Source: Modestobacter excelsi
GTDB taxonomy: Bacteria > Actinomycetota > Actinomycetes > Mycobacteriales > Geodermatophilaceae
Assembly: GCF_005930495.1 (NCBI RefSeq)
Contig: NZ_SJEX01000057.1
Span: 1 to 33,739 of the forward strand
Direction of reading: 5' to 3'
DNA: 33,739 bases
Below, piece after piece: positions 1 through 33,739 of the stretch (within the stretch, counting starts at the first letter, position 1; each line of letters starts with the position of its first letter). The notes under the pieces were generated by a model. That model had not been told where the DNA came from. It saw only the letters and a list, made by a program, of their open reading frames with translations, and did not search any database. The position numbers and the translations under genes were made by a program.

Positions 1-2
1 GC

Positions 3-872
3 GGCGAGGGGGGCGGGCACACCGAGGCCGCGCCCGCGCCGGAGAAGGCGGCCGTGGCCCCGGACTCACCGTTCCGCGTGCAGCGCCTCGAGGTCCCCGG
101 CCTCGGCGCGGGCGCGGCCGGACGCCGGTCCCGGGCGCGCAGCGAGCGTGGCCGGGTGGTCGGCTCGCGTCGTCCCGAGGGTCCGGTCACCCGGCTGCAC
201 CTGGTCGACACCGTGCTCGCGGCGGCACCGCACCAGCGGGCCCGGGGCCGCAGCGGTGCCGGGCTGCGCGTCCGGCGGGAAGACCTGCGCCAGGCCTCAC
301 TGGAGGGCCGCGAGGGCAACCTGGTGCTCTTCGTCGTCGACGCCAGCGGCTCGATGGGCGCCCGCTCCCGGATGGCCGCGGTCAAGGGCGCCGTCCTGTC
401 CCTGCTGATGGACGCCTACCAGCGCCGGGACAAGGTCGGGCTGATCACCTTCCGCGGCGGCGAGGCCGAGCTGGCGCTGCCGCCGACCTGGTCGGTGGAG
501 GCGGCCGCGGCCCGGCTCACCGGCCTGCCCACCGGCGGCCGGACGCCGCTGGCCGCGGGGCTGCTGCGCGCCCACGAGACGCTGCGGCTGGAGCGGGTCC
601 GCGATCCGCAGCGGCGGCCGCTGCTCGTCGTCGTCACTGACGGCCGGGCGACCGGCGCGCGCGGCGGCGACCACCTGGGCGACGCCCGGCGCGCGGCCGG
701 CCTGCTGGCGGCCGGCGGGGTCGCCAGCGTCGTCGTCGACTGCGAGTCCGGGCCGGTGCGGCTGGGCCTGGCGGCGTCCCTGGGTCTCCAGCTCGGCGGC
801 CGGACGCTGCGGCTGGAGGAACTGGGCGCCGAGGCGCTGTCGGACGTCGTCCGCAGGTCGAGGGCCGCATAG
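3..872 (+). CDS. ChlI/ChlD-type chelatase subunit, C-terminal part (5' truncated)
   Basis: This is the end of a chelatase AAA+/VWA protein. The reading frame is open to the first base of the window, so the start lies outside; a GTG at 54 is internal. The visible 289 residues are an Ala/Pro/Gly/Glu-rich linker, a basic stretch, then a von Willebrand A domain with the MIDAS motif DASGS (Asp codon at 339), the threonine loop TGGRTPLAAG and the TDGRATG strand. The usual protein in this family has an N-terminal ChlI-like ATPase and totals about 650-700 residues. Together with a large CobN-type subunit it inserts the metal into the corrin or porphyrin ring. The same gene precedes cobO and cobB in M. 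tuberculosis (Rv2850c), so cobalt chelation is the likely job. Magnesium chelatase is the label often transferred to it, and the sequence alone cannot settle the metal. Confidence 0.85.
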   Translation, partial: GEGGGHTEAAPAPEKAAVAPDSPFRVQRLEVPGLGAGAAGRRSRARSERGRVVGSRRPEGPVTRLHLVDTVLAAAPHQRARGRSGAGLRVRREDLRQASLEGREGNLVLFVVDASGSMGARSRMAAVKGAVLSLLMDAYQRRDKVGLITFRGGEAELALPPTWSVEAAAARLTGLPTGGRTPLAAGLLRAHETLRLERVRDPQRRPLLVVVTDGRATGARGGDHLGDARRAAGLLAAGGVASVVVDCESGPVRLGLAASLGLQLGGRTLRLEELGAEALSDVVRRSRAA

Positions 873-949
873 TGAGCGAGCTGGCGAGCTCACCGGTGAG
901 CGGAGCGCCCAGCGGCAGCTGGCCGACGAGCGCCAGCGAGGAGGACTGA
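872..949 (+). repeat. Linker element A, also a 25-codon ORF joining the chelatase gene to cobO
   Basis: The 76 bases between the chelatase stop and cobO are not random spacer. A GTG at 872 overlaps the upstream TAG, and the frame reads 25 residues beginning MSELASSPVSG and ending PTSASEED. Its TGA (947-949) overlaps the cobO ATG by one base. A homologous element lies at 4758-4838. The two align without gaps over 72 bases with 14 differences, and 18 of 24 residues are identical. The end of the element also supplies the cobO Shine-Dalgarno (GAGGAGG at 938-944). It may be a mobile or duplicated spacer that keeps ribosomes coupled, or a translated peptide; nothing here proves expression. Confidence 0.6.
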
Positions 950-1563
950 TGCCGCAGGGACAGGTCACCGCCGTCCCGGCCGACGGGCTCACCACCCGCC
1001 AGCGCCGCAACCGCCCGCTGCTCGCCGTGCACACCGGGGAGATGAAGGGCAAGTCCACCGCCGCGTTCGGGATGGCGATGCGGGCCTGGAACCAGGGCTG
1101 GTCGGTCGCGGTCTACCAGTTCGTCAAGAGCGCCAAGTGGAAGGTCGGCGAGGAGAACGCGCTGACCGCCCTCGGCCGGCTGCACGCCGAGACCGGCGAG
1201 GGCGGCCCGGTCGTCTGGCACAAGATGGGCTCGGGCTGGTCGTGGTCGCGCAAGCACGGCGAGGAGACCGACCACGCCGCCGACGCCGCCGAGGGCTGGG
1301 CGCAGATCAAGCGCGACCTCGCCGCCGAGGCGCACCGCTTCTACGTGCTCGACGAGTTCACCTACCCGCTGACGTGGGGCTGGGTCGACGTCGAGGACGT
1401 CGTGGCGACCCTCACCGGCCGGCCGGGCAACCAGCACGTGGTCATCACCGGCCGCGACGCCCACCCCCGGCTCGTCGAGGCCGCCGACCTGGTCGTGGAG
1501 ATGACCAAGGTCAAGCACCCGATGGACGCCGGCCAGAAGGGCCAGCGGGGGATCGAGTGGTGA
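949..1563 (+). CDS. cobO: Corrinoid adenosyltransferase CobO/BtuR
   Basis: The protein transfers the 5'-deoxyadenosyl group of ATP to the reduced cobalt of cob(I)yrinic acid a,c-diamide or related corrinoids, in the cytoplasm. It has 204 residues, normal for the CobO/CobP/BtuR family. After a ~25-residue polar N-terminus comes the family P-loop GEMKGKS at residues 30-36, followed by the conserved stretch GMAMRAWNQGWSVAVYQFVK. The later segment YVLDEFTYPLTWGWVDV contains the Walker B-like acidic residues, and VEMTKVKHPMDAGQKGQRGIEW is the typical C-terminus. The ATG at 949 has a good Shine-Dalgarno (GAGGAGG, 938-944) and overlaps the stop of the preceding linker ORF. The position between the chelatase subunit and cobB repeats the order in M. 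tuberculosis (Rv2849c). I am confident of the function. Confidence 0.96.
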   Translation: MPQGQVTAVPADGLTTRQRRNRPLLAVHTGEMKGKSTAAFGMAMRAWNQGWSVAVYQFVKSAKWKVGEENALTALGRLHAETGEGGPVVWHKMGSGWSWSRKHGEETDHAADAAEGWAQIKRDLAAEAHRFYVLDEFTYPLTWGWVDVEDVVATLTGRPGNQHVVITGRDAHPRLVEAADLVVEMTKVKHPMDAGQKGQRGIEW

Positions 1564-1580
1564 CCCCCCGCCGCCCCGAC

Positions 1581-1602
1581 CGCCAAAGGCGCGCCTTTGG
1601 CG
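1581..1602. repeat. 22-base perfect palindrome between cobO and cobB
   Basis: The half CGCCAAAGGCG is followed directly by its exact complement, giving an 11+11 palindrome with an AscI-type GGCGCGCC centre. It fills the 55-base spacer between the cobO stop and the cobB GTG. In RNA it would form a short hairpin; as DNA it could be a dimeric protein site. There is no T-run after it, and the genes on both sides are clearly in one pathway, so a complete terminator is unlikely. Confidence 0.7.
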
Positions 1603-1618
1603 ACGTCTGGGGGGCGGC

Positions 1619-3007
1619 GTGAGCGTCCACCGGATGCCGCGGGTCGTCGTCGCCGCGCCGTCGTCCAACGCCGGCAAGACCTCGATCACCACCGGGCTGA
1701 TCGCCGCGCTGACCGCCCGGGGCCTGGCGGTCAGCCCGCACAAGGTCGGCCCGGACTACATCGACCCCGGCTACCACGGTCTCGCCGCCGGCCGCCCCGG
1801 CCGCAACCTGGACCCGTGGCTGGTCGGCGACGACCGGATCACCCCGCTGTTCCTGCACGGGTCCCGCGGTGCCGACGTCGCGGTCGTCGAGGGCGTGATG
1901 GGCCTGTTCGACGGTGCCGCGCACGCCAGCGTCGAGCCCGGCTACGGCTCCACCGCCCAGCTCGCCACGCACCTGCAGGCCCCGGTGGTGCTGGTCGTCG
2001 ACGCCGCCTCGCAGGCCCGCAGCGTCGCCGCGCTGGTGCACGGGTTCGCCACGTTCGACCCCTCGGTGCGGATCGGCGGCGTCGTCCTCAACCGGGTCGG
2101 CACCCACCGGCACGAGGCCATCCTCCGCGAGGCGCTGGGTGCGGCCGGGGTGCCGGTGCTCGGCGCGGTCCGCCGGATCGAGGACCTGCGCACCCCCTCG
2201 CGGCACCTGGGGCTGGTGCCGGCCGCCGAGCGGTCGGCCGAGGCGCTGCGCACGGTGCGCGCGCTGGGGGCGGTCGTCGAGGCGAGCGTCGACCTGGACG
2301 CCGTCCTCCGGCTGGCCCGCACCGCTCCGGACCTGACCGGCGACCCGTGGGACCCGGCCGCCGAGGTGACCCCGGTGGCCGGCCGTCCGGTCATCGCCGT
2401 CGCCGGCGGCCCCGCCTTCACCTTCGGCTACGCCGAGACCGCCGAGCTGCTCGGCGCCGCGGGCGCCGAGGTGGTGACCGTCGACCCGCTGCGCGACTCC
2501 GCCCTGCCGGCGGGCACCACGGCGCTGGTGGTCGGCGGCGGGTTCCCGGAGGTGCACGCCGGCGCGCTGAGCGCGAACGTCGGCCTGCGGACGGCGATCG
2601 CCGACCTCGCCGCCCGCGGCGGGCCGATCGCCGCGGAGTGCGCCGGGCTGCTCTACCTGTCGCAGGAGCTGGACGGCGAGCCGATGTGCGGCGTGCTGCC
2701 GACGACGACCGCGATGCACCCGCGGCTGACCCTGGGCTACCGGTCGGCGGTGGCGCTCACCGACAGCGCGCTCGCCGCGGCGGGCACCCGGGTCCGCGGC
2801 CACGAGTTCCACCGCACCACCGCCTCCCCGGCGGCCGGTGCGACCCCGGCCTGGCAGTGGAACGCCGACGGCCCCGAGGGCTTCGTCACCGGCAACGTGC
2901 ACGCCTCGTACCTGCACCTGAACTGGGCCGGGTCCCCCATGATGGCCTCGCGTCTCGTGTCCGCAGCCGCGCGCGCCCGCCCGGAGGTGCTGAGTGCACA
3001 TCGCTGA
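1619..3007 (+). CDS. cobB: Hydrogenobyrinic/cobyrinic acid a,c-diamide synthase CobB
   Basis: CobB uses glutamine and ATP to amidate the a and c side chains of the corrin ring. It has 462 residues, as expected. The N-terminal half is a dethiobiotin-synthetase-like ATPase with SSNAGKTS at residues 15-22, then [10 protein letters not shown] and the EGVMGLFDG strand. The C-terminal half is a class I glutamine amidotransferase with the GGGFPE loop near 306-311, the nucleophile Cys341 in [11 protein letters not shown], and the GHEFH histidines near 395-398. The start is the GTG at 1619, just after the palindromic spacer. A GGGGGCGG stretch lies before it but is a weak ribosome site. The aerobic CobB name fits the neighbouring chelatase subunit. 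Anaerobic CbiA has the same architecture, so the exact substrate is inferred from context. Confidence 0.95.
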
Positions 3008-3713
3008 GGGGTTCCTCCCGCCCGCGCACGCCGTCGGCTGGACCATCGCCGCCGCCCCGTTCGTCGTCCACGGCGCCCGGGCGGTGGTCAAGGAGGTCCG
3101 GGAGAACCCGGAGTCGACGCTGCTGCTGGGCGCGGCGGGGGCGTTCACGTTCGTGCTGAGCGCGATCAAGCTGCCCTCGGTCACCGGCAGCTCCAGCCAC
3201 CCGACCGGCACCGGGCTCGGCGCCGTCCTCTTCCGGCCACCGGTGATGGCGCTGCTGGGCACCGTCGTCCTGCTCTTCCAGGCCCTGCTGCTGGCCCACG
3301 GCGGGCTGACCACGCTCGGCGCGAACGCGTTCTCCATGGCGGTCGTCGGGCCCTGGGCCGGCTACGGCGCGTACTCCCTCACCCGCCGGCTCGGCGGCGG
3401 CCTGCTGGGCGGGGTGTTCGCCGGGATGGCGGTCGCCGACCTGGCCACCTACGCAACGACGGCGTTGCAGCTGGCCTGGGCGCACCCGGACGCGGAGAGC
3501 GGCTTCCTCGGGGCGGCGGTCAAGTTCCTCGGCGTCTTCGCGGTCACCCAGGTCCCGCTGGCCATCGGCGAGGGGCTGCTCGGCGTCCTGCTGTTCCGGG
3601 TGCTCACCGTCAACGCCCGGCCCGAGCTCGAGCGCCTCGGCGTCCTCACCCCCTCACCCGACGACGACGCTCCCGCGGTCTCGCGCGACAAGGCCCCGGA
3701 GGGGGACCGGTGA
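2994..3713 (+). CDS. cbiM: ECF cobalt transporter substrate-binding membrane subunit CbiM
   Basis: CbiM is the integral membrane component that captures Co2+ for the CbiMNQO importer. The N-terminus reads [16 protein letters not shown]. In this family the extreme N-terminal Met-His-Ile motif reaches into the membrane and its His2 binds the metal, so the GTG at 2994 must be the start. It has 239 residues with about six or seven hydrophobic segments, the [11 protein letters not shown] loop rich in potential ligands, and a polar cytoplasmic tail ending near EGDR. It overlaps the end of cobB by 14 bases, with GGAGG at 2982-2986 as ribosome site. Nickel-type CbiM homologues exist, but the flanking cobalamin genes make cobalt the likely substrate. 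Confidence 0.96.
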
Positions 3714-4027
3714 GACGGCGGCACCTGGGAACGGCGCTGCTGGTGCTCGCCGTCGTCGCGTTGTTCGCGCTGCCGCTGCTCATCGACGGCGGCAGCGACT
3801 ACACCGGCACCGACAGCCAGGCCACCGAGCTGATCGCGGAGTCCGACCCGGGCTACACGCCGTGGTTCTCCTCGGTGTTCTCCCCCGGGTCCGCCGAGGT
3901 CGAGTCCGGGCTGTTCGCACTCCAGGCGGCCCTCGGCGGCGGCGTCCTCGGCTACGTGCTCGGCCGGCTGCGCGGCCGACGCAGCGCCGAGAAGGCCGCG
4001 GACACGGAGGAGGCCGGCGGCCCGTGA
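3710..4027 (+). CDS. cbiN: Cobalt transporter accessory membrane protein CbiN
   Basis: CbiN is the small auxiliary subunit that helps load metal into CbiM. The 105 residues show the expected topology: a first hydrophobic helix near residues 7-25, an extracytoplasmic segment ([19 protein letters not shown]), then a second helix near 68-86 and a charged tail. The segment [20 protein letters not shown] matches the family pattern in which this loop contacts CbiM. The GTG start at 3710 overlaps the cbiM stop in the GTGA arrangement, and its own stop overlaps the cbiQ start the same way, so translation of all three is coupled. The GGAGGGGGAC sequence just upstream is a strong ribosome site. Confidence 0.95.
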
Positions 4028-4761
4028 GCGGACTCGCGATCGACGACGCCGCCTGGGCCAGCGCCTGGCGCCCCCGCTCCCCCGGGGACAAGGTGCTCAT
4101 CAGCCTCGGCCTGGTGCTCAGCGCGCTGCTGCTGCCGGTGTGGCCGGGGAGCGTGCTGGTCGGGCTGGCCGCGGTCGGGCTGGCGGTCGGCCCGGCCCGG
4201 GTGCCGGCCCGCACCTTCGGCCGCGCGGTGCGGGCGCCGCTGGCGTTCATCGCGATCGGCGCGCTGACCACGGTCGTCGAGGTCGGCGGGAACGGGGTCG
4301 GCTGGGCGCCGGACGCCGCGGCCCGGGCCGGGTCCCTGGTCGGGCACGCGCTGGCCGGCAGCGCCGCCGTGCTGCTGCTGGCGACCACGACGCCGCTGTC
4401 GGACCTGCTCCCGGCGTTGCAGCGGCTGCGGGTCCCCGCCGCCGTCATCGAGGTCGCCTCGGTGACCTACCGGATGCTGTTCGTGCTGCTCACCAGCCTG
4501 CGCACCATCCGCGAGGCGCAGACCGCCCGGATGGGCTACACCAGCGTCCGCGGCTCCTACCGCTCCTCGGGGGCGCTGGCCGCCGCCGTGCTCACCCGCT
4601 CCTGGGACCGCGCCCGGCGGCTGCAGGACGGGTTGGCCGGCCGGGGTCTGGAGACCGGGCTGCGGGTGCTGCCGGAGACGCTGCCCGCCTCCCGCCGCTT
4701 CGAGGCCGCCAGTGTGCTCGGCCTCGCCACGCTGGCCGCCGTCAGCCTGGTCGTCGCATGA
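4024..4761 (+). CDS. cbiQ: ECF cobalt transporter transmembrane subunit CbiQ
   Basis: CbiQ is the T component that couples ATP hydrolysis by CbiO to metal entry through CbiM. The GTG at 4024 overlaps the cbiN stop by four bases and gives 245 residues. Hydrophobic segments lie near residues 25-60, 70-90, 100-125 and at the C-terminus. The cytoplasmic region carries two coupling-helix signatures: one around [13 protein letters not shown], the other [13 protein letters not shown]. These fit the A-x-x-x-R-G motifs that dock into the ATPase. Its stop TGA (4759-4761) is overlapped by the ATG of the linker element before cbiO. An in-frame GTG at 3862 would extend into cbiN and lacks support. Confidence 0.95.
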
Positions 4762-4838
4762 GCGAGCTCGCGAGCTCGTCGATGAGCACAGCGCCCTGCG
4801 GCTCACCGCCGACGAGCGCCAGCGCGGAGGCGCTGTGA
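4758..4838 (+). repeat. Linker element B, also a 26-codon ORF joining cbiQ to cbiO
   Basis: This is the second copy of the linker seen at 872-949. The ATG at 4758 overlaps the cbiQ stop as ATGA, and the frame reads [11 protein letters not shown], then PTSASAEAL. Its TGA (4836-4838) overlaps the cbiO GTG as GTGA. Compared with copy A, codon 16 differs at all three bases (AGC against TCA) yet still encodes serine, and several other changes are silent. This hints, weakly, at selection on the peptide. The stretch also supplies the cbiO ribosome site. Confidence 0.6.
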
Positions 4839-5680
4839 GCCACCAGACCCTGGCCGCCGCCGGGCTGGTGGTCGGCTACGAGCGGTCGCGGCCGGTGCTG
4901 GACGGCGCGACGCTCACCGTTCCCCCGGGTCGGCGGCTGGCGGTGCTCGGCGCCAACGGCTCGGGCAAGACCACGCTGCTGCGCTGCCTGTCCGGCGCCC
5001 TCGCCCCGGCGCACGGCCGGGTGACCCTGGACGGCGCGGAGCTGCGGCACACCCGCGCGGGCCTGCGCGCCCACCGGCAGGCGGTGCAGCTGGTGCTGCA
5101 GGACCCCGACGACCAGCTGTTCAGCGCCTCGGTCGCGCAGGACGTCTCGTTCGGGCCGGTCAACCTCGAGCTGACCGACGCCGAGGTGCGCGTCCGCGTC
5201 GCGGAGGCCCTGGACCTGCTCTCCGTCGCGCACCTGGCCGGCCGGCCCACCCACCAGCTCTCCTACGGCGAGCGCAAGCGGGTGGCGATCGCCGGCGCGG
5301 TCGCGATGCGCCCGTGCGTGCTGCTGCTCGACGAGCCGACCGCCGGGCTCGACCCCACCGCGGTCGGTGAGGCGCTCGCCGCGCTGAGCCGGCTGCAGGA
5401 GGCCGACTCCACCGTCGTGATGAGCACCCACGACGTCGACCTGGCGCTGCGCTGGGCCGACGAGGTCGCCGTCGTGGTCGACGGCGGGGTCGTGCAGGGC
5501 CGCCCGGACGTCGTCCTCGGCGACGACGCGCTGCTGGCCCGCGCGCGGCTGGACCGGCCCTGGGCGCTCAGCGTGGGCGCCCGGCTGCAGGCCCTCGGGC
5601 TGCTGCCGGACGGCGCCCTCCCCCGCGACGCCGACGCCCTGGTCGCCGCCCTGCCCGACCACCCGGGCGTCCGGACGTGA
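4835..5680 (+). CDS. cbiO: ECF cobalt transporter ATP-binding subunit CbiO
   Basis: CbiO is the ATPase that powers cobalt import, working on the cytoplasmic face with CbiQ. It has 281 residues with all ABC motifs: Walker [10 protein letters not shown] at 39-47, Q-loop in [11 protein letters not shown] (Gln89), signature LSYGERKRV near 142-150, Walker [14 protein letters not shown] with Asp166-Glu167, and switch His199 in STHD. The DPDDQLF segment after the Q-loop is characteristic of ECF ATPases. The GTG at 4835 is preferred because CGGAGG lies four bases upstream and it overlaps the stop of linker element B. An upstream in-frame extension to 4712 would encode a non-homologous arm. The last base of its stop is the first base of an ATG for the next gene. 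Confidence 0.95.
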
Positions 5681-7056
5681 TGACCGTCGGGGTCGGCGCG
5701 GCCACCGGGGTGACCGTCGAGGAGGTGCTCGCCGCCGTCGACGCGGTGCTGCCCGCGGGCCGGGGGCCGGTGCGGCTGGCCACCCTGGACGCCCGCAGCA
5801 CCGAGCCCGGGCTGCGCGAGGCCGCCGCCCGCCGCGGCTGGCCGCTGACCGGGCACCCGGCGGGTGCGCTGGCCACCGTGCCGGTCCCGACGCCCTCGGC
5901 GCGGGTGGCCGCCGCCGTCGGCACCCCGTCGGTGGCCGAGGCCGCCGCGCTGCTCGACGGCGGGCAGCTCGTCGTCGGCAAGACCGTGCACGGCCGGGTC
6001 ACGGTGGCGGTGGCGGTGGCCGACATCGACCTCCGGCACCACGGGGACGTCGAGGCGACCCCCGGCCTGGTCGACCTCGCCGTGAACGTCCGGGCCGGCA
6101 CCCCGCCGGACTGGCTGCGCGCGGTCCTGCACGAGGCCGTCGACGCGAGCGCCGGCTACCCCGACGCGCGGGCGGCCCGGACCGCCGTCGCCGCCGCGTG
6201 CGGGCGGGCCGAGGCCGAGGTGCTGCTGACCGCAGGCGCGGCGGAGACGTTCACCCTGCTGGCCCGCGCGCTGCAGCCCCGCCGGGCGGTCGTCGTCCAC
6301 CCGTCGTTCACCGAGCCGGAGGCCGCGCTGCGCGCCGCCGGGCACCCGGTGGAGCGACACCTGCTGGCACCTCCCGGGTACCGGCTGGGCGAGGTCCCGG
6401 AGGACGCCGACCTGGTGGTGCTCGGCAACCCCACCAACCCGACGTCGGTGCTGCACCCCGCCCAGACGGTCGCGGCGCTGGCCCGGCCGGGCCGGGTGCT
6501 CGTCGTCGACGAGGCCTTCGCCGACACCGTGCCCGGCGAGCCCGCGTCGCTGGCCGGGCGCGCCGACCTCCCGGGCCTGCTGGTGGTGCGCAGCCTGACC
6601 AAGACGTGGGGGCTGGCCGGGCTGCGGGTCGGCTACGCGCTGGGCCCGGCCGACCTGGTCGCCGCGCTGGCCGCCCAGCAGCCGCACTGGCCGGTCTCCA
6701 CCCCCGCGCTGGCGGCGCTGCGCGCCTGCACCACCCCGGCCGCGCTGGCCGAGGCGGCGGCGGTCGCGCACGAGCTCACCGCGCACCGCGCCGCCCTGCT
6801 GGCCGCGTTGCCGCCGGCCGTCGAGGTCGTCGGGGTGCCGCGCTCGTCCTTCGTCCTGCTCCGCGTCCCGGACGGAGCGCAGGTGCGCGAGCGGCTCCGC
6901 GACCGGGGCTGGGCGGTGCGCCGCGGGGACACCTTCCCCGGCCTGACCGGGGACCACCTGCGGGTCGCCGTGCGGGACCCGGACACCTCCCGTGCGTTCG
7001 GCGCCGTGCTGGCTGAGATCCTTGCCGCGACCACCACCTCGAAGGAGACCCGTTGA
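5677..7056 (+). CDS. cobC: CobE/CbiG-C domain fused to CobC PLP-dependent enzyme
   Basis: The 459-residue protein appears to be a fusion. Residues ~4-115 look like the CobE/CbiG C-terminal domain: [17 protein letters not shown] at the start, [20 protein letters not shown] in the middle and [16 protein letters not shown] at the end. From ~120 onward it is a fold-type I aminotransferase-like CobC, beginning [19 protein letters not shown]. It has NPTNPT at 251-256, VDEAF near 277-281 and the PLP lysine Lys309 in [10 protein letters not shown]. CobC-type enzymes make or attach the aminopropanol phosphate arm; CobE helps early corrin-ring chemistry. M. tuberculosis Rv2231c is the CobC relative. 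Start is GTG 5677 (GTGA overlap with cbiO) or ATG 5680 one codon later. The fusion is read from sequence similarity only. Confidence 0.85.
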
Positions 7057-8129
7057 GCCACTTCGCCGGCACGTTGCTGGGCGAGACGATCGCTGCCGTC
7101 CGTCCCCGCGACGCCGGGGCGGAGCGGGCCGCCCGGCAGCGGCTGGACCGGATGACCAAGCCACCGGGCTCGCTCGGCGTGCTCGAGGACGTGGCCGCCC
7201 AGCTGGCCGGGACCGCCGGTGCGTGCCCCGCGCCGCTGCCCACCCCCGCAGCCGTCGCCGTCTTCGCCGGTGACCACGGGGTGCACGCCCAGGGGGTCAC
7301 GCCGTGGCCGCAGGAGGTGACCGCCCAGATGGTGGCCAACCTCGCCGCCGGCGGTGCGGTGGTCAACGCCTTCGCCGCCGGCCTCGGCGCGGACGTCGTC
7401 GTCGTCGACGTCGGGGTGGCTTCCCCGGTCGGCCCGGCCGCGGGGCTGCTGGACCGCAACGTCCGCCGCGGCACCGCCGACCTGGCCACCGGCCCGGCGA
7501 TGACGCTCGACGAGGCCCGCCGTGCCGTCGAGGTCGGCATCGAGGTGGCCACCGGGCTCGCCGCCGACCACGGCTGCCTGGTCACCGGTGACATGGGGAT
7601 CACCAACACCACCGCCTCGGCCGCCCTGGTGTGCGCCTTCACCGGCGCGAGCCCGGCCGCCGCCACCGGGCGCGGCACCGGCGTCGACGACCCCACCCTC
7701 GCGCGCAAGGTCGCCGTCGTCACCCGCGCGGTGGCCCGGGTGCCGGCCCCGCCGACGACCCCCGAGCAGGCGCTGGCCGCGCTGGCGGAGGTCGGCGGGC
7801 TCGAGCACGCCGCGCTGGCCGGCTTCCTGCTCGGTGCCGCCGCGGCCAGAGTGCCGGTGCTGCTGGACGGCGTCATCGCCGGCTCGGCCGCACTCGTCGC
7901 CGCCGCGTTGTGCCCGACGGCGCTGGAGCACGCGCTGGCCGGGCACACCTCCGCCGAGCCGGGCGCCGCCCTGGCACTGCGCGCGCTGGGGCTGCGCCCG
8001 CTGCTCGGGCTGGACCTGCGGCTGGGCGAGGGCACCGGCGCGCTGCTGGCCTTCCCGCTGGTCGCCAGCGCGGCCCGGGCGCTGCGCGACGTCGCCACCT
8101 TCGACTCGGCAGGCGTCACCGAGAAGTGA
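7053..8129 (+). CDS. cobT: Nicotinate-nucleotide--dimethylbenzimidazole phosphoribosyltransferase CobT
   Basis: CobT activates the lower ligand by exchanging nicotinate in NaMN for dimethylbenzimidazole, giving alpha-ribazole phosphate. The 358-residue length equals that of the Salmonella enzyme (356). Recognisable blocks are RLDRMTKPPGSLGVLE near the N-terminus, FAGDHGVHAQGVTPWPQEVT, GDMGITNTTASAAL and, near the C-terminus, LGLDLRLGEGTGA, where Glu326 should be the catalytic base. The start is an unusual TTG at 7053. It overlaps the cobC stop as TTGA and has GAAGGAGA seven bases upstream, and the resulting N-terminus is family-like. The downstream gene overlaps again by four bases. Confidence 0.95.
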   Translation: MSHFAGTLLGETIAAVRPRDAGAERAARQRLDRMTKPPGSLGVLEDVAAQLAGTAGACPAPLPTPAAVAVFAGDHGVHAQGVTPWPQEVTAQMVANLAAGGAVVNAFAAGLGADVVVVDVGVASPVGPAAGLLDRNVRRGTADLATGPAMTLDEARRAVEVGIEVATGLAADHGCLVTGDMGITNTTASAALVCAFTGASPAAATGRGTGVDDPTLARKVAVVTRAVARVPAPPTTPEQALAALAEVGGLEHAALAGFLLGAAAARVPVLLDGVIAGSAALVAAALCPTALEHALAGHTSAEPGAALALRALGLRPLLGLDLRLGEGTGALLAFPLVASAARALRDVATFDSAGVTEK

Positions 8130-9355
8130 GCTCCCCGACCGATCCCGCCACCGTCTACCCGGTCGGCCTGCGGCTCGCCGGGCGCCGCGTGGTCGTCGTC
8201 GGCGGCGGCCAGGTCGCCCACCGGCGCGTGGCCGGCCTGCTCGAGGCCGACGCCCTGGTGACCGTGGTGAGCCCCGAGCTGACCCCCGCGCTGGAGGCGC
8301 TCGTCGCCCCCGGGTCGGTGACCTGGCACCCGCGGCGGTACGTGGCCGGGGACCTGGCGGGCGCCTGGTACGCCGTCGCCGCCACCGACGACCCGGCGGT
8401 CAACGCCGCCATCGCCGCCGAGGCCGAGCGTGACCGGGTGTTCTGCGCCCGCGCCGACGACCGGTCGACCTCGACGGTGTGGACGCCCGCCGTCGGCCGC
8501 CAGGGCGACCTGGTCGTCGGCGTGCACGGCGGCGGCGACCCGCAGCGCGCCGTCGGCGTCCGCGACGCGGTGCTCACCGGGCTCACCGACGGCTCGATCG
8601 CCGACCGGGCCTCCCGCGCGCCGTCGGTCGCCGTCGGCAGCGTGGTGCTGGTCGGCGGCGGGCCGGGCGACCCCGGGCTGGTCACCGTCCGCGGCCGGCA
8701 GGCCGTCGCGGGTGCCGACGTCGTCCTGGCCGACCACCTCGCGCCGCAGGGGCTGCTCGCCACGCTGCCGCCCGAGGTCGAGGTCATCGACGCCTCCAAG
8801 CTCCCGCGCGGGCGGGCGATGGCGCAGGAGCAGATCAACACCCTGCTCATCGACCGGGCGCGGCGGGGCAAGCGGGTGGTCCGGCTCAAGGGCGGGGACC
8901 CCTTCGTGTTCGGCCGCGGCTACGAGGAGCTGGAGGCGTGCGCCGCCGCCGGCATCCCGGTGGAGGTCGTCCCCGGGGTGACCAGCGCGATCGGCGTGCC
9001 GGGGCTGGCCGGCATCCCGGTCACCCACCGCGGCATGACCCACGAGTTCGTCGTCGTCTCCGGGCACGTCCCGCCCGGGCACCCGGCGTCGCTGGTCGAC
9101 TGGGTGGCGCTGGGCCGGCTCCGGGGCACCGTCGTGGTGCTGATGGGCGTCGACACCGCGCCGGCGATCAGCGCCGCACTGGTCGAGCACGGCCGGGACC
9201 CGCGGACCCCGGTGGCCGTCGTCAGCGACGGGGCCACCCCGGCTCAGCGCACGTTCCGCACGACGCTGGCCGGGCTGGCGGAGACCATCACCGCGGAGCA
9301 GGTCCGCCCACCGGCGGTCTGGGTCGTCGGCGACGTGGTGTCCCTCGGCGGCTGA
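8126..9355 (+). CDS. cobA: Fused precorrin-2 dehydrogenase / uroporphyrinogen-III C-methyltransferase (CysG/CobA type)
   Basis: The protein supplies precorrin-2, the shared precursor of cobalamin and siroheme. Of 409 residues, ~12-170 form a NAD(P)-binding siroheme-synthase module (GRRVVVVGGGQVAHRR; GGGQV at 26-30; YAVAATDDPAVNAAI). Residues ~172-409 form the SAM-dependent methyltransferase, with VLVGGGPGDPGLVT near 174-187 and RLKGGDPFVFGRG near 253-265. Salmonella CysG has about 215 residues before the methyltransferase. Here there are only ~170, so the helical dimerisation/chelatase part looks shortened, as in M. tuberculosis Rv2847c. The GTG at 8126 overlaps the cobT stop by four bases. 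Methyltransferase activity is near certain; dehydrogenase activity is likely; ferrochelatase activity is doubtful. Confidence 0.93.
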   Translation: MSSPTDPATVYPVGLRLAGRRVVVVGGGQVAHRRVAGLLEADALVTVVSPELTPALEALVAPGSVTWHPRRYVAGDLAGAWYAVAATDDPAVNAAIAAEAERDRVFCARADDRSTSTVWTPAVGRQGDLVVGVHGGGDPQRAVGVRDAVLTGLTDGSIADRASRAPSVAVGSVVLVGGGPGDPGLVTVRGRQAVAGADVVLADHLAPQGLLATLPPEVEVIDASKLPRGRAMAQEQINTLLIDRARRGKRVVRLKGGDPFVFGRGYEELEACAAAGIPVEVVPGVTSAIGVPGLAGIPVTHRGMTHEFVVVSGHVPPGHPASLVDWVALGRLRGTVVVLMGVDTAPAISAALVEHGRDPRTPVAVVSDGATPAQRTFRTTLAGLAETITAEQVRPPAVWVVGDVVSLGG

Positions 9356-9497
9356 GCTCGTCCGACCGAGGTCCTCCGGTCGTGCTCCTCCGGTGGCAGG
9401 ACCGCAGCGTCACGGCGAGGCTGGGCAGACCGGACGCCGTCCCGACGGCACAGCGACGAGCAGAGTCGGCCCCCGGTCGCACACGAAGGGCCTCCCC
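9356..9497 (+). other. Spacer between cobA and hflX
   Basis: The 142 bases hold a weak hairpin (CGACCG at 9364-9369 facing CGGTCG a few bases on), which may end the cobalamin operon, and the hflX ribosome site GAAGGG at 9485-9490. No open frame here has coding character, and I see no clear promoter. Confidence 0.4.
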
Positions 9498-10661
9498 ATG
9501 CCTGGTCCCTGGCTGGTCCGTTCCGGCGGCACCGACCTGCTGTCCGCCGGCGACCCCGCAGCGGCGCACGACGACGAGCCCCGCGCCGTCCTGCTCGGGC
9601 TGGATGCGTCCGACGAGACCGCCGGCGGGCTGGACGAGCTCGAGCGGCTGGCCGAGACCGACGGGGTGACCGTGGTCGGCCGGCTGACCCAGACCCGCGG
9701 CAAGCCAGACCCGGCGACGTACCTCGGCTCGGGCAAGGTCACCGAGCTGGCCGGCCTGGTGCGCGAGCGCCGCGCCGGCATGGTGATCGCCGACGGCGAG
9801 CTGAGCCCCGCGCAGGTCCGGAACCTCGAGGAGCGGCTCGGTGCGCGGGTCGTCGACCGGACGGCGCTGATCCTGGACATCTTCGGTCAGCACGCACGCA
9901 GCAGCGAGGGCCGGGCGCAGGTGGAGCTGGCCCAGCTGGCCTACCAGCTGCCCCGCCTGCGCGGCCAGGGCACCGGGCTGTCCCGGGTCGGCGGTGGCCG
10001 GGTCGCCGGCGGCGCCGGGATCGGCGTCCGCGGGCCCGGCGAGCAGCGGCTGGAGACGGAACGACGGCACCTGCGGCGGCGGATGGCGCTGCTGCGGCGG
10101 CAGGTGGCCGAGACCGGCCGGCGCCGCGAGCGGACCCGCTCCCGGCGTCGGCGCAACCAGGTGCCCTCGGTGGCGCTCACCGGCTACACCAACGCCGGGA
10201 AGTCCGCGCTGCTGAACCGGCTCACCGGCGCCGATGTCCTCGTCCAGGACGCGCTGTTCGCCACCCTCGACCCGACGGTCCGCCGGACCCGCTCCCCCGG
10301 CGGCCGGGAGTACACGCTCACCGACACAGTCGGGTTCGTCCGGCACCTGCCGCACCAGCTGGTCGACGCGTTCCGCTCGACCCTGGAGGAGGTCGTGGAC
10401 GCCGACCTGGTGCTGCACGTGGTCGACGCGTCGGCGCCCGATGCCATGGCCCAGGTGACCACGGTGCGCGGCGTGCTGTACGAGATCGGCGCCCGGGACC
10501 ACACCGAGCTGCTCGCGCTCAACAAGGTCGACGTCGCCCCGCCGGAGTGGATCGCGGCGCTGTGCTCGGCCTACCCCGACGCGGTGGCCGTCTCCGCGCT
10601 CACCGGGGAGGGCACCGAGGAGTTGCGAGCCGCGGTCGAGCGGGCACTGCCACCCGGCTGA
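9498..10661 (+). CDS. hflX: Ribosome-associated GTPase HflX (short form)
   Basis: HflX binds and splits 70S ribosomes, mainly under stress. The 387 residues contain the HflX N-terminal domain (VVGRLTQTRGKPDPATYLGSGK near 59-80), the glycine-rich linker LSRVGGGRVAGGAGIGVRGPGE near 161-181, a basic coiled-coil helix near 185-220, then the G domain. G1 is GYTNAGKS at 229-236, G3 is DTVGF at 276-280 and G4 is NKVD at 342-345. Many actinobacterial HflX proteins exceed 450 residues because of N- and C-terminal additions; this one lacks them and ends at residue 387. ATG 9498 with GAAGGG upstream starts just before the conserved region. An in-frame GTG at 9393 would add a low-complexity leader. It may be a second paralogue in the genome. 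Confidence 0.92.
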   Translation: MPGPWLVRSGGTDLLSAGDPAAAHDDEPRAVLLGLDASDETAGGLDELERLAETDGVTVVGRLTQTRGKPDPATYLGSGKVTELAGLVRERRAGMVIADGELSPAQVRNLEERLGARVVDRTALILDIFGQHARSSEGRAQVELAQLAYQLPRLRGQGTGLSRVGGGRVAGGAGIGVRGPGEQRLETERRHLRRRMALLRRQVAETGRRRERTRSRRRRNQVPSVALTGYTNAGKSALLNRLTGADVLVQDALFATLDPTVRRTRSPGGREYTLTDTVGFVRHLPHQLVDAFRSTLEEVVDADLVLHVVDASAPDAMAQVTTVRGVLYEIGARDHTELLALNKVDVAPPEWIAALCSAYPDAVAVSALTGEGTEELRAAVERALPPG

Positions 10662-10818
10662 ACGTCACCGGTCCAGACCGACGAGCAGACACGGTGGTGC
10701 CGGGCGAGCAGGTCCCCGGTGAGCCGGTGATCCTGCCGGCGCGCGCCGGCCTCGAGGGCACGTTCGTCACGGCCGACGGCGGCGCGGCCGGCGACCGCGT
10801 CCGGGCCTGACCCGGGTG
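10662..10818 (+). other. Spacer after hflX with a doubtful 38-codon ORF
   Basis: This stretch lies between hflX and the palindromic terminator. A frame from GTG 10694 to TGA 10810 would encode 38 residues beginning VVPGEQVPGEPVILPA. There is no ribosome site and no recognised family, so I do not call it a gene. The first residues are faintly like the N-terminus of urease beta subunits, which could be chance or a remnant. Confidence 0.3.
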
Positions 10819-10844
10819 GGAACGGGGCCGGCCGGCCCCGTTCC
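10819..10844. terminator. Bidirectional palindromic terminator between hflX and the EamA gene
   Basis: The 26 bases are a perfect palindrome centred on GGCCGGCC, with arms beginning GGAACGGGG. It lies between two convergent genes and ends four bases before the EamA stop codon, the usual place for a factor-independent terminator serving both strands. There is no strong T-run, as is common in GC-rich actinobacteria. Confidence 0.7.
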
Positions 10845-10847
10845 GGC

Positions 10848-11819
10848 TCACCGGGCCGTCGCGTCGTCCGCCGTCGGCACCGGGTCGACGTCCACGGCCG
10901 GCTCGGCGGGTGGCCGCTCACCCAGCCGGACCAGCACGATCCCGGCCAGGACGACGACGCCGCCGACGAGCTGGACGGCTCCCGGCTGCTGCCCCAGCGC
11001 CAGCCACGCGGCCGCCACCGCGAACAGCACCTCGCTGAGCCCGACGAACGAGCTCAACCGCGAGCCCAGCCGCCGGACGGCGGCGATCCCGGTGGCGTAG
11101 GCGAACGCCGCCGCGAGCAGCGACAGGCCGAGGACCGGCACCAGCCAGCTGGTCGACCGGCCGGCGAACACGACCTCGGAGGCCGTCGTCCGCCACGGGA
11201 CGGCGCCGACCAGCGCGGCCGCGCCCAGCAGGAGCGCGCCCACGGCCAGCCCCAGCCAGGCGTTGACCAGCGGCGGCAGGGCGTCCTCGGTCCGGGCCGA
11301 GAGGAGGAAGTAGGCGGCCAGCCCCAGCGCGGCCACCAGCCCCCACAGGACACCGATCGGGTCGATCCGCGCTCCGTTCACGACGTCGAGCACGAGCACC
11401 AGCCCACCCAGGGCGACGACCACCCCGGCGCCGGTGACCGCGCTGGGCCGCTGGCCGAGCCGCGCCCAGGTCCACAGCACGACCAGCAGGACGGCCGAGT
11501 ACTCCAGCAGCAGCGCCACGCCGACCGAGAGGCGGGAGACGGCGTTGAAGTAGGCGAGCTGGGGCAGTGCGACCGCGAGCGCGCCGAAGGCCAGGACGGC
11601 ACCGAGGTTGGCCCGCACCAGCCCCCACCGCCCGCGCAGCTGGACGACGGCCGGGGCGGTCAGCGCGAGCGCCGCGACGCCCATCCGCACGATGACCGCG
11701 GCCCCGGCGCTCCAGCCGGCGTCCAGCAGGCCGGTGGCGAAGACCCCGGCCGTGCCGAAGGCCGCGGCGGAGACCACCGCGAGCAGCAGCCCGACGAGTC
11801 CGGTCCGGCGGTCGAGCAC
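10848..11819 (-). CDS. EamA/DMT-superfamily transporter
   Basis: This is an inner-membrane protein of the drug/metabolite transporter superfamily. The 323 residues contain about ten hydrophobic helices in two related halves, starting with GLVGLLLAVVSAAAFGTAGVFATGLLDAGW and ending with VQLVGGVVVLAGIVLVRL, then a short acidic tail. The small-residue-rich helix ends and the APAVVQLRGRWGLVRANLG loop are typical of EamA proteins. The substrate cannot be told. The GTG at 11819 has GAGGAGG upstream, and longer in-frame extensions run through the operator region. The gene diverges from a CGNR zinc-finger regulator across a 75-base region with a 10-base inverted repeat, so the two are probably a regulator-transporter pair. 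Confidence 0.9.
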   Translation of the reverse strand: MLDRRTGLVGLLLAVVSAAAFGTAGVFATGLLDAGWSAGAAVIVRMGVAALALTAPAVVQLRGRWGLVRANLGAVLAFGALAVALPQLAYFNAVSRLSVGVALLLEYSAVLLVVLWTWARLGQRPSAVTGAGVVVALGGLVLVLDVVNGARIDPIGVLWGLVAALGLAAYFLLSARTEDALPPLVNAWLGLAVGALLLGAAALVGAVPWRTTASEVVFAGRSTSWLVPVLGLSLLAAAFAYATGIAAVRRLGSRLSSFVGLSEVLFAVAAAWLALGQQPGAVQLVGGVVVLAGIVLVRLGERPPAEPAVDVDPVPTADDATAR

Positions 11820-11833
11820 GGCAGCCACCTCCT

Positions 11834-11891
11834 CTGTCAGGAGTGAACGGACGTACGCTCCTGACAGCGGGACGCTAGCAGAGTCAGGAGT
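11834..11891. promoter_or_regulatory. Operator candidate in the EamA/CGNR divergent region
   Basis: CTGTCAGGAG (11834-11843) is repeated exactly in inverted orientation (CTCCTGACAG, 11858-11867) with 14 bases between. A third half-site GTCAGGAGT occurs at 11883-11891, where its AGGAG also serves as the CGNR ribosome site. A -10-like TACGCT (11854-11859) for the regulator gene sits between the inverted halves, so a bound dimer should block that promoter. The binding protein is most simply the adjacent CGNR regulator, but that is inferred. Confidence 0.6.
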
Positions 11892-11894
11892 CAC

Positions 11895-12434
11895 ATGCTG
11901 TTTGCCCATGACACCGAGGTGGCGCTGGTCGCTGCGGCCGCACTGGTGAGCACCGCGGCGGACGGCGCGGACGGGTTGTCCGACCCGGCGGCCTTGGCGG
12001 CCTTCCTGGACACCTGGGAGTTCACCGGCAGCCGGGCCGGCGACGAGGCGGAACTGGCCGAGGTGCACCAGCTGCGCGCGGTGCTGGCCGGGATCTGGGA
12101 CGCCGACGAGGACGCCGTGGTCGCCGTGGTGAACCGGCTGCTCCGCGACGGGCACGCACTGCCGCAACTCGTCCGGCACGACGACTGGGGCTACCACGTG
12201 CACGCCACCGGACCGACCGCGTCGGTGGCCGACCGGATGGGCGTGGAGGCGGCGATGGCCCTGGCCGACGTCGTCCGCGCCGGCGCCCTCGACCGGCTGC
12301 GCCGCTGCGCGGCGCACGGCTGCGACCACGCGCTGGTCGACCTCACCCGGAACGCCAGCCGCCGGTTCTGCGACAGCAGCTGCGCCAACCGGGAGCACGT
12401 GGCCGCCTACCGGGCCCGCCGCGCCGCCGGCTGA
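11895..12434 (+). CDS. CGNR zinc-finger transcriptional regulator
   Basis: The protein is a probable DNA-binding regulator of the ABATE/CGNR family, 179 residues long. The N-terminal ~130 residues (FLDTWEFTGSRAGDEAELAEVHQLRAVL and onward) are the putative ligand-binding ABATE-like domain. The C-terminus has the zinc site: Cys138 and Cys143 in CAAHGC, then Cys159 and Cys163 in CDSSCANR, followed by the basic helix EHVAAYRARR. The family's namesake CGNR is CANR here, a small variation. ATG 11895 follows AGGAG by four bases. It is divergent from the EamA transporter and shares a repeat-containing intergenic region with it, suggesting local autoregulation and control of the transporter. The effector is unknown. 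Confidence 0.9.
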   Translation: MLFAHDTEVALVAAAALVSTAADGADGLSDPAALAAFLDTWEFTGSRAGDEAELAEVHQLRAVLAGIWDADEDAVVAVVNRLLRDGHALPQLVRHDDWGYHVHATGPTASVADRMGVEAAMALADVVRAGALDRLRRCAAHGCDHALVDLTRNASRRFCDSSCANREHVAAYRARRAAG

Positions 12435-12441
12435 CCCGGGC

Positions 12442-13173
12442 TCAGCCCATCCGCTCGGCGGTGTCCTCCAGCAGCACCTGCCGCGTCGCCGGGTCCCGGT
12501 GCGGGCAGGACGTGCACATCGCCTCGTGCGGCACCCGGTAGAGCAGGCAGCACGACGCCCGCCGGGTGAACCGCACCCCCCGGACGTCGACGTACCGCGG
12601 CGGTGGCAGCGGGCCACCGACCGCCGCCGCCAGCGGTCCGGCCAGCGCGGTCGCCGCCGGCACGTCCCCGACCGCGCGGCCGACGGCGAGCAGCCGGTTG
12701 GCCAGCGAGTCGGTGGCGATCGCCCACAGCGGCCGCTCCCGCATCCCGCCGGCCTCGGCCACCGCGGCGACGACCGCGCCGAGCGTCGTCCGCAGGTCCT
12801 CGACCAGGTGGGTGGCGCTGCGGCCGGTGGTGGTCGCCGCGATCGGCACGTGGCCGGCGAGCGTGTGCACCGTGGTGTCGGCGAGCCGTGCGGAGAGCCC
12901 GACCCCGGTCACCAGACCGGCCAGCACCGGACCGAGCAGCACGCTGGACACCGAGTACCACCAGACGGTGGCCTGCACCCGGCGGTCGTCGGTGCGCTGC
13001 CGCGCGGCGCGGGCGGTGAGCACCGCCAGGGTCCAGGCCGGGTCGGCCAGCAGCACGCCCGGCACGACGTCGGCCGACGGCGGCGCGACCAGCCCGAGCG
13101 CGGCCGCGCCGGGCACGCGCGCGGCGACCAGCGCCTGGGCCGCGTCGTCCGCCTGGGCCGCGTCGTCGGTCAC
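12442..13173 (-). CDS. FhuF-type (2Fe-2S)-binding protein, putative ferric-siderophore reductase
   Basis: The C-terminus carries the FhuF iron-sulfur signature C-C-x10-C-x2-C: Cys208, Cys209, Cys220 and Cys223 within SCCLLYRVPHEAMCTSCPH. FhuF proteins reduce ferric siderophores in the cytoplasm to release iron. The remaining ~200 residues are Ala/Val/Leu-rich with an internal WWYSVSSVLLGPVLAGLVTG segment that also occurs in related proteins. I chose GTG 13173 (243 residues); an upstream GTG at 13212 would add 13 residues, and neither has a strong ribosome site. It converges on the CGNR gene with only seven bases between and diverges from acsA. No siderophore genes are visible nearby, so substrate and partner are unknown. 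Confidence 0.8.
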   Translation of the reverse strand: MTDDAAQADDAAQALVAARVPGAAALGLVAPPSADVVPGVLLADPAWTLAVLTARAARQRTDDRRVQATVWWYSVSSVLLGPVLAGLVTGVGLSARLADTTVHTLAGHVPIAATTTGRSATHLVEDLRTTLGAVVAAVAEAGGMRERPLWAIATDSLANRLLAVGRAVGDVPAATALAGPLAAAVGGPLPPPRYVDVRGVRFTRRASCCLLYRVPHEAMCTSCPHRDPATRQVLLEDTAERMG

Positions 13174-13216
13174 CCGACCAGTCTGCCCAACCGCCGGACT
13201 CCCGTCGCGCACCGAC

Positions 13217-13246
13217 CTGACGGCGAGGTGACCGGGGTCATAGGTT
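13217..13246 (+). promoter_or_regulatory. Candidate acsA promoter
   Basis: CTGACG (13217-13222) and TAGGTT (13241-13246), 18 bases apart, resemble an actinobacterial housekeeping promoter. Transcription would begin near 13253, giving a leader of about 50 bases with GGAGG before the acsA ATG. This is seen by eye only. Confidence 0.45.
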
Positions 13247-13301
13247 GTCCCCGAGAGACGGCGCCGTGAGCGGAGGCGGCGCCCCGATCCGGAGGTGCGG
13301 C

Positions 13302-15266
13302 ATGAGCGAGACGACCGAGGCCCACGGCCTGACCAACCCCGAGGGCGGGTTCCCGCCGCCGGAGGCGCTCGCCGCCGCCGCGAACGTCGGACCGGATGTG
13401 TACGAACGTGCCACCGCCGACCGGGTGGGCTTCTGGGAGGAGGCCGCCCGGCGGCTGGACTGGGCGCAGCCCTGGGACCAGGCCCTGGACTGGAGCAACC
13501 CGCCCTTCGCGAAGTGGTTCGTCGGCGGGAAGCTCAACGTCGCGGTGAACTGCGTGGACCGGCACGTCGACGCCGGCCACGGTGACCAGGTCGCCTACCA
13601 CTGGGTCGGTGAGCCCGGCGACACCCGCACCCTCACGTACGCCCAGCTCAAGGACGAGGTCTGCAAGGCGGCCAACGCCCTCGTCGAGCTCGGTGTCCAG
13701 GCCGGGGACCGGGTCGCGATCTACCTGCCGATGATCCCCGAGGCCGTCGTCGCGATGCTGGCCTGCGCCCGGATCGGCGCCGTCCACATGGTCGTCTTCG
13801 GCGGGTTCTCCCCCGACGCGCTGGCCAGCCGGATCACCGACGCCGACGCGAAGGTCGTCATCACCGCCGACGGCGGGTACCGGCGCGGGGCGCCGAGCGC
13901 GCTGAAGCCGAACGTGGACGAGGCGATGAGCAAGACCGAGGGCGTGCGCAGCGTGCTGGTGGTCCGGCGCACCGAGCAGGACGTCGAGTGGACCGAGGGC
14001 CGCGACGTCTGGTGGCACGACCTCGTCGAGCGCCAGTCGGCCGAGCACGAGGCCGAGGCCTTCGACGCCGAGCACCCGCTGTACATCATGTACACCTCGG
14101 GCACGACGGCGAAGCCCAAGGGCATCCTGCACACCACCGGCGGCTACCTGACGCAGGTCAGCTACAGCCACTGGGCGGTCTTCGACATCAAGCCCGACAC
14201 CGACGTCTTCTGGACGGCGGCCGACGTCGGCTGGGTCACCGGCCACAGCTACATCGTCTACGGGCCGCTCTGCAACCGGACCACCTCGGTGATGTACGAG
14301 GGGACGCCGGAGACCCCGCACCGCGGCCGCTGGTGGGAGATCATCCAGGAGTACGGGGTCACGGTCCTGTACACCGCGCCCACCACGATCCGCACCTTCA
14401 TGAAGTGGGGCGAGGACGTCCCGGCCGGGTTCGACCTCTCCTCGCTGCGGCTGCTCGGGTCGGTCGGTGAGCCGATCAACCCCGAGGCGTGGCTCTGGTA
14501 CCACGAGCACATCGGCGGCGGCCGATGCCCGATCATGGACACCTGGTGGCAGACCGAGACCGGGGCGCACATGATCACCCCGCTGCCCGGCGTCACCACC
14601 CTCAAGCCCGGCTCGGCCCAGCGCCCGCTGCCCGGCATCGCGGCCAGCGTGGTCGACGAGGAGGGCAAGCCGATCGAGCCGGGCGCCACCGGTTACCTGG
14701 TGCTCACCGAGCCGTGGCCGGCGATGCTGCGCACCATCTGGGGCGACGACGCGCGGTACGAGGACACCTACTGGAGCCGGTACGGGCAGAGCGTCTACTT
14801 CGCCGGTGACGGCGCCAAGCTCGACGAGGACGGCGACATCTGGCTGCTGGGCCGGGTCGACGACGTCATGAACGTCTCCGGGCACCGCATCTCCACCACC
14901 GAGGTGGAGTCCGCGCTGGTCAGCCACCCGACGGTCGCCGAGGCGGCCGTCGTCGGGGCCACCGACCCGACGACCGGTCAGGGCATCGTGGCGTTCGTGA
15001 TCCTCCGCGGGGACGCCGTCGACTCCGGTGAAGACCTCGTCAAGACGCTGCGCCAGCACGTGCGCAAGGAGATCGGCCCGATCGCCAGCCCCCGGCAGAT
15101 CATGGTCGTCGCGGAGCTGCCCAAGACCCGCTCGGGCAAGATCATGCGCCGGCTGCTCCGGGACGTGGCGGAGAACCGGGACCTCGGCGACGTCAGCACG
15201 CTCACCGACTCCTCGGTGATGGAGCTGATCAGCTCGAAGCTGCCCACCTCCGCCAGCGAGGACTGA
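13302..15266 (+). CDS. acsA: Acetyl-CoA synthetase
   Basis: The enzyme makes acetyl-CoA from acetate, ATP and CoA through acetyl-AMP. Its 654 residues match the family length (~650). Key blocks are the ATP loop [11 protein letters not shown], the acetate pocket region [16 protein letters not shown], the WWQTETG adenylate motif, the hinge region [16 protein letters not shown], and [11 protein letters not shown] with the catalytic lysine that is the usual target of regulatory acetylation. ATG 13302 follows GGAGGTGCGGC, and [10 protein letters not shown] is a plausible N-terminus; a GTG at 13245 is too early. It occupies the position of Rv3667 in M. tuberculosis. A copy of the hairpin repeat begins at the first base after its stop codon. 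Confidence 0.97.
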
Positions 15267-15326
15267 AGAGGCAGCCCTTCCCCCGCACCGCTCGCAGGCT
15301 CGCGGCGGGCCCCTGCAAGGGACCTG
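15267..15326 (+). repeat. Hairpin repeat copy 1, after the acsA stop
   Basis: This is a divergent member of the ~58-base intergenic repeat family, in the same strand sense as copy 5. It begins directly after the acsA TGA. The closing stem CCCTT (15275-15279) pairs with AAGGG (15317-15321). The interior holds the family features CGCACCGCTCGC and GGGCCCCTG. It is a candidate transcription terminator. Confidence 0.6.
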
Positions 15327-15349
15327 ACCGCTCCCCACCTGACCACAGG

Positions 15350-15391
15350 ACGCTTGTGCTCTGCTCACGACGGTGAGCAGAGCACAAGCGT
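15350..15391. terminator. Perfect 19-bp hairpin between acsA and the HTH gene
   Basis: Bases 15350-15368 (starting ACGCTTGTGC) are the exact reverse complement of 15373-15391, with a GACG loop. This very stable hairpin sits in the 228-base gap between acsA and the downstream regulator. It could be a second terminator for acsA or an operator for the HTH protein. The lack of a T-run and the low GC of the stem compared with its surroundings make the operator reading as plausible. Confidence 0.55.
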
Positions 15392-15494
15392 GCGCAGGTG
15401 TGCCCTCGAGCGACGGACTTCCCCTGCCGCGGCCTGTCCACAGGACCGTGCGACGTGCCCCCGGACCCTCACGGAGGGCGGCATCCTCGGGCGG

Positions 15495-16193
15495 GTGGAC
15501 GACGAGGCCGCGGCCAGGAGACGACTCGGCGGCCTCGTCCGGCGGATCCGCCGGAGCGCCGACCTGTCCCAGCGCGAGCTGGCCCGTGCCCTCGGCGTGA
15601 GCACGGGAGCCGTCGCCCAGGCGGAGAGCGGCGCGCGGGACCTGCCGGCGACGGTGCTGACCCGTGCTGCCGAGCTGGCCGGGCTGCGGTTCGTGCTGGT
15701 GGACGCTGCGGGCGCGGAGGTCCCGGCCATGGACGACGCCGCCGTCCGGGACCGCGGCGGCCGGCGCTTCCCGGCCCACCTCGACCCGCGGCACGGGGAC
15801 GTGGGCTGGTGGCACGGTCCTGAGCGCTACAGCCGGGAGCGCCCTCAGTTCACGTTCGACCGCGACCGACGGGAGCGGGATGGTCTCCGGGCGGCGGTCG
15901 GCGTCCCGGCGGACCACCACGTGCCCCGCCCCGGGGACTCCCTGGAGGAGCGGGCGCGGCTTCGGGCCGAGGCGGCTGAGGCGGCGTGGCGCGCCCGCTG
16001 GCGGGAGGGCCTTGCGCAGCACCGGCTGCGGCTGCAGGAACGGCTCCGGCTCGGCCTGCCCCTCTTCTCGGACCCGACGTGCGCCTGCCCGCCGGCCTGC
16101 GACGACCTGCTCTTCGCCGACGGGCCCCTGACGGCACGGCAGCGGGCGGTCCCGCACGTCGAGAACTGCCCCTGCCTGTGCGACCTCGCCTGA
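15495..16193 (+). CDS. XRE-family HTH protein with cysteine-rich C-terminal tail
   Basis: The 232-residue protein is a likely DNA-binding regulator. Residues ~10-65 are a Cro/C1-type helix-turn-helix: LVRRIRRSADLSQRELARALGVS, then TGAVAQAESGARDLP. A middle part (~75-185) is rich in Arg, Asp, Trp and His, including HLDPRHGDVGWWHGPERY and a long Arg/Glu/Ala helix (EERARLRAEAAEAAWRARWREGL). The tail has seven possible metal ligands: Cys196, Cys198 and Cys202 in CACPPAC, then His221, Cys225, Cys227 and Cys229 in HVENCPCLC. I know no named family with this arrangement. The tail suggests zinc, iron-sulfur or redox sensing, as inference only. The GTG at 15495 lacks a strong ribosome site; earlier starts in the gap are possible. 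It interrupts otherwise conserved synteny after acsA. Confidence 0.72.
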   Translation: MDDEAAARRRLGGLVRRIRRSADLSQRELARALGVSTGAVAQAESGARDLPATVLTRAAELAGLRFVLVDAAGAEVPAMDDAAVRDRGGRRFPAHLDPRHGDVGWWHGPERYSRERPQFTFDRDRRERDGLRAAVGVPADHHVPRPGDSLEERARLRAEAAEAAWRARWREGLAQHRLRLQERLRLGLPLFSDPTCACPPACDDLLFADGPLTARQRAVPHVENCPCLCDLA

Positions 16194-16197
16194 GGAC

Positions 16198-16229
16198 CCG
16201 GGTCACCCGGCACCCTCCCGGTGACCCGG
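16198..16229. terminator. Hairpin after the HTH gene
   Basis: CCGGGTCACC (16198-16207) pairs perfectly with GGTGACCCGG (16220-16229) around a 12-base loop, starting five bases after the stop codon of the HTH gene. It is positioned as a terminator. The remaining bases to 16308 lead into the ribosome site of the next gene. Confidence 0.6.
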
Positions 16230-16308
16230 ACCGGCGGGCGTGGCGATCATGCGGCACGATCACCCGAGGAACGCGCCGATCCGGGCGCCGATCAGGGAGG
16301 AGCCACCC

Positions 16309-16812
16309 GTGGCCCACAGTGTCTCGACGACCCCGCTGACGGGCCGGTCTGCGGGCCCCGCCGAGCCCTCGGTGGGCACGCTCGCCAAGAGCGCCATGGC
16401 CGACATGTCCACGCTGATCCGCTCGGAGATCGAGCTGGCGAAGACCGAGGTGACCGTCTCGGCCAAGCGCGGCGGGATCGGCGCGGCTGCCTTCGCCGCC
16501 GCCGGGGTGATGCTGGCGTTCGCCGCGATCTTCTTCTTCATCGCGCTCGCCGAGTTCATCACCTGGCTGGGCCTGACGCGGTGGATCTCCTACCTCATCG
16601 TCTTCGCCCTCCTGGTCCTCATCGCCGCGGTCGCCGGGCTCATCGGCTACCGGCAGGTGAAGAAGATCAAGAAGCCGGAGAAGACCCTCGAGACGCTGTC
16701 GGACCTGCCCGACCTGGCCCGCCGCGAGGCCCCCGGCCAGCGGCAGCACGACCTGCCCGTCGTCCGCAACGGCCAGGTCGTCCGCCAGGACCCGCACGCC
16801 CGCCTGCGCTGA
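16309..16812 (+). CDS. Act-holin (phage holin family) membrane protein
   Basis: This 167-residue protein belongs to the actinobacterial 'phage holin family' group (DUF1469-like). These are ordinary chromosomal membrane proteins of unknown role despite the name. After a polar N-terminus, the segment TLAKSAMADMSTLIRSEIELAKTEVTVSAKRGGIG is the typical amphipathic region. Two hydrophobic hairpin helices follow (AAAFAAAGVMLAFAAIFFFIALAEFI and ISYLIVFALLVLIAAVAGLIGY), then a Lys-rich tail. GTG 16309 is chosen because GGGAGG lies eight bases upstream. It sits seven bases before the EphE-like hydrolase gene, as Rv3669 and Rv3670 do in M. tuberculosis, so the pair is probably co-transcribed. Confidence 0.88.
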   Translation: MAHSVSTTPLTGRSAGPAEPSVGTLAKSAMADMSTLIRSEIELAKTEVTVSAKRGGIGAAAFAAAGVMLAFAAIFFFIALAEFITWLGLTRWISYLIVFALLVLIAAVAGLIGYRQVKKIKKPEKTLETLSDLPDLARREAPGQRQHDLPVVRNGQVVRQDPHARLR

Positions 16813-16819
16813 TCCCTGC

Positions 16820-17749
16820 ATGATCGAACCCCAGGACGGGCAGCCGGACGCCACCAGCGTCCTGCTGCCCGGCCCCTGGGCGCACCGGGACGTCTCGGCC
16901 AACGGGGTGCGGCTGCACGCCGCCGAGGCCGGTGACGGGCCGCTGGTCCTGCTGCTGCACGGCTTCCCGCAGTTCTGGTGGACCTGGCGCCACCAGCTGG
17001 TCGGCCTGGCGGCGGCCGGGTTGCGCGTGGTCGCCCCGGACCTGCGCGGCTACGGCGCGAGCGACAAGCCCCCGCGCGGCTACGACCTGCCCACCGCCGC
17101 CGCCGACGCCGCCGCGGTGATCCGCGCGCTGGGCGAGACCGACGCGGTCGTCGTGGGCGCGGACTGGGGCGGGCTGGTGGGCTGGACCATGGCCGCGCTG
17201 CACCCGCGCAGCGTCCGCCGGCTGGTCGTCGTCGGCGCCGCGCACCCCCGGCGGTTGCGTACCTCCGTCGCCGACGCCCGCCAGCGGCGCGCGCTGGCCT
17301 ACGCGCTGCACTACCAGCTCCCCCGGCTCCCCGAGCGACGGCTCACCCGGGCCGACGACGACCCGGTGGCCGACCTCATGCGCCGCTGGGCAGGTCCCGA
17401 CTGGGTGCAGACCGGGGACTTCGCCGAGGCGGTGGCGCGCTACCGGGCGGCCTCCCGGATCCCGCAGGCCGCCTACGGCGCGATGGAGTACTACCGCTGG
17501 GCCGGCCGCTCCCAGCTGCGGCCCGACGGGCTGCGCTTCGCCCGCCGGATGGCCGCACCGGTCACCGCGCCCACATTGCAGCTGCACGGCGCCCTGGACC
17601 CCTACGTGCTGCCCGGCACCGCCCTCGGCTCCGACCGGTACGTCGCCGGGGCCTACGAGTGGCGCGAGCTGACCCGCGTCGGCCACTTCCCCCAGGAGGA
17701 GAGCCCCGCCGAGGTCACCGCCGCCATCGCCGCCTGGGCACGCCCCTAG
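16820..17749 (+). CDS. Alpha/beta hydrolase, EphE-like epoxide hydrolase
   Basis: The 309-residue protein has the alpha/beta-hydrolase fold with epoxide-hydrolase features. HGFPQFWWTWRHQL supplies the oxyanion-hole HGFP. The nucleophile elbow is GADWGGLVGW, with Asp as nucleophile as in epoxide hydrolases rather than Ser. RGYGASDKP is the usual cap-proximal segment, LHGALDPYV contains the charge-relay aspartate, and GHFPQEESP the catalytic histidine. Cap tyrosines likely come from AAYGAMEYYRW. It should convert epoxides to diols in the cytoplasm; a haloalkane dehalogenase is a less likely alternative. The gene corresponds to Rv3670 (ephE) in position. The ATG at 16820 lacks a good ribosome site, suggesting coupling to the gene seven bases upstream. 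Confidence 0.88.
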   Translation: MIEPQDGQPDATSVLLPGPWAHRDVSANGVRLHAAEAGDGPLVLLLHGFPQFWWTWRHQLVGLAAAGLRVVAPDLRGYGASDKPPRGYDLPTAAADAAAVIRALGETDAVVVGADWGGLVGWTMAALHPRSVRRLVVVGAAHPRRLRTSVADARQRRALAYALHYQLPRLPERRLTRADDDPVADLMRRWAGPDWVQTGDFAEAVARYRAASRIPQAAYGAMEYYRWAGRSQLRPDGLRFARRMAAPVTAPTLQLHGALDPYVLPGTALGSDRYVAGAYEWRELTRVGHFPQEESPAEVTAAIAAWARP

Positions 17750-17781
17750 CCGCAGGCCGGCATGCCGACGCGCCCGGCCGC

Positions 17782-17840
17782 GGCCCCGCTGCAGGGGCCC
17801 GCCGTGAGCTTGCGAGCGGTGGGGGGCAGCGGGGTCCTTC
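17782..17840 (-). repeat. Hairpin repeat copy 2, between the EphE-like gene and marP
   Basis: CCCCGCTG (17784-17791) is exactly complementary to CAGCGGGG (17827-17834), extended by a G-U and a G-C pair. The interior has CAGGGGCCCGCC and TGCGAGCGGTGGGGGG. Read on the minus strand, the repeat begins at the marP stop codon (17840-17842), so it is placed as the marP terminator. The 32 bases between the hydrolase stop and the repeat contain nothing else I recognise. Confidence 0.72.
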
Positions 17841-19021
17841 TATTCGCAGGGCCCGGTGTCGACGGCGGCGACGGCGGCGGTCCCGGAGGTCGCGGCGTCG
17901 GCGACCTCCGCCGCGGTGAGCGCGTAGCCGGTGTCCGGGTCGTCGATCGCGGAGGCGAAGACGACGCCGAGCACCGTGCCGTCGGTGGCCAGCAGCGGGC
18001 CGCCGGAGTTGCCTGCCCGCACCTGGCCGAACAGGGCGTAGACGTCACGCTGCACGGTGCGGGTGGAGCGGAAGTCCGGTCCGCTGATCTCGCCGCGGTC
18101 CCGGACCCGCGCCGGCCCCACGTACAGGCCGCCGCCGCCGGGGTAGCCCATCACGATCGCGTCCGCGCCGGTGTCCACCGGGCTCGGGGTGAAGCGCAGC
18201 GGCACCTCCGGCAGTCCCGGCACGGCGAGGACGGCGATGTCGGTCTCCTCGTCGACGTACACCGGCGTCGCGTCGTAGGCCTCGCCCTCGGCGGTGACCT
18301 GCGGGTCGGTGACCCCGGCGAGCACGTGGGCGTTGGTCATCACCCGCTGGTCGGCGAAGACGAAGCCGGAGCCGTCGATCTGCCGGGAGCAGGACGCCGC
18401 GATCCCCCGGATCTGCACCACCGAGCCCTGCACGCTGCCGACGACGGGACTGTTCAGCAGCGCCTGGTCCGGCGCGGGGACGTCCCGCGCCTCGGTCGGG
18501 GTGAGCGGGTCGAGCACGTCGGGCAGGCCCTGCCGGTCGATCGCCGTCCGCAGCGAGTCGTAGAGCGAGCGGACCTGCGGCGGCACGGCGTGGTCCACGA
18601 CCTGGACCAGCGCCGACTGCCGCACCTGCCCGGCCACGCCGGGGAACGGCGAGCTGGCCAGCGGGGTGGCCACCATCCACGCCACCAGCAGGACGGCGGC
18701 CGCCGACACGACCGCCCCGGCCACGGCGTCGACCATCTTCGCCGGCTCCCAGGTGACCCGGGTGCGCACCGCGCGGCCGATCACCCCGGCCAGCAGCTGA
18801 CCCAGCAGGGCGCCGGCCAGCACCACGACCAGGGCGACGAAGACCCGGGTGACCGAGGAGTCGGCCACGTCGTCGGCGAGCGGCCCGGACAGCTGGGCCC
18901 CGAGCACCGCGCCGCCGAAGAAGCCGACGAAGGAGGCCGCGGAGACGATCAGCCCCTGCCGGAAGCCGGACAGCGCGAAGACCAGTGCGAGGACGATCAG
19001 AGCCAGGTCGACGAGGGACAT
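17840..19021 (-). CDS. marP: MarP-type membrane serine protease (CvpA + trypsin-like domain)
   Basis: MarP is the periplasmic protease that M. tuberculosis (Rv3671c) needs for acid resistance. The 393 residues (397 there) comprise a CvpA-like part with four hydrophobic segments up to ~120, then a chymotrypsin-like domain. The triad is His232 in MTNAHVLAG, Asp261 in EETDIAVLA and Ser339 in RAGNSGGPLL. Cys211 and Cys392, the penultimate residue, match the pair that forms the activity-controlling disulfide in the mycobacterial enzyme. ATG 19021 overlaps the stop of the preceding cupredoxin gene by one base, so the two are coupled. A hairpin repeat abuts its stop codon. The gene is last in the nth operon. 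Confidence 0.94.
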   Translation of the reverse strand: MSLVDLALIVLALVFALSGFRQGLIVSAASFVGFFGGAVLGAQLSGPLADDVADSSVTRVFVALVVVLAGALLGQLLAGVIGRAVRTRVTWEPAKMVDAVAGAVVSAAAVLLVAWMVATPLASSPFPGVAGQVRQSALVQVVDHAVPPQVRSLYDSLRTAIDRQGLPDVLDPLTPTEARDVPAPDQALLNSPVVGSVQGSVVQIRGIAASCSRQIDGSGFVFADQRVMTNAHVLAGVTDPQVTAEGEAYDATPVYVDEETDIAVLAVPGLPEVPLRFTPSPVDTGADAIVMGYPGGGGLYVGPARVRDRGEISGPDFRSTRTVQRDVYALFGQVRAGNSGGPLLATDGTVLGVVFASAIDDPDTGYALTAAEVADAATSGTAAVAAVDTGPCE

Positions 19022-19509
19022 CACCCGCTCACCGTCATGGTGCCCACCTGCCCGAGCGCGGCGTGGAAGCTGCACTCGAAGGGGTAGTCGCCCGGCGCGC
19101 TGACGGTGAACTCGATGGTCTTGCCCTCCCCCGGCGCGAGCACCGGGATCTTCTCGGTGATCGGCGCGGGCCCGGTGCCCGCGGTGAACATGAAGTTGTG
19201 GGTCAGCTGGTCGGCGGTGTTCCGCACGGTCAGCCGGACCTGGCCGGGTGCGACGGTGAAGGTGTCCGGGGTGAAGACGTAGTCGTCGCCGGTCTCCAGG
19301 GTGATCTCCTGGAACCCGTCCGCCGCGGTGCTCACCGACCCGACGTCGCCGCCGGCCGTGCGGGTGGCCTCGGGCAGGGTGGGCTCGGAGTTGCCGCACC
19401 CGCTGAGGGTGACCAGGACGACCAGCAGCAGCCCGGCCAGCAGCCCGCCGAGCGGGGCCGGCCGGCCGCGTCCGTGTGCGCGCACAGCGCGGGACCGAGC
19501 CGGGCTCAT
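19021..19509 (-). CDS. Cupredoxin-domain lipoprotein
   Basis: This 162-residue exported copper-binding protein has an Arg-rich N-terminus, a hydrophobic signal segment (GGLLAGLLLVVLVTLSG) and lipobox LSGC, with Cys38 as the lipidation site. The mature part is a cupredoxin. The type I copper ligands are all visible: His104 in QLTHNFMF, Cys146 and His149 in FECSFHAALG, and Met158 in GTMTV. It should sit on the outer face of the membrane, carrying copper or electrons. It lies between the Nudix gene and marP with overlaps of four and one bases, a place with no counterpart in M. tuberculosis. Linkage to the TlpA-like thioredoxin in the same operon suggests envelope redox or copper chemistry, as inference. 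Confidence 0.9.
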   Translation of the reverse strand: MSPARSRAVRAHGRGRPAPLGGLLAGLLLVVLVTLSGCGNSEPTLPEATRTAGGDVGSVSTAADGFQEITLETGDDYVFTPDTFTVAPGQVRLTVRNTADQLTHNFMFTAGTGPAPITEKIPVLAPGEGKTIEFTVSAPGDYPFECSFHAALGQVGTMTVSG

Positions 19510-20273
19510 GGTCCGGGGACGGTACGCGGCGAACCTGGCCGGCCGGCGTCCTCGGCCACCGTCGGCGCGGCGCGGTCGGCGACGTCAGAGTCCACCGGCT
19601 CCTCCTCGGAGTCGGCAGGTGCTGCCGCCGCCAGGCCGCTGAGCGGCCGCACGTCGCCGGCATCCCACGGCAGGCTCAGCCCCGCGGCCTGCAGGACGGC
19701 GTCCAGCAGCCCGGCGGTGAAGCCCCAGACGACCATGCCGGCGACCCCGAACGCCGGCCCGACGTACCCGGCGGGGTGCCGCACCCGGAACCGGTTCGCC
19801 GGGTCCACCAGCTCGGCCAGCGGCACCCGGGCGACCTTCGCCACCTCGTGGGGGTCGGCGGTCGCGATCTCGCGCGGGTCGTCCCACCAGCCGACCACCG
19901 GGACGACGACGTTGTCCGACGGCCCGAGGAACAGCGCCGGCAGCGTCGTCAGCACCCGCACGCTCGCCGGGTCGACGCCGACCTCCTCCTGCGCCTCGCG
20001 CAGCGCGGTGCCGACCGGGTAGTCCTCCCCCGGGTCGGCACCGCCGCCGGGGAACGCAGGCTGCCCGGCGTGGCTGCGCAGGTGCGCAGACTTCTCGATG
20101 AGCAGCACGTCGGGGCCGGCGCGGCCGTGCCCGAAGAGGATGAGGACGGCGGAGCGGCGGGCGGTGGAGGAGGGCTCGCCGTGCCGGTGCCACAGCGGCA
20201 GCTCGCCGGCGTGCTCGACCAGCCGCTGCACGTGCTCGGGCAGCCCGGCGAGCTCGTCGGCGGGGAGCGTCAC
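19506..20273 (-). CDS. Nudix hydrolase, CoA pyrophosphatase type
   Basis: The 255-residue enzyme carries the CoA-specific extension of the Nudix fold: LLIEKSAHLRSHAGQPAFPGG (UPF0035-like) leading into the Nudix box GGGADPGEDYPVGTALREAQEEVGV near 76-100. Such enzymes cleave CoA or acyl-CoA to 3',5'-ADP and phosphopantetheine. A long acidic, Ala/Pro-rich tail (~215-255) looks disordered. It corresponds to Rv3672c. The GTG at 20273 overlaps the TlpA-like gene's stop as GTGA, and its own stop overlaps the cupredoxin ATG as ATGA, so it belongs to the coupled nth-to-marP operon. Substrate preference is inferred from the motif only. Confidence 0.9.
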   Translation of the reverse strand: MTLPADELAGLPEHVQRLVEHAGELPLWHRHGEPSSTARRSAVLILFGHGRAGPDVLLIEKSAHLRSHAGQPAFPGGGADPGEDYPVGTALREAQEEVGVDPASVRVLTTLPALFLGPSDNVVVPVVGWWDDPREIATADPHEVAKVARVPLAELVDPANRFRVRHPAGYVGPAFGVAGMVVWGFTAGLLDAVLQAAGLSLPWDAGDVRPLSGLAAAAPADSEEEPVDSDVADRAAPTVAEDAGRPGSPRTVPGP

Positions 20274-20860
20274 AGCTGCACGCCCAGGTGGTCGGCGACC
20301 AGCTGCTCGAACTCCGCCAACGAGTGCACCTGACCGACCTGCACGTAGGCGATGGAGCCGTCGGCGGCGAGGAAGACGGTGTGCGGCAGGGTGTTGACCC
20401 CGATCGCGGCCATCACCTCCCCCTCCCCGTCGAACGCGCTCGGGAAGCTCACCGCGGCGTCCTGCGCGAACGACGCCGTCTGCGTGGCGCCGTCCAGGCT
20501 GGCCACCCCGAGCACCCGCAGCTGCTCCCCGCCCGCGTCGGCCAGCTGCTGCACCAGCGGCAGCTCCTCCCGGCAGGGCCCGCACCAGCTGGCCCAGAGG
20601 TTCACCACGGTGGGCACACCGGGGGCGCGGCTGAGGTCGAGGGTGCCACCGCCGAAGCAGTCGAAGACCGTGGCGGGCAGGTCGCTGTCGGCCGCCGGCT
20701 GGTCGGGCTGCTCGGGGCAGGGCTGCATGTCGGTGTCGAGGGAGTCCAGGTCGCTGCTCGCCGGCGTCGGCGCGGGCTCCTCCGAGTCCGCCGACGTGCA
20801 GCCGGCCAGCAGCCCGAGCAGCAGGAGGAGGGCACCGGCGGCGCGGAGGGCGCGGCTCAC
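20270..20860 (-). CDS. TlpA-like thioredoxin-fold lipoprotein
   Basis: The 196-residue protein has a signal peptide with lipobox LLAGC (Cys21) and a 60-residue Ser/Asp/Pro-rich linker that contains two extra cysteines (Cys48, Cys68). A TlpA/ResA-like thioredoxin domain follows, with active site WCGPC (Cys93, Cys96) in [17 protein letters not shown] and the cis-proline loop [10 protein letters not shown]. It should act as an extracytoplasmic disulfide reductase, for example toward cytochrome c or copper proteins. It corresponds to Rv3673c. GTG 20860 overlaps the nth stop by four bases. A nearby target in the same operon could be the MarP disulfide or the cupredoxin, but nothing in the sequence proves that. 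Confidence 0.92.
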
Positions 20861-21624
20861 TCGGTGTCCGAGGCGGCGGGGGTCTTGACCAGCTTCTCGG
20901 CGACCTCGGGGTCCAGCGGTCCGATGCCGTACGAGGGGCACCAGGCCGCCAGCCCGCACGCCCCGCACGCGGGCTTCTTCGCGTGGCACACCCGCCGGCC
21001 GTGGAAGATCACGCGGTGGGAGAACATCGTCCACTCCTTCTTCGGGACGATCGCCGCGATCTCGGTCTCGACCTTGACCGGGTCCTCCTCCGCCGTCCAG
21101 CCGAAGCGGCGCACCAGCCGGCCGAAGTGCGTGTCGACGGTGAGCCCGGGGACGCCGAAGGCGTTGCCCAGCACCACGTTGGCGGTCTTGCGGCCGACGC
21201 CGGGGAGGGTGACGAGGTCGACCAGCCGGCCGGGCACCTCCCCGTCGAACCGCTCGACCAGCGCCTGGCCGAGGCCGATCACCGAGTTGGCCTTCGCGCG
21301 GAAGAAGCCGGTCGGCGTGAGGACCTCCTCCAGCTCCGCCCGGTCGGCGCCGGCGTACGCGGCGGCGTCCGGGTAGCGGGCGAACAGCGTCGGGGTGACC
21401 TTGTTGACCGTCCGGTCCGTGGTCTGCGCGGACAGGACGGTGGCGACGAGCAGTTCGAGCGGGGTGGTGAAGTCCAGCTCGCAGTGCGCGTCCGGGTGGA
21501 TGGCCGCGAGCTCCCGGGCCATCCGCCGGGCCCGCCGGGTGCGCCCCAGCGGGCTCTCCTCCGGGTCGAACGGCGAGACGCCCAGCCGTGCTGCGCGACC
21601 CGGCCTACACGCGGCCCGCCCCAC
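20857..21624 (-). CDS. nth: Endonuclease III (base-excision DNA glycosylase/AP lyase)
   Basis: Nth removes oxidised pyrimidines and cleaves abasic sites. The HhH motif [18 protein letters not shown] includes the catalytic lysine (GRKTAN), and [11 protein letters not shown] follows with the catalytic aspartate. Four cysteines near the C-terminus ([17 protein letters not shown]) bind the 4Fe-4S cluster with the usual C-x6-C-x2-C-x5-C spacing. The start is uncertain. GTG 21624 (255 residues) retains the RRARRM helix conserved in M. tuberculosis Nth but falls in the loop of a large hairpin. ATG 21522 (221 residues) loses part of that helix. It is first in the operon nth-tlpA-nudix-cupredoxin-marP, matching Rv3674c-Rv3671c apart from the inserted cupredoxin. 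Confidence 0.9.
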
Positions 21625-21648
21625 CCCGGCGGCCGCGTGTAGGCCGGG
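21599..21648. promoter_or_regulatory. 18-bp perfect inverted repeat at the start of nth
   Basis: The 18 bases at 21599-21616 (CCCGGCCTACACGCGGCC) are exactly complementary to 21631-21648, around a 14-base loop. On the minus strand this would be a long hairpin in the 5' region of the nth mRNA, with the GTG candidate start (21624-21622) in the loop. It may regulate translation or be a protein site. Confidence 0.6.
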
Positions 21649-21687
21649 AGGGCATCGGGTGCGGTGGCGGGCCGGGACACGCGTGTG

Positions 21688-21693
21688 AGGGTA
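21688..21693 (-). promoter_or_regulatory. Candidate -10 of the nth operon
   Basis: On the minus strand this reads TACCCT, a TAnnnT-type actinobacterial -10. Transcription would start near 21681. The -35 region would fall near 21711-21716, inside the first of three tandem repeats. Confidence 0.35.
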
Positions 21694-21707
21694 GGCGTCG
21701 GCTCGCC

Positions 21708-21780
21708 CAGGCTCTGCCGCACGTACGCGGACAGGCCCTGCCGCACGTACGCTGACCAGGCCCTGCCGCACCGACGCTGC
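21708..21780. repeat. Three tandem 24-base repeats upstream of nth
   Basis: Units begin at 21708, 21732 and 21757 and share CAGGCyCTGCCGCAC; the first two continue GTACGC. The array covers the likely -35 region of the nth operon and lies upstream of the divergent small membrane protein gene at 21907. The spacing of two helical turns plus a few bases suggests repeated binding of one protein on nearly the same face, but no regulator is recognised. Confidence 0.6.
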
Positions 21781-21906
21781 CGGGCACCGACCGTCATACT
21801 CGACGACGGTGCGCGGCCGACCGGGCCCCGTGCCGCCAACCGACCGGACGACCGACGTCGTCCTCACCTGGGCACCCTGCCCGCAGACGTCGCCGAGGAG
21901 GTGCAC

Positions 21907-22191
21907 GTGGTCGCCCTCATCGTCATCCTGTTCCCGCCGTTGCTCATCGCCTTCCTGCTCGTCATGGAGCGTGTCGAGGAGCCGTTGCGCCGTCCCACCA
22001 CGCAGCGCGAGGTCGAGGACTTCCTGGGCACCGCCACCGAGGCCGAGGTCGGCACGCTGGCCAACTCCGGCATCCGCCGGGCGATGTCCCGCTGGCGTGC
22101 CCGGCGCCGCGGACGCGGCCGCCGGGTGCCCGACCCGGTGCTCACCGACCGGGTCACCGAGCCCAGCGAGCCGGCCCAGCACGCCGACTGA
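21907..22191 (+). CDS. Small membrane-anchored protein of unknown function
   Basis: I do not recognise a named family. The 94 residues start with a hydrophobic helix ([20 protein letters not shown]), followed by an acidic/basic amphipathic segment [44 protein letters not shown], a very basic stretch [10 protein letters not shown] and a polar tail. It should be a single-pass inner-membrane protein with a cytoplasmic C-terminus. GTG 21907 is preferred because GAGGAG (21895-21900) lies six bases upstream. The position between nth and crp is that of Rv3675 in M. tuberculosis, also a membrane protein, so it is probably a conserved actinobacterial locus member. Confidence 0.78.
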
Positions 22192-22352
22192 GCGCATGCA
22201 CACCGGGCCGCTCACCGGGAGGGGTGACCCCCTGGAGCCACTCAGAGTGGGCAGCCCGGTGACGGAGTGCACTGGTGAGGTCAGCCACAAGCCCTAGACT
22301 TACCTGGACGCGGGTCGCCATCGCACCCGTGAGGACGTTGCGAGAGGTGCAC
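22192..22352 (+). promoter_or_regulatory. crp promoter region with a CRP-like site
   Basis: A -10-like TAGACT lies at 22295-22300. Just upstream, GGTGA-GGTCAG-CCACA (22274-22289) matches the CRP consensus TGTGA-N6-TCACA at eight of ten half-site bases and would overlap the -35 position. The transcript would have a ~45-base leader before the GTG at 22353, with GAGAGG as ribosome site. Autoregulation by CRP is therefore plausible. Further upstream, CCACT and AGTGG form a small hairpin near 22238-22250. Confidence 0.45.
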
Positions 22353-23027
22353 GTGGACGAGGTCCTTGCCCAGTCCGGTCTCTTCCAGGGACTGTCGGAA
22401 GAGGCTGCCGAGCCGGTGGCCAGCTCGCTGGAGACGGTCACGCTGCCCCGGGGCCGCGTCGTCTTCAACGAGGGCGAGTCGGGCGACAGCCTGTACGTCG
22501 TCCTCTCCGGCAAGATCAAGCTGTCCCGGCGCGCGCCCGACGGGCGCGAGAACGTGCTGGCCGTGATGGGCCCGTCGGACCAGTTCGGCGAGCTGTCGGT
22601 CTTCGACCCCGGCCCGCGGACGGCGACCGCCACCGCCGTCACCGACGTCCGGCTGGCCAAGATGCCGAACAACATGCTGCGGCCGTGGATCACGGCCCAC
22701 CCGGAGATCGGCGAGCAGCTGCTGCGGGTGCTGGCCCGCCGGCTGCGGCGCACGAACGACTCCGTGGCCGACCTGATCTTCACCGACGTCCCCGGCCGGG
22801 TGGCCAAGGCGCTGCTGCAGATGGCCGACCGCTTCGGCAGCCGGGAGAGCGACGGCCTGCGGGTCAAGCACGACCTGACGCAGGAGGAGCTGGCCCAGCT
22901 GGTCGGCGCCTCCCGCGAGACGGTGAACAAGGCGCTGGCCGACTTCGTGCACCGCGGCTGGATCCAGCTGCAGGGCAAGTCCGTCGTCGTCCTCGACGAG
23001 GACCGCCTCCGCCGCCGCGCGCGGTGA
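22353..23027 (+). CDS. crp: CRP/FNR-family cAMP-responsive regulator
   Basis: This is the global cAMP receptor protein of actinobacteria. With GTG 22353 it has 224 residues, the same length as M. tuberculosis CRP (Rv3676), and it begins [14 protein letters not shown]. The cyclic-nucleotide pocket [19 protein letters not shown] places Glu80 and Arg89 as the cAMP-contacting residues. The long dimer helix [15 protein letters not shown] and the [27 protein letters not shown] (recognition helix [10 protein letters not shown]) follow. An earlier in-frame ATG at 22275 would add a non-homologous leader. The gene lies between the small membrane protein and a convergent Nudix gene, followed by a strong terminator. 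The upstream CRP-like site suggests self-control. Confidence 0.95.
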
Positions 23028-23040
23028 GAGAGCACTGACC

Positions 23041-23078
23041 GCGAGAGGCCCGGAACCGACAGGTCCCGGGCCTCTCGC
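23041..23078. terminator. Terminator of crp
   Basis: GCGAGAGGCCCGG (23041-23053) pairs perfectly over 13 bases with 23066-23078, and an inner ACC/GGT pair shortens the loop. It begins 14 bases after the crp stop and precedes GTTGT. This is a clear factor-independent hairpin. Confidence 0.8.
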
Positions 23079-23209
23079 GTTGTACGGGTACGGACCCGAG
23101 CGCAGCGAGGGTGGACCCGGGACGGGGCCCGGAGGGTCCCTCCCGGGGACACGGCCAACGGCTCAACGCACCTCGCACCGGCTCCTGGCCGCGGTGTGGT
23201 CCGTCAGGA
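23079..23209. other. Spacer between convergent crp and Nudix genes
   Basis: The region contains a second, bulged hairpin (CCCGGAGG at 23128-23135 facing CCTCCCGGG at 23139-23147) that could end transcription of the minus-strand Nudix gene. No coding frame looks real. Confidence 0.4.
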
Positions 23210-24016
23210 TCACGCAGGCAATGGCACGACCATCCGGATGCGGGTGCCATCGGGCAGCACGGCGTAGTTGCCGTCGGGTGTCTGCTCGAAGGTCGGGCTG
23301 ATCGGCTCCAGCGGAGCGGGCGGTGAGCCGGCGAGCGCGGCCGCGACGTCCGGGAAGGGCGCGAGCTGGCCGAGGGTGTGGATGGTCGGCGGCAGCATCG
23401 GCCGGCTCCCGCCGGCGTGCTCCTGCAGCGCTGCGGCGGGCGTCGTCCACACCGCCTCGTCGGCCTCACCGGACACGTCGCGCGCCTCCTGCCCGGCGGG
23501 CAGCAGCGCGGCGAAGAACTTGGTGTCGTACCGCCGCCGTTCCGGGGGCGGGGTGATCCAGTGCGCGAAGGGACGCAGCAGGTCCGCCCGCAGCGCGAGA
23601 CCACGGCCGGCGAGCAGCTCGGCGAGGGAGAGCTCGCGGGCCAGCAGGGCCTGGCGCTGGGCCTCCCAGTCGTCGCCGGAGACGTCCGGGACGACGCCCG
23701 ACCCGTCCACCGGTCCGGCCAGCAGGACGCCGGCCTCCTCGAAGGTCTCCCGGACGGCGGCGCACACCAGCTCGCGGGCCAGCCGCTCGTCGCAGCCGAA
23801 CGCAGCGGCCCAGTCGGATGGCGGGGGCCCGACCCAGGCCAGGTCGGTGTCCCCGTCGCGGTCGTCGACGCCGCCACCGGGGTAGGCGCTCATCCCGCCG
23901 GCGAAGGGCATGCCCTTGGTGCGGCGGAGCAGGTAGACCTCCAGGCCCACCGCGCCGTCGCGCAGCAGCAGCACGGTGGCCGCCTGCCGGACGGGCGTCG
24001 GAGCCGGCCTGCTCAC
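23210..24016 (-). CDS. Nudix hydrolase, NUDT19-like
   Basis: The 268-residue protein begins with a typical Nudix strand (AATVLLLRDGAVGLEVYLLRRTKGMPFAGG). Its Nudix box is split: the GGGVDDRDGD half is separated from RETFEEAGVLL by ~35 residues (including DERLARELVCAAVR). A long insertion in the box is known from NUDT19-type enzymes, which hydrolyse CoA esters. The C-terminal part HWITPPPERRRYDTKFFAALLPAGQE is also typical of this group. Substrate is unproven. GTG 24016 overlaps the RidA stop as GTGA, so it is the last gene of the DUF4177-ridA-nudix operon. In M. tuberculosis the corresponding slot is Rv3677c, a metallo-beta-lactamase-fold protein, so content differs here. Confidence 0.85.
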   Translation of the reverse strand: MSRPAPTPVRQAATVLLLRDGAVGLEVYLLRRTKGMPFAGGMSAYPGGGVDDRDGDTDLAWVGPPPSDWAAAFGCDERLARELVCAAVRETFEEAGVLLAGPVDGSGVVPDVSGDDWEAQRQALLARELSLAELLAGRGLALRADLLRPFAHWITPPPERRRYDTKFFAALLPAGQEARDVSGEADEAVWTTPAAALQEHAGGSRPMLPPTIHTLGQLAPFPDVAAALAGSPPAPLEPISPTFEQTPDGNYAVLPDGTRIRMVVPLPA

Positions 24017-24483
24017 CTCAGCTCGACGGTGAGCTCGACCTCGACGGGGGCGTTCATCGGCAGCTCGGCGACGCCGATGGCGCTGCGGGCGTGCTTGCCG
24101 GCCTCACCGAACACCCGGCCGAGGAACTCGCTCGCCCCGTTGACCACCCGCGGCTGGGCGCTGAAGCCCTCGGCGCTGGCGACGTAGCCGACCACCCGGA
24201 TGACCCGGGCGATCGAGTCCAGCCCGACCAGGTCGTCGACGGCGGCGAGCGCGTTGAGCGCGCAGACCTTGGCGTCGGCGGCGGCGTCCTCGATGTCGAC
24301 GGTGCCACCGACCTTGCCGGTGCGGCGCAGTCCGCCGTCGACGAAGGGCAGCTGGCCGGAGGTGAAGACCAGCTGGCCGCTGCGGATGGCGGGCACGTAG
24401 GCCGCCACCGGGGCGGCGACCGGGGGCAGCCGGACGCCGAGTTCGGCGAGCCGGGCGGTCCAGCTCTGCGCGGGCTGCGTCAT
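24013..24483 (-). CDS. RidA-family protein (Rid/YjgF/UK114)
   Basis: RidA proteins hydrolyse reactive enamine/imine intermediates, protecting PLP enzymes. The 156 residues are slightly longer than E. coli RidA (128), as in Rv3678c. The family core VFTSGQLPFVDG is present, and the C-terminal HARSAIGVAELPMNAPVEVELTVEL supplies the conserved active-site arginine (R in HARSAIG) and the trimer-interface strand. ATG 24483 shares one base with the stop of the upstream DUF4177 gene, and its stop overlaps the Nudix start. The N-terminal 25 residues (SWTARLAELGVRLPPVAAPVAAY) are typical of the actinobacterial subgroup. The true substrate in this subgroup may not be the classical enamine. Confidence 0.93.
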   Translation of the reverse strand: MTQPAQSWTARLAELGVRLPPVAAPVAAYVPAIRSGQLVFTSGQLPFVDGGLRRTGKVGGTVDIEDAAADAKVCALNALAAVDDLVGLDSIARVIRVVGYVASAEGFSAQPRVVNGASEFLGRVFGEAGKHARSAIGVAELPMNAPVEVELTVELR

Positions 24484-24656
24484 CAGCTCGTCGGGCGCTT
24501 GAGGTAGGCCACCAGCTGGTCGCCGCCACCGGGACCCGAGAGCACGGTCACCAGCTCCCACCCGTCGACGCCCCAGGAGTCCAGGATCGCCTTGGTGTTG
24601 TGGATCAGCAGCGGGATGGTCGCGTACTCCCACGTGCGGCGGGCCGATTCGGTCAT
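24483..24656 (-). CDS. DUF4177-type small protein
   Basis: This 57-residue gene corresponds to Rv3678A in the conserved actinobacterial order. The protein starts MTESARRTWEYATIPLL and continues with ILDSWGVDGWELVTVL and GGGDQLVAYLKRPTS. The pattern of an N-terminal WEYATIPLLIHNTKAIL strand, a central GWELV and a short C-terminal strand is that of DUF4177 proteins, whose role is unknown. ATG 24656 is the only sensible start, and the TGA overlaps the RidA ATG by one base (TGATG), so expression is coupled. It is the first gene of a three-gene minus-strand operon and diverges from the ArsA-like pair. Confidence 0.85.
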   Translation of the reverse strand: MTESARRTWEYATIPLLIHNTKAILDSWGVDGWELVTVLSGPGGGDQLVAYLKRPTS

Positions 24657-24697
24657 GACCCGACGCTAGCGCAGCCGGCCTGGCGACATGGTGGAAC

Positions 24698-24757
24698 GGC
24701 CCCCTCGCAGGGGCCCGCCGCGAGCGGAGCGAGCGGTGGGGGGCGAGGGGGTCCTTC
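24698..24757 (+). repeat. Hairpin repeat copy 3, in the DUF4177/arsA-like divergent region
   Basis: CCCCCTCGC (24700-24708) is exactly complementary to GCGAGGGGG (24743-24751), extended by G-U and G-C pairs. The interior CAGGGGCCCGCC and GCGAGCGGTGGGGGG match the other copies. Unlike the others, it does not follow a stop codon. It lies between two divergent starts, with its right arm directly upstream of a -10-like TAGGCT. Confidence 0.72.
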
Positions 24758-24763
24758 CACTCG

Positions 24764-24769
24764 TAGGCT
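24764..24769 (+). promoter_or_regulatory. -10 of a probably leaderless arsA-like transcript
   Basis: TAGGCT ends seven bases before the GTG at 24777, so transcription would start at or next to the start codon. The surrounding CGTAGGCTCGCAGG is identical to the sequence before the metallophosphoesterase ATG at 30049. Confidence 0.55.
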
Positions 24770-24776
24770 CGCAGGG

Positions 24777-25778
24777 GTGACCCCTGCACCCGGAGAGCCG
24801 CTGCCCGTGCGGTGCCACGTCGTGACCGGCAAGGGCGGGACCGGGAAGACCACGGTCGCCGCCGCGCTGGCCCTGTCCCTCGCCGCCGACGGCCGGCACG
24901 TGCTGCTCGTCGAGACCGAGGGCCGGCAGGGCATCGCCCAGCTGTTCGACACCCCGCCGCTGCCCTACGAGGAGCGCCGGGTCGCCGTCGCCCGGGGCGG
25001 CGGTGAGGTGAAGGCCCTGGCCATCGACGTCGAGGCCGCCTTCCTCGAGTACCTGGACATGTTCTACAACCTCAAGCGGGCCGGCCGGGCGCTGCGCAAG
25101 ATGGGCGCCATCGACTTCGCCACGGCCATCGCACCCGGCCTGCGCGACGTGCTGCTGACCGGGAAGATCAAGGAGGCGGTCACCCGTCGCCACGACGGCC
25201 GGTTCGTCTACGACGCCGTCGTCGTCGACGCCCCGCCGACCGGTCGGATCACCCGGTTCCTCAACGTGACCGGTGAGGTCGCCGGGCTGGCCCGCTCCGG
25301 GCCGATCAAGGCGCAGAGCGACGGGGTGATGGCGGTGTTCCGGTCCGGGACGACGGCGGTGCACCTGGTGACCCTGCTGGAGGACATGCCCGTGCAGGAG
25401 ACCGCCGACGCGATCGCCGACCTGACCGCGGCCCGGCTGCCGGTCGGGTCGGTGATCGTCAACATGGCGGCCGAGCCGCTGCTGCCGGCGGCCAGCCTCA
25501 GCCGCACCGCCGAGGGCCGGCTCACCGGCGCGGACCTGCTGCCCGCGCTCACCGCGGCCTCGGTGCACGGTGCCGCGGAGGTCGCCGACGGGCTCGCCGC
25601 CGAGGCGGTCGAGCACGCGCAGCGCTGGGTGGCGCAGGACGCGCTGCGCGGGGACGTGGAGGCGCTGGGCCGGCCGGTGGTGGAGCTGCCGCTGTCGGTC
25701 ACCCCGATCGACCTGGGCACGCTGTTCGAGCTGGCCGAACGGCTCGAGGCCCTGCTGGCCACCGAGGCCGCCGCGTGA
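24777..25778 (+). CDS. ArsA/Get3-family ATPase, first of a pair
   Basis: The 333-residue P-loop ATPase belongs to the ArsA/GET3 group and corresponds to Rv3679. GKGGTGKTT at 18-26 is the deviant Walker A; VLLVETEGRQGIAQLFD and VVVDAPPTGRITRFLNV are the switch I/A-loop and Walker B/switch II-like segments. The C-terminus LPLSVTPIDLGTLFELAERLEAL is typical of the family. No arsenite-ligand cysteine cluster is evident, and arsA/arsB neighbours are absent, so an 'arsenic pump ATPase' label would mislead. Actinobacterial pairs form two-subunit ATPases whose cargo is unclear. GTG 24777 is supported by the -10 seven bases upstream and by the N-terminus. The next gene overlaps by four bases. Confidence 0.92.
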   Translation: MTPAPGEPLPVRCHVVTGKGGTGKTTVAAALALSLAADGRHVLLVETEGRQGIAQLFDTPPLPYEERRVAVARGGGEVKALAIDVEAAFLEYLDMFYNLKRAGRALRKMGAIDFATAIAPGLRDVLLTGKIKEAVTRRHDGRFVYDAVVVDAPPTGRITRFLNVTGEVAGLARSGPIKAQSDGVMAVFRSGTTAVHLVTLLEDMPVQETADAIADLTAARLPVGSVIVNMAAEPLLPAASLSRTAEGRLTGADLLPALTAASVHGAAEVADGLAAEAVEHAQRWVAQDALRGDVEALGRPVVELPLSVTPIDLGTLFELAERLEALLATEAAA

Positions 25779-26989
25779 CCGCGCCCCGACGGCCGGCGGT
25801 GGCGCCGTCCCTGGACCTCGCCGCCCTGGTGGCGGACCCGGAGAGCCGGATCATCGTGTGCTGCGGCTCCGGCGGGGTGGGCAAGACGACGACCTCGGCG
25901 GCGCTGGCCCTGGCGGCGGCCGAGGCCGGCCGGCAGGTCGTCGTGCTCACCATCGACCCTGCGCGCCGGCTGGCCCAGTCGCTGGGCCTGGTGGAGCTGG
26001 ACAACGAGCCGCGGGTGGTCGAGACGCCCGGTGCCCCGGGCGAGCTCTCGGCGATGATGCTGGACATGAAGCGGACGTTCGACGACGTCGTGTCCGCGCA
26101 CTCGACGCCCGAGCGCGCCGAGACGATCTTCGCCAACCCCTTCTACCAGGCGCTGTCCTCGTCCTTCGCCGGGACGCAGGAGTACATGGCGATGGAGAAG
26201 CTCGGGCAGCTGCGGAGCAGCGACCGCTGGGACCTGATCATCGTCGACACCCCGCCGTCCCGGTCGGCGCTGGACTTCCTGGACGCACCGAACCGGATGA
26301 GCCGGTTCCTCGACGGCACCATGATCCGGCTGCTCACCGCGCCGGCCCGGGCCGGGGGGCGGGCCGGGGTGCGGATCGTCGGCGTCGGCTTCTCGATCTT
26401 CACCCGGATCATCAGCAAGATCCTGGGCGGCCAGCTGCTGGGCGACATCTCCGCGTTCGTCTCCGCCCTGGACACCATGTTCGGCGGCTTCCGTGAGCGC
26501 GCGACGGCGACGTACGAGCTGCTCCGCCAGCCGGGGACGTCGTTCGTCGTGGTCGCCGCCCCGGAGCCGGACGCCCTGCGCGAGGCGTCCTACTTCGTGG
26601 ACCGGCTGTCCACCGAGGGGATGCCCCTCGCCGGCCTGGTCATCAACCGCACCCACCCGCCGGCGACGACGGCGCTGACGGCGACCCGCGCCGAGGCCGC
26701 CGCCGAGGCGGTCGCCGAGGCCGGCGGCAAGGGCGCGAAACTGGCCGCCGGGGCGCTGCGGGTGCACGCCGAGCGGATGACGCTGGCCACCCGGGAGCAG
26801 CGGCTCGCCGACCGGTTCACCAGCGCGCACCCCGAGGTGGAGGTGCGCACCGTGCCGGCCGCCGCCGGCGACGTGCACGACCTCGAGGGGCTGCGGGCGA
26901 TGGGCGAGGCGCTGCTGGCCGCCGAGGACGACACCGGCACGGGCACCCCGCGCAGCCGCGTCCTGCCGCTCCGGCCGCAGGCGGGCTGA
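25775..26989 (+). CDS. ArsA/Get3-family ATPase, second of a pair
   Basis: The 404-residue partner ATPase corresponds to Rv3680. The P-loop is GSGGVGKTT (31-39), followed by VVVLTIDPARRLAQSLGL, the canonical ArsA/Get3 segment, and LIIVDTPPSRSALDFLDAPNRMSRFLD with the switch II aspartate. A hydrophobic, glycine-rich stretch (ISKILGGQLLGDISAFVSALDTMFGGF) lies where Get3 binds client helices, so a role in handling hydrophobic segments is conceivable but unproven. The start GTG 25775 overlaps the first ATPase's stop as GTGA, which implies equimolar synthesis and probably a hetero-oligomer. The tail is acidic then basic. After it comes a 102-base gap to the penicillin-binding protein, with no WhiB gene. 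Confidence 0.93.
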   Translation: MTAPRRPAVAPSLDLAALVADPESRIIVCCGSGGVGKTTTSAALALAAAEAGRQVVVLTIDPARRLAQSLGLVELDNEPRVVETPGAPGELSAMMLDMKRTFDDVVSAHSTPERAETIFANPFYQALSSSFAGTQEYMAMEKLGQLRSSDRWDLIIVDTPPSRSALDFLDAPNRMSRFLDGTMIRLLTAPARAGGRAGVRIVGVGFSIFTRIISKILGGQLLGDISAFVSALDTMFGGFRERATATYELLRQPGTSFVVVAAPEPDALREASYFVDRLSTEGMPLAGLVINRTHPPATTALTATRAEAAAEAVAEAGGKGAKLAAGALRVHAERMTLATREQRLADRFTSAHPEVEVRTVPAAAGDVHDLEGLRAMGEALLAAEDDTGTGTPRSRVLPLRPQAG

Positions 26990-27091
26990 GCCGCCTCCCG
27001 CGAGAGGCTCGCGCGCGACCCGCCCGGGCCACCGCGCGTCGGGCGTCGAGGCGGGGCGCCCGGGCCCGCCGAACAGGTACCTTGGCCTGCG
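26990..27091 (+). promoter_or_regulatory. Spacer with hairpin and leaderless-type promoter of the penicillin-binding protein
   Basis: A small hairpin (CGCGAG-AGG-CTCGCG, 26999-27013) follows the ATPase stop. TACCTT at 27078-27083 is a TAnnnT-type -10 ending eight bases before the ATG at 27092, so the mRNA probably has little or no leader. No ribosome site precedes the ATG, which agrees with this. Confidence 0.45.
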
Positions 27092-29473
27092 ATGTCCGAG
27101 TCTGCGCTCCTCCGTCGCAATGCCCTGGTGAAGCTGGCCGGGGCGATCGTCGTGGCCGGTCTGCTGGTCGCCGCCATGCTGCTGCCCTTCGTCGGCGGGA
27201 CCGGGCTGGTGGCCCGGAACTCCTCGACGCTGCTCGACGCGCTGCCGGTCGAGCTGACCGACAAGACGCCCAGCGGGAACACCAAGGTGCTGGCCGTCGA
27301 CGGGTCGGAGATCACCGAGTTCTTCGCGAACAACCGCACGCCGGTGACGCCGGACCAGATCTCCGACGTCATGAAGCAGGCGATCGTCGACATCGAGGAC
27401 TCGCGCTTCTACGAGCACAACGGCCTGGACGTGCAGGGCACGCTGCGCGCGCTGGCGAAGAACGTCGCCGCCGGCGGTGTCGAGGAGGGCGGCTCGACGC
27501 TGACCCAGCAGCTGGTCAAGCAGACGCTGCTGCAGACGGCGTCCACCCCGGAGGAGCAGCAGGCGGCCACCGCGCAGACCGTGGGCCGCAAGCTCAAGGA
27601 GGCCCGGCTGGCGCTGGCCCTGGAGCAGACCTACTCCAAGGACGAGATCCTCACCCGCTACCTCAACATCGCCTACTTCGGTGAGGGCGCCTACGGCATC
27701 CAGGCCGCCGCGCAGAAGTACTTCAGCGTCGACGCCGCCGACCTGACGCTCCCGCAGGCCTCGGTGCTCGCCGGCCTGGTGCAGAGCCCGACCAACGACG
27801 ACCCGATCGTCAACCCCGACGCCGGCCAGAAGCGGCGCAACCAGGTGCTGCAGCGCATGCACGACCTCGGGCACATCACCGACCAGGAGCTGGCCGACGT
27901 CTCGGCCACCCCGATCCCCATCGCCGAGGGCGGCAGCCCGCCCAACGGCTGCATCGACGCCACGGTCGGCGGGTTCTTCTGCGACTACATGTACAACTAC
28001 CTGACCGGCACCCTCGGGATCAGCGCGGACGCGATCAAGACCGGCGGCTGGACCATCCAGACGACGCTGCGCCCGGACATCCAGACCTCCGGTGACCAGG
28101 CCGTGCTGAACACCCTCCCGATGGGCGGCGGCAACGACCTGGCCGGCGTGTTCACCGCCGTCGAGCCCGGCACCGGGCACGTGCTGGCGATGAGCGTCAA
28201 CCGCCGCTACGGCTGCGACGCCTACGAGTGCGAGTCGGTCAACCTGAACACCGCGACCAGTGCCGGCGCCGGGTCGACCTACAAGGTCTTCACCGCCGCC
28301 GCCGCGCTCGCCCAGGGCTTCGGCTCGCACTACACGATCACCACCCCGCAGCCCTACAGCTCCAAGGTGTTCAAGAAGAACGGCGGGACGACCGGCGCCC
28401 CGTACACGGTCAGCAACGTCGGCGACAACTACCCGGACACGATGGACATGACCGCGGCCCTGGTCGAGTCCTCCAACACCTACTTCGTGGGCCTGGAGGA
28501 CGCGCTGGGCAGCGTCGAGCCGCCGGTGCGCACCGCGCAGGCCATGGGGTTGCACTCCATCGACGCCACCGCCGACCAGATCATCGCCGAGAAGCGCGGC
28601 TCGTTCACCCTCGGCGTCGACGCGACCAGCCCGCTGTACCTGGCCAGCGCGTACTCCACCCTGGCCGCCAACGGCACCCAGTGCGAGCCGACGCCCGTGA
28701 TCTCGATCGTGGACTCGACGGGCGAGCCGGTCACCAAGGACGACGGCACGCCCTACGTCAGCGGGAACACCTGCAAGGAGAACGCCATCCCGGCCGGCGT
28801 GGCGACCACGCTGAACCAGATGATGATCGGCGACACCGTCACCGGCACCGCGACCCGGGCGGCCATCCCCGGCCACCAGATCGCCGGCAAGACCGGCACC
28901 ATCCAGGACAACAAGTCGGCGACGTTCGTGGGCTCGACGCCGAAGTACACGGTCAGCGTGATGGTCTTCAACCCGAAGTCGCAGCAGGACGTCGGCGGCT
29001 ACGGCGGCAACAAGCCCGCGACGATCTACCACGACGCGATGCTGCCGATCCTGTCCAAGGAGCCCTCGGTGCCCTTCCCGCCGGCCGACCCGCTCGTGGT
29101 CTCCGGCAACCGGCCGACCGTCCCCAGCTGCTCCTCGGTCAGCTCCTGCCAGGACGCGCTCACCCAGGCGGGCTTCCGGCCGGTCGTCTCCGAGGTGAGC
29201 AGCTCCCGCTCCTCGGGCAGCTTCCTCGGCACCAGCCCCCGCTCGGGCACCCAGGCCACCGTCGGCCAGGTCGTCACGATCCAGGTGAGCAACGGGTCCG
29301 GCTACCGCACCCCCTCACCGACCACCCGGCCGCGGTACACGCCGACGCCGGAGAGCTCGACGCCCAGCACCCCTGATCCCCCGGCGCAGGACTCGCCGCC
29401 GGCCGACCAGCAGCCCGGCGCCCCGGAGTTCACCATGCCGGACTGGAACGGCGACGGAGACCCGGGCCCCTGA
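27092..29473 (+). CDS. Bifunctional class A penicillin-binding protein with PASTA domain (PonA2 type)
   Basis: This enzyme polymerises and cross-links peptidoglycan at the outer face of the membrane. The 793 residues contain an N-terminal anchor helix (~14-34) and a GT51 glycosyltransferase with Glu102 in VDIEDSRFYEHNG and GGSTLTQQLVKQ at 133-144. The transpeptidase has STYK (395-398, catalytic Ser395), SSN (460-462) and KTGT (600-603). One PASTA domain follows (~683-744), then a Pro/Ser/Thr-rich tail. It corresponds to ponA2 (Rv3682). Cysteines at 287/297, 375/380, 531/561 and 680/686 may form disulfides. Its stop codon is followed without a gap by hairpin repeat copy 4. WhiB4, which precedes ponA2 in mycobacteria, is absent. 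Confidence 0.95.
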   Translation: MSESALLRRNALVKLAGAIVVAGLLVAAMLLPFVGGTGLVARNSSTLLDALPVELTDKTPSGNTKVLAVDGSEITEFFANNRTPVTPDQISDVMKQAIVDIEDSRFYEHNGLDVQGTLRALAKNVAAGGVEEGGSTLTQQLVKQTLLQTASTPEEQQAATAQTVGRKLKEARLALALEQTYSKDEILTRYLNIAYFGEGAYGIQAAAQKYFSVDAADLTLPQASVLAGLVQSPTNDDPIVNPDAGQKRRNQVLQRMHDLGHITDQELADVSATPIPIAEGGSPPNGCIDATVGGFFCDYMYNYLTGTLGISADAIKTGGWTIQTTLRPDIQTSGDQAVLNTLPMGGGNDLAGVFTAVEPGTGHVLAMSVNRRYGCDAYECESVNLNTATSAGAGSTYKVFTAAAALAQGFGSHYTITTPQPYSSKVFKKNGGTTGAPYTVSNVGDNYPDTMDMTAALVESSNTYFVGLEDALGSVEPPVRTAQAMGLHSIDATADQIIAEKRGSFTLGVDATSPLYLASAYSTLAANGTQCEPTPVISIVDSTGEPVTKDDGTPYVSGNTCKENAIPAGVATTLNQMMIGDTVTGTATRAAIPGHQIAGKTGTIQDNKSATFVGSTPKYTVSVMVFNPKSQQDVGGYGGNKPATIYHDAMLPILSKEPSVPFPPADPLVVSGNRPTVPSCSSVSSCQDALTQAGFRPVVSEVSSSRSSGSFLGTSPRSGTQATVGQVVTIQVSNGSGYRTPSPTTRPRYTPTPESSTPSTPDPPAQDSPPADQQPGAPEFTMPDWNGDGDPGP

Positions 29474-29531
29474 GGCCCCGTTCAGGGGCCCGCGCTGAGC
29501 CTGCGAAGCGTGGGGGGGAACGGGGTCCTTC
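29474..29531. repeat. Hairpin repeat copy 4, filling the gap between the PBP and GatB/YqeY genes
   Basis: The element starts at the base after the PBP TGA and ends on the TGA (minus strand) of the GatB/YqeY gene, so it is the entire intergenic region of a convergent pair. CCCCGTTC (29476-29483) is exactly complementary to GAACGGGG (29518-29525), plus G-U and G-C pairs. A smaller alternative hairpin, GGCCCC-GTTCA-GGGGCC, lies in its left end. It is best explained as a bidirectional terminator. Confidence 0.78.
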
Positions 29532-29982
29532 ACGCCAGCTGTCGGCGCACCTCAGCCGCGACGCGGCCGCCCTCGGCCCGGCCGGCCACCGCGCCCTGCA
29601 CCGCGCCCATGACCTTGCCCATGTCCCTCATCCCCGATGCCCCGGTGCGGGTGACGACGTCGGCGACGATCGCGGCCAGGTCGGCGTCGGCCAGCTGGGC
29701 CGGCAGGTAGGCGGCGATCACGCCCTCCTCCGCCCGCTCCCGCTCGGCCTGCTCGGCGCGCCCGGCGTCGGCGAAGGCCTCGGCCGCCTCACGGCGCTTC
29801 TTCGCCTCCCGGCGGAGCACCACCATCACGTCGTCGTCGCTGAGCTGACGGGCCTCCTTGCCGGCCACCTCCTCGGCGGAGACGGCGGAGAGCACCATCC
29901 TCAGGGTGGCGGTGCTCAGCTCGTCGCGGCCCTTCATCGCGGTGGTCAGGTCGGTACGGAGTCGGTCCTTCAGTCCAGGCAC
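29530..29982 (-). CDS. GatB/YqeY domain protein
   Basis: The 150-residue protein is the stand-alone form of the YqeY domain found at the C-terminus of GatB, the tRNA-binding helical module of the amidotransferase. It begins VPGLKDRLRTDLTTAMKGRD, followed by the conserved TLRMVLSAVSAEEV, VLRREAKKRREAAEAF, YLPAQLADADLAAIV and GMRDMGKVMGAVQGAVAGRA blocks. The function of free YqeY proteins is not firmly known; tRNA or amidotransferase association is the usual suggestion. GTG 29982 starts at the conserved N-terminus; a longer frame upstream is non-homologous. The gene diverges from the metallophosphoesterase across 66 bases and ends at hairpin repeat copy 4. Confidence 0.92.
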   Translation of the reverse strand: MPGLKDRLRTDLTTAMKGRDELSTATLRMVLSAVSAEEVAGKEARQLSDDDVMVVLRREAKKRREAAEAFADAGRAEQAERERAEEGVIAAYLPAQLADADLAAIVADVVTRTGASGMRDMGKVMGAVQGAVAGRAEGGRVAAEVRRQLA

Positions 29983-30036
29983 GCCGGAGAGCCTGCCACC
30001 TCCGCCCGCACCGGGACGACGGAGTTCCCGCGCCCG

Positions 30037-30042
30037 TAGGCT
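30037..30042 (+). promoter_or_regulatory. -10 of a probably leaderless metallophosphoesterase transcript
   Basis: TAGGCT ends six bases before the ATG at 30049. The 14 bases CGTAGGCTCGCAGG (30035-30048) are identical to those before the ArsA-like operon at 24762-24775. Confidence 0.55.
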
Positions 30043-30048
30043 CGCAGG

Positions 30049-30963
30049 ATGCGTGCGAGAACCGCCGTCCCTGCTGCTGTGGTGGCCTCCGGTGCCGCCA
30101 CGGTGGCCTACGCGAGCCTCATCGAGCGCAGCCGGTGGACGCTGCGCCGGTTCGACGTCCCCGTCCTGCCACCGGGCTCGGCCCCGCTGACCGTGCTGCA
30201 GCTGTCGGACCTGCACATGACCGCAGGGCAGCGCAGCAAGCAGGAGTGGGTGGCCGGGCTGGCCGACCTGCAGCCCGACCTGGTCCTCACGACCGGCGAC
30301 AACCTCGCCGGGATGGACGCCGTCCCGCCGACGCTCCGCGCGCTGGACCCGCTGATGGAGCTCCCCGGCGCGTTCGTGCTGGCCAGCAACGACTACTACG
30401 CGCCCCGGCCGAAGAACCCGCTCAAGTACTTCAAGACCGACCACGAGCGGGTGCTCGGCGACGTCCTCCCCTGGCGCGACCTGCGGGACGGCATGACCGC
30501 CCGCGGCTGGCTCGACCTGACCAACGCCACGGGCACGCTCACGGTGGCCGGGACGCGGATCGCCTTCGCCGGTCTGGACGACCCGCACCTGCAGCTGGAC
30601 CGCTACGACGACGTCGCCGGGCCCGCCGACCCCGACGCCGACCTGCGGGTCGGCCTGGTGCACTCCCCTGAGCCGCGGGTGCTCGACCGGTTCACCGCCG
30701 ACGGCTACGACCTGCTGCTCTGCGGGCACACCCACGGCGGCCAGCTGCGGGTGCCCTTCTACGGCGCCCTGGTCACCAACTGCGGCATCGACCGGCAGCA
30801 CGTCCGCTGGCTGCACCGCTGGGCGCAACCCTCCCCCGGGCAACCGAACGGCACCTGGCTGCACGTCTCCGCCGGACTGGGCACCAGCCCCTACGCCCCG
30901 TACCGGCTGGCCTGCCCGCCGGAGGCGACGCTGCTGACCCTCACCGCCCGGGCCGCCTGCTGA
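30049..30963 (+). CDS. Membrane-associated calcineurin-like metallophosphoesterase
   Basis: The 304-residue protein begins with a hydrophobic, weak signal/anchor segment (AVPAAVVASGAATVAYASL) and continues with a YkuE-like metallophosphoesterase fold. Metal-site motifs are SDLHM (Asp54, His56), TTGDN (Asp84, Asn85), a variant ASNDYY in place of the usual GNHD (Asn114, Asp115), VHSPEP, and CGHTHGGQL near 225-235. The missing histidine in the GNHD block alters the phosphate-contacting residue and is also typical of this actinobacterial subgroup as I recall it. It corresponds to Rv3683 in the conserved order. The substrate could be a lipid or phosphodiester at the membrane. The stop is immediately followed by hairpin repeat copy 5. 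Confidence 0.9.
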   Translation: MRARTAVPAAVVASGAATVAYASLIERSRWTLRRFDVPVLPPGSAPLTVLQLSDLHMTAGQRSKQEWVAGLADLQPDLVLTTGDNLAGMDAVPPTLRALDPLMELPGAFVLASNDYYAPRPKNPLKYFKTDHERVLGDVLPWRDLRDGMTARGWLDLTNATGTLTVAGTRIAFAGLDDPHLQLDRYDDVAGPADPDADLRVGLVHSPEPRVLDRFTADGYDLLLCGHTHGGQLRVPFYGALVTNCGIDRQHVRWLHRWAQPSPGQPNGTWLHVSAGLGTSPYAPYRLACPPEATLLTLTARAAC

Positions 30964-31020
30964 AGGACCCACTCGCCCCCCGGCACTCGCGAGCCCGTAC
31001 CGGGCCCCTGCGAGGGGGCC
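30963..31020 (+). repeat. Hairpin repeat copy 5, after the metallophosphoesterase stop
   Basis: The repeat begins at the last base of the stop codon with AAGGACCC. CTCGC (30972-30976) pairs with GCGAG (31010-31014); after an A/G mismatch, CCC pairs with GGG. The interior holds GGCACTCGCGAGCC, GGGCCCCTG and the closing GGGGGCC. It lies between the phosphoesterase and the tRNA promoter, as a terminator would. Confidence 0.7.
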
Positions 31021-31032
31021 AGGGGCGTCGGT

Positions 31033-31038
31033 TACAGT
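31033..31038 (+). promoter_or_regulatory. -10 of the tRNA-Pro gene
   Basis: TACAGT lies 13 bases upstream of the mature tRNA 5' end, leaving a short leader for RNase P. No clear -35 is visible, since the upstream sequence is occupied by the hairpin repeat. Confidence 0.5.
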
Positions 31039-31051
31039 TGTCGACGCACCT

Positions 31052-31125
31052 CGGGGTGTGGCGCAGCTTGGTAGCGCGCGTCGTTCGGGACGACGAGGCC
31101 GCAGGTTCAAATCCTGTCACCCCGA
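31052..31125 (+). tRNA. tRNA-Pro(CGG)
   Basis: The 74 bases fold as a complete cloverleaf. The acceptor stem CGGGGTG pairs with CACCCCG, followed by the A discriminator. The D-arm contains GCGCAGCTTGGTAGCGC. The anticodon stem CGTCG/CGACG holds loop TTCGGGA with anticodon CGG, reading the proline codon CCG. The T-arm is GCAGG-TTCAAAT-CCTGT. The 3' CCA is not encoded and must be added enzymatically. CCG is a heavily used codon in this genome, so the tRNA is probably important for expression. Confidence 0.97.
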
Positions 31126-31131
31126 CTCGCC

Positions 31132-31162
31132 ACTCAGGGACCGCCACCGGCGGTCCCTGAGT
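31132..31162 (+). terminator. Terminator after tRNA-Pro
   Basis: ACTCAGGGACCGCC (31132-31145) pairs perfectly over 14 bases with 31149-31162 around an ACC loop, seven bases after the tRNA. It is followed by CGTTCC and then the upstream region of the CNNM-type gene. Confidence 0.8.
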
Positions 31163-31229
31163 CGTTCCAGGGGTTGTGCTCTTGGGCACTGCCGTTTCCG
31201 CCCGCTGCGCCGCGGGCACCCCATCCAGG

Positions 31230-32621
31230 ATGACCGAGTGGCTGCTCCTCCTGGCGGCCGTGCTGTTGACCGCGTTCACCGGGTTCTTCGTCGCGGCCGA
31301 GTTCTCCTTCACCTCCGTGGACCGCGGCCAGGCCGAGCGCGCCGCTGCCGCGGGTGACAAGAGCGCCGAGGGGGTCGTCCGCGCGCTCCGCGGGCTGTCC
31401 ACCGAGCTGTCCGCGGCCCAGCTGGGGATCACGATCACCACGCTCGTGGTCGGCTTCCTCGCCGAACCGGCGCTGGGCGGGCTGCTCGAGCCGGTGCTCG
31501 ACGCGATCGGGCTGCCCGAGGGCGCGACCGCTCCGATCGCCGTCGCCCTGGGCATCGCGCTGGCCACGTTCCTGCAGATGATCCTGGGCGAGCTTGGCCC
31601 GAAGAACCTGGCCATCGCCCGGCCGCTGCGCACCGCCTCCCTGGTCGCGCCGGGCATGCGCGCGTTCACCCTGGTGACCGGCCCGGTCGTGCACGCCCTG
31701 CAGGCGCTGGCCAACGGGATCGTCCGCCGGTTGGGCTTCGAGCCCAAGGAGGAGCTGGACGACACCCGGGACGCCGAGGGCCTGGCCGCGGTCGCCCGGC
31801 GGTCGGCCGAGGAGGGCGACCTGTCGCCCGTCGCGGCCCGGCTGCTGAGCCGGTCGCTGGGGCTGCGGCAGAAGCTCGCCACCGACGTGATGACCCCGCG
31901 GACCCGGCTGTGGACGCTCAGCTCGGAGGCGACCGCCGCCGACGTCATCGACGCCGCCATCCGGTCGGGCAACTCCCGCTTCCCGGTCTACGGCTCCGAC
32001 CTCGACGAGGTCACCGGCGTGGTGCACGTCAAGAACGCGGTCTCGGTCCCCGAGCCGGAGCGGCTGGAGCGCACCGCCGGGGAGCTGGCCGAGCCGGTGC
32101 TCGCCGTCCCGTCGTCCCTGCACCTGGACCCCCTGCTGGACCTGCTGCGCGAGCAGGGCCTGCAGCTGGCCCTCGTCGTCGACGAGTGGGGTGCCACGCA
32201 CGGCATCGTGACGCTGGAGGACATCGTCGAGGAGCTGGTCGGCGAGATCACCGACGAGACCGACCGGCCGCTGCGCCAGCTGCGCCGGGACGGCGGGGAC
32301 TGGGTGCTCTCCGGGCTGCTGCGCCCGGACGAGGTCCGCGAGCGCACCGACATCCCGGTTCCCGAGGGCCGCTACGAGACCGTCGCCGGCTTCGTGCTGG
32401 AGCGGCTGGCGCACCTGCCCGAGGAGGGCGAGTCGGTGGAGGTGGAGGGCTGGCGGCTGACCGTCGCCGGGGTCGAGGGGCGCCGGGTGTCCCGGCTGCG
32501 CGCCACGCCGCAGCCGCTGGACGGCCATGTCGGCCAGCACGGCCCCGGCGACGTCCACCCGGCTGACCCGACGGAGGGCCATGTCGGCCACCATGGCCCC
32601 GCGATGGCGGCGTCGGCATGA
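31230..32621 (+). CDS. CNNM/CorC-type membrane protein (hemolysin family), first of a pair
   Basis: The 463-residue protein has the CNNM membrane domain, starting MTEWLLLLAAVLLTAFTGFFVAAEFSF. It includes GITITTLVVGFLAEPALG and LGELGPKNLAIA, the conserved ion-site region. Next comes a CBS pair (~200-330; VMTPRTRLWTL, SRFPVYGSDLDEVTGVVHVKN, ATHGIVTLEDIVEELVGEI) and a CorC_HlyC C-terminal domain (~345-430; RYETVAGFVLERL). CNNM/CorC homologues export Mg2+ or Co2+; 'hemolysin' is a historical label. The last ~35 residues add a His-rich tail with GHVGQHGP and GHVGHHGP, encoded by two near-identical 25-base direct repeats. ATG 31230 gives the standard start; GTG 31176 would add a doubtful leader. 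The stop overlaps the next start as ATGA. Confidence 0.92.
   Translation: MTEWLLLLAAVLLTAFTGFFVAAEFSFTSVDRGQAERAAAAGDKSAEGVVRALRGLSTELSAAQLGITITTLVVGFLAEPALGGLLEPVLDAIGLPEGATAPIAVALGIALATFLQMILGELGPKNLAIARPLRTASLVAPGMRAFTLVTGPVVHALQALANGIVRRLGFEPKEELDDTRDAEGLAAVARRSAEEGDLSPVAARLLSRSLGLRQKLATDVMTPRTRLWTLSSEATAADVIDAAIRSGNSRFPVYGSDLDEVTGVVHVKNAVSVPEPERLERTAGELAEPVLAVPSSLHLDPLLDLLREQGLQLALVVDEWGATHGIVTLEDIVEELVGEITDETDRPLRQLRRDGGDWVLSGLLRPDEVRERTDIPVPEGRYETVAGFVLERLAHLPEEGESVEVEGWRLTVAGVEGRRVSRLRATPQPLDGHVGQHGPGDVHPADPTEGHVGHHGPAMAASA
32523..32601 (+). repeat. In-frame 25-base direct repeats encoding the His-rich tail
   Basis: Bases 32523-32547 and 32577-32601 differ at only two positions, 54 bases (18 codons) apart. 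Both begin GGCCATGTCGGCCA and end GGCCCCG, encoding GHVGQHGP and GHVGHHGP. Each unit is partly self-complementary (GGCCAT facing ATGGCC in the second), so the repeat could be a small DNA element captured in the gene or selected as a metal-binding peptide. Confidence 0.6.
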
Positions 32622-33697
32622 GCGACGTGCTGAGCCTGCTCGTGCTGGTCGCGCTGCTGCTGGGCAACGCGTTCTTCGTCGCCGCCGAGTTCGCCCTGGT
32701 GTCCGCTCGCGCCGACCAGATCGAGCCGCGCGCCGAGGCCGGCTCCGTCCGCGCGCAGAAGACGCTGGCCGCGATGCGCAACGTCTCGCAGATGATGGCC
32801 GGCGCCCAGCTGGGCATCACGCTGTGCTCACTGGGGCTCGGCGCGGTCGGCGAACCGGCCGTCGCCCACCTGATCGAGGCGCCGCTGGAGGCCGTCGGCG
32901 CCCCCGAGGGGCTGCTGCACCCGGTCTCGCTGGTGATCGCCCTGTCGATCGTCACCGTGCTGCACATGGTGCTCGGCGAGATGGTGCCCAAGAACATCAC
33001 CATCGCCGGCCCGGACCGCGCGGCGATCGTGCTCGGTCCCCCGCTGGCGGTGCTGGTGCGGGTGCTCAAGCCGTTCATCTGGTTCTTCAACGTCGTCGCC
33101 AACGGGTTCGTCCGGCTCTTCGGGGTCACCCCGACCGACGAGATCTCCGCCAGCTTCGACCACGACGAGATCCAGTCGATGATCACCCAGTCCCGTGAGG
33201 AGGGGCTGCTGGGGAGCGAGGTCAGCGAGCTGGCCACCGGCGCGCTGACCTTCGAGCAGCACGACGTCAGCTCGGTGCTGCTCTCCCCCGACTCGCTGGT
33301 CACCGTGCCGCGCTCGTCCACACCGCGCGAGCTGGAGGGCGTCGTCGCCGAGCACGGGTACAGCCGCTACCCGATGCGCCTGGAGGACGGCTCGCTCTCC
33401 GGCTACGTCCACGTCAAGGACGTGCTGGGCACCGGACCGACCTCGCGTGACAAGCCGGTGCCCGACCAGGCGGTCAAGGACTTCGTCGAGCTGACCCCGG
33501 CCGAGCCGCTGCCCGAGGTGCTGCAGGAGATGCGCCGGTCCGGCTCGCACCTGGGCCTGGTCCGCGACGGCGACCGGGTCCTCGGGCTGGTGGCGCTGGA
33601 GGACGTGCTGGAGCAGCTCATCGGGGACGTGCGCGGTGCCGACGTCAGCGGCCCGGTGACCGGCGCGCAGGCGGGTGCCGGCGCAGGAGGACGATGA
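32618..33697 (+). CDS. CNNM/CorC-type membrane protein, second of a pair
   Basis: The 359-residue paralogue has the same CNNM membrane domain (LLGNAFFVAAEFALVSARADQIEPRA, GAQLGITLCSLGLGAVGEPAV, VLGEMVPKNITIAGP) and a CBS pair (~215-340; SRYPMRLEDGSLSGYVHVKDVLG, SHLGLVRDGDRVLGLVALEDVLEQLIGDV). It lacks the CorC_HlyC domain of its neighbour and ends in a short Gly/Ala tail. CNNM proteins dimerise, so the overlapping pair (ATGA, 32618-32621) may form a heterodimer with one regulatory C-terminus. In M. tuberculosis Rv1842c and Rv1841c form a similar pair. The transported ion is inferred as Mg2+ or another divalent cation. Confidence 0.92.
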   Translation: MSDVLSLLVLVALLLGNAFFVAAEFALVSARADQIEPRAEAGSVRAQKTLAAMRNVSQMMAGAQLGITLCSLGLGAVGEPAVAHLIEAPLEAVGAPEGLLHPVSLVIALSIVTVLHMVLGEMVPKNITIAGPDRAAIVLGPPLAVLVRVLKPFIWFFNVVANGFVRLFGVTPTDEISASFDHDEIQSMITQSREEGLLGSEVSELATGALTFEQHDVSSVLLSPDSLVTVPRSSTPRELEGVVAEHGYSRYPMRLEDGSLSGYVHVKDVLGTGPTSRDKPVPDQAVKDFVELTPAEPLPEVLQEMRRSGSHLGLVRDGDRVLGLVALEDVLEQLIGDVRGADVSGPVTGAQAGAGAGGR

Positions 33698-33701
33698 CCG
33701 G

Positions 33702-33739
33702 GTGACAGCCGAGCCGATCGACGTCCCCCCTGCCCCCTC
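33702..33739 (+). CDS. Start of the next gene (3' truncated)
   Basis: A GTG at 33702, preceded by AGGAGG at 33685-33690, opens a frame (VTAEPIDVPPAP) that runs to the end of the window. The spacing of 11 bases from the ribosome site is a little long. The neighbouring ATG at 33694 stops after three codons. With 12 residues no product can be named. Confidence 0.4.
   Translation, partial: MTAEPIDVPPAP

What the first reader, a model, noticed from the sequence alone, without database searches (positions are those of the whole stretch)
15267..31020. Five-copy family of hairpin repeats with compensatory stem changes
Copies at 15267, 17782, 24698, 29474 and 30963 share a ~58-base plan: GGCCCC + variable 4-5 bases + CAGGGGCCCGCCG + GAGC.TGCGAGCGGTGGGGGG + complement of the variable part + GGGGTCCTTC. 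The variable stem reads GCTG/CAGC in copy 2, CTCGC/GCGAG in copies 3 and 5, GTTC/GAAC in copy 4, and CCCTT/AAGGG in copy 1. Sequence varies while pairing is kept, which is covariation and so evidence for a selected structure rather than simple duplication. Such a family would probably occur many times in the genome.
Basis: seen in the sequence. Interest (0 to 1): 0.78.

Follow-up and report, generated by a model that had tools for sequence, protein, structure and literature searches.

The report
Hairpin repeats hugging stop codons
This soil bacterium and most sampled members of its family carry a dispersed, copied DNA hairpin that usually sits flush against the stop codons of genes, and its stems change in matched pairs so that one particular strand can still fold.

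Summary
All five copies exist (two on the minus strand) and belong to a 61-nt hairpin family: at least 150 copies in the 5.26-Mb genome, found in 101 of 112 genomes searched of its family (Geodermatophilaceae). Covariation holds on 113 distinct own-genome copies and on 118 from named genomes (0 of 500 shuffles reach any measure).

Two further results. (1) Position: the GAAGGACC end abuts a stop codon within a few nt in 84 of 111 own copies (random placement 3.8%) and in 81 of 109 placeable copies from named genomes (4.1%). (2) Strand: wobbles are G·T rather than A·C on one strand (145 to 11), also where only the other strand belongs to a known mRNA.

Near-identical copies share only the element, and sites are gained, lost and swapped between relatives. 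I read it as a non-autonomous, REP-like mobile hairpin with an unusual stop-codon address; no Y1 transposase was found in 20 genomes. A terminator role is possible (one canonical terminator was replaced by it) but not shown: element-bearing genes carry a second hairpin as often as others. New variant of a known kind.

The parts
15266..15326 (-). copy 1 (orientation A), degenerate; abuts the acetyl-CoA synthetase-like stop codon
   Evidence: R1 match 73.8 bits (the model was built from it); fold z +0.87; dd -1
17781..17841 (+). copy 2, between two convergent genes; abuts TAG of the - strand gene
   Evidence: 85.9 bits; fold z -2.39; dd -2; the element in 13 orthologous loci of relatives with re-paired stems
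24697..24758 (+). copy 3 (GGA-loop variant), in a divergent gap, not at a called stop codon
   Evidence: 77.2 bits; fold z -3.01; of 12 relatives aligned, present in G007 and G014, absent in 10
24682..24696 (+). long-form 5' extension of copy 3 (consensus GGTGACGTGCTGGAAC, here 3 mismatches)
   Evidence: read; mismatch count; ends of the long form
29473..29532 (+). copy 4, between two convergent genes; abuts TGA of the YqeY-like - gene
   Evidence: 74.4 bits; fold z -2.27; dd -3; Pfam YqeY and Transgly/Transpeptidase neighbours
30961..31021 (-). copy 5, after the calcineurin-like phosphoesterase gene, before tRNA-Pro
   Evidence: 79.7 bits; dd -3; fold z -1.22; tRNA
15264..15266 (+). stop codon TGA abutted by copy 1
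17840..17842 (-). stop codon TAG abutted by copy 2 (its G is the first base of GAAGGACC)
29530..29532 (-). stop codon TGA abutted by copy 4
30961..30963 (+). stop codon TGA abutted by copy 5
23040..23079 (+). canonical terminator-like hairpin (18-bp arms, one mismatch, loop of 4) at the site where relative G006 has the element instead
   Evidence: comparison of own, G006, G007, G008; coordinates

Best explanation
It is a family of non-autonomous, mobile palindromic repeats that works like REP/MITE elements. SHOWN: one 61-nt folded unit, with a discrete long form extended by 16 nt, sharp ends and at least 150 copies in this genome; stems kept by paired changes; wobbles kept as strand-A pairs whichever way the neighbouring gene runs; presence/absence, subtype exchange, deletion derivatives and tandem arrays among relatives; the GAAGGACC end set flush against stop codons in about three quarters of copies. 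INFERRED: the element spreads as a single strand (strand-A DNA, or an RNA copy) whose hairpin is the recognised form, by an unidentified machinery, and enters or survives mainly directly behind stop codons, where it harms no coding sequence. Once there it adds a strong 3'-end hairpin and can sometimes take over from a terminator.
For: Copying: nearest-neighbour identity of the 111 own copies has median 90% against a mean pairwise 75%. Six inspected near-identical pairs are alike from at or just before GAAGGACC to GGCC(G) or ...CACC; upstream identity is 0.22-0.53 and beyond the ends 0.27-0.36. Sharp ends: apart from the stop codon before GAAGGACC, information content falls to background outside the element in 62 copies with the extension and 200 without. 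Turnover: of 8 sites compared with three close relatives some lack it, some hold a different stem subtype, some a deletion form; copy 3 is absent from 10 of 12 relatives aligned. Tandem units. Strand: G.T 145 against A.C 11, without the column where G.T is the family state 63 against 11; named genomes 158 against 9, without that column 51 against 9. In tandem copies, where only strand B is in the known mRNA, 59 against 6, without that column 23 against 6. Unpaired conserved positions show no such bias: G>A 35/1199, C>T 21/551. Anchoring: 84/111 against 3.8%, 81/109 against 4.1%.
Against: No mobiliser found: Y1_Tnp 0 of 20 genomes, no integron integrase over cut-off in 17; other transposase families were not tested. 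No target-site duplication was shown, and at three compared sites the element stands in place of older sequence rather than being simply inserted. Copy 2's site is occupied in 13 orthologous loci of relatives, longer than a purely parasitic copy would need. Some anchoring could reflect selection for a 3'-end function. The search model was built on strand A, which slightly favours hits with G.U over A.C. About a quarter of copies are not anchored, and 9 of 53 tandem copies lie the other way round.
Confidence: 0.6

Rival explanations
1. The element is a family of (bidirectional) intrinsic transcription terminators or 3'-end stabilisers, selected at RNA level; sequence likeness reflects shared origin plus protein or polymerase preference.
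For: It sits at gene ends: 7 of 111 own copies and 6 of 115 named-genome copies are in divergent gaps. Both strands fold better than shuffles: A mean -37.8 against -30.6, B -31.5 against -25.6 kcal/mol; better than the shuffle mean in 107 and 101 of 111 copies. In G006 it stands where own, G007 and G008 keep a canonical terminator-like hairpin, and at copy 4's place G006 and G011 have unrelated hairpins.
Against: Genes with the element carry another strong hairpin as often as genes without: tandem 7/46 against 33/241, p 0.82; convergent 3/7 against 31/78, p 1.0 (a smaller count had leaned the other way). At one site a terminator-like hairpin follows in all four species, with or without the element (L001:15960). 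Neither strand ends in a U-tract. The B strand, the mRNA of the abutted gene, keeps A.C mismatches in P2.
Confidence: 0.25
2. Strand-A hairpins stop antisense transcription exactly at the 3' border of the abutted gene (an insulator).
For: The A-strand fold is the one kept; its 3' tail UCCUUC ends next to the abutted stop codon; A folds more stably than B.
Against: No A-strand transcript is known in tandem sites; pairing is no better in convergent sites, where A is transcribed, than in tandem ones (P2 393/407 against 344/351 paired).
Confidence: 0.08
3. Classic REP elements moved by a RAYT (Y1, IS200/IS605-like) transposase.
For: Copy number, extragenic 3' placement, compensatory stems and arrays fit the REP/REPIN descriptions (passages of PMC3116915 and PMC2817692). 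A Coxiella REP in a table of PMC2817692 holds the same apical GAGCTTGCGA stretch (passage).
Against: 0 of 20 genomes have a PF01797 match at E<=0.001, while the control rings in 5 of 14 named genomes. The consensus has no GTAG foot and is not two inverted REPs.
Confidence: 0.04
4. The paired stem changes come from palindrome-correcting template switches, not from selection on the fold.
For: Blocks of several pairs differ together between orthologs while P2 and flanks stay alike (L001:15109, own against G007).
Against: Template switching would make perfect pairs on both strands; the one-sided G.U excess and the conserved G.U of P2 need a folded strand A. Loops stay conserved.
Confidence: 0.03

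Closest known systems
REP / REPIN elements with RAYT transposases
   Same: Many dispersed extragenic hairpins, compensatory stems, arrays, 3'-end placement; one apical-loop stretch shared with a Coxiella REP (passages).
   Different: No Y1 transposase found in 20 genomes, no GTAG foot, two nested stems in one unit. REPIN doublets are described as randomly distributed in extragenic space (abstract), while this family is flush with stop codons.
MIRU (mycobacterial interspersed repetitive units)
   Same: Actinobacterial (class recalled), apparently mobile, short, placed at an exact codon landmark of genes; tandem forms.
   Different: MIRUs are described as inserting at start codons with a coupled ORF (passage of PMC12548453). 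This family sits at stop codons and is a covarying hairpin.
Uptake-signal hairpin terminators of Neisseria and Pasteurellaceae
   Same: A repeated sequence family co-opted at many gene ends (passages of PMC1852404).
   Different: There the short word is fixed and the hairpin comes from two complementary instances. Here the stem word is free and loops and ends are fixed.
Integron attC sites
   Same: Single-strand fold, variable stem, placed just behind an ORF (recalled).
   Different: No integron integrase over cut-off in 17 genomes; copies scattered over many contigs.

Membership tests
REP/REPIN (RAYT-mobilised) | Y1 (IS200/IS605-like) RAYT gene in the genome | tested here: not met
   PF01797 0 of 20 family genomes at E<=0.001; control rings in 5 of 14 named genomes
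REP/REPIN (RAYT-mobilised) | abundant extragenic palindromic repeat | tested here: met
   at least 150 copies; 9 of 111 overlap a called gene by more than 20 nt
REP/REPIN (RAYT-mobilised) | compensatory changes in the stem | tested here: met
REP/REPIN (RAYT-mobilised) | GTAG-like foot, inverted REP doublet | tested here: not met
   consensus ends GAAGGACC and GGCCG or CACC; single unit with two nested stems
Transposon-type MITE | terminal inverted repeats | tested here: inconclusive
   long form reads TGACGAAGG...CACGTCACC, 5-bp TGACG/CGTCA only if the stop codon is counted in
Transposon-type MITE | target-site duplication at filled against empty sites | tested here: inconclusive
   none seen in the compared sites; replacements and internal deletions blur the edges
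Intrinsic terminator | stable GC hairpin behind a gene | tested here: met
   (window copies 1 and 5 fold weakly)
Intrinsic terminator | U-tract after the hairpin | tested here: not met
   UCCUUC on A, GUUCC on B in the long form
Intrinsic terminator | replaces, rather than adds to, other terminators | tested here: not met
   7/46 against 33/241 tandem genes carry another hairpin, though the site at 23040-23079 shows one replacement in G006
Intrinsic terminator | transcript 3' ends at the element | not testable with these tools
   no RNA data
Integron attC | integron integrase | tested here: not met
   TIGR02249 over cut-off in 0 of 17 genomes; weaker matches in all 17, as in all 14 control genomes
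Known Rfam RNA | match at gathering score | tested here: not met
   window: tRNA only; one best copy at E<=10 gives only matches far below gathering score

The most novel reading that the evidence does not exclude
A mobile hairpin whose address is the translation stop codon itself: it enters directly behind TGA, TAG or TAA in roughly their background proportions, so it reads the function (a terminating ribosome or a 3' mRNA border) rather than a DNA word. It uses a strand-A folded intermediate and no known transposase.
Probability: 0.22. Interest if true: 0.88.

Novelty: new variant of a known kind. Interest (0 to 1): 0.66.

Why it matters
A repeat present in most sampled members of a bacterial family that sits on stop codons with near-nucleotide precision is a natural, testable case of how a short element finds, or is tolerated at, one kind of genomic landmark without a recognised transposase. 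It also supplies a large set of gene ends (own genome, relatives with, without, or with a different hairpin) on which the role of 3' hairpins lacking U-tracts in high-GC actinobacteria can be measured.

Tried and rejected
Rejected or weakened: RAYT-driven REP (no Y1_Tnp in 20 genomes); integron attC; known Rfam RNA; TGA as a mere DNA target word (stop usage at anchored genes TGA 71, TAG 11, TAA 4 against 422, 57, 7 elsewhere; named genomes TGA 72, TAG 9, TAA 0 at anchored genes against 533, 61, 6 in all genes); mutational strand bias as the cause of the G·T excess; terminator substitution as a general rule (against my own smaller count, which had looked mildly favourable); virus origin (exact core pattern in 0 viral contigs). 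A post-stop GAAGGACC signal independent of the hairpin was considered: 8 of 430 genes without a called element have such a word, and several of the nine tails printed look like remnants. The search for a target-site duplication led nowhere.

Literature: full-text searches; among the rows listed (in some searches fewer than the papers found) no title or abstract start describes this family. Passages only were seen of PMC2734929, PMC3116915, PMC2267715, PMC1852404, PMC2817692, PMC12548453 and PMC1590033.

Rows dropped: of 114 matches the three weakest were left out and the two weakest; searches used all. Of 125 those shorter than 51 nt were left out (115 kept, 109 with a gene called on the anchoring side). 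Gene ends come from my own codon-usage script, not from a published gene caller.
Full report
WHAT IS THERE. Written in orientation A they read GG-CCCC-nnnn-CAGGGKCCC-G-CC..GAGC-NN-GCGA..GG-T-GGG-GGG-n'n'n'n'-GGGG-T-CC-TTC. Copies 2, 3 and 4 lie on the + strand, copies 1 and 5 on the - strand. The fold has an outer stem P1 (10 modelled pairs), an internal loop with mostly conserved CAGGG and GGG/GAG, an inner stem P2 (8 pairs) and a mostly conserved apical GAGC-NN-GCGA. Copies 2-4 fold better than dinucleotide shuffles on strand A (z -2.27 to -3.01); copy 5 is weak and copy 1 is degenerate.

NUMBER. A pattern of the left half occurs 41 times in the own genome, 0 times when read backwards. Model R1, from the five copies, scored 150 candidates of the own genome and all 150 passed, E from 1e-21 to 1.7e-7. 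In 582 kb (40 fetched stretches plus the window) R1 finds 114 matches, of which 112 have E below 1e-5. 17 of those 112 were missing from the list, so the genome total is above 150 and roughly up to 300 (likely high).

COVARIATION. On A3 (113 distinct rows) 96.7% of cells pair, 17 of 18 pairs show two-sided changes, 303 cells; no shuffle of 500 reaches any measure and sliding the partner destroys the signal. On a set from named genomes (80 loci, A5, 118 distinct rows) the values are 98.3%, 11 of 18 pairs and 216 cells, again 0 of 500. A5 loci were found with an exact pattern that fixes part of the stems, which lowers variation there. Among 12 distinct orthologs of copy 2 (13 loci, own not counted) at one and the same gene end, 208 of 213 cells pair and 11 of 18 pairs changed on both sides.

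WHICH STRAND FOLDS. On strand A the departures from Watson-Crick include G·T (145 cells) far more than A·C (11); leaving out the one column where G·T is the family state gives 63 against 11. Named genomes: 158 against 9, or 51 against 9 without that column. In copies standing in tandem gene rows with the abutted gene's mRNA on strand B it is 59 against 6 (23 against 6 without the column); in convergent rows 68 against 5 (30 against 5). Conserved unpaired positions show no matching bias (G>A 35 of 1199, C>T 21 of 551). The kept fold is therefore that of strand A, whether or not a known gene transcript covers strand A. One caution: the search model was built on strand A and slightly favours such pairs.

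POSITION. Genes were called with my own codon-usage script; the window genes beside copies 1, 2, 4 and 5 have Pfam support. In 84 of 111 own copies the GAAGGACC end lies from 5 nt inside to 2 nt beyond a stop codon of a gene on strand B; random placement in intergenic gaps of at least 60 nt gives 3.8%. In the named loci it is 81 of 109 against 4.1%. Usual spellings are TGA-N-GAAGGACC (49 and 59 copies at offset 0, one of the 49 with TAA), T-GAAGGACC and TA-GAAGGACC. TGA, TAG and TAA are used at near-background rates (71, 11, 4 at anchored genes; 422, 57, 7 elsewhere). Of the 111 copies 51 stand between convergent genes, 53 in tandem rows and 7 in divergent gaps; 44 of the 53 tandem copies have strand B along the genes. 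In the window four of five copies are anchored; copy 3 is not.

HISTORY. Against close relatives (G006, G007, G008) orthologous sites show presence, absence, deletion derivatives and exchange of stem subtype. Examples: L001:15960 is filled in own and G007, empty in G006 and G008; L001:15109 has a different but fully paired P1 in G007 and G008, with P2 and flanks little changed. Copy 3 is absent from 10 of 12 relatives aligned. Copy 4's place holds, in G008, an element turned round behind the other gene's stop codon. At the end of the gene 22347..23027 own, G007 and G008 carry a canonical hairpin (own 23040-23079, one mismatch), while G006 has the element in its place. Six near-identical pairs at unrelated loci match only across the element, and, apart from the stop codon, conservation falls to background outside a short form (GAAGGACC...GGCCG) and a long form (...GGCCGTTCCAGCACGTCACC); 28 of 111 own copies have the extension with at most 5 mismatches. 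Tandem arrays occur: about 45-54 bp and 66 bp in a Blastococcus contig.

SPREAD. 101 of 112 family genomes have it, 9 of 12 genera; 86 of the 101 show 40 or more matches where only 48 candidates were scored. Without a match at that threshold are G039 and G067, both near complete, and nine genomes of genera g22-g24, all in 190 or more contigs; G045, G055 and G114 have 4, 2 and 5. In the order sample (the tool's order) 79 of 397 genomes match: 74 of the 75 family genomes seen in it, and 5 others with one or two matches each, two of them weak; only 13 candidates per genome were scored. No exact match of the core in viral contigs.

MECHANISM. The best account is a non-autonomous mobile hairpin that works like a REP element. 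Copying, sharp ends, turnover, arrays and the strand-A fold independent of host transcription are shown; a strand-A single-stranded intermediate and an unknown mobiliser are inferred. REP membership fails on the transposase: no Y1_Tnp in 20 genomes; other transposase families were not tested. The REPIN paper describes doublets as randomly distributed in extragenic space (abstract), unlike here. A table in the RAYT paper shows a Coxiella REP with the same GAGCTTGCGA apical stretch (passage), which may be convergence.

TERMINATOR QUESTION. For: gene-end position, stable hairpins on both strands, replacement of a terminator-like hairpin in G006, other hairpins at copy 4's place in G006 and G011. 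Against: after the element a second strong hairpin is as common as after genes without it (tandem 7 of 46 against 33 of 241; convergent 3 of 7 against 31 of 78), no U-tract, and a terminator-like hairpin beside the site L001:15960 in all four species, filled or empty. I leave termination as a possible side effect, not the reason for the family.

UNEXPLAINED. Why the address is the stop codon to within a few nt; why the position directly behind the full stop codon is nearly unused (1 of 84 and 1 of 81 anchored copies, at dd -1) while its neighbours are common; and what moves it.

Noticed in passing
window 873-944 and 4759-4830: A second repeat family, core TGAGCGAGCTNGCGAGCTC, 82% alike over 72 nt, starting at the end of the upstream ORF (ATGA overlap at 4759). 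5 exact cores in the own genome, present in 8 of 13 genomes searched, all 8 in the same genus, with 77-bp tandem spacing in two relatives. It looks MIRU-like (recalled).
   Followed up: partly
window 15350-15391: Perfect hairpin (19-bp arms, loop of 4) about 84 nt behind the acetyl-CoA synthetase-like stop codon, downstream of the degenerate copy 1.
   Followed up: no
L054:524-780 (G009); L149 and L171 (Modestobacter): Arrays of about 46-61-bp units beside a full element; the extra units in L149 and L171 match only model positions 6-52, without the outer ends; those in L054 have a CACGTG-containing spacer.
   Followed up: partly
L169:4449-4641 (Blastococcus sp. TBT05-19): Three identical full elements at 66-bp spacing run to the end of the locus, probably the contig end and a collapsed longer array.
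   Followed up: no
G039, G067, G045, G055, G114: Family members with none or very few copies beside sisters of the same genus with many: natural comparisons for finding the mobiliser.
   Followed up: no
G164 (family f2), G173 and G248 (family f10): One or two strong matches each (best E 3e-15 to 1e-18) outside the family; transfer or contamination not decided.
   Followed up: no
L072 (G007), site of own L001:11827: TGAGGAAGGACCCC kept behind the stop codon but followed by an unrelated long hairpin: the stop-side end can outlive the rest of the element.
   Followed up: partly
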